In this document: piece after piece, positions 1 to 64,000 of the stretch
How positions within the stretch are numbered: position 1 is the stretch's first letter
Layout of the letters: every line of letters begins with the position of its first letter
From: Prevotella sp.
GTDB lineage: Bacteria > Bacteroidota > Bacteroidia > Bacteroidales > Bacteroidaceae
DNA: 64,000 bases
Reading direction: 5' to 3'
Assembly (NCBI GenBank): GCA_017478025.1
Contig: JAFVGZ010000014.1
Span: 62,001-126,000, forward strand
Notes under the pieces: generated by a model
What the model saw: only the letters and a program-made list of their open reading frames with translations
Database searches by the model: none
Told to the model about the DNA's origin: nothing
Program-made: the position numbers and the translations under genes

Positions 1-7
1 ATCTAAA

Positions 8-1702
8 ATGACAATGGAAGATAGAAGATATCCCATAGAGTTAGAAGTCATCACCCCGCTCTCTGTCGGTGCAGGCAATGATAATGAATGGGTGAAGGGC
101 CTTGATTTTGTGCAGAAAGATGGCAAGGTCTATGTCATTGACATGCAGAAAGTGTCTGCTGCTGGTTTAGACGTGGGAACACTTACTGCCTTGTTTCTGA
201 AATCGGACGACAAAGGTATCAGCCAACTTCTTGGCAATAAAATTGGCGAGCTGTCGCGCTATGTCTTTGATTTGCCAGCGAAGACAGATAATAACATCAA
301 GACATTTCTGCGTACCCAGTTTTACGACAAACCTTTAGTGGCAGGAAGTTCCATCAAAGGGTCTATACGTTCTGCGCTTTTCAACTATCTGCGGACTGAC
401 GAACATAAGAATGAAGATGTCTTTGGCACTATGAAGGACGGAACAGACTTTATGCGTTTCGTTCGCATTAGCGATGTGGAAATGCCAACGACTGTACTTG
501 TCAATACCAAGTTGTTCAATCTTCAAAAAGGCGGTGATGAATGGTTTGGTGGATGGAAACACTCTAAGAATAAGACAACTGATGATTACAATTCAGTTGG
601 CTTTAACACACTCTATGAGTGCGTCGCTCCTGGTAGCAAAGGACTCGGCAATATCTCTCTGGCAACAAATGCCTTTAGTTTGCTGGACAAATATGGTAAA
701 ACCAAGTTGTCATATTACAGTAAGAAAAAGTCATTACTCAATGAGCCTATCAACCACCTGTTTCAGGTAATCAATGATGTCACTAAAGAATATCTGCAGA
801 AAGAGTTGGCTTTCTTTCAAAAGTATGATGCGGAAAGGTCTGATGAAGTGTTAACCTGCATAGAGTCACTTCTGTCAAAGATTCCTGCTGATGGTAGCTC
901 TTGTCTGATGAAGATGTCGGCAGGTGTTGGCTTTCATTCCATTACCGGCGATTGGCAGTATGATGACTATGACAAGACGAAATTATGGACAGAAGGAAGA
1001 CACGCAGGGAAGAAGAAGTATAAATCGAGAAAGATTGCAGACTACAATCATCGTCTTCAACTGATGGGATTTGTGAGGCTTCACGCTTTGAGTCAAGATG
1101 AGGTATCTGAGAGAGAGCAGAAACTTCTGAAAAGTCACTTTGTAAAGCAAAAACAGATGTTAAATGCTGTTAGAAAGTGCGAAGCAGAACAGCAACGGAA
1201 ACATGTAGAAGAACTTGCTCGCCAGCAGGCTGCGGAGCAAGAAAAGAAGAGGCAAGAAGAATATAACAGACTTATTCTTCAGGCTAAGCAGGATAAAGAC
1301 TCTGAACGATGGGATGCGGCTATATCCAATTTGGAGAATGCCGCTGCTCTATATCCTGAAAAGACAGAGGTTATTCAATTGAAGGATGAATGTCAGAATG
1401 CTAAATCCATTGAGGAGTATCGTAGGAGGGAATTGGATGATAATCAAAAGAAATTCAGCCAACCTCTATCAGAGGTGATAAAAGGCAAGACATCTGCCGG
1501 CAACTTAGTAGGAACTACCGTAAAGTGGCTGAAAGGTGATGGACATGCCTTTGGACTGCCTGAACAAGCTGCATTCCTTAATGAGGCCCAAAAACTGAAT
1601 TCTGGTGAGAAGAAAAGACTTAAAAGCAAGCTCTCTGCCTTAGAGGAAATAGCAGGTAAAGGAAGTGTAGATCAGTTGTGTAGAGAATTAGGAATAGTAT
1701 AA
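8..1702 (+). CDS. csm5: Type III-A CRISPR RAMP protein Csm5 with C-terminal extension
   Basis: Csm5 caps the 3' end of the crRNA in the Csm interference complex. The N-terminal RAMP region shows the family hallmarks: a first strand with PLSVGAG (about residues 18-24) and the glycine-rich GSSIKGSIRSAL (about 115-126). At 564 residues it is much longer than usual Csm5 proteins (roughly 350-400). The extra part begins near residue 370: a charged coiled coil rich in E, K, Q and R, a TPR-like stretch (about 425-465), and a helical tail. It stops 2 bp before the next ATG, so the two genes are probably co-transcribed and perhaps translationally coupled. The ATG at position 8 is used; ATG at 14 is possible. 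Csm1-4 would lie before the window. Assignment rests on motifs and context. Confidence 0.85.
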   Translation: MTMEDRRYPIELEVITPLSVGAGNDNEWVKGLDFVQKDGKVYVIDMQKVSAAGLDVGTLTALFLKSDDKGISQLLGNKIGELSRYVFDLPAKTDNNIKTFLRTQFYDKPLVAGSSIKGSIRSALFNYLRTDEHKNEDVFGTMKDGTDFMRFVRISDVEMPTTVLVNTKLFNLQKGGDEWFGGWKHSKNKTTDDYNSVGFNTLYECVAPGSKGLGNISLATNAFSLLDKYGKTKLSYYSKKKSLLNEPINHLFQVINDVTKEYLQKELAFFQKYDAERSDEVLTCIESLLSKIPADGSSCLMKMSAGVGFHSITGDWQYDDYDKTKLWTEGRHAGKKKYKSRKIADYNHRLQLMGFVRLHALSQDEVSEREQKLLKSHFVKQKQMLNAVRKCEAEQQRKHVEELARQQAAEQEKKRQEEYNRLILQAKQDKDSERWDAAISNLENAAALYPEKTEVIQLKDECQNAKSIEEYRRRELDDNQKKFSQPLSEVIKGKTSAGNLVGTTVKWLKGDGHAFGLPEQAAFLNEAQKLNSGEKKRLKSKLSALEEIAGKGSVDQLCRELGIV

Positions 1703-1704
1703 CT

Positions 1705-3072
1705 ATGGCAAGAAAAGTATTTATTTCCGTGTTGGGCACAGGCTTTTACGATGCCTGTAAGTATGTGAAGGGTGGATTCGTTTCGTCCGAAACGCGATTT
1801 ATCCAGCAGGCTACGCTGGAGTATCTTAAGGTTTGTAACAACTGGACGACGAAAAACGCCAATGGTGAAGTTATTGATCGTATCTATATTCTTCTGACGG
1901 ATGGGGCAAGAGAAAAGAATTGGAACAAGGCAATATCATCACGCACTAATTTTAAGAATGGGCAAGAAGAACCTTATCTGGGTTTAGAGCAGGTGCTGAT
2001 AGGTATGAATTTGCCATGTCCTGTAGAGACTCTTGAAATTCCGGATGGTAAGAACGAGGAAGAGATGTGGGTAATCTTCAATACTGTTTATGAAGCGTTA
2101 AAACCTAGCGATGAACTTTATTTCGACCTCACCCACAGCTATCGATATTTGCCTATGTTGGTATTGGTGCTTGGAAACTATGCAAAATTCTTAAAGAACG
2201 TCAAGGTAAAACATATTTCCTACGGTAATTACGAAGCTCGTGATACTGTCACCAATGAAGCACCATTAATGGATATCCTACCACTGACGATGCTTCAGGA
2301 CTGGACTTTTGCCGCTGCCGACTTGATACAGAATGGTAATATTACGAAGCTGCAAGAATTGAAAGATGCCAATGCGTTGACTCCTATGCTACGCACAAGA
2401 GGAAAAAACAACAAGGATAAAAGGATAACCGATGAGTCGCTGACAAACTACGTTGATTCTCTACATGCCTTTTTGCTGGATATGAAGTTGTGCTTGGGCC
2501 CTAATGTTCTAAGTGGTATCAACATTAATAGAATCAAGAGCTGTTATGAGCAAGTGATGGATGTTTATGGTGATGTGATTGCTCCTATACCACCGATTTT
2601 TGAAAAAATAGAACAGTCTCTTCGGGAGTTTGAAGAAACAGATGCAATTAGTCTTCAAAACGGTTATGAAGCTGCAAAATGGTGTTATTACCACCAACTT
2701 TATCAGCAAGCATGCACCATACTTGACGAGAATATCACCACCCATTTCTGTAAGTTACTGGGCACGGATGAGCACGATATCAATCATCGAAAGGCAAGTA
2801 ATGCATTTTTGCGTTGGGGTGAATATAGAGATAATGATTGGAATGATGCATGTTTTGATAGTATCAGGGAAAGTGTTAAGTTGGCTGAAACAAATCCCGA
2901 AATTCAAGACTTTATCAGACTGATGCGGTGGGATGTGATATGGATACATAATGATTGTAGAAACAAGTATAACCATGCATCAATGATTCAAGGTTCAGAA
3001 GGCATGCTAAGCTCTGAGGATATTGAAAAACTCGGCAAAATTATCAGGAAAATCACAGCCCGTGTTAGATAA
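1705..3072 (+). CDS. CARF-HEPN CRISPR ancillary ribonuclease, Csx1/Csx2 (TIGR02221-like)
   Basis: Cyclic-oligoadenylate-activated RNase of type III CRISPR immunity: Cas10 makes cOA, the N-terminal CARF domain binds it, and the C-terminal HEPN domain cuts RNA. The N-terminus (SVLGTGFY) and the DLTHSYRYLP segment near residue 140 are typical of the TM1812/Csx2 branch. The HEPN catalytic R-x4-H motif is visible as RNKYNH at about residues 419-424. Length (455 aa) is normal for the family. It sits between csm5 (2 bp gap) and a small unknown gene (8 bp gap), so it belongs to the cas operon. Domain architecture is seen; cOA dependence is family knowledge and the ring size of the activator cannot be read from sequence. 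Confidence 0.88.
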   Translation: MARKVFISVLGTGFYDACKYVKGGFVSSETRFIQQATLEYLKVCNNWTTKNANGEVIDRIYILLTDGAREKNWNKAISSRTNFKNGQEEPYLGLEQVLIGMNLPCPVETLEIPDGKNEEEMWVIFNTVYEALKPSDELYFDLTHSYRYLPMLVLVLGNYAKFLKNVKVKHISYGNYEARDTVTNEAPLMDILPLTMLQDWTFAAADLIQNGNITKLQELKDANALTPMLRTRGKNNKDKRITDESLTNYVDSLHAFLLDMKLCLGPNVLSGININRIKSCYEQVMDVYGDVIAPIPPIFEKIEQSLREFEETDAISLQNGYEAAKWCYYHQLYQQACTILDENITTHFCKLLGTDEHDINHRKASNAFLRWGEYRDNDWNDACFDSIRESVKLAETNPEIQDFIRLMRWDVIWIHNDCRNKYNHASMIQGSEGMLSSEDIEKLGKIIRKITARVR

Positions 3073-3080
3073 TATAACTT

Positions 3081-3437
3081 ATGCTCATAAATCTTAGCAA
3101 TCATCCATATAGATATTGGGGAACTCTGCAAATAGAAGCTTCTCGCTGCTATGGCAATGTGGTTGATTTGCCTTTTCCAGTTGTTGCCCCAGATGCTGAT
3201 AGTCAGAAGTTACAAACCTTGGCTCAAAATTGTGTGCAGGAGATACTGTCTATGGGTGAGGCAAATAACATAACTGTTCATGTCATGGGAGAGATGACGC
3301 TTTGCTTTATGATTGTCAAGTTGCTTAAGGAGAAAGGAATTCGGTGTGTAGCTTCTACCACCGAGCGAAAGACTACCTACAATGATGATGGATCGAAGGT
3401 GTCTGAATTCTCATTCGTGAGGTTCCGTGAGTATTAG
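3081..3437 (+). CDS. Small CRISPR-operon protein, candidate single-domain CARF or ring-nuclease relative
   Basis: 118-residue soluble protein of uncertain family. It opens with a hydrophobic strand ending in LSNHP, followed by a helix and VVDLPFPVV; later comes a strand-loop-helix unit, VHVMGEMTLCFMIVKLL, then a strand ending in ASTTER, and it ends with FVRFREY. This alternating pattern suggests a small Rossmann-like fold, like other stand-alone CARF-superfamily proteins of type III loci (Csx15, Csx16, Csx20 group), some of which degrade cOA. It directly follows the CARF-HEPN gene, where an off-switch for cOA signalling would make sense. The link to cOA is an inference from fold pattern and position; no catalytic residue is assigned. 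Confidence 0.6.
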   Translation: MLINLSNHPYRYWGTLQIEASRCYGNVVDLPFPVVAPDADSQKLQTLAQNCVQEILSMGEANNITVHVMGEMTLCFMIVKLLKEKGIRCVASTTERKTTYNDDGSKVSEFSFVRFREY

Positions 3438-3460
3438 TTGAACAATACAAGTTATAGCCT

Positions 3461-3805
3461 ATGGAGATAGTACTGAATACCTTTGGCGTATTGCTCAATC
3501 GTGACAACGAGGCATTTGTCATCACATCGAAGGATGGACGTCAGCGTATCCCTGTTGACGACATCAAGTCGATACAGATCAGTCGTGGCACACAGATTAC
3601 CAGCGATGCCGTTACACTCCGAGGCTGGGAAGGCCAGGCATCACGTATCTACTTCAGTACTATAGTGAAGTATCTGCCTTTGGAATACCAGTTTGAACAG
3701 CGCAGTCAGCATCCTGCGATGGATGTTACCAATGCTTTCCTCAATTACGGCTATGGAATACTGTATGGCAGGTATGAAGAGTATCGGACAGAACATCAAT
3801 CTTGA
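3461..3805 (+). pseudogene. cas1: Decayed cas1 (internal deletion and C-terminal loss)
   Basis: The first 53 residues match the N-terminal beta domain of Cas1 (LNTFGVLLNRDNEAF, then IPVDDIKSIQISRGTQI and TSDAVTL). The reading frame then jumps directly to RGWEGQASRIYF and RSQHPAMDVTNAFLNYGYGI, which in intact Cas1 lies roughly 90-100 residues further on. Translation ends soon after YGILYG, so the C-terminal half is missing. The glutamate in GWEGQ (equivalent to E141 of E. coli Cas1) remains, but the metal-binding His and Asp residues of the C-terminal lobe are gone, so integrase activity is not expected. No cas2 is seen between this gene and the array. Reading it as a functional short protein is less likely. 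Confidence 0.85.
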
Positions 3806-3992
3806 TATAATTACACATAGTAGGAATACTTTGTTCTTTTAGGAAAGATTAACCAAAGAGATCTTTGACATATTGAAAAAAAGTGAACCTTTGCACGCCC
3901 TTAAAAGCGGCCTGTTTTTTGAGGGGAAATGTTGACCTTTTCGTTGGTGGTACAGCTAACTTTAAGTGAATAAGGAATTTGTGAATTTAAGT
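3806..3992 (+). promoter_or_regulatory. CRISPR leader
   Basis: AT-rich gene-free stretch between the cas1 remnant and the first repeat. It holds a Bacteroidota-type promoter (see 3864-3893) pointing into the array. No open reading frame of interest. Confidence 0.65.
3864..3893 (+). promoter_or_regulatory. Promoter in CRISPR leader
   Basis: TTTG at 3864-3867 and AACCTTTG at 3886-3893, 18 bp apart, close to the Bacteroidota consensus TTTG-N19-21-TAnnTTTG. It would start transcription about 90 bp before the first repeat and read the array on the plus strand. Confidence 0.6.
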
Positions 3993-4628
3993 CTTATAGA
4001 GTATATTCCATTAGAATAAGGATTAAGACACCTTTGCTTGTTTTTGGATTTTTTCCATAGTCTTATAGAGTATATTCCATTAGAATAAGGATTAAGACCT
4101 ATAAACAGGAACTTTGGTGTCAACATTAAACAGAATACTTATAGAGTATATTCCATTAGAATAAGGATTAAGACTCAGTTACTACAGTGAGAGTCTTCTT
4201 CTCTGCGTCGAGCTCTTATAGAGTATATTCCATTAGAATAAGGATTAAGACTCCAACGGCTCGTCACTAATAGAAATAACTTTTGCTTGCTTATAGAGTA
4301 TATTCCATTAGAATAAGGATTAAGACTACCCGTCTAAAGAAACCAGTCATAATGTTGTCTGCCTTATAGAGTATATTCCATTAGAATAAGGATTAAGACT
4401 CTTTGAGTACGTACTTCATAATAATTGTAATTTAATTAAAAGTTTATAGAGTATATTCCATTAGAATAAGGATTAAGACCGCTTCATAACTTGTACGAAG
4501 ATAGGCTCGGTAATAGTCTTATAGAGTATATTCCATTAGAATAAGGATTAAGACTCACACTCTACATACTCTTTTGATAATTCTATTGCTACTTATAGAG
4601 TATATTCCATTAGAATAAGGATTAAGAC
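3993..4628 (+). CRISPR. CRISPR array, 9 repeats and 8 spacers
   Basis: Nine 37-bp repeats start at 3993, 4062, 4138, 4215, 4290, 4363, 4443, 4518 and 4592. Each begins CTTATAGAGTATATTCC and ends GGATTAAGAC; only the seventh differs, with T for C at its first base. Spacers are 32, 39, 40, 38, 36, 43, 38 and 37 bp, all different. The repeat end ATTAAGAC resembles the 8-nt 5' handle (ATTGAAAC type) of type III crRNAs, and the leader promoter points the same way, so plus-strand crRNA production is proposed. Neither terminal repeat is degenerate, which leaves leader polarity to the promoter and cas-gene side. Confidence 0.97.
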
Positions 4629-4671
4629 TCATTCTTAAACAATTCACATGGTTGGTTATCACTTTTTTTCA

Positions 4672-4701
4672 CAAAAAAACGGTTCCAAGTAGAATGGAAC
4701 C
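4672..4701 (-). terminator. Minus-strand hairpin terminator after the array
   Basis: CGGTTCC and GGAACCG form a 7-bp stem around a 9-nt loop. On the minus strand it is followed by seven T residues; on the plus strand no T-run follows. It would stop antisense transcription before it enters the array from the right. Confidence 0.55.
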
Positions 4702-4719
4702 GTATGCAAGGTTGTATTT

Positions 4720-4751
4720 CTTGCAAGGTTGTGAAAATCGTCTTAATTTTG
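4720..4751 (+). promoter_or_regulatory. Promoter for the 4837-7944 cluster
   Basis: CTTG at 4720-4723 and TAATTTTG at 4744-4751 with a 20-bp gap, matching the Bacteroidota promoter except for one base in the -33 box. It lies about 85 bp before the first gene. Confidence 0.55.
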
Positions 4752-4836
4752 CAGCGTCAATCATCGATACCACCTCGAGATTGATGCCGCAAATGGTTAA
4801 TGGTGGGAATGAAACAACACACAAACCAAAACATTT

Positions 4837-5283
4837 ATGATGAACACAGCACTCCAAGCTATTACCAACAATATGTTTCCCTGCATGTCTGGTGAGCAGG
4901 TGACCTACAACGCAGCCAGAAATGTGTTCCTCTCGCAGGGATACACAAGTGCAGCTGGTAATATGTACTATAAGGCCATTCGCCTATCGAACAGGCTGGT
5001 GGTGTATTACGATCTGGGACAAGGGTATATCCACACCTTCCTGAACGGTATCAAGCTGTTCGCATGGGATGGACAGAAGGCGCAGCTTGTCGCTCAGAAG
5101 TATTGGGGGGGTGACAACTGGCGAAAGTTCGATGAGTACTTCGCTAAGGAGCAGAGCATCCTGATGTTGAAGGGCTTTCTGGAGGGACAGCTGAAGCTAC
5201 AGGGGGCACATGTCAGCAACCAGGAACTTGCCTGCTTCGCAAGGAGCATGGTAGAGGAGACACAACGCAAACAACTTGCGTAA
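4837..5283 (+). CDS. Hypothetical protein, first of two tandem paralogues before a helicase
   Basis: 148 residues, soluble, function not recognised. The central part (YYKAIRLSNRLVVYYD, then GIKLFAWDGQKAQLVAQK) lines up with the next gene (YYLGVRFCDRIIIVEK, GIELYAFNGQKMELIQK), so the two are diverged paralogues of one compact beta-rich domain. The C-terminal third is helical. No signal peptide or membrane segment. ATG at 4837 or the next codon (ATG at 4840) could be the start. The three genes 4837-7944 run in one direction and likely form an operon. Confidence 0.75.
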   Translation: MMNTALQAITNNMFPCMSGEQVTYNAARNVFLSQGYTSAAGNMYYKAIRLSNRLVVYYDLGQGYIHTFLNGIKLFAWDGQKAQLVAQKYWGGDNWRKFDEYFAKEQSILMLKGFLEGQLKLQGAHVSNQELACFARSMVEETQRKQLA

Positions 5284-5369
5284 GAAGCCCCTCCCGATCT
5301 TCTCCCAAAGGGGAGGAGTGCATTCAGAGTATTCAACAGAAAGAAACAGCAACGCAAATCTAAACAACT

Positions 5370-5876
5370 ATGGCAACACTGACCAAAGCAATCAACAGGA
5401 ATCTGTTTGACAGTATATTGCCGACATTCGGCACACCGAGAGTGAATATCCCCACATGGGATGAGAGCCAGAAGATGTTTATCTGCAACCAGTATGAGAG
5501 TGCAAATGGACACCGATACTATCTGGGCGTCCGGTTCTGCGACCGCATTATCATAGTGGAGAAGGTGGGGCTCTACCATAACTGGACGTATATCGACGGC
5601 ATCGAGCTCTATGCCTTCAACGGGCAGAAGATGGAACTCATCCAGAAACGCGACTATGATAAGGCGTTTCATAGTGAGGACTTCATCCGGCAGGAGGCGG
5701 AGCAGATGGCCATAGAGTACCTGACCGGTGTGATGAAGGTGCAGCGCACCTGTGTGCCAGTAGAGCAGATCGGCATGCAGGCTCGGGAGTTGATCAGCGG
5801 ATGCTATAAGAGTTTCCTCGCCCCAGACTTCAACACATGTTTAACCCAAATACTCCCCAAACTTGGACAGCACTAA
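5370..5876 (+). CDS. Hypothetical protein, second tandem paralogue
   Basis: 168 residues, no recognised family. Shares with the previous protein a repeated pattern of beta strands around GIxLxAxxGQK and a helical C-terminal region. It ends 4 bp before the most likely ATG of the helicase gene, which argues for co-transcription. The 86-bp gap before it contains a pyrimidine/purine stem (CCCCTCCC with GGGGAGG) but no clear promoter. A role linked to the helicase is inferred only from order. Confidence 0.75.
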   Translation: MATLTKAINRNLFDSILPTFGTPRVNIPTWDESQKMFICNQYESANGHRYYLGVRFCDRIIIVEKVGLYHNWTYIDGIELYAFNGQKMELIQKRDYDKAFHSEDFIRQEAEQMAIEYLTGVMKVQRTCVPVEQIGMQARELISGCYKSFLAPDFNTCLTQILPKLGQH

Positions 5877-5880
5877 AACA

Positions 5881-7944
5881 ATGGAGAATACTAAGACTAT
5901 GGAGAACATGATAGACACAGATAACAAGCAGCAGGTGATGGCTTTTGAACTGGTAGCTAACACGAACAGTTGTTTCTTCCTTACCGGTAGGGCAGGAACG
6001 GGTAAGACCACCTTTCTCCGTAAGGTGCAGCAGCTGGTGGACAAGCAGTTTATCACGCTGGCATCGACGGGCGCTGCAGCTATCCTTGCAGGTGGAGACA
6101 CTATCCACTCATTCTTCGGACTTCCGATGGATGTCTGTACGCCCGGCACGATGGGTAAGATGAGTGAGGCAAGAATCCTGACGCTGATTCATACGGATAC
6201 CATTATTATAGATGAGGTGTCAATGGTACGCTGTGACATCATTGATGCTATCGACTACACGATGCGGAAGACACTTCGTTCTTCGCTTCCGTTTGGTGGC
6301 AAGCAGGTGATTTTCGTGGGCGACATGTTCCAGTTGCCGCCAGTGGCTGGTAGGAGGGAAGAGAAAGATTTGCTTCAGGACCTCTATCACACGGATGATT
6401 TCTTCTTCTACAAGGCAGATGTAATCAAACGGATGAGGCTGGTGAAGATTGAATTCCAGAAGGTGTATCGTCAGGAGGACGAGCAGTTTCTGCAGATACT
6501 GGAGAACGTGAGGCTTAACAAAACGACGCCAGAGAACCTGATGCACCTGAACGAGCGGGTCTGTCAGCCTACGAAAGAGGACGGGACGGTGATTACGCTG
6601 GCCTCAATCAATAAGACGGCTGACAGCATCAACCAACAGCAGTTGGCAGAGATTGACAGTGAGGAGTACACCTATGAAGGCATGGTGACAGGGAAGTTTG
6701 AAGAGAAACGGTTTCCTGTTGACCTGACCTTGAAACTGAAGGTGGGAGCACAGGTGATGTTCACCCGCAACGACCAGCAGAAACGGTGGGCGAACGGAAC
6801 TATTGGCACCGTGACGAAGTTGAGTAAAGACGAAATACAGGTGACAACTGGCGGTGGAAACACTTACGTGGTGCCATGCTGCTCATGGGAGTCATATAGC
6901 TACGAGTATGACAGAGAAACGCGGAAAATGAAGAAGGAACAGATTGGTTCATTTACGCAGTATCCGCTCCGCCTTGCATGGGCCATCACGGTGCATAAGA
7001 GTCAGGGCATGACGTTTGACAAACTCTACCTGGACCTGAGCCGCGGGATGTTTGCGGCAGGTCAGTTGTATGTAGCATTGAGCCGTGTTCGTTCGTTGGG
7101 CGGACTGTATCTTTCGCATCCCATCATTCCCCAGTATGCCCATACCAGTCGTGAGGTACTGTCGTATGCCAGCGGGTATAACGATGAGCAGATTATCAGT
7201 AGCGAGATAGAGAGCGGGAAGGCAGTGTATCAGTTGCTTAGTCATCACGACTATGATGAGGCAGCGCGGCAGTATCTGTTGCTGGTGCAGAAGAAAGCAG
7301 AGGCTGGCGACATCAAGGAAGCGATGCAGCAGACGAAGCGGTTCCTCGATACCGTCATCTGCGACGAGGATTTGTTTGGCTGCATCAGTGAGGTGCCGGC
7401 ATCGCTGATGGAGGCGGACCACTGGGCACCGAAGTTCTTGGTGGCTTTGCTGAGCCTCTATGCAGGAGATTACGAGCAGGCTTTGCTGTATGTGGATAGC
7501 GTGTTGGCACAGCATCAGTGCCAGGAGGCTCTCTATGTGAAGTCGCGCTGTCTGACAAAGTTGGAACGTTATCAAGAGGCTGATGCCGTGAATGTGCTGA
7601 TGGGCAACGTGTTCGACATGTCCATGCCTGACGTAAAGGTGCTCTACTCAATAGCAATGTTGAACGAACTTCATATCGGGGATTCGGGGCTGAACCTAAT
7701 GCAGGAATTGATTAAGGCAAGGCCCAAGTATGACAAGGGCATCCTGTCACTCCGTATGCTGATGAAACGGAAAGGACTTGTGCTGGTGAAGTCTTCAGAC
7801 GAACCTCGGGAACTATTGGATGACTTCAATAGCGACATCGCTGACGAGGAATTTGCCGAGATATTGTGCAATGCTCGCGAGAAAGCTCCCAAGGCAGTGG
7901 ACTACTTACTTCGGTTGATTAGGAGACAAGAGTTCACCGAATGA
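5881..7944 (+). CDS. Pif1/RecD2-like SF1B DNA helicase with C-terminal TPR-like region
   Basis: ATP-dependent 5'-3' DNA helicase family. Visible motifs, numbered from ATG 5881: Walker A GRAGTGKT (about 36-43), Walker B IIIDEVSM (about 109), motif III VGDMFQLPPV (about 146), motif V/VI TVHKSQGMTFDKLYLDLS and YVALSRVRSLGG (about 370-405). The SH3-like insertion KVGAQVMFTRN...NGTIGTV is present. The last 250 residues are helical with repeating TPR-like A/L spacing. An in-frame TTG at 5863 overlaps the previous gene; ATG 5881 is preferred, with ATG 5899 and 5908 also possible. Likely roles are fork or recombination structure processing; the accessory setting does not narrow this. Confidence 0.9.
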   Translation: MENTKTMENMIDTDNKQQVMAFELVANTNSCFFLTGRAGTGKTTFLRKVQQLVDKQFITLASTGAAAILAGGDTIHSFFGLPMDVCTPGTMGKMSEARILTLIHTDTIIIDEVSMVRCDIIDAIDYTMRKTLRSSLPFGGKQVIFVGDMFQLPPVAGRREEKDLLQDLYHTDDFFFYKADVIKRMRLVKIEFQKVYRQEDEQFLQILENVRLNKTTPENLMHLNERVCQPTKEDGTVITLASINKTADSINQQQLAEIDSEEYTYEGMVTGKFEEKRFPVDLTLKLKVGAQVMFTRNDQQKRWANGTIGTVTKLSKDEIQVTTGGGNTYVVPCCSWESYSYEYDRETRKMKKEQIGSFTQYPLRLAWAITVHKSQGMTFDKLYLDLSRGMFAAGQLYVALSRVRSLGGLYLSHPIIPQYAHTSREVLSYASGYNDEQIISSEIESGKAVYQLLSHHDYDEAARQYLLLVQKKAEAGDIKEAMQQTKRFLDTVICDEDLFGCISEVPASLMEADHWAPKFLVALLSLYAGDYEQALLYVDSVLAQHQCQEALYVKSRCLTKLERYQEADAVNVLMGNVFDMSMPDVKVLYSIAMLNELHIGDSGLNLMQELIKARPKYDKGILSLRMLMKRKGLVLVKSSDEPRELLDDFNSDIADEEFAEILCNAREKAPKAVDYLLRLIRRQEFTE

Positions 7945-8004
7945 GTCAAGAAAAAACAAAAGAACAACACAAACAGGAAATACAGTATAGAAATAAAAAC
8001 TACT

Positions 8005-8526
8005 ATGGTAAACACGGACATCAGTAAAAACCTTTGCATGCAGCTCGTGGCTGAGGTAAAGGAGAGAATCGGGAAATTGAAGGAGTACGGTATGAGCGAG
8101 AAGGAGATAGCTTCTGTCTTGCAATCGGAACAAACTTTGTTGAAAATGACCATAGACAGAAATCATAGGATATACCTTGGTGATAATCGTATTGAGGTTC
8201 GCATGGAGCCGTTGGTGAGGGCAGTCTATTTGCTATTCTTGCGGCATCCGGAGGGTATTGTTTTCAAGGAATTGCCTGACTATAGGCAGGAATTGAAGAT
8301 GATATACGCAGAAATCAGACCGTGGGGACTGACAGACAGAGCGTTTACAAGCATTGAAGATGTTACAGACCCAATGCGGAATTCTATTAATGAAAAATGC
8401 GCAAGAATAAAAAAGGTGTTTGTCTCTTTTCTCGGTAGTAGAATGGCAGAGCTGTATTTTATAAGAGGAGAACGAGGTGGAATTAAGAAAATTTCACTGC
8501 CTCGTGACTTGGTTGTCTGGGAATAA
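8005..8526 (+). CDS. Hypothetical protein with NSINEKCARI domain
   Basis: 173 residues, family not recognised. Its last ~120 residues are strongly similar to the C-terminus of the protein at 9718-10950: MEPLV+AVYLLFLRHPEGI, DVT-P-NSINEKCARI, and GERG...KKI-LPRDLVVWE. The domain is mixed helix and strand and might be a winged-helix type, but that is a guess. The N-terminal 50 residues are helical (KEYGMSEKEIASVL resembles a helix-turn-helix fragment). No signal peptide. It is 60 bp downstream of the helicase gene. Confidence 0.75.
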   Translation: MVNTDISKNLCMQLVAEVKERIGKLKEYGMSEKEIASVLQSEQTLLKMTIDRNHRIYLGDNRIEVRMEPLVRAVYLLFLRHPEGIVFKELPDYRQELKMIYAEIRPWGLTDRAFTSIEDVTDPMRNSINEKCARIKKVFVSFLGSRMAELYFIRGERGGIKKISLPRDLVVWE

Positions 8527-8585
8527 AATTATCAATTCCACAAGGCTTGTGAAGTGAAATAATTTCGTGGCGAAGGGAAAAGGTT

Positions 8586-8593
8586 GTATCTTT
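8586..8593 (+). promoter_or_regulatory. -7 element before the membrane-protein trio
   Basis: TATCTTTG fits TAnnTTTG, 47 bp before the ATG at 8641. No good TTTG box lies 19-21 bp upstream, so this is a weaker call. Confidence 0.4.
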
Positions 8594-8640
8594 GCAACCA
8601 AATGGGATATATACATGGGATTTTAAAATAACAATAGTGT

Positions 8641-9084
8641 ATGTTTTATAAAGTGTTGAGATTCTTTGGGGCGATAATTGCAGCCCTCTTATTTGCCTAT
8701 TTGGTAGATGCCTTTCACCTTGCTTTCTTTGGCGGGGCGGTACATTTCCTTGCAAACCTGTCCTGGGGCAGCTTGCTTGGCTTTGATATCCTCAGGGGGT
8801 TTTTATTGCCTGTGGTCTGGGGTGTTCTGTGGTTGATAGGAATGGGGTTAGCTTGCTTGGTTAGGGGCTCAAAGGTTATGGCGGCATTGCCGTTGGTTAT
8901 TTTCGTATTGGCTGTCATAGCGGATTTCAGAATTCTTTTCTTGGAGCCTATTGACTTAATCGTCTCAGATATTGGACAAGGCTTCTGGTACTATTTTGGT
9001 GCAATTCTCACCTTCATTGGGATAGTTTTTTTCTATGGGATATGTGCCGCATTTATGCTTGCATCTGATGAAAACTTAAAGTAA
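8641..9084 (+). CDS. Four-helix integral membrane protein, unknown function
   Basis: 147 residues, almost wholly hydrophobic, with about four membrane spans (near 8-35, 55-80, 85-105, 118-142). No catalytic motif. Its stop overlaps the ATG of the next gene by one base (TAATG), so the two are translationally coupled. It opens a three-gene set of small membrane proteins. Confidence 0.75.
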   Translation: MFYKVLRFFGAIIAALLFAYLVDAFHLAFFGGAVHFLANLSWGSLLGFDILRGFLLPVVWGVLWLIGMGLACLVRGSKVMAALPLVIFVLAVIADFRILFLEPIDLIVSDIGQGFWYYFGAILTFIGIVFFYGICAAFMLASDENLK

Positions 9085-9365
9085 TGAAACAAGTCTATCT
9101 CATTCTTGCAGCCCTGCTGCTGATTTGCCTCGCTCCAATGCCCTATTGGTACTACATGCTGGTGAGGTTTGGGGCAATGGCCGTATTTGCTTATTTTGCA
9201 TACAATCACTTTACTCTGAAAGAAGAGGGGTTAGGCTTTATGTTCTTGAGCCTGTCACTTTTATTCCAGCCATTCTTGAAGATTGCTCTTGGAAGGACTC
9301 TCTGGAATGTGGTGGATGTGATTGTGGCGATTGTATTGGTAATACTATGGTATAGAAAACGCTAA
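9084..9365 (+). CDS. Small membrane protein, DUF6804-like
   Basis: 93 residues with three membrane spans. The pattern YWYYMLVRFGAM, then LLFQPFLKIALGR and LWNVVDVIVA resembles the small DUF6804 membrane family common in Bacteroidota; this is recognition by eye. Coupled to the preceding gene through a one-base overlap. Confidence 0.7.
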   Translation: MKQVYLILAALLLICLAPMPYWYYMLVRFGAMAVFAYFAYNHFTLKEEGLGFMFLSLSLLFQPFLKIALGRTLWNVVDVIVAIVLVILWYRKR

Positions 9366-9380
9366 TTATAAAACACTATT

Positions 9381-9647
9381 ATGATTATTAGAATTCTTAT
9401 CTCATTTTTAATGTGCTGCTTCTTGGGGTGGCTGTTATGTGATATCAGCCCAAACAAGGAATACACGTGGTATTCTGGCATTTGGCACGGTATGTTTTTC
9501 CTGATTAATTTTGTAAGGAGTTGGTTCACCGATGCTTTATACAAGGCAGAGATTTATACAACTGCTTATAACGTGTTCTACTGGATTTTCAGCATTCTGT
9601 CTGTTTTGGGAGTTCTCTTTGGCGGAGCGGGCAGAAGAAGATATTAA
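9381..9647 (+). CDS. Small membrane protein, unknown function
   Basis: 88 residues. One N-terminal span, the conserved-looking motif YSGIWHGMFFLINFVRSWF, and a C-terminal span ending in RRRY. Similar short proteins with a GIWHG motif occur in Bacteroidota genomes, but no function is known to me. 15 bp after the previous gene, so probably in the same transcript. Confidence 0.7.
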   Translation: MIIRILISFLMCCFLGWLLCDISPNKEYTWYSGIWHGMFFLINFVRSWFTDALYKAEIYTTAYNVFYWIFSILSVLGVLFGGAGRRRY

Positions 9648-9717
9648 CAACCATTCTTAATTGTACTGTGATAAACAGAGGAAGATATTGCTCACGCGAT
9701 TGGTACAGGAGGTGACG

Positions 9718-10950
9718 ATGAACTTTTTTGATTATATCTTCAGAAGAAATGCTGCGCATAAGGAGAATCCTAAAAAACTGTCATCGTATAGAGAGGCAGC
9801 AGAGCTGATATGTATGTGCTGGAAGAGACTGGACATGAGTTTGCTGGAGCCATATTTGGACCATGACATGAAATGGAAAAGTAGCGCAATGCGAGAAAAC
9901 AAGCATGGAAAGATGAGTTATCTTAATCAGATGAATCAGGTTTTTGCCTCTCTTGAATACTCTAAAAAGAGTTATAGGGCTGATGTCGATGGTTCAGAAG
10001 ACAGGGCTGTTGCCATAGTAACTATTGATGGTGAGGGTGAAGACATGATGCATCGTGTGAAGATAGAGGATGGCATCATCAAGGAAATAGAGATAACGCC
10101 GTCGCCCTATTGGTGGAACAGACAGTTGGGCGGCCATTCACCATTTGGAGTCATACACCAGACTTCATTACATGAGCAGGCTGCTGCTGTAGCTGCCATA
10201 GAGAATTATGTGAAGACAGAACTCGGTAATAAACCTATAAAATGGGCTACGCAATACGAACTGAGAAATTCTTGTTGCCAGTTGTCGTTTACCTGTGATG
10301 GATTGACTTATGATGTTCTGGTTGAGATTCACACGTTTAATGAAGATAAGTGCCGTTTTGTTATGTACTCGGAGTATTGTGGACTGAAAGCAGAATGTAA
10401 AGAGAATGATCATGTACCATGTATCTTGGCACTCGATGAGGATCAAGAGTTCTCAAGTCTGACATTGCTTGAAGATATGGATGTTAGAGTGCAAAAATTG
10501 AGGAAAAAGGGTATAAACGAATGGACTTTCAGAAGTTTATTCAAGACAAAGTCTCAACTTAGCAAGATGGTCATTACTAAGGACTACAGTATTCTGTTGC
10601 CTGATTATAATGATATCGAAATTAAGATGGAACCGTTGGTTAAGGCGGTTTATCTGCTGTTCCTCAGGCATCCGGAGGGTATTGTGTTTAAGGAACTGAG
10701 CAGTTATAAAGAAGAACTACTTGACATCTACAATAAACTTAAACCAATGGGGCTGAATAAACGAGCTGTTCAGAGTGTCGAAGACGTGACTAATCCGTTA
10801 CAGAACTCCATCAACGAGAAATGTGCCAGAATTCGTTCCGCATTCATTAGGGAGTTTGATGAGTCATTGGCCAAGAATTATTTTGTAACAGGAGAGCGTG
10901 GCGAAGCAAAGAAGATAGATTTACCTCGGGATTTGGTTGTTTGGGAATAA
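9718..10950 (+). CDS. Hypothetical protein: NTF2-like N-terminus plus C-terminal NSINEKCARI domain
   Basis: 410 residues. Start ATG 9718 is chosen because it follows AGGAGGTGACG, a strong Shine-Dalgarno rare in this phylum; an upstream TTG at 9661 has none. Residues ~25-130 have the helix-helix-strand order and spacing of an NTF2/SnoaL-like fold (GKMSYLNQMNQVF, then three strands ending EIEITPSP). A middle domain of unknown type follows (~150-290). The last ~115 residues repeat the domain of the 8005-8526 protein. The architecture suggests domain shuffling within the cluster. No function is assigned. Confidence 0.75.
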   Translation: MNFFDYIFRRNAAHKENPKKLSSYREAAELICMCWKRLDMSLLEPYLDHDMKWKSSAMRENKHGKMSYLNQMNQVFASLEYSKKSYRADVDGSEDRAVAIVTIDGEGEDMMHRVKIEDGIIKEIEITPSPYWWNRQLGGHSPFGVIHQTSLHEQAAAVAAIENYVKTELGNKPIKWATQYELRNSCCQLSFTCDGLTYDVLVEIHTFNEDKCRFVMYSEYCGLKAECKENDHVPCILALDEDQEFSSLTLLEDMDVRVQKLRKKGINEWTFRSLFKTKSQLSKMVITKDYSILLPDYNDIEIKMEPLVKAVYLLFLRHPEGIVFKELSSYKEELLDIYNKLKPMGLNKRAVQSVEDVTNPLQNSINEKCARIRSAFIREFDESLAKNYFVTGERGEAKKIDLPRDLVVWE

Positions 10951-10985
10951 TACCATATTTCCGCAAGCCTTGTGAATAAAAATCG

Positions 10986-11017
10986 TTTGGAGGTTAAGGT
11001 GTTTTTTAGTAACTTTG
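10986..11017 (+). promoter_or_regulatory. Promoter upstream of 11162 gene
   Basis: TTTG at 10986-10989 and TAACTTTG at 11010-11017, 20 bp apart: a full match to the Bacteroidota consensus. It lies about 145 bp before the coding start, leaving a long 5' leader. Confidence 0.65.
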
Positions 11018-11161
11018 CGAACGAATTATGTGGCCTGGAGATTTCTGCTATGATGGCTATCTGTGCTCAAACTAAGGAATATTTGGCAGGAACGCGTTAG
11101 GTCCATATGATGGTCTTAACAAAATGACAGGAGAGAATGATATGTAAAATTGAGAAGCGCT

Positions 11162-12229
11162 ATGGCATACTATAAAGAAAGGAAACGAAATACCCCTATA
11201 GCCACATTGATTAGGAACTATGTCAATAAGAAAAGCGGCTTGGTCACTGATTCCCGCGAAGAGATTCAGAGGCGATTTGACTATCTTGACTGGAAGGACC
11301 AGAAGAAAATATTATCCGTTTTCCTTGATTCTGGAAAGACGGATAGACAATGGGCATATTCAAAGGTTCTTGATTATTGGGACAAGTCTTTTGAGCCAAA
11401 GATAAAAGAGCTATGGGAGCATTTGCATGAAGATAAGTGTTCATGGGTTGTCATTCGGCATTTTCCCATAGATTATATATCTCAGAACTTAGATGAGTTT
11501 ACAAGCGAACGTGACTACTTTTTTATTTGTCTGAGGCTGGCAGAAGACAAAGACTACATAATAGAAAGAGACAAACTGTCTAAGACCGATTATCTTGCTG
11601 TAATATATCATACAGGAAGATCAATTGATGAAAAAGAGGCAGAGGATATACTCTTTGATACTGTGCATGATATTTGCTTGGATTGTGATTCAATCTTAGC
11701 TTTGGATAGATATGCAGATGTTAGCAAAGGGACTATCATCAGTCCGAAATGTTTTCATAGTGTCAGCCTGGCGCTATACTATATACGCATGTTGGGCTAT
11801 AATAGCCTGTCAAGGGATTTTGATGAATGGAATGAGAAAGTGACGAAAGCAATCTTAGATAGTCCTGATTCTAAGGAAATGTCAATATATGGGGAATCAG
11901 AGTTTGAATATAGGTTCAGAATGATTAAAGTTGCAAGAAGATACGCGTACCTTTTGCTTGACGAGAAATACAAGAAAACTGCAGACCCTACAATTGAGGA
12001 AATGCTCAAATCCAAATATTGGTGTAGATTAGATGATGACGATGTTTTAAAAGATCTGATAGCAGACGACCCCGCTTTCGGAAAGTTAGTGGATGTTCTC
12101 GCTCTGGAGGCTAACGACTACTGTCAGAGCGATTTCCCTCCAGACATCAATGACGTCAACGATTATGGTAAGCGTGCCGTCAGCTACTCCCACATAGATA
12201 CGAATGTAAATAACGAACTACCATTTTAA
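11162..12229 (+). CDS. Hypothetical helical protein
   Basis: 355 residues, soluble, mostly helical and acidic, with no motif I recognise. The ATG at 11162 is preferred over an in-frame TTG at 11150. The last residues (YGKRAVSYSHIDTNVNNELPF) end in an acidic-aromatic tail. Base composition is more AT-rich than the housekeeping genes nearby, in line with the accessory nature of this stretch. Promoter at 10986-11017. Confidence 0.7.
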   Translation: MAYYKERKRNTPIATLIRNYVNKKSGLVTDSREEIQRRFDYLDWKDQKKILSVFLDSGKTDRQWAYSKVLDYWDKSFEPKIKELWEHLHEDKCSWVVIRHFPIDYISQNLDEFTSERDYFFICLRLAEDKDYIIERDKLSKTDYLAVIYHTGRSIDEKEAEDILFDTVHDICLDCDSILALDRYADVSKGTIISPKCFHSVSLALYYIRMLGYNSLSRDFDEWNEKVTKAILDSPDSKEMSIYGESEFEYRFRMIKVARRYAYLLLDEKYKKTADPTIEEMLKSKYWCRLDDDDVLKDLIADDPAFGKLVDVLALEANDYCQSDFPPDINDVNDYGKRAVSYSHIDTNVNNELPF

Positions 12230-12292
12230 AGGAATATGGATTGTTAAAGATGAAGCGATAATTGTTAAGGTGTTGAAGAAGATACAATAGTT

Positions 12293-13012
12293 ATGAGATA
12301 TATTGGATTATTGATACTTTGGGTGACCATTGTTGGTGCTCTTTCTTGCTCCAATGAGGGGAGAGCACTAAATGGACAAATGAGACAATCGTCTTTGAAG
12401 CTGGATAACGTGCGCGCTGATAGTGTTGTGGCTGCTGATAGTACGGAGGTGACGGCTGATGGTACGGAGGCGGCAGTAGATGATGCTGATACGGAGTGTA
12501 GGTCGTATGAGAGGACTATATATAGTAAGGATGGAAGGAGGATATTTTTTAAGGTGGACAACTGCATGGTCTATTGTTATGCTAAGGCGGGTAATAAGTC
12601 TCCACGGAAGATGATCTTCGGGCATGAGTATGGTGAGGACAGTTTTCCCATCATGTATAGTCACACGTATGGGGATAATGTCTTTGTCGTGGGAGATTTT
12701 ATGCCTAACAGTAACGGATGGACTGTTAGATTTCCCATTTATAAGATTAACGCAAGGACATTCAGGATGACTTACGTTGACGAGGGGGCAGCGATTCACT
12801 TTGGGAAGGATGGGTTCAGGGTTGCCAAATGCAGGCTGACAAATCCTGACGCTACTTGTACGGCAGATGAGAGATGGGTGATGCATGATGTTTATTATAA
12901 CTATGCCGGCAAGAAGGTGCGTAAAGACAAGCGTGAATACGATTGGGACAAGATGGAAGAGATGTATGGAGATACGTTGGTCAATGCGTTTAGAGTGAAG
13001 AGTGAAGAATGA
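12293..13012 (+). CDS. Putative lipoprotein, unknown function
   Basis: 239 residues with an N-terminal lipoprotein signal: hydrophobic core then GALSC with Cys at about residue 19, followed by SNEG. A low-complexity stretch of short repeats (ADSVVAADSTEVTADGTEA) links it to a globular beta-rich domain (KDGRRIFFKVDN, FPIYKINARTFRM, then DYVDE-like strands). Probably outer-membrane or periplasm anchored. No known family. A filler-repeat region follows it. Confidence 0.75.
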   Translation: MRYIGLLILWVTIVGALSCSNEGRALNGQMRQSSLKLDNVRADSVVAADSTEVTADGTEAAVDDADTECRSYERTIYSKDGRRIFFKVDNCMVYCYAKAGNKSPRKMIFGHEYGEDSFPIMYSHTYGDNVFVVGDFMPNSNGWTVRFPIYKINARTFRMTYVDEGAAIHFGKDGFRVAKCRLTNPDATCTADERWVMHDVYYNYAGKKVRKDKREYDWDKMEEMYGDTLVNAFRVKSEE

Positions 13013-13150
13013 AGAGGGAGGAGGAAATTAAGAATTAAGAATGCAAAATGCAGAATTAAAGCCCCACCCCGGCCCTCCCCAAGGGGAGGGAGGGAAATTA
13101 AGAATTAAGAATGCAAAATGCAGAATTAGGGATGAGGGGGCGGTGCTTAC
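13013..13150. repeat. Filler repeats between genes
   Basis: Two near-identical copies of 'aattaagaattaagaatgcaaaatgcagaatta' type sequence (about 13027-13057 and 13096-13128) separated by a C-rich 'ccccaccccggccctcccc' block. The same block types recur at 15228-15256, 17135-17250 and 33149-33180. Confidence 0.8.
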
Positions 13151-13195
13151 GCGCGTGTAATAAATAATAAGGTGGGGGGGCAGGGATTTGCTATA

Positions 13196-13245
13196 ATAAA
13201 AAAAGGTGGACTCTGTTAATTGGCTGGAATTAACAGAATCCACCT
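13196..13245 (-). terminator. Terminator of the tRNA-Thr/tRNA-Gly transcript
   Basis: 18-bp inverted repeat (13204-13221 with 13228-13245, one mismatch) around a 6-nt loop. On the minus strand it is followed by a T-run, placed just past tRNA-Gly, so it ends that transcript. It may also act on the lipoprotein mRNA from the other side. Confidence 0.75.
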
Positions 13246-13261
13246 CAAAAATAAGGAGAGG

Positions 13262-13334
13262 AGCGGTAAGCGGGGCTCGAACCCGTGACCTGCGGCTTGG
13301 GAAGCCGCTGCTCTACCAACTGAGCTATTACCGC
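13262..13334 (-). tRNA. tRNA-Gly (anticodon CCC)
   Basis: Full cloverleaf on the minus strand: acceptor GCGGTAA/TTACCGC, D-arm AGCTCAGTTGGTAGAGC, anticodon loop TTCCCAA, T-arm GGGTTCGAGCCCC, discriminator T. No encoded CCA. Confidence 0.95.
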
Positions 13335-13469
13335 ATTGCTGCTTTCAGGAGGGGGAACTTGCCCCCCCTCTAAGAGAAAATTGAAAATTGAAAACCATCG
13401 ATAAGCAAGGGGCTATCGCCACATACTGGCATAATTTTCAATCTTCAATTTCCATCTGTAGTTTCCTGG

Positions 13470-13542
<73 letters not shown>

Positions 13543-13556
13543 GTGAAAAGCGGGTG

Positions 13557-13588
13557 CAAAGGTAATAAGTTTTTTTGTATTGTGCAAG
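13557..13588 (-). promoter_or_regulatory. Promoter of the tRNA-Thr/tRNA-Gly transcript
   Basis: On the minus strand TACCTTTG (13557-13564) with CTTG at 13585-13588 and a 20-bp gap. It lies 14 bp upstream of tRNA-Thr. Confidence 0.6.
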
Positions 13589-13667
13589 CAATGAAGGGAA
13601 AAAGTTTAGCAATGAAGGCGCGCAATTCTTAAAAAACCTTAATTACAATGTGGCTCAGCGGGTTAAA

Positions 13668-13699
13668 TTTGTCCATATAAAAAAAAAGCAGTAATTTTG
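13668..13699 (+). promoter_or_regulatory. Promoter of rpmB operon
   Basis: TTTG at 13668-13671, 20-bp gap, TAATTTTG at 13692-13699: full match to the Bacteroidota consensus, 55 bp before rpmB. Confidence 0.75.
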
Positions 13700-13754
13700 C
13701 ACTCCGTTTGGAATAAGTTATCCGTTTAACTTTATTAAAGAAAGAAAAGGAAGT

Positions 13755-14018
13755 ATGTCTAAAGTTTGTCAAATAACCGGCAAGAAGGCGATGATTGGCA
13801 ACAATGTGTCGCACTCAAAGCATCGCACAAAGCGCAGTTTTGATGTGAACCTGTTCAGCAAGAAGTTCTTCTATGTGGAGGAGAATTGCTGGATTAGCCT
13901 GAGAATATCTGCTGCTGGTCTTCGTATGATTAACAAGGTGGGCCTTGACGCTGCGCTGAAGCAGGCTGTCAGCAAGGGCTACGTGGATTGGAAGGATATT
14001 AAAGTTATAGGAGACTAA
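13755..14018 (+). CDS. rpmB: 50S ribosomal protein bL28
   Basis: 87 residues, the normal length in this phylum. Begins with the family signature [17 protein letters not shown] and [12 protein letters not shown]. First gene of a three-gene ribosomal operon with rpmG (5 bp later) and the DUF4295 gene; the order is conserved in Bacteroidota. Its CxxxGK start has only one of the zinc-binding cysteines (no second CxxC pair is visible), so it looks like a zinc-independent form. Confidence 0.97.
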
Positions 14019-14023
14019 GAATC

Positions 14024-14212
14024 ATGGCAAAGAAAGCAAAAGGAAACCGCGTGCAGGTAATACTGGAGTGCACCGAGATAAAGAACAGCGGTCTGCCCGG
14101 CACAAGCCGTTACATCACAACAAAGAACCGCAAGAACACTCCTGAGCGTCTGGAGCTGATGAAGTATAATCCTATACTGAAGAAGATGACGCTGCATAAG
14201 GAGATCAAGTAA
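14024..14212 (+). CDS. rpmG: 50S ribosomal protein bL33
   Basis: 62 residues. Matches bL33 ([38 protein letters not shown]). The CxxC zinc ribbon of C+ forms is absent: only one Cys in the LECTE motif. This is a C- paralogue, which does not need zinc. Sits 5 bp after rpmB. Confidence 0.97.
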
Positions 14213-14243
14213 TAAACGTAAAATCTTTAACTGATATAAGACT

Positions 14244-14399
14244 ATGGCAAAGAAAGCGGTCGCTACCCTCCATGAAGGTTCTTCGGACGGTCGCGCATAC
14301 ACCAAGGTGATAAAGATGGTTAAGAGCCAGAAGACTGGTGCTTACATCTTTGACGAGCGCATGGTGCGCAATGAGGATGTTCAGGCGTTCTTCAAGTAA
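14244..14399 (+). CDS. DUF4295 small protein of the rpmB-rpmG operon
   Basis: 51 residues, basic, starting MAKKAVATLHEGSS and ending QAFFK. Matches the DUF4295 family found next to rpmG in Bacteroidota. The operon position and charge suggest a ribosome-associated protein; the exact role is not known to me. 31 bp after rpmG and directly before a strong terminator. Confidence 0.9.
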   Translation: MAKKAVATLHEGSSDGRAYTKVIKMVKSQKTGAYIFDERMVRNEDVQAFFK

Positions 14400-14420
14400 A
14401 AAGATATTTGCAATATAAAT

Positions 14421-14465
14421 AAGGTTACATTCGTTATCCAACAATAACGCATGTGACCTTTTTTC
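14421..14465 (+). terminator. Terminator of the rpmB-rpmG-DUF4295 operon
   Basis: AAGGTTACAT pairs with ATGTGACCTT (one G-U) and CGTTAT with ATAACG, followed by TTTTTTC. Ends just before the next ATG. Confidence 0.85.
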
Positions 14466-14471
14466 GTTTCT

Positions 14472-15197
14472 ATGGAGAAGTTTAAAGTCGTTATAGTGGA
14501 GGATGTGCCCCTGGAGCTGAAGGGCACGGAGAGCCTGCTGCGCGCTGAGGTGCCCGAGGCAGAGATAGTGGGCACGGCACAGACGGAGGGTGAGTACCTG
14601 AGGCTGATGCGCACGGTGGAGCCGGACCTCGTGTTGCTGGACCTGGGGCTGCAGGGGAGCACCACCATCGGAGTGGAGCTGTGTCGCAATACGAAGGCAG
14701 AGAAGCGCAGCATCAAGGTGCTGGTGTTCACGGGAGAGATACTGAACGAGAAGCTGTGGGTGGATGTGCTGGACGCCGGTGCCGACGGTATCATCCTGAA
14801 GACCGGGGAGATGCTGACACGCACGGATATCATCAATGTGATGAGCGGAAAGAAGTATGTGTTTAATCAGCCGATGATGGAGTGCATAGTGGATAGCTTT
14901 CGCCGCACGGTGTCGGGCAGCACGATGAAGAATGAGGCGGCCATAGGATATGACATCGATGAGTATGACGAGCGTTTCCTGAGACACCTGGCGTTGGGAT
15001 ATACCAAGGAGCAGATTACGACGCTGCGCGGCATGCCGTTCGGCGTGAAGAGCCTGGAGAAGAGGCAAGCGGAGCTGGTACACAAACTGTTCCCCGAGGG
15101 CAACGGCAAGCAGAGCGTGAACGCGCTGAGACTGGTGACAAGGGCGTTCCAGCTGCACATACTGGACATAGACAACCTGGAGGCGGACGAAGAGTGA
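14472..15197 (+). CDS. Response regulator with LuxR-like output region
   Basis: 241 residues. Receiver domain: acidic pair in VVIVEDV (about 6-12), phospho-acceptor Asp in LVLLDLG (about 55), LVFTGE and the conserved Lys in ILKTGE (about 113). The C-terminal part (DERFLRHLALGYTKEQITTL... KSLEKRQAELVHKLF) has the helix spacing of a LuxR/NarL-type DNA-binding domain but is diverged. No histidine kinase lies beside it, so the partner is elsewhere. It starts only 6 bp after the ribosomal terminator; its own promoter is not evident, so readthrough or a promoter in the DUF4295 gene is possible. Confidence 0.85.
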   Translation: MEKFKVVIVEDVPLELKGTESLLRAEVPEAEIVGTAQTEGEYLRLMRTVEPDLVLLDLGLQGSTTIGVELCRNTKAEKRSIKVLVFTGEILNEKLWVDVLDAGADGIILKTGEMLTRTDIINVMSGKKYVFNQPMMECIVDSFRRTVSGSTMKNEAAIGYDIDEYDERFLRHLALGYTKEQITTLRGMPFGVKSLEKRQAELVHKLFPEGNGKQSVNALRLVTRAFQLHILDIDNLEADEE

Positions 15198-15751
15198 AGA
15201 GTGAAGAGTGAAGAGTGAAGAATTAGCCCCCCTCCGGCTCCCCCCTAAGGGGGAGGGACGTAAACGGGACCACGAATTACGCGAATTTCACGAATTAAGG
15301 GGGACCTCGAAATAAATGGGACTACGAATTACGCGAATTTCACGAATTAAATGGGACCACGAAATAAACGGGATTACGAATTTCCGTGCTATGCGGTTGT
15401 GTATGGTTCCATGACCGCAACGCGGTCACCGCTCAATAACCGGGGGGGCGTAGTACCCCCGGAGAGTGGCAGGGAGGGCATCGACCCTGGAGGGGTCGCC
15501 CATTATAATTGTTGGGGCACTCCTTCAGAGTGCAATCACTCCGCTCAGACCTGCAGCAGGTCCTTCGGACGCTGCGGTTCTTGGATAAGCAAAGCGAACA
15601 AGTTCTTTGCGGGGCAAAGCGGCAAAGCCAAGCGCGAGTGCTGAGAGGTGACGCTTTTAGCGCCATTTAAACCGCACAGGTCGCAATTTTCACGAAAAGA
15701 AACGTCCGTGCAATCCGTGGAATCTGTGCAACAAAAATATAACACTATATC
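15198..15751. repeat. Gene-free repeat region
   Basis: About 550 bp without a credible gene. It starts with three tandem 'gaagagt' units, then a C-rich/G-rich pair around 15228-15256, then 'acgaattacgcgaatttcacgaattaa' twice plus shorter derivatives (15271-15382), then G-rich inverted blocks (GGGGGGCGTAGTACCCCC near 15444) and 'gcaatccgtggaatctgtgcaac' near 15710. Open frames here are repeat by-products. Confidence 0.7.
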
Positions 15752-16375
15752 ATGTCTGAACTGATACAGAAATACTTCCCTACCCTTTCAGAGACGCAAC
15801 GACAGCAGTTTGCGGCGCTGGATGAGCTGTACCACGATTGGAACAGTAAGATTAACGTCATATCGCGCAAGGACATCGACAACCTTTACGAGCACCACGT
15901 GCTGCACTCGCTTGCCATTGCCAAGGCCATCAACTTTCGCGAGGGCACGAGGATTATGGACTTCGGATGCGGAGGTGGGTTCCCCGGCATACCATTGGCC
16001 ATCATGTTCCCGCAATGTGAGTTCAAGCTCATAGACGGTACGGCAAAGAAGATACGCGTGTGCAACGAGGTGGCAACGGCCATAAAGCTGCAGAATGTGA
16101 CGGCAGAGCAGCGACGCGGCGAGGAGGAGAAGGGACTGTTTGACTTCATCGTGTCGCGCGCCGTGATGCCCCTGCCCGACCTGAACAAGATAGTGAAGAA
16201 GAATATCTCGAAGAAGTCACAGAACGCTATGCCCAATGGCATCTTCTGCCTCAAAGGAGGAGACTTGCAGGAGGAGCTGAAGCCATTCCGCAACATCGTG
16301 GAGAAGACAGAACTCTCGACATGGTTCGCGGAGGAGTGGTACAAGGAGAAATACCTTATATACCTGCCGGGGTGA
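15752..16375 (+). CDS. rsmG: 16S rRNA (guanine527-N7)-methyltransferase
   Basis: 207 residues, normal length. Makes m7G527 in 16S rRNA, using SAM. The SAM-binding loop is MDFGCGGGFPGIPLAI (about 69-84); NLYEHHVLHSLAI and SRAVMPL match the family. Cytoplasmic. Stands between two filler-repeat regions, so probably a single-gene unit. Confidence 0.96.
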   Translation: MSELIQKYFPTLSETQRQQFAALDELYHDWNSKINVISRKDIDNLYEHHVLHSLAIAKAINFREGTRIMDFGCGGGFPGIPLAIMFPQCEFKLIDGTAKKIRVCNEVATAIKLQNVTAEQRRGEEEKGLFDFIVSRAVMPLPDLNKIVKKNISKKSQNAMPNGIFCLKGGDLQEELKPFRNIVEKTELSTWFAEEWYKEKYLIYLPG

Positions 16376-16456
16376 TGCTGAATGCATAATTCATAATGCA
16401 TAATGCATAATTAAGAATGAATAATTCATAATGCATAATGTTTAAGAGTTTAGAAT
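16376..16456. repeat. AT-rich filler repeat
   Basis: Tandem 'aattcataatgcataatgcat' units fill almost the whole gap between rsmG and the next gene. Confidence 0.8.
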
Positions 16457-17098
16457 ATGCTTAAAATAAAACGGATAGAATGTAATGCTCTGGCGGAGAA
16501 CTGCTATATCGTCAGCGATGACACTAAGGAGTGTATGATTGTTGACTGTGGGGCTATCTCGCCATTTGAACAGGAGTATATCTCTAAGTACATAGAGGAG
16601 AACGGTCTGAAGGTGGTGTTGCACGCGCTGACCCACGGGCACTTTGACCATTGCATGGGCGCGCAGTGGATTAACGACACATACGGCATACGCCCCACGA
16701 TCCATGAGCGCGATGCTGACCTGTATAAGAACTGCAACCAGCTCGCCGCTGCGATGGGTTACCCGAACCTGACGCTGCAGATGCCACCAATAGGCCGGTG
16801 TGTGAACAACGGTGACACGGTGAGCTTTGGCAACACGACGTTTCGCGTCATTCATACCCCAGGACATTCGCACGGATGCGTGGTGTATTATTGCGAAGAA
16901 GAGGGCGTGGCGTTTACCGGCGATACGTTGTTCAAGGGCAGCATAGGAACAACGAGTTTCCCTGAGGGCTCGATGTTTCAGATGACGCAGAGCCTACGCA
17001 TACTGTGTAAGCTGCCGGAGGAGACGAAGCTATTCCCCGGACACGGCCCCGCTACGACAATGGGATATGAGGGAGCGACCAATCCGTTCCTGGAATAA
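16457..17098 (+). CDS. Metallo-beta-lactamase-fold hydrolase (glyoxalase II-like)
   Basis: 213 residues. Carries the metal motif HGHFDH (about 61-66), a second site HTPGHSHG (about 133-140), the bridging Asp in FTGDTLF and the last His in FPGHGP. Length and motif order fit the YcbL/short glyoxalase-II branch, which lacks the glutathione-binding C-terminal domain. Substrate is likely a thioester but cannot be set from sequence. Cytoplasmic. Confidence 0.92.
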   Translation: MLKIKRIECNALAENCYIVSDDTKECMIVDCGAISPFEQEYISKYIEENGLKVVLHALTHGHFDHCMGAQWINDTYGIRPTIHERDADLYKNCNQLAAAMGYPNLTLQMPPIGRCVNNGDTVSFGNTTFRVIHTPGHSHGCVVYYCEEEGVAFTGDTLFKGSIGTTSFPEGSMFQMTQSLRILCKLPEETKLFPGHGPATTMGYEGATNPFLE

Positions 17099-17129
17099 GA
17101 GACAGAAGGAGTCACAGGGAGTCTGAAGG

Positions 17130-17330
17130 AGAGGGAGGGGAATTAAGAATTAAGAATGCAAAATGCAAAATGCAGAATTAAGTGAAGAGTTAAGAGTGAA
17201 GAGTGAAGAATTAGCCCCACCCCGACCCTCCCCTGAAGGAGAGGGAGGAGGGGATGAGGGAAAATGTCAATGGTCAATGATCAATGGTCAATGGTCAATG
17301 GTCAATGGTCAATGGTCAATGGTGAAGAAT
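17130..17330. repeat. Intergenic repeats, with 'ggtcaat' tandem
   Basis: Contains 'gaattaagaattaagaatgcaaaatgc', 'gaagagt' units, a G/C-rich block, and about eight head-to-tail copies of a 7-bp 'ggtcaat' unit (17266-17322, one variant 'gatcaat'). The 7-bp tandem could be length-variable between strains. No gene between 17099 and 17372. Confidence 0.85.
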
Positions 17331-17372
17331 TAGCCCGCCTCCTCCCTCTATCTCCTTCTAACTCCTAAACAA

Positions 17373-17966
17373 ATGCGCAATTTGAATAATATGCCAAAAG
17401 GACCAGCAACAGAGAAGATCATTATGGGTATAGACCCCGGCACCAATGTGATGGGCTACGGGGTCATACGTTGCGTTGGCCAAAAGGCGAGCATGGTGGC
17501 GATGGGTGTCATCGATATGCACAAGGAGAATGACCCCTACCTGAAGCTGGGACATATCTTTGAGCGTGTCACAGGTATCATCGACTCATACCTGCCCGAC
17601 GAGATTGCCATCGAAGCCCCTTTCTTTGGCAAGAACGTGCAGTCTATGCTGAAGCTCGGACGGGCACAGGGTGTCGCCATTGCCGCAGCCATACATCATA
17701 GCATCCCGATTCATGAGTATGCCCCTATGAAGATCAAGATGGCGCTGACCGGTGTGGGCTCTGCCTCAAAGGAGCAAGTGGCGGGAATGCTGCAACGCAT
17801 ACTCCATATCTCTGCCGACGAGATGCCGAAGTATATGGACGCCACCGACGCTCTCGCCGCAGCGTACTGCCATTTCATACAGATCAGCTCGCCGGTAAGC
17901 CAAAGCAAAGCCTACTCAGGATGGAAGGATTTCATAAACAAGAACAAAGAGCGAGTAAAGAAATAA
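17373..17966 (+). CDS. ruvC: Holliday-junction endonuclease RuvC
   Basis: 197 residues. Cuts Holliday junctions as a dimer together with RuvAB. The acidic catalytic residues are visible: Asp in [12 protein letters not shown] (about 23), Glu in IEAPFFGKN (about 82), and the Asp pair in [12 protein letters not shown] (about 152-155). ATG 17373 is used; ATG 17391 gives a start closer to many homologues. Followed 6 bp later by the ABC ATPase gene, so likely co-transcribed. Confidence 0.96.
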
Positions 17967-17972
17967 AAGAAC

Positions 17973-19457
17973 ATGATTATATCAGTACATAACGGAGTGG
18001 CCCGTATGCCTGAGTGGAGGCTGGCTGAACCTGTCAACTTTGAGCTTGATGACAATGAGCACATCGCCATCGTAGGTCCCAACGGCAGCGGAAAGACACT
18101 ATTGGTAGATATCCTGACCAGTTCGCACCCATTGCTGATGCAGAATGTGGCGTATGACTTCAGCCCAAAGACCTCACACCTGGCATCAGCCAACATAAAG
18201 TATATCACATTCCGCGACACGTACGGAGGCGACAATGACCGCACGTACTATCTGCAGCAGAGGTGGAACCAGATGGAGATAGACGACAGCACGCCCACTG
18301 TGGGCAAGCTGCTGGGCGAGGCATACAGCATGACGGGAGACGACACCGAGGAACGCAGGCTGTTCAGGGAGCATCTGTATGACATCTTCAACCTGCGATA
18401 CCTACTGGATAAATACATCATTCTGCTGTCATCAGGCGAGCTGAGGAAGTTCATGCTGTGCCGCACGTTGATGTGTGACCCGCGCGTGCTCATCATGGAC
18501 AATCCCTTCATAGGCCTGGACAAGGAGACACGCGAGCAGTTGAAGGAGGTAATGAGAAAGGTAAGCAGCGAGCGAAACCTGCAGATAATCCTTGTTTTGG
18601 CAAAGAACAGCGACATACCCGACTTCATAACCCATGTGGTGCCGGTGAAAGATATGGTGGTGCAGCCCAAGGTGACGTACGAGGAGTACATGCGCTCCAT
18701 TGAGGGTATATGCTATTCTGACCCCGCCCTCTATGGCGCCCTGGACAAGGAGATACAGGCCCTGCCCTATCATGACGATGACTATGACACCAACGAGGTG
18801 GTGCGTATGAACAAGGTGAGCATACGCTATGGCGAGCGTACCATACTGAAGGACCTCGACTGGACCGTGCACAACAGCGAGCACTGGGCGCTGTCGGGGC
18901 AGAACGGCTCGGGAAAGTCAACGCTTCTGAGCCTCGTCTGTGCCGACAACCCGCAGAGCTACGCGTGCGACATCGTGCTCTTTGACCGTCAGCGAGGACA
19001 CGGCGAGAGCATCTGGGACATCAAGAAGCACATCGGATATGTCTCACCTGAGCTGCATCGCTCATACAACCGCGACATGCCGGCGATACGCATCGTGGCA
19101 AGCGGACTGAAAGACTCCGTGGGGCTGTATGTGAAACCGTCGGAAAAGGATTACGATATCTGCCGAAAGTGGATGCATATCTTCGGCATAGAGGACCTTG
19201 CGGAGCGCACATTCCTCAAGCTCTCAAGCGGCGAGCAGCGCATGGTATTGTTGGCACGTGCCTTCGTCAAGGACCCAGAACTGCTGATACTTGACGAACC
19301 CCTGCACGGACTGGACGAGAAACGGGGAGAGCTGGTAAAGAGCATCATTGACTCCTTCTGTCAGCGACGCAACAAGACACTCATCATGGTGACGCACTAT
19401 CAGGAGAATCTGCCCAAGTGCATCACCCACAACATCTACCTCACGAGGCATACGTAG
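17973..19457 (+). CDS. Tandem ABC ATPase, ModF-like
   Basis: 494 residues with two ABC nucleotide-binding domains and no membrane spans. Domain 1: Walker A GPNGSGKT (about 33), signature LSSGE (about 150), Walker B LIMDNPFIGLD (about 172). Domain 2: Walker A GQNGSGKS (about 310), signature LSSGEQ, Walker B LLILDEPLHGLD. The layout is that of E. coli ModF, whose role is unclear. In domain 1 the catalytic Glu after Walker B is replaced by Asn, so that site probably binds but hydrolyses ATP poorly. The 3' end overlaps the convergent TIGR02757 gene by 17 bp. Confidence 0.88.
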   Translation: MIISVHNGVARMPEWRLAEPVNFELDDNEHIAIVGPNGSGKTLLVDILTSSHPLLMQNVAYDFSPKTSHLASANIKYITFRDTYGGDNDRTYYLQQRWNQMEIDDSTPTVGKLLGEAYSMTGDDTEERRLFREHLYDIFNLRYLLDKYIILLSSGELRKFMLCRTLMCDPRVLIMDNPFIGLDKETREQLKEVMRKVSSERNLQIILVLAKNSDIPDFITHVVPVKDMVVQPKVTYEEYMRSIEGICYSDPALYGALDKEIQALPYHDDDYDTNEVVRMNKVSIRYGERTILKDLDWTVHNSEHWALSGQNGSGKSTLLSLVCADNPQSYACDIVLFDRQRGHGESIWDIKKHIGYVSPELHRSYNRDMPAIRIVASGLKDSVGLYVKPSEKDYDICRKWMHIFGIEDLAERTFLKLSSGEQRMVLLARAFVKDPELLILDEPLHGLDEKRGELVKSIIDSFCQRRNKTLIMVTHYQENLPKCITHNIYLTRHT

Positions 19458-20310
19458 TGTCAACGCCGTATCCGAAGAGGGCGAAGTCACCCTTCAGTGG
19501 GTCATCGGGGAACATCTCGCGCAGCCTGTCGGTCAGTTTTATCGCAGCCGCCATAGTGGTGGATTTACTGTGAATCAAGCCCAGTCGGTTGGCCTCTTGC
19601 ACCACGTGAGTATCCATCGGCATTATCAATGTGCGGCGATCTATGATGTCGCTCCACAGCCCAAGATCCACAGGTGAGCCATCGCGCACCATCCATCTGA
19701 GGAACATGCAGAGGCGCTTGCAGCTGGACTGAGCATTCTTTGGCACCACGCCGCTTGAGCCGTGAGCAGCAAACCATGAGGTGAGACTTACTATAGCATC
19801 AAGACAAGTGATGCTCTTATCGCGCTCCGTCAGCCATGACAAACGGCTTTCCGGGTCATCCGGAACGCCTGATTCCTCTCCATTCCCTTCACGGGAAGAT
19901 TGGCGAGAGGTTTCATCCCTCATCTCTCTTCCCTCATCCAAGGACATAACAAAAGCCTTCATGCTGCCATATTGCCACACCATCAGGGCCAGCGCATCCA
20001 GGAACGCGCGCATCATGCGGTTGCTGTAAAGGCGGTAATAGCAGCTGTCATCATCGGGAAAAGCCCGCTGATAGTCGCCTCGCAACAGCCAGCCCGTGAT
20101 GTCTCCCCCACTACACTCAAGCACATACCGTATCTTAGGCAGAAACTGCGCCCTGCTGCCATAGCTCAGCGCAGACGCAATAAACGCAAGGAGTTCCTTG
20201 TTGGCATCCCCCTCCACCTGGTGCATAAACCAAGACGGGTCGCCATCAAGGAACTCCTTTTTCTCATATTTACAGGCCAAAGCCCTCAGTTGCTCTTCCA
20301 AATTACTCAT
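19441..20310 (-). CDS. TIGR02757 (DUF2400) family protein
   Basis: 289 residues from the ATG at 20310 (an upstream in-frame ATG at 20331 is less likely). Matches the TIGR02757 family: LLAFIASALSYGSRAQFLPKI, then SSCKRLCMFLRWMVR, then LIMPMDTHVVQEANRLGL and a C-terminal FALFGYGVD. The segment LCMFLRWMVR...MPMDTHV recalls the HhH/endonuclease III fold, so a nucleic-acid role is suspected. About 40 residues between 19830 and 19945 (DEGREMRDETSRQ to TERDKS) look like an inserted repeat and are unlikely to be core fold. Confidence 0.85.
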   Translation of the reverse strand: MSNLEEQLRALACKYEKKEFLDGDPSWFMHQVEGDANKELLAFIASALSYGSRAQFLPKIRYVLECSGGDITGWLLRGDYQRAFPDDDSCYYRLYSNRMMRAFLDALALMVWQYGSMKAFVMSLDEGREMRDETSRQSSREGNGEESGVPDDPESRLSWLTERDKSITCLDAIVSLTSWFAAHGSSGVVPKNAQSSCKRLCMFLRWMVRDGSPVDLGLWSDIIDRRTLIMPMDTHVVQEANRLGLIHSKSTTMAAAIKLTDRLREMFPDDPLKGDFALFGYGVDTTYAS

Positions 20311-20712
20311 TCTGTAAAAACATATTATCAAGCTTCACTATCTCAAACCCTTGCGAAGAAAGTGGCTACCTCTCCTGCAAATTTACTGCTTTTCCCCGAC
20401 ATCTCAAAACATCAACTGCATATTTAATCTATTTTCATACAATACTGTGCCTGCCCCCGATTTTACAAAATGACAGTTTTTTAACAAAAAATGAGCTAAA
20501 CGACTTTTTGCCTTACGTGTGCAGCACGCATACATTTAGCTCACAAACTATTTATCATCTTTGCCCACAACATGCTTTGGCAATCCTACCCGACACTCAG
20601 GCGGGTGGTAATCATAGGGTCTATAATACAATTCTTATTATGCATTAAAGCCGGTCTAAGCATTTTATATGTCACAAAGAACACAAGTATATGCAATTTT
20701 TGTTGCTATTAT
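20311..20712. other. Gene-free AT-rich interval
   Basis: About 400 bp between the divergent TIGR02757 and TetR genes. Nothing coding is seen. It should hold the TIGR02757 promoter on the minus strand, though no good TAnnTTTG box stands out, and the left part of the TetR control region. Confidence 0.5.
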
Positions 20713-20743
20713 TTTGCAATATAACAAATAATTTGTATCTTTG
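20713..20743 (+). promoter_or_regulatory. Promoter of TetR gene
   Basis: TTTG at 20713-20716 and TATCTTTG at 20736-20743 with a 19-bp gap: full consensus match, 44 bp before the ATG. Confidence 0.7.
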
Positions 20744-20787
20744 CAGCAGATTTATCGAAAACAAAATATTATGGAGTTATTAATAAT

Positions 20788-21576
20788 ATGAGCACAAAAG
20801 AACCAGGAATCAACCAGAGCAGAAGTGCGAAGGAGGAAGAGGGCGTAGCCAATTCTCCATGTAATGAAGAAAGTTCCCAACGCAGACAGAGAAGAACGAA
20901 AGGTGATATTGAAGCCGCGATTAATCAGGCTGCAGAGAAGCTGATATGCGAGAAAGGCTTCTCTAACACTTTGGTTACGGATATTATCAGGGAGGCTGGG
21001 ATAGAGCCGACAGTATTCTATAAACGCTACAAAAACATTGATGAGTTCTATGCAGAATTTGTCAAGAGGCACGATTTTTGGTTTAGCAACGTAATCAAAG
21101 AGGCGATGCCCGGCAAGGACATGATGGACGATGTATATAATATGCTTAGTTCATTGTTGACAGAGCTGAATGGCAAGTCCTTAATGTTAGAGCTGCTCAG
21201 ATGGGAGGTGACGGAAGGCAACGAGATTACCAATCACACATCGCAGTTGCGGGAACAGCACACTCTGCCCTTGGCAGGCAAATACCTTAGCCATTACTTT
21301 GGCACAGACGTGGATATCGTCGCATGGTCATCACTGTTGATTAGCGGCATATACTATCTTTGCCTACATAAGGACAGAGCTGAATTTTGCGGAATAGACA
21401 TAAACAACCCCAAGCACGTGGAGAGGGTAAAGAATGCCCTCAGGGTAATTGTAGATCAGCTCCGCTGGTTGATGGAGAAACAATCAGAGAAGCAACGCAT
21501 AGCAGAGAAGTTACGACTTTGCGGAGTTGACGAAGATGTTATAAGTAAATGTCTGTATGACAGACCTGAGTCATAA
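20788..21576 (+). CDS. TetR/AcrR-family transcriptional regulator
   Basis: 262 residues. The DNA-binding region is RRTKGDIEAAINQAAEKL then GFSNTLVTDIIREAGIEPTVFYKRYKN, a typical TetR helix-turn-helix. It is preceded by an unusual ~37-residue extension containing RSAKEEEGVANS, which matches repeats in other genes of this window (51141, 52832). The C-terminal ligand domain is diverged. The next genes (Sel1 and lipocalin-like) follow in the same direction and might be its targets; the 29-bp gap to the Sel1 gene suggests a shared transcript. Confidence 0.88.
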   Translation: MSTKEPGINQSRSAKEEEGVANSPCNEESSQRRQRRTKGDIEAAINQAAEKLICEKGFSNTLVTDIIREAGIEPTVFYKRYKNIDEFYAEFVKRHDFWFSNVIKEAMPGKDMMDDVYNMLSSLLTELNGKSLMLELLRWEVTEGNEITNHTSQLREQHTLPLAGKYLSHYFGTDVDIVAWSSLLISGIYYLCLHKDRAEFCGIDINNPKHVERVKNALRVIVDQLRWLMEKQSEKQRIAEKLRLCGVDEDVISKCLYDRPES

Positions 21577-21605
21577 TCATTGTTAACGAATAGCTATATT
21601 ACGGA

Positions 21606-22769
21606 ATGAAAACAAAGAATTTTACAAACCCACTGCCTCACGCATGCATAACTATTCTAATGATGTTCTGTTGTGTTGTGCCCGTGAATGCCCAACGAGC
21701 ACATTATACGGAAGATCATGCGCGGCATGCCGAAGGAGTGTTGCGTGGCATATTCTTCGACTACAGCAAAGAAAAGGCCGTCACCATTCTGCATGAGACT
21801 GCAGAACAAGACAGCGTGCCATACGCTATGAATGCACTCGGCCAGATGTATCTCAAGGGGAAAGGCGTGAAGAAGAACATGAAAGAGGCTTTGCACTGGC
21901 TGGAAGAAGCAGGGAAACATGGCTTTATGGATGCATATCACGACATCGGGGCAGTATATAAGGACGGGAGGTCTGGCATCAAGCAGGATTACTCCAAGGC
22001 CTATGAGGCATTCCTTGAAGGAGCAAGGCTTGGCTCCAGAAAATGCTGCTACGATACGGGCTTTATGCTATACAAAGGCTTGGGATGTGAACAGAGCTAC
22101 ACTAAGGCAATGGAACTATTTGAGATTGCCGCAAAGATGGGGCATAGTGGGGCGATGTATATGTTGGGACTATGCTACAGAAACGGATATGGCACGGAAC
22201 AGAATGAGGAAAAAGGCATAGAATTGCTCAACAAAGCAGCAAGAAGAGGATTTAAGGCGGCAAGAATAGAATTAGCACGTCGTAAGCCTGAAAATTATTT
22301 ACGCAAGACACAGGCCGAAGCTATTGATAGTGGATGTTCCCCTTTAAGCATGTCCGAAATTAATGACAGTCACAATGATACTACCATATTTAACGGCAAA
22401 TATGAAGGTCAGCTTGTCGTATATGATTGGAGCGGGAAATATATACTGCAGGAAAAAACCGTAAAAGTGTCTGTGAACAGAAGCAGCAATGAAGTAACGG
22501 GGAATATCTCTATCGGACACGACGACATTCCTTTTTATGCAGACATCATGGATGATGGTATGCTTAAGTTCAGGGACAGCTATGCTAACCTAAAAGAACG
22601 GTACACAAGGAAAGGCAAGGTAAGGTACAGGTTGAACTACGCAAAACTGGGCATTTGCAAAGATGGGATTATAGGTGAATTGTCTGTATATTCACTAAAC
22701 CACCGGGAACCGGAAAAGCCGATGCATATACAACTATACAGAAGTGACAGATTAAACAGAAAAATGTGA
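21606..22769 (+). CDS. Exported Sel1-repeat (TPR-like) protein
   Basis: 387 residues. An N-terminal signal peptide (CITILMMFCCVVPVNAQ) is followed by about four Sel1-like repeats (AMNALGQMYLKGKGVKKNMKEA, AYHDIGAVYKDGR..., GAMYMLGLCYRNGYGTEQNEEKGIEL are copies of the motif). The last ~130 residues form a separate beta-rich domain (GQLVVYDWSGKYI, VTGNISIGHDDIPFYADI). Sel1 repeats usually hold protein partners; the partner here is unknown. Likely periplasmic. Confidence 0.85.
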   Translation: MKTKNFTNPLPHACITILMMFCCVVPVNAQRAHYTEDHARHAEGVLRGIFFDYSKEKAVTILHETAEQDSVPYAMNALGQMYLKGKGVKKNMKEALHWLEEAGKHGFMDAYHDIGAVYKDGRSGIKQDYSKAYEAFLEGARLGSRKCCYDTGFMLYKGLGCEQSYTKAMELFEIAAKMGHSGAMYMLGLCYRNGYGTEQNEEKGIELLNKAARRGFKAARIELARRKPENYLRKTQAEAIDSGCSPLSMSEINDSHNDTTIFNGKYEGQLVVYDWSGKYILQEKTVKVSVNRSSNEVTGNISIGHDDIPFYADIMDDGMLKFRDSYANLKERYTRKGKVRYRLNYAKLGICKDGIIGELSVYSLNHREPEKPMHIQLYRSDRLNRKM

Positions 22770-22809
22770 TTGTAAAAGCACTATAAACAAATAACCAAAA
22801 AGAAAAACT

Positions 22810-23388
22810 ATGAATACCTTTTTTATTTCCAACTATTCCAAACGTATTATAACTCTTACTGTTCTCTTTGTGTTTTCTCTACATCTGACATTTGCACAGC
22901 AATTGGTGGGCAAATGGAAATGTGCGGAGGAGACGCTGAAAGAAATGGAATTCAACTTCACTAAGGTAAAAAGCAAGTGCACATTCAAGAAGGATGGCAC
23001 ATTTACTCTCGTCCTCAAGGGATACAGTATGAAAGGTGTATATACTCCGTACCGTTATATGTCAGCAGAAGCAAAAGGCAAATTCATTCTGAACGGCAAT
23101 ACCATCACATCGACAATAGACGCCAAAGACATTGAAGTGGGCGTAGGGACGGACATGGAAGACCCTGCACGGGATGAAAGCATCATGGACAAGAGAGATG
23201 TAACAGGCAACCGTGCGGAATGGAGTTACGCCAACAGAAGATATGAGACTGAATTTTTTAATGGCAAAGTGCAGGAACAGACTATCAAAGAGAAAATCAT
23301 AGAATTATGGACTTGGAATGAACAGCCCGTTTCGCCTAATGGAAGTGACGGTATAACCATAGGGGATATGATAATGCTGAGAAAATAG
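22810..23388 (+). CDS. Exported lipocalin-like protein
   Basis: 192 residues with a signal peptide ending at FAQQ. The mature part starts LVGKWKCAEE and has the strand order of the lipocalin-like domain seen in many Bacteroidota proteins (KSKCTFKKDGTFTLVLKG, GKFILNGNTITSTI). Its ligand is unknown. 40 bp after the Sel1 gene, so probably in the same operon. Confidence 0.75.
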   Translation: MNTFFISNYSKRIITLTVLFVFSLHLTFAQQLVGKWKCAEETLKEMEFNFTKVKSKCTFKKDGTFTLVLKGYSMKGVYTPYRYMSAEAKGKFILNGNTITSTIDAKDIEVGVGTDMEDPARDESIMDKRDVTGNRAEWSYANRRYETEFFNGKVQEQTIKEKIIELWTWNEQPVSPNGSDGITIGDMIMLRK

Positions 23389-23390
23389 CG

Positions 23391-23666
23391 TTAGTTTAGG
23401 CATCGTTGTTTCACACCTTTGGATAAGTCTATCATTTTGCTGACGTCAGCAAAATGGTAGGCAACCGACCGCCCTGCATTGTTGCAGGCATCCTTGGCTT
23501 TGTCTATGACATTGTTAATGTTGCGCCATTGCTGGTATCCCAAAAGGGTGCTTACTTCCCTTGCGCTCCAACATTCGGTATTGTCTATCATGCAAACAGC
23601 AAATACAAATTCCTCAAAATTTATTTGCGATGAAAACACAATTTCCTCATAATTTATTTGCAGCAA
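23391..23666 (-). pseudogene. dinD-like gene remnant
   Basis: Residues ~30-85 (ECWSAREVSTLLGYQQW, then VIDKAKDACNNAGRSVAYHF and VSKMIDLSKG) match the N-terminal part of DNA-damage-inducible protein D. Full DinD proteins are about 270-290 residues; here the frame stops after ~55 matching residues. The preceding 28 residues are translations of a repeated sequence ('caatttcctcaaaatttatttgc' type, three copies in 23609-23691) and not a real N-terminus. So this is a fragment truncated on both sides. Confidence 0.75.
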
Positions 23667-23691
23667 AAGCGCAATTTCCTCAAAATCTTAA
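23609..23691. repeat. Three-copy 33-bp repeat beside the dinD remnant
   Basis: Units starting 'aaattcctcaaaatttatttgc', 'caatttcctcataatttatttgc' and 'caatttcctcaaaatcttaaa' are spaced about 33 bp apart, separated by purine-rich 'gatgaaaaca' and 'agcaaaagcg' links. Confidence 0.75.
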
Positions 23692-23702
23692 ACTGACAGC
23701 AT

Positions 23703-23748
23703 AAAAAAAACGGTCTGAAAGACCAACTCTGCTTTCAGACCGTTTTAT
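23703..23748. terminator. Bidirectional terminator between dinD remnant and uxaB
   Basis: AAAACGGTCTGAAAG pairs with CTTTCAGACCGTTTT around an 11-nt loop, with A-run on the left and T-run on the right, so it can stop uxaB transcripts (minus) and plus-strand readthrough. Confidence 0.85.
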
Positions 23749-23781
23749 ACTCGTAAAATAAATAACGTGCTATTCGATTTA

Positions 23782-25266
23782 TTACAGGATTGACTTCACT
23801 GTCTCAAGCATTCCCTTAGACTGGATGTCATTGAGGAAGCCTACTACCATGTCGGTGAGTCCAGGAATCTTGTTCAGGTCGCCGTGCTCGCCCCAAATCC
23901 AGTCAGCAGCGAGGACACCCTCTGCAACTTTCTGAGTGTCGCCTGTAGCCCACAGGTCCTTCAGCAGGTCCATGATCTTCTGATCGTCATTAGGCTGAAT
24001 AGGTGCACCGTCTGCGCGTGTGCCGCCCTTGTAGTAGGTGATGATGGCAGCGAGACCGAGTACGAGACCCTTTGGCAGCTCGCCCTTGCGCTCCAGATAT
24101 ACCTTCACTCCTGGCAAATCGCGTGCCTGGAACTTCGGGAAGGAGTTGAGCATGATGGATGTAACCTGATGGTCAACGTATGGGTTGTCGAAACGCTCCA
24201 GCACGTCAGCAGCAAACTTCTGCAGCTCCTCCATTGGGAGGTTAAGAGTCTGCATCAGCTCATCATACTGTACCTTCTTGATATACTTGCCTACTACCTC
24301 ATCGTGCAGGGCATCGCGAACGATGTTGATGCCTGAGAGATAAGCTACAGGAGAGAGAACTGTGTGCGGGCCGTTGAGCAGCGTCACCTTTCTCTCGTGG
24401 TATGGAGCCTCTGACTCTGCTATGAGCACGTGCAGGCCGGCCTGATCTGCAGGGAACTCAGCGCGCAGCTCCTCGCATGTCATATTCTCTGCCTTCTCAA
24501 TCACCCACAGGTGGAAAATCTCAGCCTGAACAACGAGGTTGTCCTTGTAGCCGATCTTGTTCTGGATCTCAACGATATCCTTGCGTGGGAAGCCAGGAAC
24601 GATACGGTCAACGAGAGTAGCGCAAACATAGTTGTACTTCTCAAACCACTCCTTGAAGCCTTCATAGTCAGCGCCGAAGTCATCCTTCCACAACTCAATG
24701 TACTTGCGGATGCAGTCCTTCAGGTGGTGACCGTTGAGGAATATCAGCTCACAAGGCATGATGATGAGACCCTTTGATGGGTCGCCATTGAATGTCTGAT
24801 AACGACGATAGAGCAGCTGCACGAGCTTGCCAGGGTAGCTTGATGCAGGAGCATCAGAGAGCTTGCATGCGGGATCAAATGCGATACCTGCCTCTGTGGT
24901 GTTAGAGATAACGAAACGAATCTCTGGCTGCTCAGCCAGCGACATGAACGCCCAGTTCTGAGCGTATGGGTCGAGGGCGCGGGAAATCACGTCGATACGA
25001 TCCAACTGGTTTACAGCCTCACCGTTCAGGCGGCCCTGCAGGTTTACGTGATAAAGGCAATCCTGACCATTGAGCCAAGGTACCATACCCTTGTCAATAG
25101 GCTGTACAACAACGACAGAACCGTTAAAGTTCGTCTTCGCATTCATGTTCCAGATAATCCAATCTACGAAAGCGCGCAAAAAGTTACCTTCACCAAACTG
25201 AATAATCTTCTCGGGGGCTGTGCTCTTAGGAGCAGTCAGCTTACTTAGGGATTTTAACTTTGTCAT
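23782..25266 (-). CDS. uxaB: Tagaturonate reductase
   Basis: 494 residues. Reduces D-tagaturonate with NADH to D-altronate, in galacturonate (pectin) breakdown. The mannitol-dehydrogenase-family N-terminus is clear (KIIQFGEGNFLRAFVDW), as are CATLVDRIVPGFPRKDI, EIFHLWVIE and the HTVLSPVAYLSG segment. Normal length. It is alone here: uxaA and uxaC are not next to it. Bracketed by terminators on both sides, so it is a single-gene unit. Confidence 0.92.
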   Translation of the reverse strand: MTKLKSLSKLTAPKSTAPEKIIQFGEGNFLRAFVDWIIWNMNAKTNFNGSVVVVQPIDKGMVPWLNGQDCLYHVNLQGRLNGEAVNQLDRIDVISRALDPYAQNWAFMSLAEQPEIRFVISNTTEAGIAFDPACKLSDAPASSYPGKLVQLLYRRYQTFNGDPSKGLIIMPCELIFLNGHHLKDCIRKYIELWKDDFGADYEGFKEWFEKYNYVCATLVDRIVPGFPRKDIVEIQNKIGYKDNLVVQAEIFHLWVIEKAENMTCEELRAEFPADQAGLHVLIAESEAPYHERKVTLLNGPHTVLSPVAYLSGINIVRDALHDEVVGKYIKKVQYDELMQTLNLPMEELQKFAADVLERFDNPYVDHQVTSIMLNSFPKFQARDLPGVKVYLERKGELPKGLVLGLAAIITYYKGGTRADGAPIQPNDDQKIMDLLKDLWATGDTQKVAEGVLAADWIWGEHGDLNKIPGLTDMVVGFLNDIQSKGMLETVKSIL

Positions 25267-25311
25267 TTTTATCTGTCAGATTAGTATTTAGATTTACATG
25301 TGATATGCTTG

Positions 25312-25319
25312 CAAAGTTA
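25312..25319 (-). promoter_or_regulatory. -7 element of uxaB promoter
   Basis: TAACTTTG on the minus strand, 46 bp upstream of the uxaB start. The -33 region overlaps the hisB terminator and has no exact TTTG. Confidence 0.5.
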
Positions 25320-25320
25320 G

Positions 25321-25361
25321 CAAAAAAAAGCGAAACAGAAACTATCTTTCTCTGTTTCGCT
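25321..25361 (-). terminator. Terminator of hisB
   Basis: AAGCGAAACAGA pairs with TCTGTTTCGCTT, followed on the minus strand by a run of T residues. It lies 22 bp past the hisB stop. Confidence 0.85.
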
Positions 25362-25382
25362 TGATAATTATCATTTTTTAAC

Positions 25383-26480
25383 TTACAAGGCTCCTTTGGT
25401 GGATGGTAATTGGTAGTGATAGATGTCTCTTTTGACCGCCATTCTGACTGCCCGGGCAAAGGCCTTGAATATGCCTTCTATCTTATGATGCTCATTCGTG
25501 CCCTCTGCTTTGATGTTCAGATTCATCTTTGAAGCATCAGAAACACTCTTGAAGAAATGCTGGAACATCTCTGTCGGCATTTCCCCTACTTTCTCTCTGT
25601 GGAACTCAGCATCCCATATCAGCCAGGGACGTCCACCGAAATCAAGTGCCACCTGGCACAGACAGTCATCCATAGGCAGGCAATAGCCGTAGCGCTCTAT
25701 GCCGCGCTTGTCGCCAAGAGCCTTCAGCAGGCACTCGCCAAGCACTATGCCCGTGTCCTCGATGGTATGATGCTCATCCACATCAAGGTCACCCTTGCAG
25801 CGCACATACAGGTCCATCATTCCGTGACGGCCTATCTGCTCCAGCATGTGATTGAAGAAACCGAGGCCGGTCTCAATGTCACACTGGCCTGTTCCGTCAA
25901 GATTCAAGCGCACGGTGATGTCTGTCTCCTTCGTAGTGCGGGTGATTTCCACTTCGCGTTCACCGGCAAAGAGGAACTCCGCAATGGTGTCCCACGATGT
26001 AGGGCCGTCAATTTTCAGGAAGTGACAGCCAAGATTCTTTGCCAGCATCTCATCGCTTTCACGGTCACCGATGACGTAAGAGCCTGCAAGGTCATACAGA
26101 GGCTCCTCTGTAAGGTCCTTGTTAAGATTTGACTTCTCTATGTATTCCTTCAGCATTCCCGTACCGGGCTTGCGGCAAGGATGGTTGTCGGCAGGGAAAT
26201 GACGGTCTATCAGGATATTATCAAACTCTATCCCCTCGCCTTTCAGCGTCTGAAGTATAAAGTTGTGGACAGGCCAGAAGGTGTCTTCAGGGAAAGATGA
26301 TGTCCCTAATCCATCCTGATTGCTTACCATCACGAACTCAAAATCCAGGTTCTTGCGGATAAAAGAGAGGTTACGGAACACGCCCTCAACAAACTCCAGC
26401 TTGCTGAAACTGTCTATCTGCTCGTCCTCTGGTTCCTTTATCAGGGTTCCGTCGCGGTCTATGAACAGTACCTTTTTCAT
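25383..26480 (-). CDS. hisB: Bifunctional histidinol-phosphatase / imidazoleglycerol-phosphate dehydratase
   Basis: 365 residues. Two fused steps of histidine synthesis: an N-terminal HAD phosphatase ([13 protein letters not shown], Asp nucleophile at about residue 7) and a C-terminal IGP dehydratase with the metal-binding histidine motifs ([38 protein letters not shown]). The length fits the E. coli-type bifunctional enzyme. No other his gene is adjacent. Its ATG overlaps the end of the upstream membrane-protein gene by 4 bp. Confidence 0.97.
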
Positions 26481-27259
26481 ATTGCTTGTTCTGACTTATT
26501 ATCTGATGTTTGTTCTTTTCTTTGGAAAATGTCGCCATATCTCAACAATACAGCGGTCTGAAAGAATATGCTGAAAAGAAGTATCAATGAGTACGCCAAC
26601 ACACATAGCAGCATCATTCCGACATAGCCGCTGGTCGGGATGTCTATGGGGTCACTGAAATTCACCTGTCCCTCGATGCTCGCAAAGTATGTATTGACTG
26701 CTGTCACGTATGGCAGGCAGAGTATCAGCGATGCTATGACAAAGAGGAAAAGGGAGAAAAGCACTACGCCGAGCATTCGTCCCCAGTGCTGGAAACCCTT
26801 GCGGGCAGTTGCTTTCAGTGTAAATGCCTCTGCGGCATCTGCCTTTGGCTTCATCACCCATGCATAGAACATGTAGGGTACGGGGGTGAAGAACAGCGGT
26901 GCAAGCAGGCATCCTGCCAATCCTTTCAGTGCCATCTGCCACGATGCGGGATGCTCCGTGAGTCCCGCCAAGCGTCTGTACATCATGAACAGACGCCCCT
27001 GGGCAAACATTATGGCCAACAAAAGCAGAGGCAGTACAGACACGGCAAGTATCAATGCAGATGTCTCGACCTCCATATTGGCAACAGCACGCACATTGAC
27101 ATAGAGGAATACTGAGTTCATCAGCGTCAGCAGCAGAGCCACCAAGACATAATACGGCATCATTATCTTGGTGACAAGCCACAAATTCTTAGCAAGGAAG
27201 TCATAGCTATCCTTGATGCAGCGTGCGTAGGAACGTTCTTTATATACTTCTAATGTCAT
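26477..27259 (-). CDS. Membrane protein, unknown function
   Basis: 260 residues with about six membrane spans ([72 protein letters not shown]; and two C-terminal ones). No transporter motif is recognised. Coupled to hisB by a 4-bp overlap; a histidine-linked role is not implied by sequence. Confidence 0.8.
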
Positions 27260-27352
27260 GTGAGACTATAGGAAATGTCATGTGAGACTACTAAATCATG
27301 ATATTGCTGCGCTGGCAATTGTGCCGGCGAGCCATGCAACGAGGCTATGGAA

Positions 27353-30097
27353 TTACAGCTTTTTCAGCTCAGCGATAGTCTGCTCCAGCGTTGCGATCTT
27401 TTCCTTTGCGTCAGACTCCTTCTTGCGTTCCAGAGCCACGACAGCCTCAGGAGCATTTGCGACGAAGCGTTCGTTGGAGAGTTTCTTCTGCACGCCGACA
27501 ATGAATCCCTGCAGATGTTTCAGCTCAGCCTCAGCCTTTGCTATCTCTGCAGCCACATCAATAAGCGAACCAAGAGGTATTGCATACTCACGGGTACCGA
27601 TCATGAAGGCTACCGTTCCCTCGCTCTTCTGCGCCACATACGCAATCTCCGAGAGTCCTGCCATCTTTGTGATTATAGGTCCGAGAGCCGGGCACTTGGT
27701 CACCACGGCATCATCATCGCCACTTACTACCACCTGAAGTGTCAGCGGTTCGCGTGGTCCGATGTTCTTAGTCTGACGTACGGCACGCACGCCGGATATT
27801 ACCTGCTTCACATCCTCAAACTGCCTGAGCAGTTCTTTCTCTGCCTCTGTAGGCGCGTCAAGCTTGAAGACATCAACCATCAGCGCCTCTCCGGGCTTTC
27901 TGTCTGCAATGTGCTGCCACAGTTCCTCGGTGATGAACGGCATGAAAGGATGTATGATGTGCAGCAGCTGATCGAAGATATTCAAGGTTGCGTCGTATGT
28001 GGCCTGGTCTATCGGCTGCTGATATGCGGGTTTGATAACCTCAAGGTACCATCCTGAGAACTCATCGGTGAAGAGTTTGAAGGCTGCCATAAGCGCCTCA
28101 TTGAGGCGATACTTCTTATAGTCATCGTTGATTTCCTCATATACTGCCTTGATTTTAGCGTTCATCCACTCTATGGCCTTCTTGCTTGAGAGGCTCTGCT
28201 CCAGGTTACTGTCTGCTGTCCAGCCCTGAACAAGTCGGAACGCATTCCATATCTTGTTGCAGAAAGCCAGACCCTGAGCACTCAGTGAGTCATCATAGAG
28301 GATATCATTGCCTGCCGGAGCAGCCAGCATCATTCCCATACGCACGCCGTCAGCGCCATATTTCTCTATCAACTCAAGCGGATCAGGAGAGTTGCCAAGT
28401 GACTTACTCATCTTTCTGCCCAGCTTATCTCTCACGATACCGGTGAAATATACATTGCGGAATGGTATCTCATGCTGATACTCACAACCGGCCATAATCA
28501 TGCGAGCCACCCAGAAGAAGATGATATCAGGTCCTGTGACAAGGTCATTTGTGGGATAATAGTACTTTATTTCCTCGTTGCCCGGGTTATTGATGCCGTC
28601 GAAGAGGGATATTGGCCACAGCCAAGAGGAGAACCAAGTATCCAGAGCATCCTCATCGCGCACCAATTGGTCAGCCGTGATATCCTTGCCATACTTCTCC
28701 TGTGCCTTTGCGAGGGCATCCTCAGGTGTCAGCGCAACAACGAACTTCTCTTCTGCTTCATCGTTCTGGCTATCGTTATCCTGCTTTATGAAGTAAGCCG
28801 GAATGCGATGTCCCCACCACAGTTGGCGTGAGATACACCAGTCCTGGATATTCTCCAGCCAGTTCTTGTATGTGGTGACATACTTGGTAGGATAGAACTT
28901 CAGCTCACCGTTCAGCACCGGCGGCAGAGCTATGTCAGCCATGTGCTTCATAGACAGGAACCACTGCATGCACAGGCGAGGCTCAACGGCGGTATCCTGA
29001 TTACGCTCAGAATATCCCACCTTATTTATATAGTCCTCTATGTGGTCCATCAGTCCGGCTGCCGTGAGGTCTTCTGCTATCTGCTTACGCACATCCATAC
29101 GGTCCATACCGACATATATGCCGGCTGCATCGCTGATAGTACCATCAGGGTTGAAGATGTCTATTGTCTCCAGATTGTGAGTCTTACCAAGGGCATAGTC
29201 GTTCACGTCATGTGCCGGAGTAACCTTCAGACAACCTGTACCGAACTCAATATCAACGTATCTGTCCTCAATCACAGGTATGACACGGTTTACGAGCGGC
29301 ACAATCACCTTATGTCCCTTGAGCCACTGGTTCTTCGGGTCTTTTGGGTTGATACACATTGCGGTATCGCCCATGATTGTCTCAGGACGTGTTGTAGCGA
29401 CAATGGCAAAATATCCCTTGTCATCTTTGTGCCACACTTCATCCTCGCTGCCTGTCAGGACAACGGGATTGACATCAGCATCAGCAACGTAATACTTCAG
29501 ATGATACAGCTTTGAGTTCTCCTCACGGTAGATTACCTCTTCCGTTGAAAGCACCGTCTGGGCCTTCGGGTCCCAGTTCACCATGCGCAGTCCGCGATAG
29601 ATGTATCCTTTCTCATAGAGATCCACAAAGACTTTCAGCACCGACTCGGAGCGTTTCTCGTCCATTGTGAATGCTGTACGGTCCCAATCGCACGATGCTC
29701 CCAGCTTGCGCAGCTGCTGCAGTATTATGCCTCCGTGCTCTCTTGTCCACTCCCAGGCGTGCTCCAGGAACTGCTCACGCGTCAGGTCGCGCTTCTTGAT
29801 GCCTTGCTGTGCAAGCTTGTTCACCACCTTAGCCTCCGTAGCTATTGAGGCGTGGTCAGTGCCAGGCACCCAACAGGCATTCTTTCCGTCAAGGCGGGCC
29901 TTACGGATGAGGATGTCCTGAATGGTATTGTTGAGCATGTGGCCCATGTGCAGCACACCGGTCACATTTGGTGGTGGGATTACTATGGTATAAGGCTCAC
30001 GGTTGTCAGGCTTGCTGGCAAAGAGCTTGTTATCTGTCCAATACTGATACCATCGCGCTTCTACTTCCTTAGGCGCATACTTGCTTGCTAATTCCAT
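27353..30097 (-). CDS. valS: Valyl-tRNA synthetase
   Basis: 914 residues. Charges tRNA-Val with valine. Class I motifs: HIGH variant [15 protein letters not shown] (about 40) and KMSKS in [10 protein letters not shown] (about 560). The editing (CP1) domain lies between and the C-terminal coiled-coil arm ([34 protein letters not shown]) closes the protein. Slightly longer than the usual ~880 residues, with an insertion around [15 protein letters not shown]. Promoter at 30158-30188. Confidence 0.98.
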
Positions 30098-30157
30098 TAT
30101 CTTTGTATTGTTTAATTATCGCTGATTTACTGTAAATTCAATGGCGCATACGGCGTG

Positions 30158-30188
30158 CAAAGTTACATATTTTTCCTGAGATGGCAAA
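30158..30188 (-). promoter_or_regulatory. Promoter of valS
   Basis: On the minus strand TTTG (30185-30188), 19-bp gap, TAACTTTG (30158-30165). Full consensus match, 60 bp upstream of the valS start. Confidence 0.75.
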
Positions 30189-30280
30189 ATAATCTCGATA
30201 TTATATTTTACCACCGCAAACTATCTGACATGTATGTCGTATATATCTTTGATATATCTCGCCTGATCCACACATACCTA

Positions 30281-31195
30281 TCAATAGACCTTCAGCACAT
30301 CACCGGGGCGCAACTGATAATAAGCCGGGAGTTTGTTCTTCTTGTACAGGCTCTTCAAGCGTATGCCATACATCTGAGATATGGAGTACATGCTCTCCCC
30401 CACCTTGACCACATGAGGTTTCTTCTTGAATTGCTTATCGGCCTTGGTACGTTTTTTCTCTAAATAGACGATATCGCCTTCAGTCAGCACATCGTTCTTG
30501 TCACGCTCATTATAGCGTGCCAACTTCTTGTAACTCACGCCGACTTCCTTTGCCAATGTACGGAAAGTGTCACCCTGTCTGGCCACAAGATAGTAGTTCT
30601 TGTTGTAATATAATATCTGGTGAGACAGGCTTGGATTAGTGGTAACGGCACCAGAATGATTAGCTATGAACTTGTCATATTTCTTCGCCCTGTCATATTG
30701 TTGCAGCCCATACAGTTCTATGATGCCAATCAGCTTGTCCGCATACTTCGGATTAGTGGCATATCCGCAAGCCTTCAGCCCACGGGCCCAACCCTTATAG
30801 TCGGTAGTGGAAAGGCTGAAAAGGGTGCTGTATCTTGGCCGCTTGAGGAATTTGCTATGGTCCTCGAAGCTGCTTCGCGCATTGTCATAGACGCGGAAGC
30901 AGTCATTACGCATGTCATCATCCTTATACATGCGCCTCCCATTCCACTCATGACACTTTATGCCAAAGTGGTTATTACCCTGAACCGCCAACACACTCGT
31001 GCCGGCACCACTCTCCAACAGTCCCTGAGCCAAAGTGATAGAAGCCGGTATGCGGTGTTCCAGCATTTGCTCTATCGCCAAATCCTTGTAACGATCTATA
31101 TATGCCTGATAGGCACTGTTCCACTTCATCTGCGCTCCACACACCAGGGGCAGAGCGAGAAGCAGCATTACAGCGATGTATAATCTACGAGTCAT
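30281..31195 (-). CDS. Exported glucosaminidase with two LysM domains
   Basis: 304 residues. Signal peptide (LYIAVMLLLALPLVCGAQ), then a mannosyl-glycoprotein endo-beta-N-acetylglucosaminidase (GH73-type) domain with the catalytic Glu in AQGLLESGAGTS (about 60) and NNHFGIKCHEW, then two LysM modules (about 205-250 and 258-304; the last ends LRPGDVLKVY). Cleaves peptidoglycan glycan strands; periplasmic or cell-wall bound. Confidence 0.93.
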   Translation of the reverse strand: MTRRLYIAVMLLLALPLVCGAQMKWNSAYQAYIDRYKDLAIEQMLEHRIPASITLAQGLLESGAGTSVLAVQGNNHFGIKCHEWNGRRMYKDDDMRNDCFRVYDNARSSFEDHSKFLKRPRYSTLFSLSTTDYKGWARGLKACGYATNPKYADKLIGIIELYGLQQYDRAKKYDKFIANHSGAVTTNPSLSHQILYYNKNYYLVARQGDTFRTLAKEVGVSYKKLARYNERDKNDVLTEGDIVYLEKKRTKADKQFKKKPHVVKVGESMYSISQMYGIRLKSLYKKNKLPAYYQLRPGDVLKVY

Positions 31196-31348
31196 TAGCT
31201 ATAATATAATAAGGTGGAGAAGTTTCTTCCCACCGTGATGCTTATCCTTTTAAGGGCATTGATGTATTGTCAATCAATATAACCCGCCATAAAACAAGAA
31301 ACGGAGCACCGAGAATATCGTGCACCGCTTCGTGAAAAATAAATGTTG

Positions 31349-31421
31349 TAGTGGGTACGGGAGTCGAACCCGTGTACCCGGCGTGAGAGGCCGGTATCCT
31401 AGGCCACTAGATGAACCCACC
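31349..31421 (-). tRNA. tRNA-Glu (anticodon CTC), copy 2
   Basis: Minus-strand cloverleaf starting GGTGGGTTCATCTAGTGG, anticodon loop CTCTCAC, T-arm ACGGGTTCGACTCCCGT, acceptor end ACCCACT with discriminator A. The first base pair is G-U. Identical to the copy at 31446. Confidence 0.93.
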
Positions 31422-31445
31422 CTTTCCATTCTGTCTTTCCTTGTG

Positions 31446-31518
31446 TAGTGGGTACGGGAGTCGAACCCGTGTACCCGGCGTGAGAGGCCGGTATCCTAGG
31501 CCACTAGATGAACCCACC
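31446..31518 (-). tRNA. tRNA-Glu (anticodon CTC), copy 1
   Basis: Same sequence as the copy at 31349. The pair is separated by 24 bp and probably transcribed with tRNA-Ser from the promoter at 31688-31719. Confidence 0.93.
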
Positions 31519-31548
31519 GAACAAGAATGAAACTCTTAGACAAAGGTG

Positions 31549-31636
31549 CGGAAGGTGGGGGATTCGAACCCCCGGTACGGTAAACCCGTACGTCAGTTTA
31601 GCAAACTGGTGGTTTCAGCCACTCACCCAACCTTCC
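31549..31636 (-). tRNA. tRNA-Ser (anticodon GCT)
   Basis: 88-nt class II tRNA on the minus strand: acceptor GGAAGGT, anticodon loop TTGCTAA, long variable arm (GTACGGGTTTACCGTAC), T-arm GGGGGTTCGAATCCCCC, discriminator G. Confidence 0.95.
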
Positions 31637-31687
31637 TTTTTCCTGAGGAAATCAGGTCTTGCTGACACCTTTTCTAAAAAGCGAGTG

Positions 31688-31719
31688 CAAAGTTAATATA
31701 TTTTCCTGACATTACCAAA
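31688..31719 (-). promoter_or_regulatory. Promoter of tRNA-Ser/Glu/Glu cluster
   Basis: Minus strand: TTTG (31716-31719), 20-bp gap, TAACTTTG (31688-31695). Full consensus match, about 50 bp before tRNA-Ser. Confidence 0.7.
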
Positions 31720-31777
31720 TAAAAGCGCAACTTTTTTCAAAACTCTCGCTTTGATGCCGGTTTTATCCAGCTGCTTT

Positions 31778-31826
31778 CCTCTGTCTGTCTGGGGCAAACG
31801 CGATATTGTCTCCAGGCAGACAGAGG
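31778..31826 (-). terminator. Strong hairpin after the DUF1015 gene
   Basis: 15-bp stem (CCTCTGTCTGTCTGG with CCAGGCAGACAGAGG, one G-U) around an 18-nt loop. It follows the DUF1015 stop on the minus strand by about 30 bp, but no T-run follows, so it may protect the 3' end rather than terminate. Confidence 0.5.
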
Positions 31827-31857
31827 GGTCAGCCTTCGGTTTTATCAGTATTCTTCC

Positions 31858-33126
31858 TTAGTCCAGTTTATGTATTACCAATCCCGAGCGCAGCTTCGGC
31901 TCAAACCATGTAGCCTTAGGCGGCATGATGTTTCCAGAGTCGGCGATGTCCATTATCTGCTTCATTGATACAGGATAGAGTGCGAGTGCAGCACGCATCT
32001 CACCGCTATCCACGCGTCTCTTCAGCTCACCCAGTCCTCTGAGGCCTCCCACGAAGTCTATGCGCTGGCTGGAGCGCAGGTCACCAATCTCCAGAATGTC
32101 CTGCAGTATCAGCCTTGAGGAGATGTCAACGTCCAGCACTCCGATAGGATCTGAGTCATCGAATGTTCCGGGCTTGGCATCCAGGCTGTACCACTCGCCG
32201 TCCAGATAGAGCGAGAACTGGTGTGCATGCTGTGGGCGATACTCTTCTGCGCCTTTCTTTTCCACAACGAAATTCTTTGCCAACTTCTCCAGGAACTGCT
32301 CTGAGGTATTGCCGTTGAGGTCTTTTACCACGCGGTTATAGTCAAGCACAGTCAGCTGGCTTGCCTGGAAACATACAGCCATGAAGTAGTTATACTCCTC
32401 ATCACCCTTGTGGTTAGGGTTCTGCTTTGCCTTCTCTGTGCCTACGAGTGCTGCTGCCGCAGAGCGGTGGTGACCGTCGGCGATATAGAGGGCAGGCATC
32501 TTGGCAAACTCTTCCGTGATGGTCTTTATGTCCGCATCGTTATCCACTACCCACAACTGATGACGGAAACCGTCAATAGGAGCGACGAAGTCATACTCAG
32601 GCTCAGTAGCCGCATACTTCATAATCAGCTCATTGAGCGTCGCATTATCGGGATAAGCGAAGAATACCGGCTCTATGTTTGCATTGTTCACGCGCACATG
32701 CTTCATGCGATCCTCTTCCTTATCGCGGCGTGTCAGCTCGTGCTTCTTTATGATGCCCTTCTCATAGTCACCCGAATAAGCACCTACGACGAGGCCGTAC
32801 TGTGTCTTCTCCTTGCCGCCGTTGGCAGGCAACGCTGAGGTCTGGGCATAGATGTAATACTGTTCCTTATCATCCTGCACCAGCCATCCCTTGTCCTGGA
32901 ACTTCTGGAACTGGCGGGCTGCCTCCTCATACACTTTCGGATCATACTCGCTTGTGCCGGGCTCAAAGTTTATCTCTGGCTTGATGATATGATACAGCGA
33001 CATTTCGTTATCGCCTGCTTCTGCGCGGGCTTCTTCTGAATCAAGCACGTCATAAGGACGAGACTCCACGCGCTCTACATACTCCTTTGGTGGGCGAATG
33101 CCCTTGAATGGTTTTACTATTGCCAT
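31858..33126 (-). CDS. DUF1015 family protein
   Basis: 422 residues from ATG 33126 (MAIVKPFKGIRP is the family start; an in-frame ATG at 33168 only adds translated repeat sequence). Family signature motifs include PPKEYVERVESRPYDVL, YHIIKPE, HELTRRDKEEDR and IADGHHRSAAAA. Often found beside serine biosynthesis genes (serC, serA) in this phylum, but not here. Enzymatic function is not established to my knowledge. Confidence 0.92.
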   Translation of the reverse strand: MAIVKPFKGIRPPKEYVERVESRPYDVLDSEEARAEAGDNEMSLYHIIKPEINFEPGTSEYDPKVYEEAARQFQKFQDKGWLVQDDKEQYYIYAQTSALPANGGKEKTQYGLVVGAYSGDYEKGIIKKHELTRRDKEEDRMKHVRVNNANIEPVFFAYPDNATLNELIMKYAATEPEYDFVAPIDGFRHQLWVVDNDADIKTITEEFAKMPALYIADGHHRSAAAALVGTEKAKQNPNHKGDEEYNYFMAVCFQASQLTVLDYNRVVKDLNGNTSEQFLEKLAKNFVVEKKGAEEYRPQHAHQFSLYLDGEWYSLDAKPGTFDDSDPIGVLDVDISSRLILQDILEIGDLRSSQRIDFVGGLRGLGELKRRVDSGEMRAALALYPVSMKQIMDIADSGNIMPPKATWFEPKLRSGLVIHKLD

Positions 33127-33238
33127 ATTGTTCGAATTAACAAATAAAGCCCCCTCCGTCTCCCTCAAGGGGGAGGGTAAGCCATCAAATTTAACAAATT
33201 ATGAATTACGAATTATGCATTGAGCATCATTCAGGCGA
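33127..33238. repeat. Filler repeats upstream of DUF1015 gene
   Basis: C-rich/G-rich block ('agccccctccgtctccctcaagggggagg', 33149-33177) plus an 'aattatgaattacgaattatgcattga' stretch lie in the 5' leader of the DUF1015 mRNA. Confidence 0.6.
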
Positions 33239-33270
33239 CAAAGGTAATGACATTTTCCGACATAGCCAAA
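33239..33270 (-). promoter_or_regulatory. Promoter of DUF1015 gene
   Basis: Minus strand: TTTG (33267-33270), 20-bp gap, TACCTTTG (33239-33246). Full consensus match. A second lone TAACTTTG lies at 33438-33445. Confidence 0.7.
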
Positions 33271-33520
33271 GAAATGAAGATTTTTTCACAATATATGCGG
33301 GTTCTATTAATTTGCCTTATCAGAACAGAACCCTCCTAAAAAGTAAAAGGCCGGCTTCACAGCCAGCCAAAATTACTATACAAAAACATTATGAACTTTA
33401 TCTTATTAACAAAAATACTTCTTGTCCTTTTCGGGTGCAAAGTTACGATGTTTCTGTTATTCTCGCAATACCTAAAAATGGTTATTTCTTCATTCGCTAA
33501 CTTGTTAACTCGTTAATTTG

Positions 33521-34801
33521 TTAATTTGTTAATTTGGAATTCTCCTCTTTGGTCACCTTTATGCGGGATATTCTGTGCTGCTCCTTCTTCATTATCTCAA
33601 ATGAAAGGTTCTTATACTTGAAGCGCTCATGCACATTGGGGAAATCCCCTTTGAGTTCCAGCATCAGTCCCGCCAGCGTATCGGCATTCAGCCCATTGTC
33701 CAGGAAGTCATCGTCGTCTATATTCAGCGCGCGGCAGAAATCTACAAGCTTCGTTTTACCCTCAAAGACATAGGTGTTGTATGACAGTTTGGTATATTGC
33801 AGCTCCTCCTCATCATACTCATCGCTTATCTCACCCACTATCTCCTCAAGGATATCCTCCAGGGTTATGACTCCACACGTGCCGCCATATTCATCTACGA
33901 CGACAGCGATATGCACCTTGTTAGTCTGAAATTCCTGCAGCAGAGCATCGATCTTCTTCGTCTCTGGCACGAAATGCGCGTGCCTTACAAGGCTCTGCCA
34001 ACGGAAGTTGTCGGGCTTGCCGATGTGCTGGAGCAGGTCTTTGATGTAGAGTATGCCGCGGATATTATCGATATTGTCCAGATATACGGGTATGCGGCTA
34101 TAGCTGTTTTCCACGATACAACGTATCACATCCTTGAATGACGTGTGCAAGTCTATGGCAACGATGTCCTGTCTGCTGGTCATTATCTCGCTGGCCATCT
34201 CATCGCCAAAGCGTATGATGCCCTGCAGGATGTCTTTCTCCTCCTTGATATCCTCCTTTGCTGTCAGCTCAAGGGCCTGCCCCAGTTCATCTACGCTGAG
34301 GGTGTGATTACGCTGCTGCACTATCTTCTCGGCTATCACGCCCGACCCGAGCAGCAACGTGCCGATGGGCCAGAAGAGCTGCCTGACGAACAGTATGCCA
34401 TCGACCACTCTGCGACAGAAGTTTAGGGGACTGATGCGCGAATAGACCTTTGGCACTATCTCGCCAAAGAGCAACAGGAGAAAGGTCAGCAACACCGTTG
34501 TGACAAGGAAATGCATCCAGTATGAGCCGCCGAAGTCTGTCAGTTTTGCTATGACATAGTTCAGCAGCATAATGATTGTCACGTTGACAAAATTATTTGT
34601 GATAAGGATTGTTGCCAGTGTGCGCTCCGAATCATTTCTGAGCATCATAATCTTTCTATCCTTATCGCGATTCTCGTCCAGCGCGGCGAGATCTTTCGGC
34701 GAGAGACTGAAGAAAGCAATCTCTGCACCACTGGCAAAGCCCGAGAGCACCAAGAGCAGCACCGACAATGCCAGGCATATTATGACTGGAAGTTCCATCA
34801 A
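33521..34801 (-). CDS. gldE: Gliding-motility-associated membrane protein GldE / HlyC-CorC family
   Basis: 426 residues. Order of domains: DUF21/CNNM-type membrane domain with four hydrophobic segments (residues ~1-175), a CBS pair (MTSRQDIVAI..., VVVDEYGGTCGVITLEDILEEIVGEI), and a CorC/HlyC transporter-associated domain at the C-terminus. GldE is linked to gliding motility in Flavobacterium; in non-gliding Bacteroidota it is kept and may serve ion efflux. The start overlaps ssb by 4 bp, an order conserved in the phylum. The gap before the DUF1015 gene holds nothing coding. Confidence 0.92.
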   Translation of the reverse strand: MMELPVIICLALSVLLLVLSGFASGAEIAFFSLSPKDLAALDENRDKDRKIMMLRNDSERTLATILITNNFVNVTIIMLLNYVIAKLTDFGGSYWMHFLVTTVLLTFLLLLFGEIVPKVYSRISPLNFCRRVVDGILFVRQLFWPIGTLLLGSGVIAEKIVQQRNHTLSVDELGQALELTAKEDIKEEKDILQGIIRFGDEMASEIMTSRQDIVAIDLHTSFKDVIRCIVENSYSRIPVYLDNIDNIRGILYIKDLLQHIGKPDNFRWQSLVRHAHFVPETKKIDALLQEFQTNKVHIAVVVDEYGGTCGVITLEDILEEIVGEISDEYDEEELQYTKLSYNTYVFEGKTKLVDFCRALNIDDDDFLDNGLNADTLAGLMLELKGDFPNVHERFKYKNLSFEIMKKEQHRISRIKVTKEENSKLTN

Positions 34802-35148
34802 GCCTCTTCTGGTTTCTCTGTTCGGGGCGACAACATCTCCATGGTGTCCACCACTATTTCTACGGCAGTGCGCTGTATGCCCTGCTTATCATCATACTTA
34901 CGGTATTGCAGTCGTCCCTCCACATAGAGCTTGTCGCCCTTACGCACATAACGGTCCACCACCCTTGCCAGACGCTGGAAGAAAAGGAGGTTATGCCAGT
35001 CAGTCCTGTCAGGAACCTTCGTACCGTTGGGCAGCGTATAGCCCTTCTCTGTCGTTGCCAACCTTACGGTAGCAACGGCACGGTCGGCCTCGTAGTATCT
35101 CACGTCGGGATCTACGCCAACATTGCCTATAAGCATCACCTTGTTCAT
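34798..35148 (-). CDS. ssb: Single-stranded DNA-binding protein (short form)
   Basis: 116 residues with the OB-fold signature MNKVMLIGNVGVDPDVRYYE, WHNLLFFQRLARVVDRYVRKGDKLYVEGRLQYR. Length matches the OB domain only. The usual flexible linker and acidic DxDDIPF tip, which recruits repair and replication proteins, are missing: it ends SPRTEKPEEA. So it may be a secondary SSB. It is in the conserved ssb-gldE pair. Confidence 0.93.
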   Translation of the reverse strand: MNKVMLIGNVGVDPDVRYYEADRAVATVRLATTEKGYTLPNGTKVPDRTDWHNLLFFQRLARVVDRYVRKGDKLYVEGRLQYRKYDDKQGIQRTAVEIVVDTMEMLSPRTEKPEEA

Positions 35149-35166
35149 TATCCCCTTAGCGCTACT

Positions 35167-35685
35167 CTACTTTGCCTTGCCCAGAAATTTGCACTGGAAG
35201 TTCTTTCCCTTAGGTGATGGGAACTGTGAACGGCTATCGACACGTGTGCGCAGGTGCTCCACGATGCGCTCATAGCAGCGCATCGGTGACTTGCCCTTCA
35301 GGCGTACCGAGAACTCCGTGTCACGATATTCGCACTTGCCGTTATGGTTCGTCACCACCCTTTTGAAGAACACAGTACACTCATACCATCCCTCGCGCTC
35401 CACATTCAGCAGATCCTCGGCAGGTTTGTGGGATGCAGGGCGCAGAGCTTTCTTGTCCTTAAAGTCCTGCATGGTGTGCGCCTCTGTCTTAATAATAATA
35501 AAGTACACGCGCGAGCGTACCTTATATCTCTTAGGGAAGAATACGTCGCTATCGGCATATTCATACAACTCGCGCTCCATAGCTGGAGTGACTTCTATCT
35601 CGTCTATCTCTGAAAGGAATGCCAAAACCTCATCCATAGTATGGACGAGTGTCTCATCATCAAAATACCTGACGTAGTAATTCAT
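35167..35685 (-). CDS. Conserved hypothetical protein
   Basis: 172 residues, soluble. Starts MNYYVRYFDDETLVHTMDEV; middle has FFPKRYKVRSRVYFIIIKTEAHTM; C-terminal part is basic. I do not recognise a named family. It lies 18 bp upstream of ssb on the same strand, so it probably leads the ssb-gldE transcript. Confidence 0.75.
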   Translation of the reverse strand: MNYYVRYFDDETLVHTMDEVLAFLSEIDEIEVTPAMERELYEYADSDVFFPKRYKVRSRVYFIIIKTEAHTMQDFKDKKALRPASHKPAEDLLNVEREGWYECTVFFKRVVTNHNGKCEYRDTEFSVRLKGKSPMRCYERIVEHLRTRVDSRSQFPSPKGKNFQCKFLGKAK

Positions 35686-35849
35686 ATTAATGTACCTTTT
35701 CGTCGCACATTGATTGTTTTCAGCGATGCCCAGACGTACAGATGCCGTAACACGTCACAACAATGATGTAGTAAGTTTTTCGTTTCTCTTCTGGTTTGCC
35801 AAAAACATCATTATCAACCATTGATAACAGATACTGTAAAGGGAGTGAG

Positions 35850-35922
35850 AGCGGAAAACGGGACTCGGACCCGCGACCCCAACCTTGGCAAGGTTGTGCT
35901 CTACCAACTGAGCTATTTCCGC
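35850..35922 (-). tRNA. tRNA-Gly (anticodon GCC), copy 2
   Basis: Minus-strand cloverleaf GCGGAAATAGCTCAGTTGG, anticodon loop TTGCCAA, T-arm GGGTCCGAGTCCC (TCC instead of TTC in the loop start), discriminator T. Identical to the copy at 36218. Confidence 0.94.
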
Positions 35923-35938
35923 CGATTAAAAATAAGAG

Positions 35939-36022
35939 TGAAGAGGAGGAGACTCGAACTCCCACGTCGCAATTGACACTACCCCCTCAAAGTAGCGCGT
36001 CTACCAATTCCGCCACCTCTCC
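35939..36022 (-). tRNA. tRNA-Leu (anticodon GAG)
   Basis: 84-nt class II tRNA: GGAGAGGTGGCGGAATTGG, anticodon loop TTGAGGG, long variable arm, T-arm GGGAGTTCGAGTCTCCT, discriminator A. Confidence 0.93.
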
Positions 36023-36070
36023 AGCTATTATTTTCTAACAGAAAGAGAGCCTTCACGCGAGAAAAGCAAG

Positions 36071-36152
36071 TGCCCAGAACAGGACTCGAACCTGCACGCC
36101 TTGCGGCACACGCACCTGAAACGTGCGCGTCTACCAATTCCGCCACCTGGGC
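36071..36152 (-). tRNA. tRNA-Leu (anticodon CAG)
   Basis: 82-nt class II tRNA: GCCCAGGTGGCGGAATTGG, anticodon loop TTCAGGT, variable arm TGCCGCAAGGC, T-arm GCAGGTTCGAGTCCTGT, discriminator A. Confidence 0.93.
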
Positions 36153-36217
36153 ATTAAGAATTGCTTTCCTTCATCGCGAGGCTTTTCGCCTCCCTGTATT
36201 ACAGTATTTCAAAGAAG

Positions 36218-36290
36218 AGCGGAAAACGGGACTCGGACCCGCGACCCCAACCTTGGCAAGGTTGTGCTCTACCAACTGAGCTATTTCCGC
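36218..36290 (-). tRNA. tRNA-Gly (anticodon GCC), copy 1
   Basis: Same sequence as 35850-35922; first gene of the Gly-Leu-Leu-Gly cluster, with the promoter at 36382-36413. Confidence 0.94.
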
Positions 36291-36381
36291 ATGCTTAAAA
36301 ACCTCATCGTCCTTTGTCTTAAAGCTACCGAAGACCCTCTGTCAGGTCGTCAAAACAATGACGTTTTTACAAATGCGAGTG

Positions 36382-36413
36382 CAAAGGTAATATAATTCCA
36401 CGAAACAGACAAA
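36382..36413 (-). promoter_or_regulatory. Promoter of Gly-Leu-Leu-Gly tRNA cluster
   Basis: Minus strand: TTTG (36410-36413), 20-bp gap, TACCTTTG (36382-36389). Full consensus match, about 90 bp upstream of the first tRNA. Confidence 0.7.
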
Positions 36414-37337
36414 TTTTTTTCGAGATTTTATTCGCATGAACCCGCAAAACAGTCCGTTAATTGATAAATGTCAATACACCCTACAAACAAGGAAACGCCC
36501 TGCTCCGAGTTCCTACAAAAAGAAAGAAATGAGCGAAGAATAAGAATAATGGAAAGAAATTGGAATAATAAGAATAATAGGCTGGCGCGTGGAGGGGTAA
36601 GGACAGAAATTATTATAATTAAAATAATTATGTTCGCGCGTGAGAGGAAAAGATATAATTCTTCACTCTGCATTATGCATTTATCCCTCTTCACTCCTCC
36701 CTCTTCACTCCTCCCTCTTCACTCAAACGGGATAGGACAAAACGCGCATTTATGCAGATTGTGCATAATTATTCGTGCTCTACAGCGGCGTATTTTCCAC
36801 GAATAATTATCTGGACGCGTATAAACGTTAAAATGAACGATTCTTGTAACACGCTGACAGTGTGACAGTTGAAGTTTGAAGTGTTAAAATGCGGCATTTT
36901 GGAGAGGGAGAATGGAACAATGAAGCCGCAGGATGGGTGAATTTTGGCACTATCCGCGAGTAACTTAGAGGGTGTCCGCGAGTAACTTTGAGGGTGTTCC
37001 GGAGTAACTTTAAGGGTCTAAAAGTTACTCGGCGACATGACGAGGGGTCTTCACCGCCTCTCAGAATGGATTTTCGCGATTTATTAGAGCTTTTTTGGTG
37101 GTAATTTTTCGGAGTGCGTATGCATCGAAATGCATAATTATGCATGGCTTTTTGTTTGAAAGGAATTAGCATAATTAGAATAATTTTTCATTATCAGACA
37201 GTCCAACTGCGCCAGCCTATTATTTTAATTCTTCGCACATTGTTTATATATAGCGGTGCTCAGGCGCTTCGCGGAGTCTTCCGATTTCTTTTTCGGGTAA
37301 TTCTTAGTGTAGGTTTGCGAAAATAAAGTGGTAATCT
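36414..37337. other. Gene-free interval
   Basis: About 920 bp between the tRNA cluster and pgpH. No credible gene. It holds AT-rich 'aattattataattaaaataatt' sequence, 'cactcctccctctt' tandem units (36689-36723), and a three-copy 'gagtaact' repeat (36952-37032). Confidence 0.65.
36952..37032. repeat. Three-copy ~22-bp repeat with inverted fourth end
   Basis: Units 'tccgcgagtaacttagagggtg', 'tccgcgagtaactttgagggtg' and 'tccggagtaactttaagggtct' run head to tail, followed by the inverted 'agttactcgg'. The last copy and the inverted piece can pair (CCGAGTAACT/GGAGTAACT type). Confidence 0.75.
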
Positions 37338-37368
37338 TTTGTCATTAAAAATATTTTTTGTACTTTTG
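37338..37368 (+). promoter_or_regulatory. Promoter of pgpH
   Basis: TTTG at 37338-37341, 19-bp gap, TACTTTTG at 37361-37368: full consensus match, 30 bp before the ATG. Confidence 0.75.
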
Positions 37369-37397
37369 CATCTCGAACCTCTTTAATCCGGAAGCGT

Positions 37398-39467
37398 ATG
37401 GCAATGGAAAATATGACAACGAGCAGACTGTCAGCAACACGTAATCTATTGGTGATGCTGAGTGTCGTCGTGGTTACTGTTGGAACGATAGTACTCTCTA
37501 TGCCTAACACGGAGCAGCCTCTGCTCTATTATACGTTGGGCGAACCGTGGCTGAGTCCTCAGCTTATCTCGCCTGCCGAGATACCGATACGCAAGGATGC
37601 GACTCTGCTGGAGCAGGAGCGCAACGAGGCGTTGCGCACCGACTTCCTGCCCTACTACACGCTGAACACCGTGACGGGCGAGAAGCAGGTGAACAGTTTC
37701 CTGCAGAAGTACACGAACTCTGATGACAACATGTCGGCATACGCGGTGCAAATCATTGCGGGCATAATGAGAGACCTCTATGGGCACGGCATCATGTCGC
37801 AGAGCGACTATGGGCAGCTGATGAGCGAGGACAGCACGTTCACCTTTATGCTGGCTAAGGACAACGAGGCTGTACGCACCACTATCGGCGAAGTCAACTC
37901 TACGAAGATGGCATACGAAAAGCTGATGGGTAACAGCCGCGTGGCGAAGTATAGGGAGCTGATGCAGACGATGAACCTGGAGCAGTATATCGTGTCCAAC
38001 GTGAAGTTTGACCAGGACCGCAGCGAGCAGGCCCGACGGGACATCATAGCCCTGGTGCCGGAAAACACCGGCATGATGAAACCCGGACAGGAGATAATAA
38101 ACCGAGGCGACATAGTGGATGAGGATCGCGCGCGCATGATAGACAGCTACAACGAGTTTATCATGACGAAGTCGCAGAATGACCTCTACACGATACTGCT
38201 GACAAACGGTTCGCAGGCGCTGTATGTGCTCATAATGATTACGATAGCGCTGGCTTACATTTACCTCTTCAGGAAGGACTACTATGCCAAGCCTCGCTCG
38301 CTATACCTTATACTATGCCTTCTGGGTATCTTCTCCGTGATGCACGCGCTGTTCATCAGGGTCAATCCGCGCTTCGCGTATATCACGCCAATCTGTCTGG
38401 TGCCAATATTCATCCGCATATTCCTGGACTCGAGGACGGCTGTACTGGCCCACATGGTGACGCTGCTCATCTGTTCGGCCACGGTGACAGACAAGTTTGA
38501 ATACATCGTAGTGCAATTCGTGGCAGGCATTACTGCCATATACTCCCTGCGCGAGGTAAACCGCAGGTCGCAGACATTCAACGCCGCCATATTGGTGATG
38601 ATAGCATACATCGTGATGTACACGATACTGAAATGCCTGAACAACCCCGACATGACGTTTGAATCGATGAAGCACTACTACTACTCATTCGTCCTCAACG
38701 GTGTTCTGCTGTTGCTGGCATATCCGCTGATGTATCTCGTAGAGAAGATGTTCGGCTTCATCTCCACGATAACGCTCATCGAGCTGTCTGACACCAACCG
38801 CGGATTGCTGCGCCGCCTGTCAGAGATAGCACCGGGAACATTCCAGCACTCATTCATGGTGAGCAACCTGGCCGGTGCCGTAGCAACCGAGATTGACGCC
38901 AAGCCGCTGCTGGTGCGTGTCGGAGCGCTGTATCACGACATTGGCAAGATGGTGAACCCAGCCTTCTTTACCGAGAACCAGCACGGCATCAACCCCCACA
39001 CACGACTGACACCGCAAGAGAGCGCAAAGATTATCATCGGCCACGTGGCAGAGGGTGTGCAGCTGGCAGAAGAGAACGACATACCACAGGTGATACGCAA
39101 CTTCATACGCACACACCACGGAAAGTCACTGGCGCGCTATTTCTATAACACATACAAGAACGCCCACCCCGACGAGGAGGTGGATGACAGGCTCTTCAGA
39201 TACCCGGGCCCTAACCCTTTCTCAAAGGAGACAGCCATACTGATGATGTGCGACAGCGTGGAGGCGGCATCCAGATCGCTGACTGAGTATGACGAGGACA
39301 CCATAAACCAACTCGTCAACAATATCATCGACACGCAGGTGAGAGAGGGATACCTGCAACAGAGCCCTATAACATTCCGTGACATCGAGACGGTAAAGAG
39401 GGTGTTGAAGGAAAAGCTTATCAGCATACACCATCCACGCATCAAATATCCTGAGCTGAAGAAATGA
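37398..39467 (+). CDS. pgpH: 7TM-HD family cyclic-di-AMP phosphodiesterase PgpH
   Basis: 689 residues. Extracellular N-terminal domain behind one membrane span (~14-35), then seven membrane spans (~275-465), then a cytoplasmic HD domain with the metal motif LYHDIGKM (about 515), HxxEG-like IIGHVAEGVQLA and THHG. PgpH-type enzymes split c-di-AMP to pApA and so affect cell-wall and osmotic control. Normal length for Bacteroidota. Overlaps the next gene by 4 bp (ATGA). Confidence 0.93.
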   Translation: MAMENMTTSRLSATRNLLVMLSVVVVTVGTIVLSMPNTEQPLLYYTLGEPWLSPQLISPAEIPIRKDATLLEQERNEALRTDFLPYYTLNTVTGEKQVNSFLQKYTNSDDNMSAYAVQIIAGIMRDLYGHGIMSQSDYGQLMSEDSTFTFMLAKDNEAVRTTIGEVNSTKMAYEKLMGNSRVAKYRELMQTMNLEQYIVSNVKFDQDRSEQARRDIIALVPENTGMMKPGQEIINRGDIVDEDRARMIDSYNEFIMTKSQNDLYTILLTNGSQALYVLIMITIALAYIYLFRKDYYAKPRSLYLILCLLGIFSVMHALFIRVNPRFAYITPICLVPIFIRIFLDSRTAVLAHMVTLLICSATVTDKFEYIVVQFVAGITAIYSLREVNRRSQTFNAAILVMIAYIVMYTILKCLNNPDMTFESMKHYYYSFVLNGVLLLLAYPLMYLVEKMFGFISTITLIELSDTNRGLLRRLSEIAPGTFQHSFMVSNLAGAVATEIDAKPLLVRVGALYHDIGKMVNPAFFTENQHGINPHTRLTPQESAKIIIGHVAEGVQLAEENDIPQVIRNFIRTHHGKSLARYFYNTYKNAHPDEEVDDRLFRYPGPNPFSKETAILMMCDSVEAASRSLTEYDEDTINQLVNNIIDTQVREGYLQQSPITFRDIETVKRVLKEKLISIHHPRIKYPELKK

Positions 39468-39877
39468 GCTGGCTTGCACGATGGTGGCAGAATATGGGCT
39501 TTGGCATACAGAGCCCTACGGACTATGCGTTTCTCCACGATGTGATACGTGAGAAGATGCTGTACTATGCCTATGCCGACATAGAGAAGCAGCATCCCCA
39601 TGCTACGCAGCGAGAGCTCAGGGTGCGCAAACTCATCTTCAGGGTGCGCAACGCCTTCCCGCACGAGAAGGTGGAGGTGATAGACCGTGATGACACCATG
39701 CTCATAAGCCGCGATGCGCGGGCCATTATGCTGATAGGGATACAGCTCGACCAGTCAGCCCTGTGGCAGGAGTTGTTGGGGCATCGACACGTCATCACGT
39801 TTGACATGGAAGACATAGGCATCGCCATATTTGATGTCGAAAGACATGCGCAGCATTACAAGATACTGACGGTGTAG
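39464..39877 (+). CDS. Hypothetical protein coupled to pgpH
   Basis: 137 residues. The opening GFGIQSPTDYAFLHDVIREKMLYYAY recalls the N-terminus of a Bacteroidota methyltransferase-like family (GFGIQSPFAY...); the rest has a Rossmann-like alternation (VEVIDRDDTMLI, RAIMLIGIQL, VITFDMEDIGIAIFD) but lacks the SAM-binding glycine loop. So it may be a shortened relative. Starts inside the pgpH stop codon region, so translation is coupled. Confidence 0.75.
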   Translation: MSWLARWWQNMGFGIQSPTDYAFLHDVIREKMLYYAYADIEKQHPHATQRELRVRKLIFRVRNAFPHEKVEVIDRDDTMLISRDARAIMLIGIQLDQSALWQELLGHRHVITFDMEDIGIAIFDVERHAQHYKILTV

Positions 39878-39994
39878 ATGGATGAGGGGTGATGGAAGAT
39901 AGGTGAGGGGTGAGTGATGGATTAAAAAAAGTTAATTCATGCCTATATACGCATAATTATGAATTATGAATTATGCATTATGAATTAAAATTAC

Positions 39995-40002
39995 TACCTT
40001 TG
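39995..40002 (+). promoter_or_regulatory. -7 element before DUF2795 gene
   Basis: TACCTTTG, 32 bp before the ATG at 40035. It sits right after an AT-rich filler repeat ('attatgaattatgcattatgaatt'); no exact -33 TTTG at the right spacing. Confidence 0.5.
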
Positions 40003-40034
40003 CGCCCGCAAAACAACAAAAACATAAACTGAAC

Positions 40035-40256
40035 ATGTACTGGACTTTAGAATTAGCATCAAAACTTGAGGACGCTCCCTGGCCCGCAACCAAAGAGGAA
40101 CTCATAGATTATGCCGTTCGCTCAGGCATATCACTTGAAGTAATAGAAAACCTGCAGGAGTTGGAAGACGAAGGCGAGCCGTATGACTCAATAGAAGACA
40201 TCTGGCCCGACTATCCAACAAAGGAAGACTTCCTCTTTGACGAGGAGGAGTATTAA
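40035..40256 (+). CDS. DUF2795 family small acidic protein
   Basis: 73 residues, strongly acidic: TLELASKLEDAPWPATKEELIDYA then VIENLQELEDEGEPYDSIEDIWPDYPT, ending DFLFDEEEY. Matches the small DUF2795-like proteins of Bacteroidota. The last 22 bp of the gene (40235-40256) are repeated directly at 43812-43833, which suggests that the 3' end serves as an integration site. Confidence 0.85.
   Translation: MYWTLELASKLEDAPWPATKEELIDYAVRSGISLEVIENLQELEDEGEPYDSIEDIWPDYPTKEDFLFDEEEY
40235..40256 (+). repeat. 22-bp direct repeat, left copy (candidate attL)
   Basis: The last 22 bp of the DUF2795 gene, including its stop codon (CTTTGACGAGGAGG...TATTAA). The identical right copy is at 43812-43833. The flanks differ. 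Confidence 0.8.
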
Positions 40257-40289
40257 TCGGTTTTCCTAAGTATAAGTGGATGATAATCA

Positions 40290-40331
40290 ACGAGGTGTGC
40301 AAAAAAAAATAATTTGCACACCTCGTTTTTT
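40290..40331 (+). terminator. Terminator after DUF2795 gene
   Basis: ACGAGGTGTGCAAA pairs with TTTGCACACCTCGT around an A-rich loop, followed by TTTTTT. A long, AT-supported stem. Confidence 0.85.
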
Positions 40332-40349
40332 GTGCAAAATATGCCATTT

Positions 40350-40371
40350 TTAGTGGCACAATAATGGCACA
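40350..40371 (+). repeat. 22-bp internal direct repeat, left copy
   Basis: TTAGTGGCACAATAATGGCA followed by CA. Same sequence and orientation at 43751-43772, just inside the right candidate att copy. Position inside both ends fits arm-type integrase sites, by inference. Confidence 0.75.
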
Positions 40372-40471
40372 AACGGTCAAAATTAGGCTTAATTAGGTGA
40401 GGAAATCGAATTATTTGCACTAAAAACTGTACCTTTGCAAAATCCTCTTTCAGTGCAAATAATTATTTGAT

Positions 40472-40537
40472 ATGGCAAGACAACAACGACAATTTCCTCA
40501 AGGAAAGTATATTTTACGTTCGCAGAAGAAGTCTTAA
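40472..40537 (+). pseudogene. Possible integrase N-terminal remnant
   Basis: A 21-residue frame, MARQQRQFPQGKYILRSQKK then S and stop. It starts about 35 bp after a TACCTTTG box (40430-40437). The position next to the candidate left end is where an integrase gene would be expected, but the fragment is too short to prove a family. Confidence 0.3.
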
Positions 40538-40569
40538 CTTCATTCGTTTTCATAATCGTAACTTTTTAA

Positions 40570-41178
40570 ATGGTGAATACTTCAATTCAAGACGTCTTTT
40601 ATCTCTTTGAAGAAGAATTTGGAGAAAAATTAAGCTATGAAGCGATTTTTTTTGTAATTTTGCAGAAAATATATCGAGTTATATACTATCAGCGATTGTC
40701 AGACGAAGAGATTCTGAGCGGTTTCCGCGAGGGCGATGCCGACATTATCCGTGAATATTTCTACGGGAACTGTCAGGTGGGCTATAACATCTTCGACCAG
40801 CGGTATCAGTTGCGCGAGAAGGAGAACCTGGACTTCATGTCGCTGGCTCACCAGTATGCGCTCTATCTGATGGAGCACGACTGGAAGCCGTTGGAGGATC
40901 ACTCGCCGAATGTGAGTCTGAAGACGTGGCTCATCAACGGGTTCCGCTATGTGGTGCTCGATGCACTGAAATGGTACCGTAAGGAGTACGGCAGCATCAC
41001 GGCGGTGCGGCCTATATCGCCTACCGCAAGTTTGGGGCCATCATGGGTCAGGGCGTGGGTCTGCAGGGCCAGAGCTATGCCATCCCGACGATGCAGGGCG
41101 GTGTTGAGACCATCCGCCCGTATGTGGACGAGTTTATCGCGTTCGCCAAGGAGCACCCTACCCTCACCTTCCTCGTGA
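40570..41178 (+). pseudogene. Sigma-70-region-like gene fused out of frame to a second gene remnant
   Basis: The first ~140 residues (LSDEEILSGFREGDADIIREYFYG, YALYLMEHDWKPLEDHSPNVSL, KTWLINGFRYVVLDALKWYRKEYGS) match a Prevotella/Bacteroides family with sigma-70 region-2-like character. At about 40998 the DNA switches to the 3' part of another gene read in a different frame, so the last ~60 residues (AVRPISPTASLG...) are meaningless translation. A deletion joining two genes is the simple explanation. The N-terminal protein may still be made with a junk tail. Confidence 0.7.
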
Positions 41179-41282
41179 CCCGCATCGGCTGCGGTATTGC
41201 CGGATTCACCGATAACGAGATTTCTCCGTTGCTCGAGAAGGCTCACGACGTGGAGAATATCGTGCTGCCACCAGGTTGGTAA
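40998..41282 (+). pseudogene. 5'-truncated 'FGSN/GQGVGLQGQSYAIPT' family gene
   Basis: Frame reads HGGAAYIAYRKFGAIMGQGV, GLQGQSYAIPTMQGGVE, YVDEFIAFAKEHPTLTF and TRIGCGIAGFTDNEI to a natural stop. In intact Bacteroidota members a FVFGSNxAG start precedes HGGGAA; that start is missing here and the sequence is joined to the sigma-like gene. The family has macro-domain-like spacing but no function I can name. Confidence 0.75.
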
Positions 41283-41312
41283 TGTAGAATAAAATATCAG
41301 AAACAAACAGCA

Positions 41313-41864
41313 ATGAAGAAAGCATCTTTCTTACTGACCGTACTCTTCACACTGGCACTGACCGCCTGTGTGCATAAGACTCTCATCACGCCGAGTCAGA
41401 GCCGCGTGGGGTATTCCGCTTGGAACACGCAGGTTAGCTACACACATTGCGACCCTCTGCCCAAGACAGGGAAGCCTGAGTCCGTCCGCGGCACGTGGGA
41501 GGTTAACGACGGCATCTTGCAACACAAAGCATCCGAAGAGGCCCCGTTGGCCATCTGCAACTACATTATCCCTTCCAACCACTACACCATCCAGTGTACC
41601 GCCCGAAAAGATAGTGGGCCTGATGGTTTCATCATCGTGTTTAACTACGTGGATGCGCAGCACTATTGTCAGCTGAACTATGGTTACGAGGGCAACACGA
41701 TGCACGCCATCGAGCAAATCAGCGGTGACGGCAAGAAACAGTTGGCCACACGCTCTGGCAGCATAGAAACAGGGAAGTGGTATAACGTGAAACTGACCGT
41801 GGCAGGCGACAGCATCAAAGCATGGCTCAACAGTGAACTCATGTTCGATGAAGTACTCAAATAA
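41313..41864 (+). CDS. Lipoprotein with laminin-G/DUF1080-like domain
   Basis: 183 residues. Lipoprotein signal with lipobox LTAC (Cys ~19). Mature part: GTWEVNDGILQHKA, NYIIPSNHYTIQCTARK, GFIIVFNYVDAQHYCQLNYG, HAIEQI, GSIETGKWYNVKLTVAGDSI and AWLNSELMFD. This matches the concanavalin-like domain that often accompanies GH51 arabinofuranosidases, but no catalytic domain follows, so it may be a broken-off module or a binding protein. Confidence 0.7.
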   Translation: MKKASFLLTVLFTLALTACVHKTLITPSQSRVGYSAWNTQVSYTHCDPLPKTGKPESVRGTWEVNDGILQHKASEEAPLAICNYIIPSNHYTIQCTARKDSGPDGFIIVFNYVDAQHYCQLNYGYEGNTMHAIEQISGDGKKQLATRSGSIETGKWYNVKLTVAGDSIKAWLNSELMFDEVLK

Positions 41865-41901
41865 AATCGAACGAGAATAGTGTAGCGGCTAAAGTAAAAA
41901 G

Positions 41902-42552
41902 ATGACTGTTGATTTCGACATACTGAAACGAAATGAGCTGAGGGCTGCGGTTGAACTGGTGGGCAGAGCTTTTGAGGATTATGAGTACTTTACGAACTAC
42001 TTTCCCGACTTGGAAGAAAGAAGAAAGGTACTTCGAGGCGTCGTCTATCAGGAATTCCTGACAAACTTCAAGAAGACGCACTATCTGGTGGCTAAGAGAA
42101 ATGGTGAACTGGTGGCTGTGGTTCAACTCAATGCGCCGGATTACAAAAAGCCGTCAGACTTTCAGTATCTGATACATGGCTGGCTGCTGATATATCTTGG
42201 AGTTAACAGGCAGCGGCTGGATGACTGGCTGGCAATGGATGCAGCGGCAGGCAAACCTTGTCACGATTATCAGGCTACTGGAACAAGAATCTGGTATCTC
42301 AGTTCAATAACCGTTGACCCGTCAGCACAAGGCATCGGCATCGGGAAGGAGTTTATTACCTACATTGAGGATTTCATCCGAACACAAGGCGGCAGGGAGC
42401 TCGTGCTCTTTACGAACTCTGACAAGAACATCGCATATTATAAAAGATGTGGTTTTGAGGTGTTCGATGAGCGGGAGTTTACTTATAACGGGAAGACGAT
42501 GCGAAGTTGGAGTGTGAAGAAGATACTGCTGACTAACGAGAATAGAAGCTAA
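41902..42552 (+). CDS. GNAT-family N-acetyltransferase
   Basis: 216 residues. GNAT core with the acetyl-CoA loop: IWYLSSITVDPSAQGIGIGK (motif A, QGIGIG), then VLFTNSDKNIAYYKRCGFEVFDE (motif B). Substrate unknown. Its stop overlaps the start of the next acetyltransferase by one base (TAATG), so the two are translationally coupled. Confidence 0.88.
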   Translation: MTVDFDILKRNELRAAVELVGRAFEDYEYFTNYFPDLEERRKVLRGVVYQEFLTNFKKTHYLVAKRNGELVAVVQLNAPDYKKPSDFQYLIHGWLLIYLGVNRQRLDDWLAMDAAAGKPCHDYQATGTRIWYLSSITVDPSAQGIGIGKEFITYIEDFIRTQGGRELVLFTNSDKNIAYYKRCGFEVFDEREFTYNGKTMRSWSVKKILLTNENRS

Positions 42553-43091
42553 TGAGTAATAAAGAGAATGTAAAGATCATCTCGGCCAGACCTGAAGATG
42601 CAGATTTCATTGCATGGATTGTAGCCCAAGGGATGCACATGGATGGTGTGCCTTCGTTTTTGAAAAAACACGGTGCTCGCGAAAATACGCTCTATAGTTG
42701 GCAGAATACTCGCCTTCTTCGGTGCGATGGCAAACTGGCTGGCGGTCTTATCTCCTACGACGGAGCCACACATGAGGAAAGGCGAAGGAATACCTGGGTG
42801 CTGCCCGACGGAAGACTGTTCAGTTCGGGTTACGTACCAGAGACGATGGCTGGTGAATACTATCTTGACTCTTTGGCCATCGTTCCTGAGTTTCGTGGGC
42901 AAGGGCTTTGGAAACTGCTATTTGACGATGCGATAGAAACGGCCAAGGAAAAGGGTTTCCATCGCGTCACGCTGATTTGTGATGAGAGTTATCCAAAGTT
43001 GGCACACCTTTATACTTCCTATGGGTTTGTGCCAGAAAATACAATTATGTTTTTCGACACGCTTTGCCGCAAGATGTCTCTCTCAATATAA
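42552..43091 (+). CDS. GNAT-family N-acetyltransferase
   Basis: 179 residues. Motif A: YYLDSLAIVPEFRGQGLWKL; motif B: VTLICDESYPKLAHLYTSYGF. It is a second, diverged acetyltransferase coupled to the one before it. Substrate not known. A minus-strand shadow frame is ignored. Confidence 0.87.
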   Translation: MSNKENVKIISARPEDADFIAWIVAQGMHMDGVPSFLKKHGARENTLYSWQNTRLLRCDGKLAGGLISYDGATHEERRRNTWVLPDGRLFSSGYVPETMAGEYYLDSLAIVPEFRGQGLWKLLFDDAIETAKEKGFHRVTLICDESYPKLAHLYTSYGFVPENTIMFFDTLCRKMSLSI

Positions 43092-43279
43092 GAAAGATGA
43101 TGCTCATCTTCTTCAGTGAGAATTTCTTATGATTTTATATATAATCAGGTATGCGAGGACATATTGACAGTTTAATCGCTAAATAAAACTAAAACTTTAT
43201 AGAAGTGTGAGTTGTTCAGACGGAAAATGATTAATTTTGCACTACGAAAAATTGTAACAATTAAAAAAAAGGAAATATT

Positions 43280-43729
43280 ATGGCATTATTTGATCAAATC
43301 AGTGAAGACATCAAGGCCGCTATGAAGGCCCACGACAAGGTGCGTCTGGAGACGCTTCGCAACATTAAGAAAGTGTTCCTTGAAGCAAAGACCGCTCCTG
43401 GAGCCAACGACACATTGGCTGATGCTGATGCGCTGAAGATTATCTCAAAACTTGCAAAGCAGGGCAAGGAGACTGCGGCAACCTACACACAGGCTGGCCG
43501 TCAGGATTTGGCTGATGCTGAGTTGGCACAGGTGGAGGTACTTGAGAGTTACCTGCCGAAACAACTTTCCCAAGAGGAGATTGAGGCAGAGGTGAAGAAG
43601 ATTATTGCTGAAGTGGGAGCCACAAGCATGAAGGAGATGGGAAAGGTTATGGGCACAGCCAGCAAGCTGTTGGCAGGAAAGGCTGATGGCCGTGTCATCT
43701 CTGAGATTGTAAAGAAACTCTTGGCATAA
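43280..43729 (+). CDS. GatB/YqeY domain protein
   Basis: 149 residues, the usual YqeY length. Starts FDQISEDIKAAMKAHDKVRLETLRNIKK and contains EVLESYLPKQLSQEEIEAEV and MGKVMGTASKLLAGKADGRV. YqeY shares the tRNA-binding tail domain of GatB, but its function is unclear. In this phylum it is usually near ftsZ; here it lies inside the repeat-bounded segment 40257-43833. A TAATTTTG box is at 43232-43239. Confidence 0.93.
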   Translation: MALFDQISEDIKAAMKAHDKVRLETLRNIKKVFLEAKTAPGANDTLADADALKIISKLAKQGKETAATYTQAGRQDLADAELAQVEVLESYLPKQLSQEEIEAEVKKIIAEVGATSMKEMGKVMGTASKLLAGKADGRVISEIVKKLLA

Positions 43730-43750
43730 GCTTAGATTTTATGTTTGGAA

Positions 43751-43772
43751 TTAGTGGCACAATAATGGCACA
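43751..43772 (+). repeat. 22-bp internal direct repeat, right copy
   Basis: Identical to 40350-40371 in the same orientation; 39 bp to the left of the right candidate att copy. Confidence 0.75.
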
Positions 43773-43811
43773 GAACACCGTAACTCGTTGGTACTCAGTA
43801 TGTGCTTTAAA

Positions 43812-43833
43812 CTTTGACGAGGAGGAGTATTAA
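43812..43833 (+). repeat. 22-bp direct repeat, right copy (candidate attR)
   Basis: Exact copy of the DUF2795 gene tail at 40235-40256, including the stop codon, without the rest of the gene in front of it. The two copies enclose about 3.56 kb. Confidence 0.8.
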
Positions 43834-43940
43834 GAGGGTAGGTTCTATCGATTCACACGTAGGAATCATCAACTATCTCAACCAAACAGCGGGAATACTC
43901 ACAGACAAGCAAGAGTAGCATTCATATTCCCCAATACCGT

Positions 43941-43988
43941 TTTCGCCGAGGTGCATCTATATATATAATAAGGTGTACCTCGGCGAAA
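43941..43988. terminator. Hairpin after the right direct repeat
   Basis: TTTCGCCGAGGT pairs with ACCTCGGCGAAA around an AT-rich loop. It lies behind the right DUF2795-tail copy as the 40290 hairpin lies behind the left one, and both stems share CGAGGTG. It may be the original DUF2795 terminator, displaced. No strong T-run. Confidence 0.55.
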
Positions 43989-44113
43989 GTTGTATAATAC
44001 TGTGTAGTTACGATAATCCGAGCTGTTAGCCCAAGAGGGACTATCTGCCCCTAAGGAGGGGGCTGTAACAAAATTGTAATGGCAATTATTGCTTATAATC
44101 CAATTTTTATTTG

Positions 44114-44121
44114 TAATTTTG
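44114..44121 (+). promoter_or_regulatory. -7 element directly before terC start
   Basis: TAATTTTG ends 5 bp before the ATG at 44127. If transcription begins a few bases after the box, the mRNA has almost no 5' leader. Confidence 0.6.
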
Positions 44122-44126
44122 CACCC

Positions 44127-45131
44127 ATGAATTCATTGGTATTACCCCTTTGGGCTTGGATTGTATTCTATGTATTAGTGTTGCTCATGCTTGTTGCCGA
44201 CCTGAAGATGTTCGGCAAGAAGGGGCAGCATGAGGTGAAGGTTGGTGAGGCTCTCAGGATGACAGCCGTGTGGATAGGTGTCTCGCTGCTGTTCTGTGCG
44301 GCGATATATTTCTTCTATCCCGTCAACTCTCACGAGATGGCGCTGGAGTTCATGGCTGGCTACCTGATAGAGAAGTCTCTGTCGATGGACAATCTGTTTG
44401 TCTTCCTGATGCTCTTCTCCTTCTTCGGCATTGAGCGCAAGTATCAGCATGAGGTGCTCTTTTGGGGCATCTTCGGTGCACTCGTCCTGCGCAGCATCTT
44501 CATCTTTGCCGGTGTTGCCATCATCGAGCGCTTTGAGTGGGTGCTGGGACTCTTCGGGCTCTTCCTGCTCTACACGGGCGGCAAGATGCTTGTCCACGAT
44601 GAGGATGAGCTGACAGACCCCTCGCAAAACATCATCGTGCGTTGGTTTGGCAAGGTCTATCCAGTGGCAGACAGAATGCACGGCGACCGTTTCTTCGTCG
44701 TGGAGCAGGGCCGCCGCATGGCTACGCCGCTGTTCGTAGCCCTGCTGGTCATTGAAACGACAGACGTAGCCTTTGCCGTTGACAGCATCCCGGCAGTGTT
44801 CAGCGTAAGCCGCGATCCGTTCATTGTGCTCACGTCAAACATATTTGCCATACTGGGTCTCCGCGCCCTCTACTTCGCTTTGGCTGCCGTAGCAAAATAC
44901 TTCAAGTGTCTGAAGTACGGGCTTGGGCTGATACTGATGTTCGTTGGCGTCAAGATGCTGCTGGCCATGAACGAGTACATCAACAGCCTTGGCGCCCTCG
45001 CAGGCCTCAGCCTTAACATCCCCCACATCGAGATACCCACCCCCATCAGCCTTGCCATAATCTTCGGACTTCTGTTCCTGTCTATGCTGTTCTCTGTCAT
45101 CGTGACAGATAAGAAGACAATTGATAATTAA
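44127..45131 (+). CDS. TerC/Alx family integral membrane protein
   Basis: 334 residues with about nine membrane spans. The conserved acidic motifs are present: KSLSMDNLFVFLMLFSF (about 80) and TDVAFAVDSIPAVFSV (about 215). TerC/Alx proteins are linked to manganese export and metal resistance. ATG 44127 is preferred because the upstream in-frame ATG at 44079 lies before the promoter box. The upstream hairpin at 43941-43988 was considered as a yybP-type Mn riboswitch, but none of the conserved loop sequence is seen. Confidence 0.9.
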   Translation: MNSLVLPLWAWIVFYVLVLLMLVADLKMFGKKGQHEVKVGEALRMTAVWIGVSLLFCAAIYFFYPVNSHEMALEFMAGYLIEKSLSMDNLFVFLMLFSFFGIERKYQHEVLFWGIFGALVLRSIFIFAGVAIIERFEWVLGLFGLFLLYTGGKMLVHDEDELTDPSQNIIVRWFGKVYPVADRMHGDRFFVVEQGRRMATPLFVALLVIETTDVAFAVDSIPAVFSVSRDPFIVLTSNIFAILGLRALYFALAAVAKYFKCLKYGLGLILMFVGVKMLLAMNEYINSLGALAGLSLNIPHIEIPTPISLAIIFGLLFLSMLFSVIVTDKKTIDN

Positions 45132-45182
45132 TAATGCACAATGCAGAATGCATAATGCTTAATTTATAATGCTTAATTCATA
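45132..45182. repeat. AT-rich filler repeat
   Basis: 'aataatgcacaatgcagaatgcataatgcttaatt' tandem filler between terC and the next gene. Confidence 0.75.
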
Positions 45183-45587
45183 ATGAGACGTAAGCACAAT
45201 TTTGTATGGCTTCTTGCAGCGCTTATTGCTGTATGCCTGACAGTTCTGATGAACGGCCAGGAGGGGGAGACTGTGGCTCAGCAAGACCAGCTTCATAAAA
45301 GCGGGTCATCGGTCATAGCCCCTCAGCAGCAACAGCCCCACGAGGCTACGCTGACAGATGCCACGCAGCTTTATCGTGTCTGTTCGTCTCGGCCACAACG
45401 CATTCTGCCCACACAGGGTGCAAGGAACGAACGCACCCTGACACCTGCCATTAGGTTGGTAAGGCAGTATATACTCAAACCCTTACATTCCTACCACGAC
45501 AGCCGATGCCGCACAGAGTCGGCACCGTTCTCGCTGTCGGCCTCATGCGATTATTACGTTATCGCATTGAGGCACATCATTCGTTAG
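45183..45587 (+). CDS. Exported conserved hypothetical protein
   Basis: 134 residues with an N-terminal hydrophobic anchor or signal peptide (FVWLLAALIAVCLTVLM). Mature part is basic with TQLYRVCSSRPQRILPTQG and a C-terminal DYYVIALRHIIR, a pattern seen in small Bacteroidota proteins of unknown role. No domain recognised. Confidence 0.65.
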   Translation: MRRKHNFVWLLAALIAVCLTVLMNGQEGETVAQQDQLHKSGSSVIAPQQQQPHEATLTDATQLYRVCSSRPQRILPTQGARNERTLTPAIRLVRQYILKPLHSYHDSRCRTESAPFSLSASCDYYVIALRHIIR

Positions 45588-45692
45588 CGCAGCTTTTGAT
45601 ACTACCGTAAAAACACAACAATACACATTTATTTATTAACTATTTAACGCAAGCCGCCCGGTCTTCTTTGACTGATGCGGCAATAAACGATT

Positions 45693-46082
45693 ATGCCAAG
45701 TATCAAAAGCTTGGGGATGGCTGCTGCCGTCTCCGCACATCAGAATATAACAATCAAGAAGTCATTCTTTTCCACCAAAGCCATCTACACACCCACGGGG
45801 AGTCCCGTCAAGGCAATGGTGCTGGAGTATTCACCCACAGAAGGAGAGGAGGTAGAGCGCCTGCTTGACTTGCCGCCAGAGAGAATCCCCGCTGAAATAG
45901 GGAGGAAAGGCAAGCCCCGCGCTGGTGCCAACGGCAACTTCCGCCTGGAGGTATGCCTGAGCGACGACCATCAGTTCTGCTCGCTTCAGCTCTTCCGATA
46001 CGTTGACTTCATTTATCAGCCCCTCTTTGAGCCGCGCTTCTATGAAGGCAAGGATGTTGAACCGCTCCTGAGTATCTTTTAG
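45693..46082 (+). CDS. Conserved hypothetical protein
   Basis: 129 residues, soluble, function unknown. Contains EYSPTEGEEVERLLDLPPE and a C-terminal DDHQFCSLQLFRYVDFIYQPL. No signal peptide. Ends about 60 bp before the bidirectional terminator at 46146. Confidence 0.65.
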   Translation: MPSIKSLGMAAAVSAHQNITIKKSFFSTKAIYTPTGSPVKAMVLEYSPTEGEEVERLLDLPPERIPAEIGRKGKPRAGANGNFRLEVCLSDDHQFCSLQLFRYVDFIYQPLFEPRFYEGKDVEPLLSIF

Positions 46083-46145
46083 GGGCAGCCATTGGGCTGA
46101 GAATACATTTATAGTCTAAGACCATAACAATAAAAGCACACAAAG

Positions 46146-46182
46146 AAAGGACTATCCAGCTGTAATCGCCGGATAGTCCTTT
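46146..46182. terminator. Bidirectional terminator between convergent genes
   Basis: AAAGGACTATCC pairs with GGATAGTCCTTT around a short loop. It separates the plus-strand hypothetical gene from xseA (minus). Confidence 0.8.
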
Positions 46183-46184
46183 CG

Positions 46185-47477
46185 CTATTTAACTGTTGCG
46201 TCGATGACTCCCTTATGGAGCATGATGGTGAGGTCGTCGTTGGTCTTCACCTGCTTAGGATCGGTGACGATGGTGCCGTTGTGCATAACAAGACTATAGC
46301 CGCGCTTGAGAACATTCATGGGATTGGCAGAGTTGATGCGCTGCTCCAGGAGGTCCAGGCGGCTGCGCTCACGCGCTATGTTCGTGGCGGCACAATGACT
46401 GATGGTGCGCTGATGGGCATCGAGCATGTTTCGCTGCACAAGGAGCTGATGGCGGGCAGCAGAGTGGATGCGCTGCTCATAGCTCTGCAGGCGAGAGAGA
46501 AGATGGACTTTCTTCACGGAGAAAGCAGAAAGAAAATAGTGCTCTAACCGCGCCAGACGGAGTCGCTCGCGCTCCAGTGTGCGCCTTGTGGCAACGGAGA
46601 TAGCTTCAGCAGCGCTGTCTATACGCGCGAGCGTACGCGATAAATTATCTATAAGGTATGCCGCAACAGCTGTGGGGGTCTTGACGCTGATGCATGCCAC
46701 CTCGTCGAGCACGGTCTTGTCGCGCTCATGGCCTATGCCCGTAATCACGGGAATGGGGAAGTTGGCTACATTCTCCGCCAACTCCAGCGTGTCGAAGCCT
46801 GACAGGTCTGCATTACTGCCTCCACCACGAATGATGACGACAGCATCGAAGTCATCAATGCTTTCGAACACATTGTCGAGTGCCGCAATAATGCTCTGCT
46901 CCACCTGCTCACCCTGCATCACGGCAGGGAAGAGGCGCGTGGAGAAGGCAAAGCCATAGTCATTGTTGGCCAGCTGACTGGCAAAGTCACCATAGCCTGC
47001 CGCTGTGGAACTGGATATGACTGCGATGCGCGTGGCAAAGGGCGAGATGGCGAGGGAACGGTTATTGTCTATGACACCCTCCTGCCTGAGCTGCTCCAGT
47101 ATCTCCTTACGGCGGCGAGCCATGTCGCCGAGGGTGAAGGTGGGGTCTATGTCCTGCACTATCCATGAGAAGCCGTATGCCTCATGGAAATTGGCCCTGA
47201 CCTGTAGGAGCACCTTCATGCCCGCATGTAACGGCTGCCCAGTGGCACGCTGGAAGCGGGGACCCAAAGAGAACCACACACTTGCCCAGCAACAGGCGCG
47301 GGCCTGGGCTACGGGGGTGTTGCCTGTAGGGCCTTTCTCTATGAGCTCCATGTAACAGTGGCCGCGACGATCATTGACAGAAGCCAGTTCTGCAAGAACC
47401 CATAAGGGCTCCTGCAGGGTCAGTTCTATGGATTGGCGCACAAGGTTGTTGGCCTCAAGAAGGGAAATGTAATTCAT
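46185..47477 (-). CDS. xseA: Exodeoxyribonuclease VII large subunit
   Basis: 430 residues. Single-strand-specific exonuclease subunit. N-terminal OB domain (LWVLAELASVNDRRGHCYMELIE), catalytic region IAVISSSTAAGYGDF, VVIIRGGGSNADLSGFD and PVITGIGHERDKTVLDEVA, then a long helical arm and a C-terminal RGYSLVMHNGTIV. xseB, usually downstream, is not found: the gene ends 3 bp before a terminator. Confidence 0.95.
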   Translation of the reverse strand: MNYISLLEANNLVRQSIELTLQEPLWVLAELASVNDRRGHCYMELIEKGPTGNTPVAQARACCWASVWFSLGPRFQRATGQPLHAGMKVLLQVRANFHEAYGFSWIVQDIDPTFTLGDMARRRKEILEQLRQEGVIDNNRSLAISPFATRIAVISSSTAAGYGDFASQLANNDYGFAFSTRLFPAVMQGEQVEQSIIAALDNVFESIDDFDAVVIIRGGGSNADLSGFDTLELAENVANFPIPVITGIGHERDKTVLDEVACISVKTPTAVAAYLIDNLSRTLARIDSAAEAISVATRRTLERERLRLARLEHYFLSAFSVKKVHLLSRLQSYEQRIHSAARHQLLVQRNMLDAHQRTISHCAATNIARERSRLDLLEQRINSANPMNVLKRGYSLVMHNGTIVTDPKQVKTNDDLTIMLHKGVIDATVK

Positions 47478-47558
47478 AATTCAGAATGCATAATTCAGAA
47501 TGCATAATTGCAAATTTATAGGAAATTTATGAAATACCAAACTTTTCGTTGCTTTTTC

Positions 47559-47589
47559 TTTGTCAGGTAATGAAAAAATCGTAATTTTG
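47559..47589 (+). promoter_or_regulatory. Promoter of MATE transporter gene
   Basis: TTTG at 47559-47562, 19-bp gap, TAATTTTG at 47582-47589: full consensus match, 32 bp before the ATG. Confidence 0.75.
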
Positions 47590-47621
47590 CAACTTGAGAA
47601 CATTAGAACTCAAGAAAAGAC

Positions 47622-48977
47622 ATGAGCAATAAGAAAGCGGCCTTAGAGCTGGGCACGAAGCCAGTGAGCTCCCTGTTGGTGCAGTATGCGCTGCCGGCGA
47701 TAGTAGCAATGGTTGCTACGTCGCTTTACAACATGGTGGACAGCATCTTCATCGGTCAGGGTGTGGGCCCGTTGGCTATCTCAGGCTTAGCTATCACTTT
47801 TCCCTTTATGAACCTCAGTGCAGCCTTTGGTGCTGCTATCGGCGTGGGTGCCTCGACGCTGCTTAGCGTGAAGTTAGGGCAGCGCGACTATGCCATAGCG
47901 AACAGGATACTGGGAAACTGTGTGATGCTTAATATCATTGTGGGTATAGCGTTCGGCCTTGTGGGATTACTGTTCCTTGACCCCATACTGCTTTTCTTTG
48001 GTGCCAGCGCTGCCACGTTGCCCTACGCACGTGACTATATGGAGATTATCCTTTTGGGTAATGCCATCACACACCTTACGCTGGGCCTCAACGCCGTGTT
48101 GCGCTCGGCAGGCAAACCAAAGGCGGCAATGTATATCACCATCTTCACGGTGGTGGTAAATGCCATACTGGACCCTATATTCATCTACACTCTGCACCTC
48201 GGCATCAGAGGTGCCGCATACGCCACGATACTGGCACAACTGCTGGCGGTGCTGTGGCAGTGGATTATCTTCAGCAACAAGAAGGAACTGCTACACTTTG
48301 AATATGACAAGTTCCATCTGGACCGCAACATCGTAGGCAACATTGTGAGCATCGGCATCTCGCCTTTTGCCATGAATGCCTGCGCTTGTCTGGTGGTGAT
48401 ATTTGTGAATAACAGCCTGCAGAAATATGGCGGCGATATGGCTGTGGGAGCCTACGGCATATCAAACCGCGTGGCGTTTGTCTTTGTAATGGTGACGATG
48501 GGCGTGTGTCAGGGCATGCAGCCCATAGCCGGATATAACTACGGTGCACAGAACTATAACAGGATGCTGGAGGCGCTGAAGCTGGCTGTGATTGCCGGCA
48601 CATCGGTATGCTCGGTGGGCTTTTTCATCGCAATGTTTTTTCCAAGAGCCTGTGCACGGATGTTTACAACGGACGAGGCGCTGATTGCCCACTCTGTCGT
48701 GGCAATGCGATACATCATGGCTATGTTCCTGATAATAGGAGCCCAGATGGTGATAACGAATTTCTTTCAGTCGATTGGCAAGGTTAAGGTAAGCATTTTC
48801 CTCAGCCTCTCACGCCAACTGATATTCCTGGTGCCTCTGATAGCCCTGCTGCCAAAGAGCATGGGACTGAACGGAGTATGGTTGGCAATGCCTGTCTCTG
48901 ATGCCATAGCAGCTGTGATGGCATATTTCATGATATGGATGTATATTAAACGATTCAAAAGACTGCAGGTAGAATGA
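47622..48977 (+). CDS. MATE family efflux transporter
   Basis: 451 residues, twelve membrane spans in two six-helix halves. Family motifs: PAIVAMVATSLYNMVDSIFIGQGVG at the start, VVNAILDPIFIY, and GMQPIAGYNYGAQNY in the second half. Exports drugs or metabolites with Na+ or H+; the substrate is not set. Its stop overlaps the next gene's ATG by 4 bp (ATGA). Confidence 0.95.
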   Translation: MSNKKAALELGTKPVSSLLVQYALPAIVAMVATSLYNMVDSIFIGQGVGPLAISGLAITFPFMNLSAAFGAAIGVGASTLLSVKLGQRDYAIANRILGNCVMLNIIVGIAFGLVGLLFLDPILLFFGASAATLPYARDYMEIILLGNAITHLTLGLNAVLRSAGKPKAAMYITIFTVVVNAILDPIFIYTLHLGIRGAAYATILAQLLAVLWQWIIFSNKKELLHFEYDKFHLDRNIVGNIVSIGISPFAMNACACLVVIFVNNSLQKYGGDMAVGAYGISNRVAFVFVMVTMGVCQGMQPIAGYNYGAQNYNRMLEALKLAVIAGTSVCSVGFFIAMFFPRACARMFTTDEALIAHSVVAMRYIMAMFLIIGAQMVITNFFQSIGKVKVSIFLSLSRQLIFLVPLIALLPKSMGLNGVWLAMPVSDAIAAVMAYFMIWMYIKRFKRLQVE

Positions 48978-49675
48978 ACAACATTTTCGATAAGCCGGAG
49001 GGACAAAACGAAGCGGGCTTCAACTCTGCCTCGGCAAAAACAAGCGGGATGGGTTCCAACTTAATCATTTGCGTAGGACGACAGTTGGGCAGTGGCGGCT
49101 GTGAGATAGCTCGAATGCTGGCAAAGGAGTTTGACTGCAAATTCTATGACAGCGAGCTGATAAACATGGCTGCGGAGCGTAGCGGCTTCAGCCCTTCCAT
49201 ATTCAAGACCCAGGACGAGAGCCACGGAGTGCTGAAATCCATTCTTGACGGATTCTCCGGAAGATTGGGGAGAATGTCAGAGAACTTCTATGACAACAGC
49301 ATATCCCAGGAGTCTCTGTTCCAAATACAGAGCGAAGCTATCTTCAAGGCAGCAAAAGAGGAGAACTGCGTGTTCGTGGGGCGCTGTGCCGACTACATAC
49401 TGAGAAAGCACGAGAAGTTGTTCTCTGTATTTATCACCGCCAACGACGATGAGCGTCGCAAGGTGGTGGCAAACCGAATGGGCTGCGATGAGAACGTAGC
49501 TGCTAAGTATATAGCCAAGAAAGAACGCCAACGCGCGGACTATTACAACTACTATACTTCAAAAAAATGGGGAGCAGCAGAGAGCTACGACATGTGTATC
49601 AACTCCTCGTTGCTGGGTTGGGAGCGCACAGCAGCGCTGATAGCACAAGTGATAAGAAGCACTTTTAATGCATAA
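48974..49675 (+). CDS. Cytidylate-kinase-like protein with repeat-derived N-terminus
   Basis: 233 residues. The core begins LIICVGRQLGSGGCEIARML, a P-loop-like GSGG nucleotide-binding start, and continues FYDSELINMAA, FVGRCADYILR, NRMGCDENVAAKYIAKKERQRADYY, as in the cytidylate-kinase-like family. The first 27 residues (FDKPEGQNEAGFNSASAKTS) are absent from typical homologues and resemble the first 25 of the NUDIX-HAD gene at 52249. The true start may be ATG 49052 (MGSNLIIC) if the extension is not translated. Coupled to the MATE gene. Confidence 0.85.
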   Translation: MNNIFDKPEGQNEAGFNSASAKTSGMGSNLIICVGRQLGSGGCEIARMLAKEFDCKFYDSELINMAAERSGFSPSIFKTQDESHGVLKSILDGFSGRLGRMSENFYDNSISQESLFQIQSEAIFKAAKEENCVFVGRCADYILRKHEKLFSVFITANDDERRKVVANRMGCDENVAAKYIAKKERQRADYYNYYTSKKWGAAESYDMCINSSLLGWERTAALIAQVIRSTFNA

Positions 49676-49710
49676 TTCATAACTCATAATTTATAATTCA
49701 CGATTCTAAC
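49672..49710. repeat. AT-rich filler repeat
   Basis: 'aattcataactcataatttataattcac' between the kinase-like gene and purT. Confidence 0.6.
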
Positions 49711-50895
49711 ATGAAGAAGATTCTCCTTCTTGGCTCAGGCGAACTGGGCAAAGAGTTCGTTATTGCCGCCAAGCGTGCCGGCCAGTATGTCATTGCCTGC
49801 GATCGTTATGCGGGAGCACCCGCCATGCAGGTTGCAGATGAGTGCGAGGTATTCTCTATGCTCGACGGCGATGCCCTGGCTGCCGTTGTAAACAAACACC
49901 AGCCTGACATCATCGTACCAGAGGTGGAGGCAATCCGTACCGAGCGTCTGTTTGACTTTGAGAAGCAGGGCATACAGGTAGTACCGTCAGCCCGTGCCGT
50001 CAACTACACGATGAACCGTCAAGCTATCCGTGACCTGGCTGCCAAGGAGCTGGGCCTGCGTACAGCGAAGTATTTCTATGCCAAGACTTATGAAGAGCTC
50101 GTAGAAGCCAGCAAGGAGATTGGCTTCCCATGCGTCATCAAGCCTCTCATGTCTTCTTCCGGTCATGGCCAGAGCACAGTAAAGAGCGCCGACGAGCTGC
50201 GCAAAGCCTTTGACGACGCTATGGCAGGAGCCAGAGGCGACGTGAAGGAACTGATTATAGAGGAGTTCATACACTTCACATCAGAGTTCACTCTGCTCAC
50301 CGTAACACAGAAAAACGGTCCTACGCTGTTCTGCCCACCAATCGGTCACGTGCAGAAAGGCGGCGACTACCGTGAGTCATGGATGCCTTACGAGATACCA
50401 GAGAAGGATCTGAAGGCAGCACAGGAGATGGCTGAGAAGGTAACAGCATCGCTGACCGGATACGGCATCTGGGGTGTGGAATTCTTCCTCACCGACACAG
50501 GCGTAGTCTTCTCAGAGCTCTCACCACGTCCACATGACACAGGTATGGTGACACTGGGACACACAACGAACCTATCAGAGTTTGAGCTGCACTTCCGTGC
50601 CGTCATGGGTCTGCCAATCCACGACATCCGCTTTGAGCACGCAGGATGCTCTGCCGTAATCCTGAGCGACAAGGATTATGAGAGGGGCGACATCATACCT
50701 TACAACATGGTAGATGCCCTCAAGGAGGAGTGCACCCGCATCCGCATCTTCGGCAAGCCCGATGCTCACTTCGGACGCCGCATGGGTGTAGTGCTGTGCT
50801 ATGGCGATACCGACGCTGACATCAACAGCCTGCGCGACAAGGCAAAGCGTCTGGCAAAGACCATACTGGGTACTGACCCATATATGGAGAAGTAA
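49711..50895 (+). CDS. purT: Formate-dependent GAR transformylase
   Basis: 394 residues. Makes formyl-GAR from GAR, formate and ATP in purine synthesis. ATP-grasp enzyme: [18 protein letters not shown] start, [18 protein letters not shown]-binding loop, [27 protein letters not shown] metal/ATP site. Normal length. Followed 25 bp later by trmO. Confidence 0.97.
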
Positions 50896-50920
50896 TGACG
50901 CTGGCATAGCGTATAGCAAC

Positions 50921-51688
50921 ATGGCCACCGTCGTACAGATAGGAACATTTCATTCTCCGTTCAAGGAGAAATTCGGCATACCACGCCAGGCAGGCATAGT
51001 CAATGACCTGCCTGGCTATATTTCTTTTGAGAAGCCATACAACTCTCCTGAGGCGATACGCGGTCTGGAGGATTTTGACTATATCTGGATAATCTGGCAG
51101 TCTGCCCCACCCCACTCCAATGCTCAGAATGAGAAGAACCGAAGTGCGAAGGAGGAAGGCGAAGCCAATAGCAGCCTTGACAAGACTGTTTCGCCAACTG
51201 CAAACGTGAGGGTTCCACTTACTGTTCGCCCTCCACGCCTGGGGGGTAACAAACGAATGGGCGTCTTTGCTACACGCAGCCCTTTCAGGCCTAACCCGCT
51301 GTGTATGTCGTGCGTCAGGATAGACCACATAGACACAGAGACTAATACCATCCATGTATTGGGCGCAGATATCCTTGACGGCACGCCTATCCTGGACATA
51401 AAGCCCTATATCCCCTATAGCGATGCGCACCCGGAGGCTCGCGGCGGCTTTACGGACCAGACACAATGGAGCCTGCTGCAGGTAAACATACCCAAGGAGA
51501 TGGAGCTGCATCTGATGGACTGCAACATACCAACCGACACAATAAGACAACTGATAGCACAAGACCCCAGGCCCCACTTTCACCATGATGCGCAACGTGT
51601 CTATGGCATGACGTATGAGGGATGGAACGTGAAATTCACCGTTGATGGCACTACAGCATACATCATCGGCATTGAAAAGAGGAAATAA
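50921..51688 (+). CDS. trmO: tRNA t6A37 N6-methyltransferase TrmO with in-frame insert
   Basis: 255 residues from ATG 50921. SAM-dependent enzyme that methylates t6A at tRNA position 37. Family motifs: IGTFHSPFKEKFGIPRQ, LEDFDYIWIIW, PPRLGGNKRMGVFATRSPFRPN and LDGTPILDIKPYIPYSDA. About 35 residues between WQSAPPHSN and LTVRPPRLGG are not in usual TrmO and hold the repeat RSAKEEGEANSSLDK, shared with TetR (20821) and NUDIX-HAD (52832). The site is at a loop, so function may be kept. The other t6A gene, tsaC, is at 60873. Confidence 0.9.
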   Translation: MATVVQIGTFHSPFKEKFGIPRQAGIVNDLPGYISFEKPYNSPEAIRGLEDFDYIWIIWQSAPPHSNAQNEKNRSAKEEGEANSSLDKTVSPTANVRVPLTVRPPRLGGNKRMGVFATRSPFRPNPLCMSCVRIDHIDTETNTIHVLGADILDGTPILDIKPYIPYSDAHPEARGGFTDQTQWSLLQVNIPKEMELHLMDCNIPTDTIRQLIAQDPRPHFHHDAQRVYGMTYEGWNVKFTVDGTTAYIIGIEKRK

Positions 51689-51689
51689 A

Positions 51690-51721
51690 TTTGCACAATT
51701 CGCAGAAATGTATTACCTTTG
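51690..51721 (+). promoter_or_regulatory. Promoter of tRNA-Ser(GGA)
   Basis: TTTG at 51690-51693, 20-bp gap, TACCTTTG at 51714-51721: full consensus match, 18 bp before the tRNA. Confidence 0.75.
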
Positions 51722-51738
51722 CAGCCGCAATAAGACAA

Positions 51739-51826
51739 GGAGAGGTGCTCGAGTGGCTGAAGAGGCACGCCTGGAAAGCGTGTAACCGTCAAAAGCGGTT
51801 CGCAGGTTCGAATCCTGTTCTCTCCG
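51739..51826 (+). tRNA. tRNA-Ser (anticodon GGA)
   Basis: 88-nt class II tRNA: acceptor GGAGAGG, anticodon loop CTGGAAA, variable arm around CCGTCAAAAGCGG, T-arm GCAGGTTCGAATCCTGT, discriminator G. Confidence 0.95.
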
Positions 51827-51925
51827 CAAAAATGCAACAAAGTCCGTTGAATCTCAGCGGACTTTATTTATTTAATATAAGTTGTTACGGTTATTTTGAC
51901 TATCTGTAAGAAGGGGCAATATGCT

Positions 51926-52246
51926 ATGAATTGGATTATTCTGATAGTTGCAGGTCTCTGTGAGGTCGGCTTCACGTATTGCTTAGGGAGGGCGAAAGGT
52001 GCTTCCAGTGATTGGTGGAGCTGGATTACAGCCTTTGGAATGTTATATGTCCTTAGCGCTGTTTTGCTGGCGAAGGCTACGGAAACTATCTCGCTTGGCA
52101 CGGCCTACTGCGTGTGGACAGGCATCGGTGCCGTGGGCGCTGTGCTTGTGGGTATATTTATCTTCCGTGAGCCTGCCACATTCTGGAGGCTGTTCTTTCT
52201 TACTACACTTATAGCTTCTATCATAGGATTAAAGGCAATATCATAA
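51926..52246 (+). CDS. Small multidrug resistance (SMR) family transporter
   Basis: 106 residues from ATG 51926, four membrane spans. The active-site Glu is in LIVAGLCEVGFTYCLGRAKG (Glu ~13), followed by ISLGTAYCVWTGIGAVGAVLVG, the classic SMR signature. Such pumps export guanidinium-type or quaternary ammonium compounds with protons; the subtype is not certain. The stop is 2 bp before the next ATG. Confidence 0.93.
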   Translation: MNWIILIVAGLCEVGFTYCLGRAKGASSDWWSWITAFGMLYVLSAVLLAKATETISLGTAYCVWTGIGAVGAVLVGIFIFREPATFWRLFFLTTLIASIIGLKAIS

Positions 52247-52248
52247 AT

Positions 52249-53643
52249 ATGAACGTTTTCGATAAGCCAGAAGAGCAGAGTGATGCTCACATCGACTCCG
52301 CTTTGGCGAGAAAAAGTCAGATGAAATACAAGGATAACGAAAAAGAATTATTCCCCTTAGTGGACGAGGATGGTACAGTCACTGGCTGTGCCACACGTGG
52401 TGAGTGTCACAGCGGTTCAAGGCTGCTGCACCCCGTGGTTCACCTTCACGTATTCAATTCCAAAGGAGAGCTATACCTACAACAGCGTCCTGAGTGGAAG
52501 GATATCCAGCCAGGCAAATGGGATACTGCCGTGGGTGGGCATGTAGATTATCGTGAGCAATGGAACGACGCGTTGCTTAGGGAAGCGAGGGAAGAACTGG
52601 GCATCACGGACTTCACGCCAGTATATATGGGCAAGTACGTGTTTGACAGTGACCGTGAACGTGAACTGGTGTATGTGAACCGCACAACGTACGATGGTGC
52701 TATCACGCCTTCTAAGAGTGAACTCTCAGGTGGTCGGTTCTGGTCCATGAAGGAGATAAACGATGCAATGGGCAAGGGAATACTGACTCCGAACTTCGAG
52801 CGTGAGTTTCAGCGTTTCTTCGGCAATGACCGAGGCGCTAAGGAGGAAGGCGCAGCCAAATACGCAATGTTTTTCGACATCGACGGTACGCTGGTGAGCT
52901 TTAAGACCCATAAGATTCCTGCCTCTACGATTGCCGCCCTTACTGAGGCAAAGGAGCATGGTCATAAGGTGTTTATTGCTACAGGCCGTCCTCCACTTAT
53001 CATAACAAACCTTGGAGACATAGAACACTTGATAGACGGCTATATCACCACTAACGGTGCTCTCTGCTACGTTGGGGATGAGACAGTATGCTGCAAGAGC
53101 ATCCCCGATAATGCTGCGCGCCTGTTGGTAGATGATGCCTTAGCTAATGATTACAGTATGATAGTCGTGGGCGAAAGGGATGTGGCAGTGATTGACCCGC
53201 ATGGTGAGGTTGATAGGATATTCCGTCAGGAGATTGCTGTGGAGAACCTTGACCTTGAGAAACCTCTGGAGACTGTGATGCAGCAACGCATCATGCAAAT
53301 CACCCCATTCTTCGACGAAAGCTATGAACGCGAGATGATGGCCCGTATTCCTTGTTGCGTTTCCGGGCGATGGCACCCCTCATTTACCGACATCACCGCG
53401 AAGGGTGCAGACAAGGGTGCCGGTATCATGGCGTTGGCAGCTCACCTGGGCTTCAACCCCCGTCATACAATAGCATTCGGTGACGGCGGCAACGACACAT
53501 CGATGATAAGGTCTGCCGGCATCGGAGTGGCAATGGGTAACGCCCTTGACTCTCTGAAGGCAGAGGCAGACTATATCACCACCTCCGTGGATGAGGATGG
53601 AGTGATGAATGCCCTGCGCCATTTTGGGATTATCTCCGCATGA
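52249..53643 (+). CDS. NUDIX hydrolase fused to Cof-type HAD phosphatase
   Basis: 464 residues. The NUDIX half (about 25-195) has LQQRPEWKDIQPGKWDTAVG and the NUDIX box GGHVDYREQWNDALLREAREELG. The HAD half (about 205-464) has MFFDIDGTLVSF (Asp nucleophile), IATGRPP, and AFGDGGNDTSMIRSAG. The joint is RGAKEEGAAKYA, a copy of the repeat in TrmO and TetR, so the fusion probably arose around that repeat. The first 25 residues (FDKPEEQSDAHIDSALARKS) match the N-terminal extension at 48974. Substrates are nucleoside-diphosphate-like and sugar-phosphate-like compounds by family. Confidence 0.9.
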   Translation: MNVFDKPEEQSDAHIDSALARKSQMKYKDNEKELFPLVDEDGTVTGCATRGECHSGSRLLHPVVHLHVFNSKGELYLQQRPEWKDIQPGKWDTAVGGHVDYREQWNDALLREAREELGITDFTPVYMGKYVFDSDRERELVYVNRTTYDGAITPSKSELSGGRFWSMKEINDAMGKGILTPNFEREFQRFFGNDRGAKEEGAAKYAMFFDIDGTLVSFKTHKIPASTIAALTEAKEHGHKVFIATGRPPLIITNLGDIEHLIDGYITTNGALCYVGDETVCCKSIPDNAARLLVDDALANDYSMIVVGERDVAVIDPHGEVDRIFRQEIAVENLDLEKPLETVMQQRIMQITPFFDESYEREMMARIPCCVSGRWHPSFTDITAKGADKGAGIMALAAHLGFNPRHTIAFGDGGNDTSMIRSAGIGVAMGNALDSLKAEADYITTSVDEDGVMNALRHFGIISA

Positions 53644-53660
53644 GAACAGACGGGGATTAT

Positions 53661-53695
53661 AAGAAAAGCCTGCAATGACATTGCAGGCTTTTCTT
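53661..53695. terminator. Bidirectional terminator between NUDIX-HAD and pfkA
   Basis: AAGAAAAGCCTGCAATG pairs with CATTGCAGGCTTTTCTT: an almost perfect 17-bp stem with a 1-nt centre, with A-rich and T-rich flanks. Confidence 0.85.
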
Positions 53696-53719
53696 ATATA
53701 TAGACGTAGGGGATGATTG

Positions 53720-54697
53720 TTAGATGCTCAGTTCGTCAAGCACGGTAATCAGCTTTTTGTCAAAGCGCTTGTCTGTTCGGATACATTCAGAGAATGGCAC
53801 ATAGACAATCTCATTCATACGATAGCCAATCATAACATTACGCTGTCCCTGCTTGATAGCTTCGATAGCACCCACTCCCATGCAGCTTGCCAGGATGCGG
53901 TCACGGGCAGAGGGGCTGCCACCTCTCTGCAGATGTCCAAGGATAGAGACACGCACATCGAACTCTGGGAACTCCTTCTTTACACGATCAGCATAGTACA
54001 GAGCGCCGCACTTTGGACTCTCAGACACAATGACGATGCATGACTTCTTGGATTTACGTATGCCACGCCCCATGAACACCGCCAGTTGGTCAACATCCGT
54101 TGCCTCCTCTGGTACTATGGCAGCCTCAGCACCACACGCGATGGCACAGTTCTGGGCCAGGAATCCTGCATCACGTCCCATAACTTCGACGAAGAATATG
54201 CGCTCATGCGAGTTTGCAGTATCGCGTATGCGGTCAACGCATTCCATGATGGTATTCATCGTTGTGTCATATCCGATGGTAGCGTCCGTTCCGTAAAGGT
54301 CGTTGTCAATAGTTCCGGGAAGTCCTATGACAGGGAAGTCGAACTCCACACCAAAGTTCCATGCTCCCGTCAGCGAGCCATTGCCACCAATGACTACGAG
54401 GGCATCAATGCCGTGTGCTTGGCATTGTTCGTATGCTTTCTGTCGCCCCTCCGGGGTCATAAACTCCTTGCTGCGTGCAGTTTTCAGTATTGTACCACCC
54501 CTGGTGATTATTCCGCTCACGTCTTCCGTAGTGAAATCCTTTATCTCACCCTTGATGAGTCCGTCAAAGCCTCGATAGATACCTTTGATGTTAAAGAGGT
54601 TATAGATGCCAGCACGTGTGACGGCACGTATAGCTGCATTCATGCCGGGAGCATCTCCTCCCGATGTCAGGATACCGATTGTTTTAATTCTGCTCAT
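53720..54697 (-). CDS. pfkA: 6-phosphofructokinase
   Basis: 325 residues, the length of ATP-type bacterial PFK-A. Phosphorylates fructose 6-phosphate. Motifs: [15 protein letters not shown] (ATP site start), [20 protein letters not shown] with the catalytic Asp, [13 protein letters not shown] and [13 protein letters not shown]. The magnesium-site segment reads GGNGSLTGA: Asn where E. coli PfkA has Asp103 (GGDGS). A PPi-type enzyme would show GGDD, so ATP use is still the better guess. Confidence 0.93.
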
Positions 54698-54752
54698 AAT
54701 GCTGAAATGAAAATTGAGTTTAGATAATATATAATAAATAATGTGGAGCTAT

Positions 54753-55214
54753 TCATAGAATTGTCTCCATCCCTGTCTTTTGTACTTTCATGCCCATACT
54801 TTTGTAGAAGAGCAGCGCGGCATCGTTACCCTCCCACACATTGAGCGTAATGTTATGACAGCCTATCGAGCGTGCATAGTCGCGAATGTATTCGTATAAC
54901 GCGCTACCGATGTGCCTGCCCCGTGCAGTCTTATCTACACAGATATCGTCGATATATAGCGTCTTGACATCCTGAAGCAGCCTGTGGCCTTTTGTTTCAT
55001 TAATCTGACAGAAGGCATGTGCCAGCACCTCTTCCTCCTCATAAACGAAGATGGGCTTACTGTCATCGTCCAGTATGCACACCAGCTCGGCCTCGTCATA
55101 CTTTGACACATTTCCCTTGAACAGGTCAGGCCTGATACCGTTGTGCACCTCATCTGCCTGATAGAGCAGTTCTATCAACCTGCTTATGTCTTGATGTTCT
55201 GCTTTTCTTATCAT
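54753..55214 (-). CDS. GNAT-family N-acetyltransferase
   Basis: 153 residues. Motif A: LYIDDICVDKTARGRHIGSA; motif B: ITLNVWEGNDAALLFYKSMGM, which ends KVQKTGMETIL. Resembles RimI-like or small-molecule acetyltransferases; substrate unknown. 6 bp after the BASS-type transporter gene on the same strand. Confidence 0.88.
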   Translation of the reverse strand: MIRKAEHQDISRLIELLYQADEVHNGIRPDLFKGNVSKYDEAELVCILDDDSKPIFVYEEEEVLAHAFCQINETKGHRLLQDVKTLYIDDICVDKTARGRHIGSALYEYIRDYARSIGCHNITLNVWEGNDAALLFYKSMGMKVQKTGMETIL

Positions 55215-55220
55215 TGTTAT

Positions 55221-56204
55221 TTATTGGTTAGTGTTCGTGTCAGTTCTCTGTCCCTGCTGAGGTGGCTGAGCGTGGGCGTGCTGGTACAGCTGCCATGAGT
55301 TTATTACGTTATGCCAGATGGAGTAAAATCCTCCTGCTGTGGCGCTGATTGGCGAGAGGAAGGTGTATCCGAGCCATATTATGAAGATAGTATTCTTCTG
55401 CCCCAACGCCTGTCCTCCCTCCATTCTCAATCCATATCGACTTCCTATTCTCTTTCCTATCCAGAACTGCATGATGCATGCTGCAAGAGTGGCAAGTGCT
55501 ATGCCGAGAATGTGTATCCCCGGCACGTGACTGTGGTAGAGCGCACGTACTGTGACGCTGATGGCAAGAGCCAATGCCACGGCCCACATATAGAATGCGA
55601 GGTTGTGTATGCTGAGTATGCGTCGGTGTATCTTGGGCAGGAGCAGCTCAATGGTCCATGCGAGGAAAAGCGGCGCGAGAAGAATGGGGAACACCTTTTT
55701 TATAATAAGGAGGAACGTCGGGAGGAATGCCATCCCGTGGCGCGAAGTTGCAATAGGCAGCAGAAGGGGTGCTATGACAGCGACGAGGGCCGAGATGAGG
55801 ATGGTGTATGATGTAGTGATGCCAGCATCGCCGCCCAGTTTCTGCGTCACTACGGAGCATGCCGTTGCCGTAGGACAGATAAGGGCCAGCAACAGAGCCT
55901 CTATGACGAGGCGATATTCCGTATTGGGGTATAGCCAAAGGAGCAGACATAGCAGCGAGAATGAGAGGCATTGTATCAATGCGAGCCAGAGATGCAGCCG
56001 TCTGGGTTTCAGGTCGCGAGGCGATACCTTGCAGAATGCGACAAAGAGCATGCAGAATAGCAACGCTGGCTGCAAGACCTCTATGCAATGTAGGATGTCT
56101 CCCTTTGCAGCAGGGGCAAGGGGCAACTCTCGTCCTACGATGTAGAACAAGGCACCTGATATCATCGATATCGGCAGGACTGCTGAGGAAGAGAGTCTTT
56201 TCAA
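55221..56204 (-). CDS. BASS-type (bile acid:Na+ symporter-like) membrane transporter
   Basis: 327 residues, nine to ten membrane spans. The pattern LLFCMLFVAFCKVSPRDLK, ALICPTATACSVVTQKLGG (a crossing-helix motif in BASS proteins) and QALGQKNTIFIIWLG fits the SBF-like superfamily. Substrate cannot be named. The tail is hydrophilic with HAHAQPPQQGQ. Probably co-transcribed with the acetyltransferase. Confidence 0.8.
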   Translation of the reverse strand: MKRLSSSAVLPISMISGALFYIVGRELPLAPAAKGDILHCIEVLQPALLFCMLFVAFCKVSPRDLKPRRLHLWLALIQCLSFSLLCLLLWLYPNTEYRLVIEALLLALICPTATACSVVTQKLGGDAGITTSYTILISALVAVIAPLLLPIATSRHGMAFLPTFLLIIKKVFPILLAPLFLAWTIELLLPKIHRRILSIHNLAFYMWAVALALAISVTVRALYHSHVPGIHILGIALATLAACIMQFWIGKRIGSRYGLRMEGGQALGQKNTIFIIWLGYTFLSPISATAGGFYSIWHNVINSWQLYQHAHAQPPQQGQRTDTNTNQ

Positions 56205-56299
56205 ATTAACAAATTAACGAATTAACTAATTAACTAATTAACGATACTTCAACATATCGACATATCGAGATATCGAGATATCGAATTATGAATTATGAA

Positions 56300-57856
56300 T
56301 TATGCATTATTAGCTTTCAGCGTCTCCGTTATGTTCTGCTCACGATGGGTGACACGCACTTCGATGCCGAACTTATTGTGTATGTGCTCAGCCAGATGCT
56401 GCGCGGAATATACGCTGCGATGCTGTCCGCCAGTGCATCCGAAGGAGAACATGAGCGATGTAAATCCTCGTTGCAGATAGCGCGTGACATGTGCGTCAGC
56501 CAACTTATAGACAGAGTCGAGGAAGGTTAGGATTTCTCCGTCATCCTCAAGGAAACGTATTACGGGTTCGTCAAGTCCGGTGAGTTTCTTGTACGGCTCA
56601 TAGCGGCCCGGGTTGTGCGTGCTGCGACAGTCGAAGACATATCCTCCTCCGTTGCCGCTATCATCCTCGGGAATGCCTTTGTGAAACGAGAAGGAAAAGA
56701 CCTTTACCACCAACGGACCCTTGCCGTCATATTTTGAGAAGGTGGCCTTACCGTCTGACGGATTAGCTGAATAGGGGTTATTGTCTGTGGTCTTATATCC
56801 GTCCTTTCTTGCCTTGGGCTCTGCCGGTTGTACTGCAAACTGTGGCAGTTCCGTCAGTTCCTTAAGCAGGCCGATGAGATACGGATAAGGGAAATCGTTG
56901 TCATTTATTATCTGACGAAGGTTCTGGATAGCTGGGGGGATGCTCTGAATGAAGTGTGCCTTACGTTCAAAGTAGCCTCTGAAGCCGTATGCGCCGAGAA
57001 CCTGCAGCGTGCGGAAGAGCACAAAGAGCTGAAGGCGCTCATTGAACTTTTTGAATGAAGGTGCCTCAACATAGTGTTTCAGCGCCTCATAGTACTCCTT
57101 TATCAGTTGCTTTCGCAGCGAAGGGGAATAGCGTGCCGATGCCTGCCACAGGAATGATGCCACGTCATAGTAGAACGGTCCCTTCCTGCCTCCCTGGAAG
57201 TCAATGAAGTATGGGTTATCATCCTTATCGAGCATCACGTTGCGCGCCTGAAAGTCACGGTACAGGAATGCCTGTTTGCCCACCTCGTCAGCCTCAGCTG
57301 CAAGGTCTTTCGCCAGCAAGCGGAAGTTGGCCTCGAGCTTGAGTTCATGAAAGTCGATATTGGTAGCCTTGAGGAAGCAGTATTTGAAGTAATTCAGGTC
57401 AAAGCGTATGCCCTCCTCGTTGAACTCCGGTTGGGGATAGCAGACCGAGAAATCCAGTCCTCGCGCTCCACGTATTTGTATATTCGGCAACTGCCGAATA
57501 GTCTTGATGAGCAGCTCCTTCTCTTTCACGTTGTAACGACCGCCTGCATCACGTCCGCCCTTCAGAGCGTCAAAGAGTGTTTTTGACCCCAGGTCTTCCT
57601 GCAGATAGAACATCTCATCCTCGCTTGCTGCGAGTACATGCGGCACAGGCAGCTTACGCTTGGCGAAATGCTTGGCGAGGGCTATGAAGGCGTGGTTCTC
57701 CTCTCGCGAGGTGCCCACACAGCCTATCACGGTCTTGCCCGCCCCGTCAAAGAAGCGATAGTACTCGCGATTGCTGCCTGCCCCGGGCAGTTTCTCCACA
57801 GTAGCAGGCTCATGCCCACTCCAATTGATATATAATTCTCTTAACGAAGGATTCAT
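56300..57856 (-). CDS. Aminoglycoside-phosphotransferase-like kinase fused to RapZ C-terminal domain
   Basis: 518 residues. N-terminal APH-like kinase (1-330): GAGSNREYYRFF nucleotide region, FLYRDFQARNVML (catalytic Asp and Asn) and YFIDFQGGRKGP. Related AmgK kinases act on MurNAc/GlcNAc for cell-wall recycling, so a sugar-kinase role is possible. C-terminal RapZ-like domain (~370-518): HNPGRYEPYK, FSFGCTGGQHRSVYSAQHL. RapZ controls GlmS through small RNAs in enterics; here the phosphosugar-sensing part is kept without the P-loop kinase part. The stop codon lies within an AT-rich repeat. Confidence 0.88.
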   Translation of the reverse strand: MNPSLRELYINWSGHEPATVEKLPGAGSNREYYRFFDGAGKTVIGCVGTSREENHAFIALAKHFAKRKLPVPHVLAASEDEMFYLQEDLGSKTLFDALKGGRDAGGRYNVKEKELLIKTIRQLPNIQIRGARGLDFSVCYPQPEFNEEGIRFDLNYFKYCFLKATNIDFHELKLEANFRLLAKDLAAEADEVGKQAFLYRDFQARNVMLDKDDNPYFIDFQGGRKGPFYYDVASFLWQASARYSPSLRKQLIKEYYEALKHYVEAPSFKKFNERLQLFVLFRTLQVLGAYGFRGYFERKAHFIQSIPPAIQNLRQIINDNDFPYPYLIGLLKELTELPQFAVQPAEPKARKDGYKTTDNNPYSANPSDGKATFSKYDGKGPLVVKVFSFSFHKGIPEDDSGNGGGYVFDCRSTHNPGRYEPYKKLTGLDEPVIRFLEDDGEILTFLDSVYKLADAHVTRYLQRGFTSLMFSFGCTGGQHRSVYSAQHLAEHIHNKFGIEVRVTHREQNITETLKANNA

Positions 57857-57893
57857 AAGTAGATGCTGTTTGTTGTAGCCCCCTATAGGGGTA

Positions 57894-57964
57894 AAAGATG
57901 TTCATCCTTGTTGTTCTGCTGCCATTACAGGGCTAAAGATGTTCATCCATATTGTTCTGCTGCC
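57894..57964. repeat. Two 30-bp direct repeats with GC palindromes
   Basis: 'aaagatgttcatcc...tgttctgctgcc' occurs at 57894-57923 and 57935-57964 with three mismatches. Around them lie short palindromes (CCCTATAGGGG, GCCCTTGCAGGGC, CCAGGGCGCTGCCCTGG to about 58046). Confidence 0.75.
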
Positions 57965-58046
57965 CTTGCAGGGCGTGATTACTGCTCGTATTCATACCCA
58001 GGGCGCTGCCCTGGGCTATATGCTTTTGCCCTTTCAGGGCGTTTAT

Positions 58047-58179
58047 TCGAATTATGCATTCTGAATTATGCATTCTGAATTATGCATTTTGAATTATGCA
58101 TTATGAATTATGCATTATGAATTATGCATTTTGAATTATGCATTTTGAATTATGCATTTTGAATTATGCATTATGAATT
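58047..58179. repeat. Tandem 'gaattatgcattn' repeat
   Basis: About ten head-to-tail copies of a 13-14-bp unit (gaattatgcatt plus c/t/a t), running into the 3' end of the thioesterase gene. The longest run of this dispersed filler in the window. Confidence 0.85.
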
Positions 58180-58566
58180 GCCTAACGCCTGCAGCAGTAT
58201 GTCGCTGTCGCCCAGTTTGCCGTTGATGAGGCATACTACCTCCACTTTCGCCTTGGTGCACAGCGTCTCATCGGGGAGGCGATAGATGTCCTGATAGAAT
58301 ATGTATCGCAGTCCTTTCTTTTCAAGCTGTATGCGCACAGCATACTCATCGCGTGAGCGCAGGGGAACCTTAAATCGCAGTTCCAGTCCTGCAACAACGC
58401 AGTCGATTCCCTGGTCGTGGAGCTCGGCAAAGCTCAGGCCCTTGGAAAGAATAAACTCATGTCGTGCATGCTCCGTATAGTGCTGATAGTTAGCATTGTT
58501 CACAATGCCTTGCAGGTCACATTCATAGTCACGCACCTTGTCACGGTGTTCGTATATATAGTCCAT
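58171..58566 (-). CDS. Acyl-CoA thioesterase, 4-hydroxybenzoyl-CoA thioesterase (YbgC) type
   Basis: 131 residues from ATG 58566 (upstream in-frame ATGs lie before the promoter). Hot-dog fold: RDYECDLQGIVNNANYQHYTEHAR has the Asp of the catalytic segment, and GLELRFKVPLRSRDEY follows. Hydrolyses acyl-CoA thioesters; the acyl chain is unknown. A TAATTTTG box on the minus strand (58575-58582) ends 8 bp before the ATG, so the transcript probably has almost no leader. Confidence 0.88.
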   Translation of the reverse strand: MDYIYEHRDKVRDYECDLQGIVNNANYQHYTEHARHEFILSKGLSFAELHDQGIDCVVAGLELRFKVPLRSRDEYAVRIQLEKKGLRYIFYQDIYRLPDETLCTKAKVEVVCLINGKLGDSDILLQALGNS

Positions 58567-58574
58567 ATCAATTG

Positions 58575-58582
58575 CAAAATTA
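58575..58582 (-). promoter_or_regulatory. -7 element of thioesterase gene
   Basis: TAATTTTG on the minus strand, 8 bp from the ATG at 58566. Divergent from the plus-strand box at 58706-58713. Confidence 0.55.
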
Positions 58583-58705
58583 CAATTTAGTCTTGAGATA
58601 CACAAGAAAACGAATTGAAAAAAAAAAATAAATTCTTCGAGTATCACCATAACTTGCATTTGAAAAAAAGAGGAATGAAATGATGGTTATAAAGAAGTTT
58701 TTTTG

Positions 58706-58713
58706 TAATTTTG
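58706..58713 (+). promoter_or_regulatory. -7 element of glycosidase gene
   Basis: TAATTTTG after a T-run, 29 bp before ATG 58743 (11 bp before ATG 58725). No exact TTTG at the -33 position. Confidence 0.5.
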
Positions 58714-58742
58714 CCTCTTGAAATATGTTTTTCCATCTTAAT

Positions 58743-60146
58743 ATGAATAAGCTACTACCTATACTACTCCTGCTCTTGGGCACATTAGTTTCTGTCGCAA
58801 GCCCTAAGAGCAAGGCTGCTGACAACAGCCGCGACCAGTTATGGAAATCGTTCCTCTGTCCTCCAGATAGCATCAAGGTGGGATGTTATTACTATTGGAT
58901 TAACGAGATTGTTGACCCCAAGGGTGTCAAGGCCGACCTGCAATGGATGAAGGACAACGGCATCACGCTGGCATTCCTCGCTACAGACATACGCAATCGC
59001 ATAGATGGTGAGAACCCGTGGAAGGAAGAGTACTTCGGCGACAATAAGTTCCAGAGCCCCCTGTGGTGGAAGAATCTGCGTACAGCCCTCAAGACGGCAG
59101 GCAAGCTCGGCATTGAGATGGGTCTCTTCAACTGTCCCGGATGGAGTCAGTCAGGAGGCCCTTGGGTGAAGCCCGGGGAGGCTATGCGCAACTGGACACC
59201 CAATGGTATCGAAGTATGCAAGACAAAAAAAGGCACCGACGTGGTGTGCAGCCCCTGTTCGCCTGAGGCACAAGGGCTGGAGGTTGACAAACTCTCCAAG
59301 ACTCATGTGAAGAAACACTTCGAGGCTTTCTTTGGCGAGATACTGCGTCGCATTCCTGCAAAAGACCGTAAGACGCTGACCACCGTCGTTGTAGATAGCT
59401 GGGAGCGAGGCAAGCAGAACTATACCGACTCTATCTTCGAGAAGTTCCAGCAGCGCTACGGCTATCCTTTGGACTATCAGAACGAAGCCTGCAAGAAAGA
59501 CCTTGACCGTCTAATAGCCGACCTGGTGGCGAGTGAATACATGGGAGGGCTTACAGAGAAAGCCCATGAATACGGGCTTCGCACATGGTGTGAGCCATAC
59601 GCTCACAGTCCTTTCCCCGCCAACAGCGTAACCTATGGCAGCGCCGCTGATGAGGTGGCAGCAGAGTTTTGGGTCGGAGACAGGAAATACCGCCAGAAGG
59701 AGATGGATGCGGCTTTGGGAGCAGCCCGCAAAAGCGGCAAGAACCGTGTGTGGGCAGAGAGCTTTACAGATGGTTGGCCGGAATTTGCGAAGGATGACTG
59801 GAGTTTTGAAAAGCTGAAGCCTATAGCTGACCGCTACTTCCATGCGGGTGTGAATGCCACCATCCTGCACGTCATGATATCCCAGCCGGGTGATGACAGC
59901 AAGCCTGCCGTGAGACCTTGGTTCGGCACCTACTTTGACCGCCGTAGCAAGAATGCCAAAGAGCTGAAGCCCCTTGTCAGCTATCTGCGTCGTTGCAACT
60001 TCATGCTGCAGCTCGGCAAGCCCTACAACAACGCTACTGACTGCCGCATCATGAATGACGGCACCATAGTACGATTTACGGAAGATTCAAAGTTTGAGGT
60101 AACCTTCCCCAATGGCACCAAGGAAACATGGGACCCGGTTCAATAA
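58743..60146 (+). CDS. Exported glycoside hydrolase related to GH106 (short form)
   Basis: 467 residues from ATG 58743, which starts a signal peptide (LLPILLLLLGTLVSVASP). Mature part: YYYWINEIVDPKGVKADLQWMKDNGI, FNCPGWSQSGGPWVKPGEAMR and TVVVDSWERGKQNYTDS match the N-terminal barrel of GH106-type (alpha-L-rhamnosidase-related) enzymes. Those are usually near 1000 residues with C-terminal beta domains; here the protein stops soon after the barrel (TDCRIMNDGTIVRF...). It may be a natural short form or a truncated one. Periplasmic or exported. Confidence 0.7.
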   Translation: MNKLLPILLLLLGTLVSVASPKSKAADNSRDQLWKSFLCPPDSIKVGCYYYWINEIVDPKGVKADLQWMKDNGITLAFLATDIRNRIDGENPWKEEYFGDNKFQSPLWWKNLRTALKTAGKLGIEMGLFNCPGWSQSGGPWVKPGEAMRNWTPNGIEVCKTKKGTDVVCSPCSPEAQGLEVDKLSKTHVKKHFEAFFGEILRRIPAKDRKTLTTVVVDSWERGKQNYTDSIFEKFQQRYGYPLDYQNEACKKDLDRLIADLVASEYMGGLTEKAHEYGLRTWCEPYAHSPFPANSVTYGSAADEVAAEFWVGDRKYRQKEMDAALGAARKSGKNRVWAESFTDGWPEFAKDDWSFEKLKPIADRYFHAGVNATILHVMISQPGDDSKPAVRPWFGTYFDRRSKNAKELKPLVSYLRRCNFMLQLGKPYNNATDCRIMNDGTIVRFTEDSKFEVTFPNGTKETWDPVQ

Positions 60147-60275
60147 TTCATAATTTATAATGAATAATTCATAATATATTTATGAAAGGCTCAACTATCA
60201 TCCGTCTAATACTTCTTACTGTAGCCGTCACTCATCATTCACATGCTGATTACGCAAAAAAAATCCACGCCCTGA

Positions 60276-60307
60276 CTTGTGTAATTGAATAATTTTTGCT
60301 ACCTTTG
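60276..60307 (+). promoter_or_regulatory. Promoter with no gene directly downstream
   Basis: CTTG at 60276-60279, 20-bp gap, TACCTTTG at 60300-60307. The next gene (tsaC) starts 565 bp later and has its own box, so this may drive a small RNA. Confidence 0.5.
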
Positions 60308-60322
60308 CACCCTGTGAAGCGA

Positions 60323-60372
60323 GAAAAAGCCAAAATAACAATTTGTTCATTTTTTTGTTAAAAAAGTAACAA
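60323..60372 (+). repeat. 50-bp direct repeat, left copy
   Basis: Runs from GAAAAAGCCAAAATAACAAT through a T-run and GTTAAAAAAGTAACAA. Same orientation as 60726-60775, with about three mismatches; the copies are 403 bp apart. Confidence 0.85.
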
Positions 60373-60725
60373 AAGCGATTTTTCAACCTTCAAAAAACGG
60401 GCATATTTTCGACCGAGGTCAACTGTGCTCGCAAATAACGCCAAAAAGCGCACGAATAGCTAACGCACTGAATAACAGAGTGTTTGACGGTCCCCCCGTC
60501 AAAACAGAATAACAGAACCGAAAAACGGACCACAAAAATCAGGGTAAAAGACCTGCTTTTACCCCCTAATAGACCTAAGAGAAGGGTCTTCCGCACCATC
60601 GCGGACACCCTAAAAGACCTGCTTCCACACTCAAAAAATGAATTTTCGGTCTCCGAATTGTTAATTTTCTGTTCTATATTTCCATTTTCTTCAACATGCG
60701 CCACTCTAGATTTCATTTTTTAGTG

Positions 60726-60775
60726 GAAAAAGTCAAAATGACAATTTGTTCATTTTTTTGTTAAAAAAGTGACAA
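60726..60775 (+). repeat. 50-bp direct repeat, right copy
   Basis: Partner of 60323-60372. Each copy has GTTAAAAAAGT(A/G)AC at its right end, with TTTTTTTGTTAAAAAA forming a weak stem. Confidence 0.85.
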
Positions 60776-60858
60776 TTTGTAAATTCGGGTAGAACAGTTT
60801 TTTATGCCCGCAGGGGAAATTATAAGGTCATTTATTTGTGAGTATCGGAAATTATTTT

Positions 60859-60866
60859 TATTTTTG
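60859..60866 (+). promoter_or_regulatory. -7 element directly before tsaC
   Basis: TATTTTTG ends 6 bp before ATG 60873, giving a nearly leaderless mRNA, as for terC. Confidence 0.5.
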
Positions 60867-60872
60867 CACCCC

Positions 60873-61439
60873 ATGAACTATAGTGAAGACATACAGGAGG
60901 CCGTTTCCGTGATGCGTCGCGGCGGCGTGATCCTCTACCCCACCGATACGGTATGGGGAATAGGTTGTGATGCCACAAATGCCGAGGCAGTGGCCCGTAT
61001 CTATGAGATAAAGCGCCGCGAGGAGTCAAAGGCAATGATTTGCCTGGTGGATTCTGACGACAGGATACAGCGCTATGTGCGTAATGTGCCCGAGGTGGCA
61101 TGGGATGTGATGAACCTCTCCACCACCCCGACAACCGTGATACTGGATGGTGCCAACGGTCTGGCGCCCAACCTGATAGCCGAGGATGGGTCGATAGCTA
61201 TGCGCATCACGCATGAGGAATTCTCACGCGAGCTGTGCTACCGCATGCAGCGCCCCATCGTTTCGACCAGCGCGAACATCAGCGGACAGCCTGCGGCACA
61301 GAATTACCGCGACATTTCAAAGGAGATACTGCAGAGCGTGGACTACGTGTGCAAGTCGCGCAGGCAGGAGCATAAGCCGCATAAGCCCTCCTCCATCATC
61401 AGAATAAGACAGAATGGAGAATTCAAAATTATTCGATAA
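60873..61439 (+). CDS. tsaC: L-threonylcarbamoyladenylate synthase (TsaC/Sua5)
   Basis: 188 residues from ATG 60873 (MNYSEDIQEAV; the in-frame ATG at 60804 lies before the promoter). Makes threonylcarbamoyl-AMP from Thr, bicarbonate and ATP for tRNA t6A37. Motifs: GGVILYPTDTVWGIGCDATN, IKRREESKAMICLV, and RPIVSTSANISGQPA. Length fits TsaC without the Sua5 tail domain. The 3' end overlaps the Clc gene by 26 bp. TrmO in the same window works on the product. Confidence 0.95.
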   Translation: MNYSEDIQEAVSVMRRGGVILYPTDTVWGIGCDATNAEAVARIYEIKRREESKAMICLVDSDDRIQRYVRNVPEVAWDVMNLSTTPTTVILDGANGLAPNLIAEDGSIAMRITHEEFSRELCYRMQRPIVSTSANISGQPAAQNYRDISKEILQSVDYVCKSRRQEHKPHKPSSIIRIRQNGEFKIIR

Positions 61440-63201
61440 CTTTCTCACTTGGCGCCAGAAGCGACTGTCAGACAGGCAGTTCACGCTCATCCTGGCTTTT
61501 GCCGTAGGCATATTGGCTGCATTTGCGGCCTATGTGCTGCACTCCCTGATACACCTCATACAAACTCTGCTGACACGCGAAGTGGAGGGCAGCAGGTACA
61601 ACTGGCTCTATCTGGTGCTACCCGTGGTGGGAATATGGCTCACGATGCTGTTTGTGAAGTACATCGTGAGAAACAATATCTCGCACGGCATCACGCGCAT
61701 ACTCTATGCCATCAGCACAAACAAGAGCCGCCTGAAGGCCCACAACTGCTGGACGAGCGTGGTGGCGAGTGCCATCACCATCGGCTTCGGCGGCTCTGTG
61801 GGTGCCGAGGCGCCTATCGTGCTGACGGGCTCGAGCATTGCCAGCACGCTGGGACAGAAGTTCCGCATGAACAACAAGACGCTGATGCTCCTTGTAGGAT
61901 GCGGCGCGGCAGCAGCGATAGCGGGCATATTCAAGGCTCCCATAGCCGGCCTGGTGTTCACCATCGAGGTGCTGATGATAGACCTGACGATGGCAAGCAT
62001 CTCGCCGATTATCATTGCGAGCGTCACGGCGACATGCTTCACATACGTCCTCGTGGGCGATGACAAGTTGTTTACGTTCAACAGACTGGCGCCCTGGGAG
62101 GTTGGAATGGTGCCTTCTGATATTCTGCTGGGACTGTTCTGCGGATTGGTATCGCTCTATTTCATACGCACGATGACATTCTGCGAGGACATCTTCGCAC
62201 GTCTGCACAACCGTTACGCCAAGCTGTTCTTCGGCGGCATCATGCTCAGCGTGCTCATATTCCTCCTGCCTTCGCTCTACGGCGAGGGCTATAAATCCAT
62301 CGAGATACTCCTCAGCGGCACCTCTGAACAGGAATGGAACGAGGTGATGAGCAACTCGTGGTTCTACGGCAAGGGCACTATGATGATGGTGCTCTACCTT
62401 GCCTGCGTCATTCTGGCAAAGAGTTTTGCCACTGCCAGCACCAATGGCGGCGGCGGATGTGGCGGTACCTTCGCGCCCTCGCTGTTCGTGGGAGCATTCT
62501 CAGGCTTCCTCTTTGCACGCCTGTGGAACATCTATGATATAGGAATACCCTATCCCGAGACCAATGCCGCCCTGCTGGGAATGGCCGGAGTGATGTCGGG
62601 AGTGATGCACGCACCGCTGACGGGAGTTTTCCTTATTGCAGAGCTGACGGCGGGATATGATATGTTCCTTCCGCTCATCATCACCAGCGTGATGGCCTAT
62701 CTCACCATCCTCGCCTTTGAGCCTCACAGCATCTACGGCATGCGATTGGCACGCCAGGGAAAGCTCATCACCCACCACACAGACAAGAGTGTGCTGACGC
62801 TGATGACACTCGACAGCGTGATAGACCGCGAATACACACCCGTCAGCAAGGATATGGAAATGGGAATGCTCGTTGCAGCCATCAGCCGCAGCCACAGCCC
62901 CATCCTGCCGGTGCTCGACGGAGCGGGAGGGCTGATAGGCGAGGTGGATACCAACAAAATCAGACACCTCATATTCCGCACCGAACTGTATCATCACTTC
63001 AAGGTCAGTCAACTCATGTCACCCCCCGTTGCCACCCTGCGCCTGGCAGACCCGATGGAGGATGTGATGCACGCCTTTGAGAACACAGCGGCTGAGCAGC
63101 TGCCCGTGATTGATGAGGATGCACGCCTGGTGGGATATATCTACAAGGCCCAGCTGTACAGCCGCTACCGCAAGATGGTGGCAGACCTGAGCACGGAGTG
63201 A
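61414..63201 (+). CDS. Clc-family chloride channel/antiporter with two CBS domains
   Basis: 595 residues. Membrane part (~1-430): GFGGSVGAEAPIVLTGSSI with the gating Glu, GCGAAAAIAGIFKAPIAG, and GGGGCGGTFAPSLFVGAF. The usual GxEGP reads GAEAP. C-terminal CBS pair (~450-595): LTLMTLDSVIDREYTPVSK and SQLMSPPVATLRLADPMEDV. Overlaps the tsaC end by 26 bp, so translation may be coupled. Cl- flux with acid or osmotic roles by family. Confidence 0.93.
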   Translation: MENSKLFDNFLTWRQKRLSDRQFTLILAFAVGILAAFAAYVLHSLIHLIQTLLTREVEGSRYNWLYLVLPVVGIWLTMLFVKYIVRNNISHGITRILYAISTNKSRLKAHNCWTSVVASAITIGFGGSVGAEAPIVLTGSSIASTLGQKFRMNNKTLMLLVGCGAAAAIAGIFKAPIAGLVFTIEVLMIDLTMASISPIIIASVTATCFTYVLVGDDKLFTFNRLAPWEVGMVPSDILLGLFCGLVSLYFIRTMTFCEDIFARLHNRYAKLFFGGIMLSVLIFLLPSLYGEGYKSIEILLSGTSEQEWNEVMSNSWFYGKGTMMMVLYLACVILAKSFATASTNGGGGCGGTFAPSLFVGAFSGFLFARLWNIYDIGIPYPETNAALLGMAGVMSGVMHAPLTGVFLIAELTAGYDMFLPLIITSVMAYLTILAFEPHSIYGMRLARQGKLITHHTDKSVLTLMTLDSVIDREYTPVSKDMEMGMLVAAISRSHSPILPVLDGAGGLIGEVDTNKIRHLIFRTELYHHFKVSQLMSPPVATLRLADPMEDVMHAFENTAAEQLPVIDEDARLVGYIYKAQLYSRYRKMVADLSTE

Positions 63202-63325
63202 TTGGATGAGGGAAGATAGATGAAGGATGAGGGATGAGGGTTTAATGCATAATGCATAATTCAAAACACTAACTTTTATTATCACTCTTCTCCCTCCCCT
63301 AGGGGAGGGTTGGGGTGGGGCTTCT
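63202..63325. repeat. Filler repeats before fmt
   Basis: 'gatgagggatgaggg' units, 'aatgcataatgcataattc', and a CTCCCCTAGGGGAGGG palindrome. Confidence 0.7.
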
Positions 63326-64000
63326 ATGAGAATAATATTCATGGGCACGCCAGAGTTTGCCGTAGGCACTCTGCAAGCATTAGTAGATGGCGGTTACGAC
63401 GTAGTAGCCGTAGTGACACAGCCTGACAAACCTGTTGGGCGACATGGTTCAGTACTTCAGCCGCCTCCGGTAAAGGTCTTTGCACAAGAGCACGGCATCC
63501 CTGTTCTGCAACCTGAGAAGATGAAAGACCCTGCTTTCATCGAAGAGTTGCGTTCCTATAACGCCGACGTGCAGGTGGTCGTGGCGTTCCGCATGCTGCC
63601 CGAGGTGGTGTGGAGCATGCCGCGATGGGGCACGTTCAACGTTCATGCCGCCCTGTTGCCGCAGTATCGCGGGGCAGCGCCCATCAACTGGGCCATCATC
63701 AACGGAGAGACGGAGACGGGAGTCACCACCTTCTTCCTTGACCACGACATCGACACCGGGCGTATCATCATGCAGAAACCCTTCGCTATCCCCGACGATG
63801 CCGACGTGGAATACGTCTATGACGGCCTGATGAAGCTAGGTGCTGAGGCTGCCGTTGAGACGCTGAAAATGCTACAGGAAAGCGGCGGCGACATACCATC
63901 CATGCCGCAGGAAGAGCTTATTGCCGACAGCACCGAGTTGCACAACGCGCCGAAGATATTCAAAGAGACCTGCAAGATAGACTTGCAGCAGCCTTGCAAG
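63326..64000 (+). CDS. fmt: Methionyl-tRNA formyltransferase (3' end outside the window)
   Basis: 225 codons seen, open at the window end. Formylates Met-tRNAi for translation start. Start MRIIFMGTPEFAVGTL, the 10-formyl-THF binding region VVVAFRMLPEVVWSMPRWG, and the signature FNVHAALLPQYRGAAPINWAI with the catalytic Asn-His. The C-terminal OB domain is cut off. Its ATG follows a GC-rich palindrome. Confidence 0.96.
   Translation, partial: MRIIFMGTPEFAVGTLQALVDGGYDVVAVVTQPDKPVGRHGSVLQPPPVKVFAQEHGIPVLQPEKMKDPAFIEELRSYNADVQVVVAFRMLPEVVWSMPRWGTFNVHAALLPQYRGAAPINWAIINGETETGVTTFFLDHDIDTGRIIMQKPFAIPDDADVEYVYDGLMKLGAEAAVETLKMLQESGGDIPSMPQEELIADSTELHNAPKIFKETCKIDLQQPCK

Follow-up and report, generated by a model that had tools for sequence, protein, structure and literature searches.

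Short in-frame segments in three unrelated Prevotella genes look like reduced copies of an interspersed hairpin repeat of Bacteroidales

Three unrelated genes in a 64-kb stretch of Prevotella DNA (hereafter the window) encode nearly the same short peptide, which raises the question of how one segment came to lie, readable, in all of them. All on the forward strand, they encode a TetR-family regulator (20788..21576; PF00440), the tRNA N6-threonylcarbamoyladenosine(37)-N6 methyltransferase TrmO (50921..51688, where the start codon is our choice; PF01980, TIGR00104 above cut-off), and a fusion of NUDIX and Cof-type HAD domains (52249..53643; PF00293, PF08282, TIGR00099).

A DNA segment of about 30 nt is common to the three genes. 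Exact matches to GAAGTGCGAAGGAGGAAG lie at 20822-20839 and at 51141-51158, and one with three mismatches lies at 52832-52849, all on the plus strand; with up to three mismatches, 0.04 matches are expected per window and none of 100 shuffles gave three. This confirms the proposal of an earlier note that one repeat occupies three unrelated genes, and all copies lie on the coding strand in the frame given there. The TetR copy (20812..20852, plus strand; AACC...GCCAA, 41 nt including 3 extra nt) encodes an N-terminal tail with the peptide N-QSRSAKEEEGVA-N, and the TetR_N domain starts only at residue 47. Counting one AA as target leaves a net 39 nt, or 13 codons. By itself it scores weakly against the covariance model (14.6 bits; E 0.11 in the window, 5.3 in the genome); with the 3-nt insertion set aside, 28 of 29 positions agree with the TrmO copy. 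The latter (51137..51168, plus strand; AACCGA...GCCAA, 32 nt; 33.7 bits, E 3.4e-6) encodes N-RSAKEEGEA-N in a loop, a net 30 nt (10 codons) if, again, one AA is target, and the Pfam match to the TrmO_N domain is split into two stretches. The third copy (52828..52859, plus strand; 32.2 bits, E 7.9e-6) forms the NUDIX-HAD linker; it contains CCGAGGCGCTAAGGAGGAAGGCGCAGCCAA, which departs from the family consensus at 2 of 30 positions, and encodes DRGAKEEGAAK. The net gain over fused orthologues, 6 residues (18 nt), falls short of a complete short element, which means that further bases changed as well.

The segment was not found in any of 29 other aligned TrmO genes (the best-scoring among 70 other genomes with a match), in three other aligned NUDIX-HAD fusions, or in the eight nearest TetR orthologues, all of which begin downstream of the TetR copy. 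The earlier statement that the usual families of these hosts do without the segment thus holds for the genes aligned.

Judged from sequence, the window segments appear to be shortened versions of an interspersed Bacteroidales repeat that is 71-77 nt long. The full unit reads (C/G)AA-[core, typically 67-73 nt]-AA, with a core that begins with CCGACG or a variant and ends in a GGC-NNA-GCC mini-hairpin. The first 58 nt or so of the core are predicted to form a single hairpin in which short Watson-Crick helices alternate with tandem G.A steps; these steps are present in 22, 22, 22 and 17 of 22 aligned elements. In a MAFFT-only alignment of these 22 elements, 92.4% of cells were paired against 79.4% in shuffles and 50 cells were compensatory against 15.5, on the same alignment from which the structure had been derived; the support collapses when the structure is slid along it. 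In alignment A1, inspection revealed no terminal inverted repeats (AACCGAC... against the complement of ...GGCNAAGCCAA) and no GTAG or CGTC tag beside the stem. No Rfam family matched in 10 loci scanned at E≤0.5 or in the window scanned at the gathering score, and a HepC_CRE hit overlapping elements in L272, whose 21 bits fall short of the cut-off of 140, was taken as chance. The R-S/G-A-K-E-E-G peptide repeat described earlier is real and corresponds to just the 3' end of this larger hairpin, read in one of its frames. The 5' half of the family gave no match in the window at up to three mismatches. Against the reading as shortened versions, the window copies carry no hairpin and the TetR copy scores low by itself.

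The element is spread in the genomes of some gut and rumen bacteria and occurs in cultured Bacteroidales as well, with Hoylesella loescheii among the high-copy species; carriers with element context were Bacteroidales plus one 'uncultured bacterium', with none in Rickettsiales. Counted genome-wide, as the earlier note had suggested, copies at E≤1e-3 ranged from 1 to 123 among the matches listed in 25 genomes, which had been picked because they held matches; the maximum belongs to G311. The window genome itself has further full-length copies (at the LspA C-terminus, in a GNAT gene and in RND-transporter cases). Elements occur in tandem, nested in one another's loop, between genes and in frame inside genes, 124 of 198 places being outside open frames of at least 150 residues. 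A first pattern search pointed to 14 other genomes, nine of which were kept with element context; G053, G080, G125 and G298 were dropped as apparent chance codon strings (L017, L020, L023, L029, L033) and G170 (L021) was set aside as doubtful. In a wider search, at least eight of 71 stretches were not the element (L052, L063, L069, L075, L085, L092, L095, L103). An even sample of the phylum, with stricter filters and few close relatives and so a poor census, gave one genome in 295 besides the window's own. By blastn, one element had no match in phages and two had none in plasmids; an IMG/VR pattern match (L105) looks like a coincidental codon string, and a second IMG/VR pattern gave none. We found no published account of the repeat, by theme or by sequence letters, in the open-access literature searched, and it is apparently undescribed so far.

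The 30-40 nt form seen in the window might instead be an independent mini-element with ends AACC...GCCAA, rather than a remnant that lost its hairpin. Both termini are present in two of the three copies, whose lengths are divisible by three after removal of one AA; the TrmO copy, for one, has both element termini and lacks the interior. A pattern scan of the loci collected by then for this form recovered only TrmO, LspA and a weaker case (L268); the 3 extra nt kept the TetR copy from being recovered. On the other hand, the short LspA copy adjoins a full copy in tandem, and CCGA(G) stands on both flanks of the hairpin, so that deletion by slippage would be possible. We consider an independent mini-element somewhat unlikely.

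Sites with and without the element bear on its mobility. In the clean part of a TraM alignment, eight filled loci from six genomes face ten empty ones; flanks are up to 98.75-99% identical and the difference is exactly 69 nt (23 codons), gained at a GAA, the element having AA at either end. AA likewise remains at the element-free counterpart of a nested element and in the pairs L284/L283 and L279/L284, among the pairs listed; these further sites all come from G311, in part from repeats that are paralogous or nested, and the gap differs from 2 in a few pairs. In 109 of 117 distinct copies, a C or a G directly precedes the element. The AA at both ends reflects either a 2-bp target duplication or the insertion of an AA-ended element beside an AA. 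Comparison of sister genes thus gave exact empty and filled sites for TraM in addition to the element-free orthologues of the window genes.

In-frame copies were found in conserved proteins, among them LeuRS, HisD, CobT, MurF-Alr, TraM and GNAT, with NRRQAESHQACLNGRGAKEEGKAN as an example of the predicted peptide. Together with the TraM sites, these copies support the idea, put forward in the earlier note, of a mobile repeat that enters genes without breaking them. Among 16 hosts judged, the element strand is read in 15 and the opposite strand in one; this list is our reading of Pfam positions, includes three less certain cases (L323, L322, L038), and leaves out the borderline L028 as well as hosts whose copy lies only near the N- or C-terminus or upstream of a likely start, a group that takes in four of the five opposite-strand frames with a Pfam match. 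The Pfam scan covered 40 element-strand and 20 opposite-strand open frames, shorter or overlapping ones on the opposite strand being omitted. The length of the core plus 2 is divisible by three in 16 of 17 elements judged to sit within a protein. The same holds for 49 of 63 copies located in open frames, compared with 41 of 85 located elsewhere (p 3e-4, a value that overstates independence because copies share descent). More than one forward frame is read, which rules out a special role for the AKEEG frame and indicates that the peptide is a by-product.

A structured RNA acting in cis (a terminator, stabiliser or processing site, for example) and retained for that role, the coding copies being by-products, would agree with the covarying fold and with the many places outside long open frames. 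Against this, the 10 loci and the window matched no Rfam family, copies lie within conserved enzymes as well as nested and in tandem, and aligned orthologues manage without the element; such an RNA seems quite unlikely.

We also considered whether the element belongs to the GTAG/CGTC super-family of REPs moved by RAYT transposases. It is a small palindromic repeat with intragenic copies, and the parts of Di Nocera et al. (2013, PMC3733652) available to us report CGTC REPs from Bacteroidetes, apparently lacking a dedicated transposase. According to the same parts, however, REPs measure 20-40 bp and carry a 4-nt GTAG or CGTC tag at the stem base (the CGTC stem being 8-9 bp), as opposed to 71-77 nt and no tag found beside the stem here. 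Y1_Tnp (PF01797) was found in 12 of the 25 carrier genomes and not in the other 13, all drafts; it was not found in G311, the richest genome with 123 copies among the matches listed, or in the drafts of G310, G306, G318 and G317, and no element at E≤1 lay within 1.5 kb on either side of 18 Y1 hits. RAYT/Y1 was accordingly rejected as the mover: these transposases are an unlikely source of the movement, and membership of the REP super-family is very unlikely. Our searches found no mobilising enzyme for the element.

That K/E/G-rich loops came to resemble each other by chance or low complexity is scarcely credible. In favour of such convergence, each window copy sits in a loop, tail or linker; L146-L150 have other long inserts at the TrmO loop (L150 has SRKEEGGG in purine-rich DNA); and the window's own TrmO loop exceeds that of short-loop orthologues by about 30 residues, only 10 of them due to the repeat. 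Against it, the DNA identity extends to third codon positions, the same DNA occurs between genes and in other frames, and the TraM sites and covarying hairpin contradict it.

We therefore regard it as probable that a small mobile repeat of Bacteroidales, itself non-autonomous, is the source of the short copies in the window. The element inserts at (C/G)AA and leaves AA at each end, as the TraM sites show and as is seen also at sites within one high-copy genome. Its fold suggests a single-stranded DNA route, in which the folded strand is probably cut and joined by an enzyme acting in trans. Given a core plus 2 that is a multiple of three and the tolerated strand, the host frame stays open and would be read with typically 23-25 extra, mostly hydrophilic residues; the bias in orientation and length suggests that selection purges badly landed copies. 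The short copies of the window probably arose by loss of the central hairpin. More tentatively, and with slightly less than even confidence, the element may represent a new class of single-stranded DNA hairpin elements in Bacteroidota, whose enzyme would join at (C/G)AA and recognise both the G.A hairpin and the end with GGC-NNA-GCC. Such elements would be tolerated in genes because more than one frame of the preferred strand codes for a hydrophilic peptide, making them generators of in-frame linkers, including the NUDIX-HAD junction.

Rickettsia palindromic elements (RPE) and their Wolbachia counterparts are multi-copy palindromic DNA lying in frame in unrelated genes and read as an extra peptide. 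The Bacteroidales element is likewise multi-copy, palindromic and in frame in unrelated protein genes, and differs in host order and in fold, which combines a tandem G.A hairpin with a mini-hairpin. The comparison with RPE drawn earlier stands for behaviour (in frame, absent from aligned orthologues). IS200/IS605 elements lack terminal inverted repeats and have strand-specific subterminal hairpins, a very short target and a target-like right end. Our element resembles them in lacking terminal inverted repeats, in its hairpins, in a very short adjoining target and in a right end like the target, and differs in that a Y1 transposase was not found in the draft genomes of its richest carriers. REPs are also short hairpins in many copies, some intragenic, and the CGTC type has no known transposase in the accessible part of PMC3733652; our element is longer and untagged, has AA at both ends, and no RAYT was found for it. 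The same part describes R. conorii RPE-4 and RPE-6 as CGTC-tagged, whereas by inspection the Bacteroidales element has no tag. The portion of PMC2635572 available holds nothing on the RPE mechanism. PINSR, a high-copy short Prevotella repeat likewise free of terminal inverted repeats, is set apart by its description in the available part of PMC4755523, as a 188-bp repeat of Prevotella intermedia/nigrescens reported to be intergenic.

The family would account for some of the odd repeated peptides in Bacteroidales proteins. To our knowledge, most known cases of selfish DNA surviving within protein-coding genes come from Rickettsia and Wolbachia. Some REP-rich genomes have it as well, according to the accessible part of PMC3733652. 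Exact empty sites, nested copies, enzyme insertions and cultured carriers would make the mechanism of mobility directly testable, and the cost or use of inserted peptides would become testable in Bacteroidales carriers.

The peptide segment described in the earlier note is present three times in the window (C26:62001-126000 of its own genome, G000, a draft of 2.93 Mb in 43 contigs and 84.7% complete), each time on the plus strand: in a TetR-family gene (20812-20852, AACC...GCCAA), in a TrmO gene (51137-51168, AACCGAAGTGCGAAGGAGGAAGGCGAAGCCAA) and in a NUDIX-HAD gene (ending at 52859, CCGAGGCGCTAAGGAGGAAGGCGCAGCCAA), all three host identities being supported by Pfam and NCBIfam matches. This piece of 30 nt makes up the 3' part of a larger unit of 71-77 nt, AACCGACG(A/C)CAA(A/G)CCGAG-NGC-[variable hairpin]-GCCGAGG-NGCGAAGGAGGAAGGC-NAA-GCCAA, and deletion between the CCGA(G) repeats flanking the hairpin may have produced the short form seen in the window; less probably, that form could be an independent mini-element. 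The window also carries two minus-strand tRNA clusters (Rfam), of three (31349-31636) and four tRNAs (35850-36290).

TraM of conjugative transposons occurs both with and without the element. Filled sites, GGGAAACCGAAG-AA-[67 nt]-AA-GGAGCGC or close variants, were found at eight loci in six genomes (L018 and L070 taken as one genome, L030 and L061 as another), and the empty site, GGGAAACCGAAG-AA-GGAGCGC, at loci L333-L335, with flank identity up to 98.75%; the gain is 69 nt, or 23 codons. The same empty gap is seen with more changes in L336-L342, where A replaces the G before AA in L337-L342, and L343 is too divergent to be placed. Among the matches listed, AA was also left at the empty site of an element nested in the loop of another in the Bacteroidaceae MAG G311 (...CTTG-AA-TGGCCGAGG...) and in two further comparisons within that genome (L284 versus L283, L279 versus L284), and a few flank pairs gave other gaps, such as L328 versus L087. 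Where copies adjoin or stand in tandem, as in L278, their period equals the core, or element body, plus two nucleotides. Of 117 distinct copies, 109 have C or G directly before AA, a count including some tandem copies, which bias it towards C. In G733, G761, G702, G699, G751, G679 and G667 the TraM search also picked up open frames through the element peptide alone; as far as the match shows, these frames are otherwise unrelated to TraM.

The full element folds. From 22 sequences, RNAalifold derived a structure of 18 pairs, 12 of them showing double changes, with 92.4% paired cells (79.4% in shuffles), 50 compensatory cells (versus 15.5) and a covariation score of 0.39 (versus 0.17) that was destroyed when the partner was shifted by 1-3 columns; further pair types taken alone were less striking (25 versus 21.4, reached by 29 of 500 shuffles). 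Short helices are separated by tandem GA steps (in 22, 22, 22 and 17 of the 22 sequences), a 5'-end AACTGA, for example, is accompanied by a 3'-end GGAAGAAGG in four of four, and single-sequence folding of five sequences showed a moderate gain over shuffles (z -0.98 to -2.79). The last nine nucleotides before AA read GGC-NNA-GCC, with a GNA loop in 12 of 22 and ANA in 10 of 22, the three window copies having GTA, GAA and GCA; among DNA mini-hairpins, d(GCGNAGC) stands out for its stability. In 10 loci and the window, no Rfam family matched the element except for a single overlap below threshold.

A strand-specific fold, (C/G)AA sites, AA at both ends, and tandem and nested copies are observed, and terminal inverted repeats are not evident in the element. 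Its right end, GCC-AA, is similar to the target (C/G)AA, a likeness between right end and target that also characterizes IS200/IS605-type single-strand transposition; by this analogy, the folded single strand would probably be cut and joined at AA. Y1 is the obvious enzyme, and the evidence counts against it: Y1_Tnp was found in 12 of 25 carrier genomes, several matches being weak or partial, and not in G311 (the richest), G306, G310, G317 or G318, and none of 18 Y1 loci, taken with as much as 1.5 kb on either side, contains an element at E<=1. A Y1 gene may be missing from these assemblies, since the carrier genomes are mostly drafts.

The genome-wide count proposed in the earlier note yielded further copies in G000: 10 places at E<=1e-3 and 25 at E<=10, of which the weaker are doubtful. 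The matches to the covariance model include the two stronger window copies, C11:1557-1630, C11:512-588, C39:77292-77368 and a tandem pair of period 73 nt (C1:191759-191833 and 191832-191892). They also include four near-identical hairpin copies at C15:88885, C26:21058, C1:863 and C31:3876 (L113-L116; TTCCGATTAAGCGAGAGCC...GTCAAACGAA, with a G in one of them). Flanked by GAGTGAAAAGTGAA-like runs or by GTTTAAGAGTGAAGAATTA, these form a related sub-family adjoining another simple repeat. Across 25 genomes chosen because they (or G000) held matches, with 150 candidates scored in each, there were 1 to 123 copies at E<=1e-3 (G311, 123; Hoylesella loescheii G301, 87; G300, 68; G310, 47; G306, 41; two Alistipes, 30 and 14). 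A genus search allowing at most one mismatch matched 15 of 299 genomes including G000; by our count, nine of the other 14 have clear element context, one is unclear and four are chance-like. A scan of named genomes gave 71 stretches, at least eight of them coincidental, with carriers titled as Prevotella, Hoylesella, Bacteroides, Barnesiella, Alistipes, Proteiniphilum and others. In an even phylum sample, under stricter filters and with few close relatives, the element occurred in 2 of 296 genomes including G000, and the family therefore looks confined, mostly to Bacteroidales. Several matches lie no more than tens of bases from a contig end, as expected because repeats break assemblies. In the CAMGOT MAG (for example L051, L056, L079, L093) and the CAJOOC MAG (for example L039, L049, L057, L088), a AATTTATAGAACACCC or AATTAATAGAACCCACC-like motif is conserved after the element, as if it were part of a larger composite repeat.

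Most element places of distinct context (124 of 198) lie outside open frames of at least 150 residues. Among the frames scanned, 28 of 40 on the element strand (AACC...GCCAA) and 5 of 20 on the opposite strand had Pfam matches. By our reading of Pfam positions, elements lie between domains or split one on the element strand in GH106 (L290), MurF-Alr (L275; NF008897, 1124.7 bits), leucyl-tRNA synthetase (L319), beta-galactosidase (L025), histidinol dehydrogenase (L277, two elements), a helicase (L038), an esterase (L320), CobT (L055), a primase-like Toprim protein (L062), L323, MobA relaxase (L045), O6-methylguanine methyltransferase (L268), UPF0227 (L322), GNAT (L108) and TraM (L043), and on the opposite strand only in a CcsB-like membrane protein (L303), where the element reads more hydrophobic; in the other four Pfam-matched frames of that strand it lies towards one end. 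The strand bias of these hosts is 15 versus 1 (p 5e-4), whereas in stop-free frames the element strand has only a small lead (over 161 copies, 303 of a total of 568 open frames). Of 63 copies within open frames, 49 have a core+2, the net length gained, that is divisible by three, versus 41 of 85 copies elsewhere (p 3e-4). The same is true of 16 of the 17 elements in the host list, the exception being L025 (76 nt). In G000, LspA gains REAKEEGKAN C-terminally, and a GNAT enzyme (EPMEQREQSDACISSAESRQRKTVGQ, inside the domain) and an RND-family transporter (AIKREQSDAGINSAESEQ, inside ACR_tran) read the element in a forward frame other than that of the window copies. Because the same DNA is read in more than one frame and found outside genes, the peptide is not the conserved thing. 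In G000 (L106:755-1825, minus strand) and G306 (L321:1480-2367, plus strand), a Beta-lactamase2-family protein has the same element directly behind its probable signal peptide, a similarity that suggests one insertion inherited by descent.

The earlier note proposed that the usual families of the three window hosts lack the segment; all sister genes that we aligned do lack it. TrmO was matched in 71 of 80 genomes including G000, and the segment is absent from all 29 orthologues aligned (the best 29 of 70 other genomes), most with a loop of few residues. Compared with these short ones, the window loop has about 30 extra residues, of which only 10 come from the repeat, and this excess makes a simple reading less likely; the loop is tolerant of additions, since L146-L150 hold longer inserts unlike the repeat. 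The NUDIX-HAD fusion exists without the segment in G056, G034 and G032 (FFGKELGIKYALFF versus FFGNDRGAKEEGAAKYAMFF, net +6 residues), so the repeat need not have created it. The segment is likewise missing from the eight closest TetR orthologues (identity 44-75%), whose alignment starts at residue 25-27. The first ~25 residues of NUDIX-HAD (window 52249-52331; EEQSDAHIDSALARKSQ) are unalignable with relatives and similar to another element frame, EQSDAGINSAES, with a model score of only 8.3 bits (E 3.6); a 23-residue stretch with 83% identity lies at G000:C6:53003-53071.

The element behaves like Rickettsia palindromic elements. It also behaves like the intragenic REPs described by Di Nocera et al. 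(PMC3733652), but departs from their size and tag features. PINSR of P. intermedia is 188 bp, versus 71-77 nt here, and is reported as intergenic (PMC4755523). Searches of the open-access literature available listed no paper on the element. The mobile repeat proposed in the earlier note was right in substance, given empty and filled TraM sites, further copies and sister genes without the segment: a family of small mobile hairpin repeats entering genes in frame is real and apparently undescribed.
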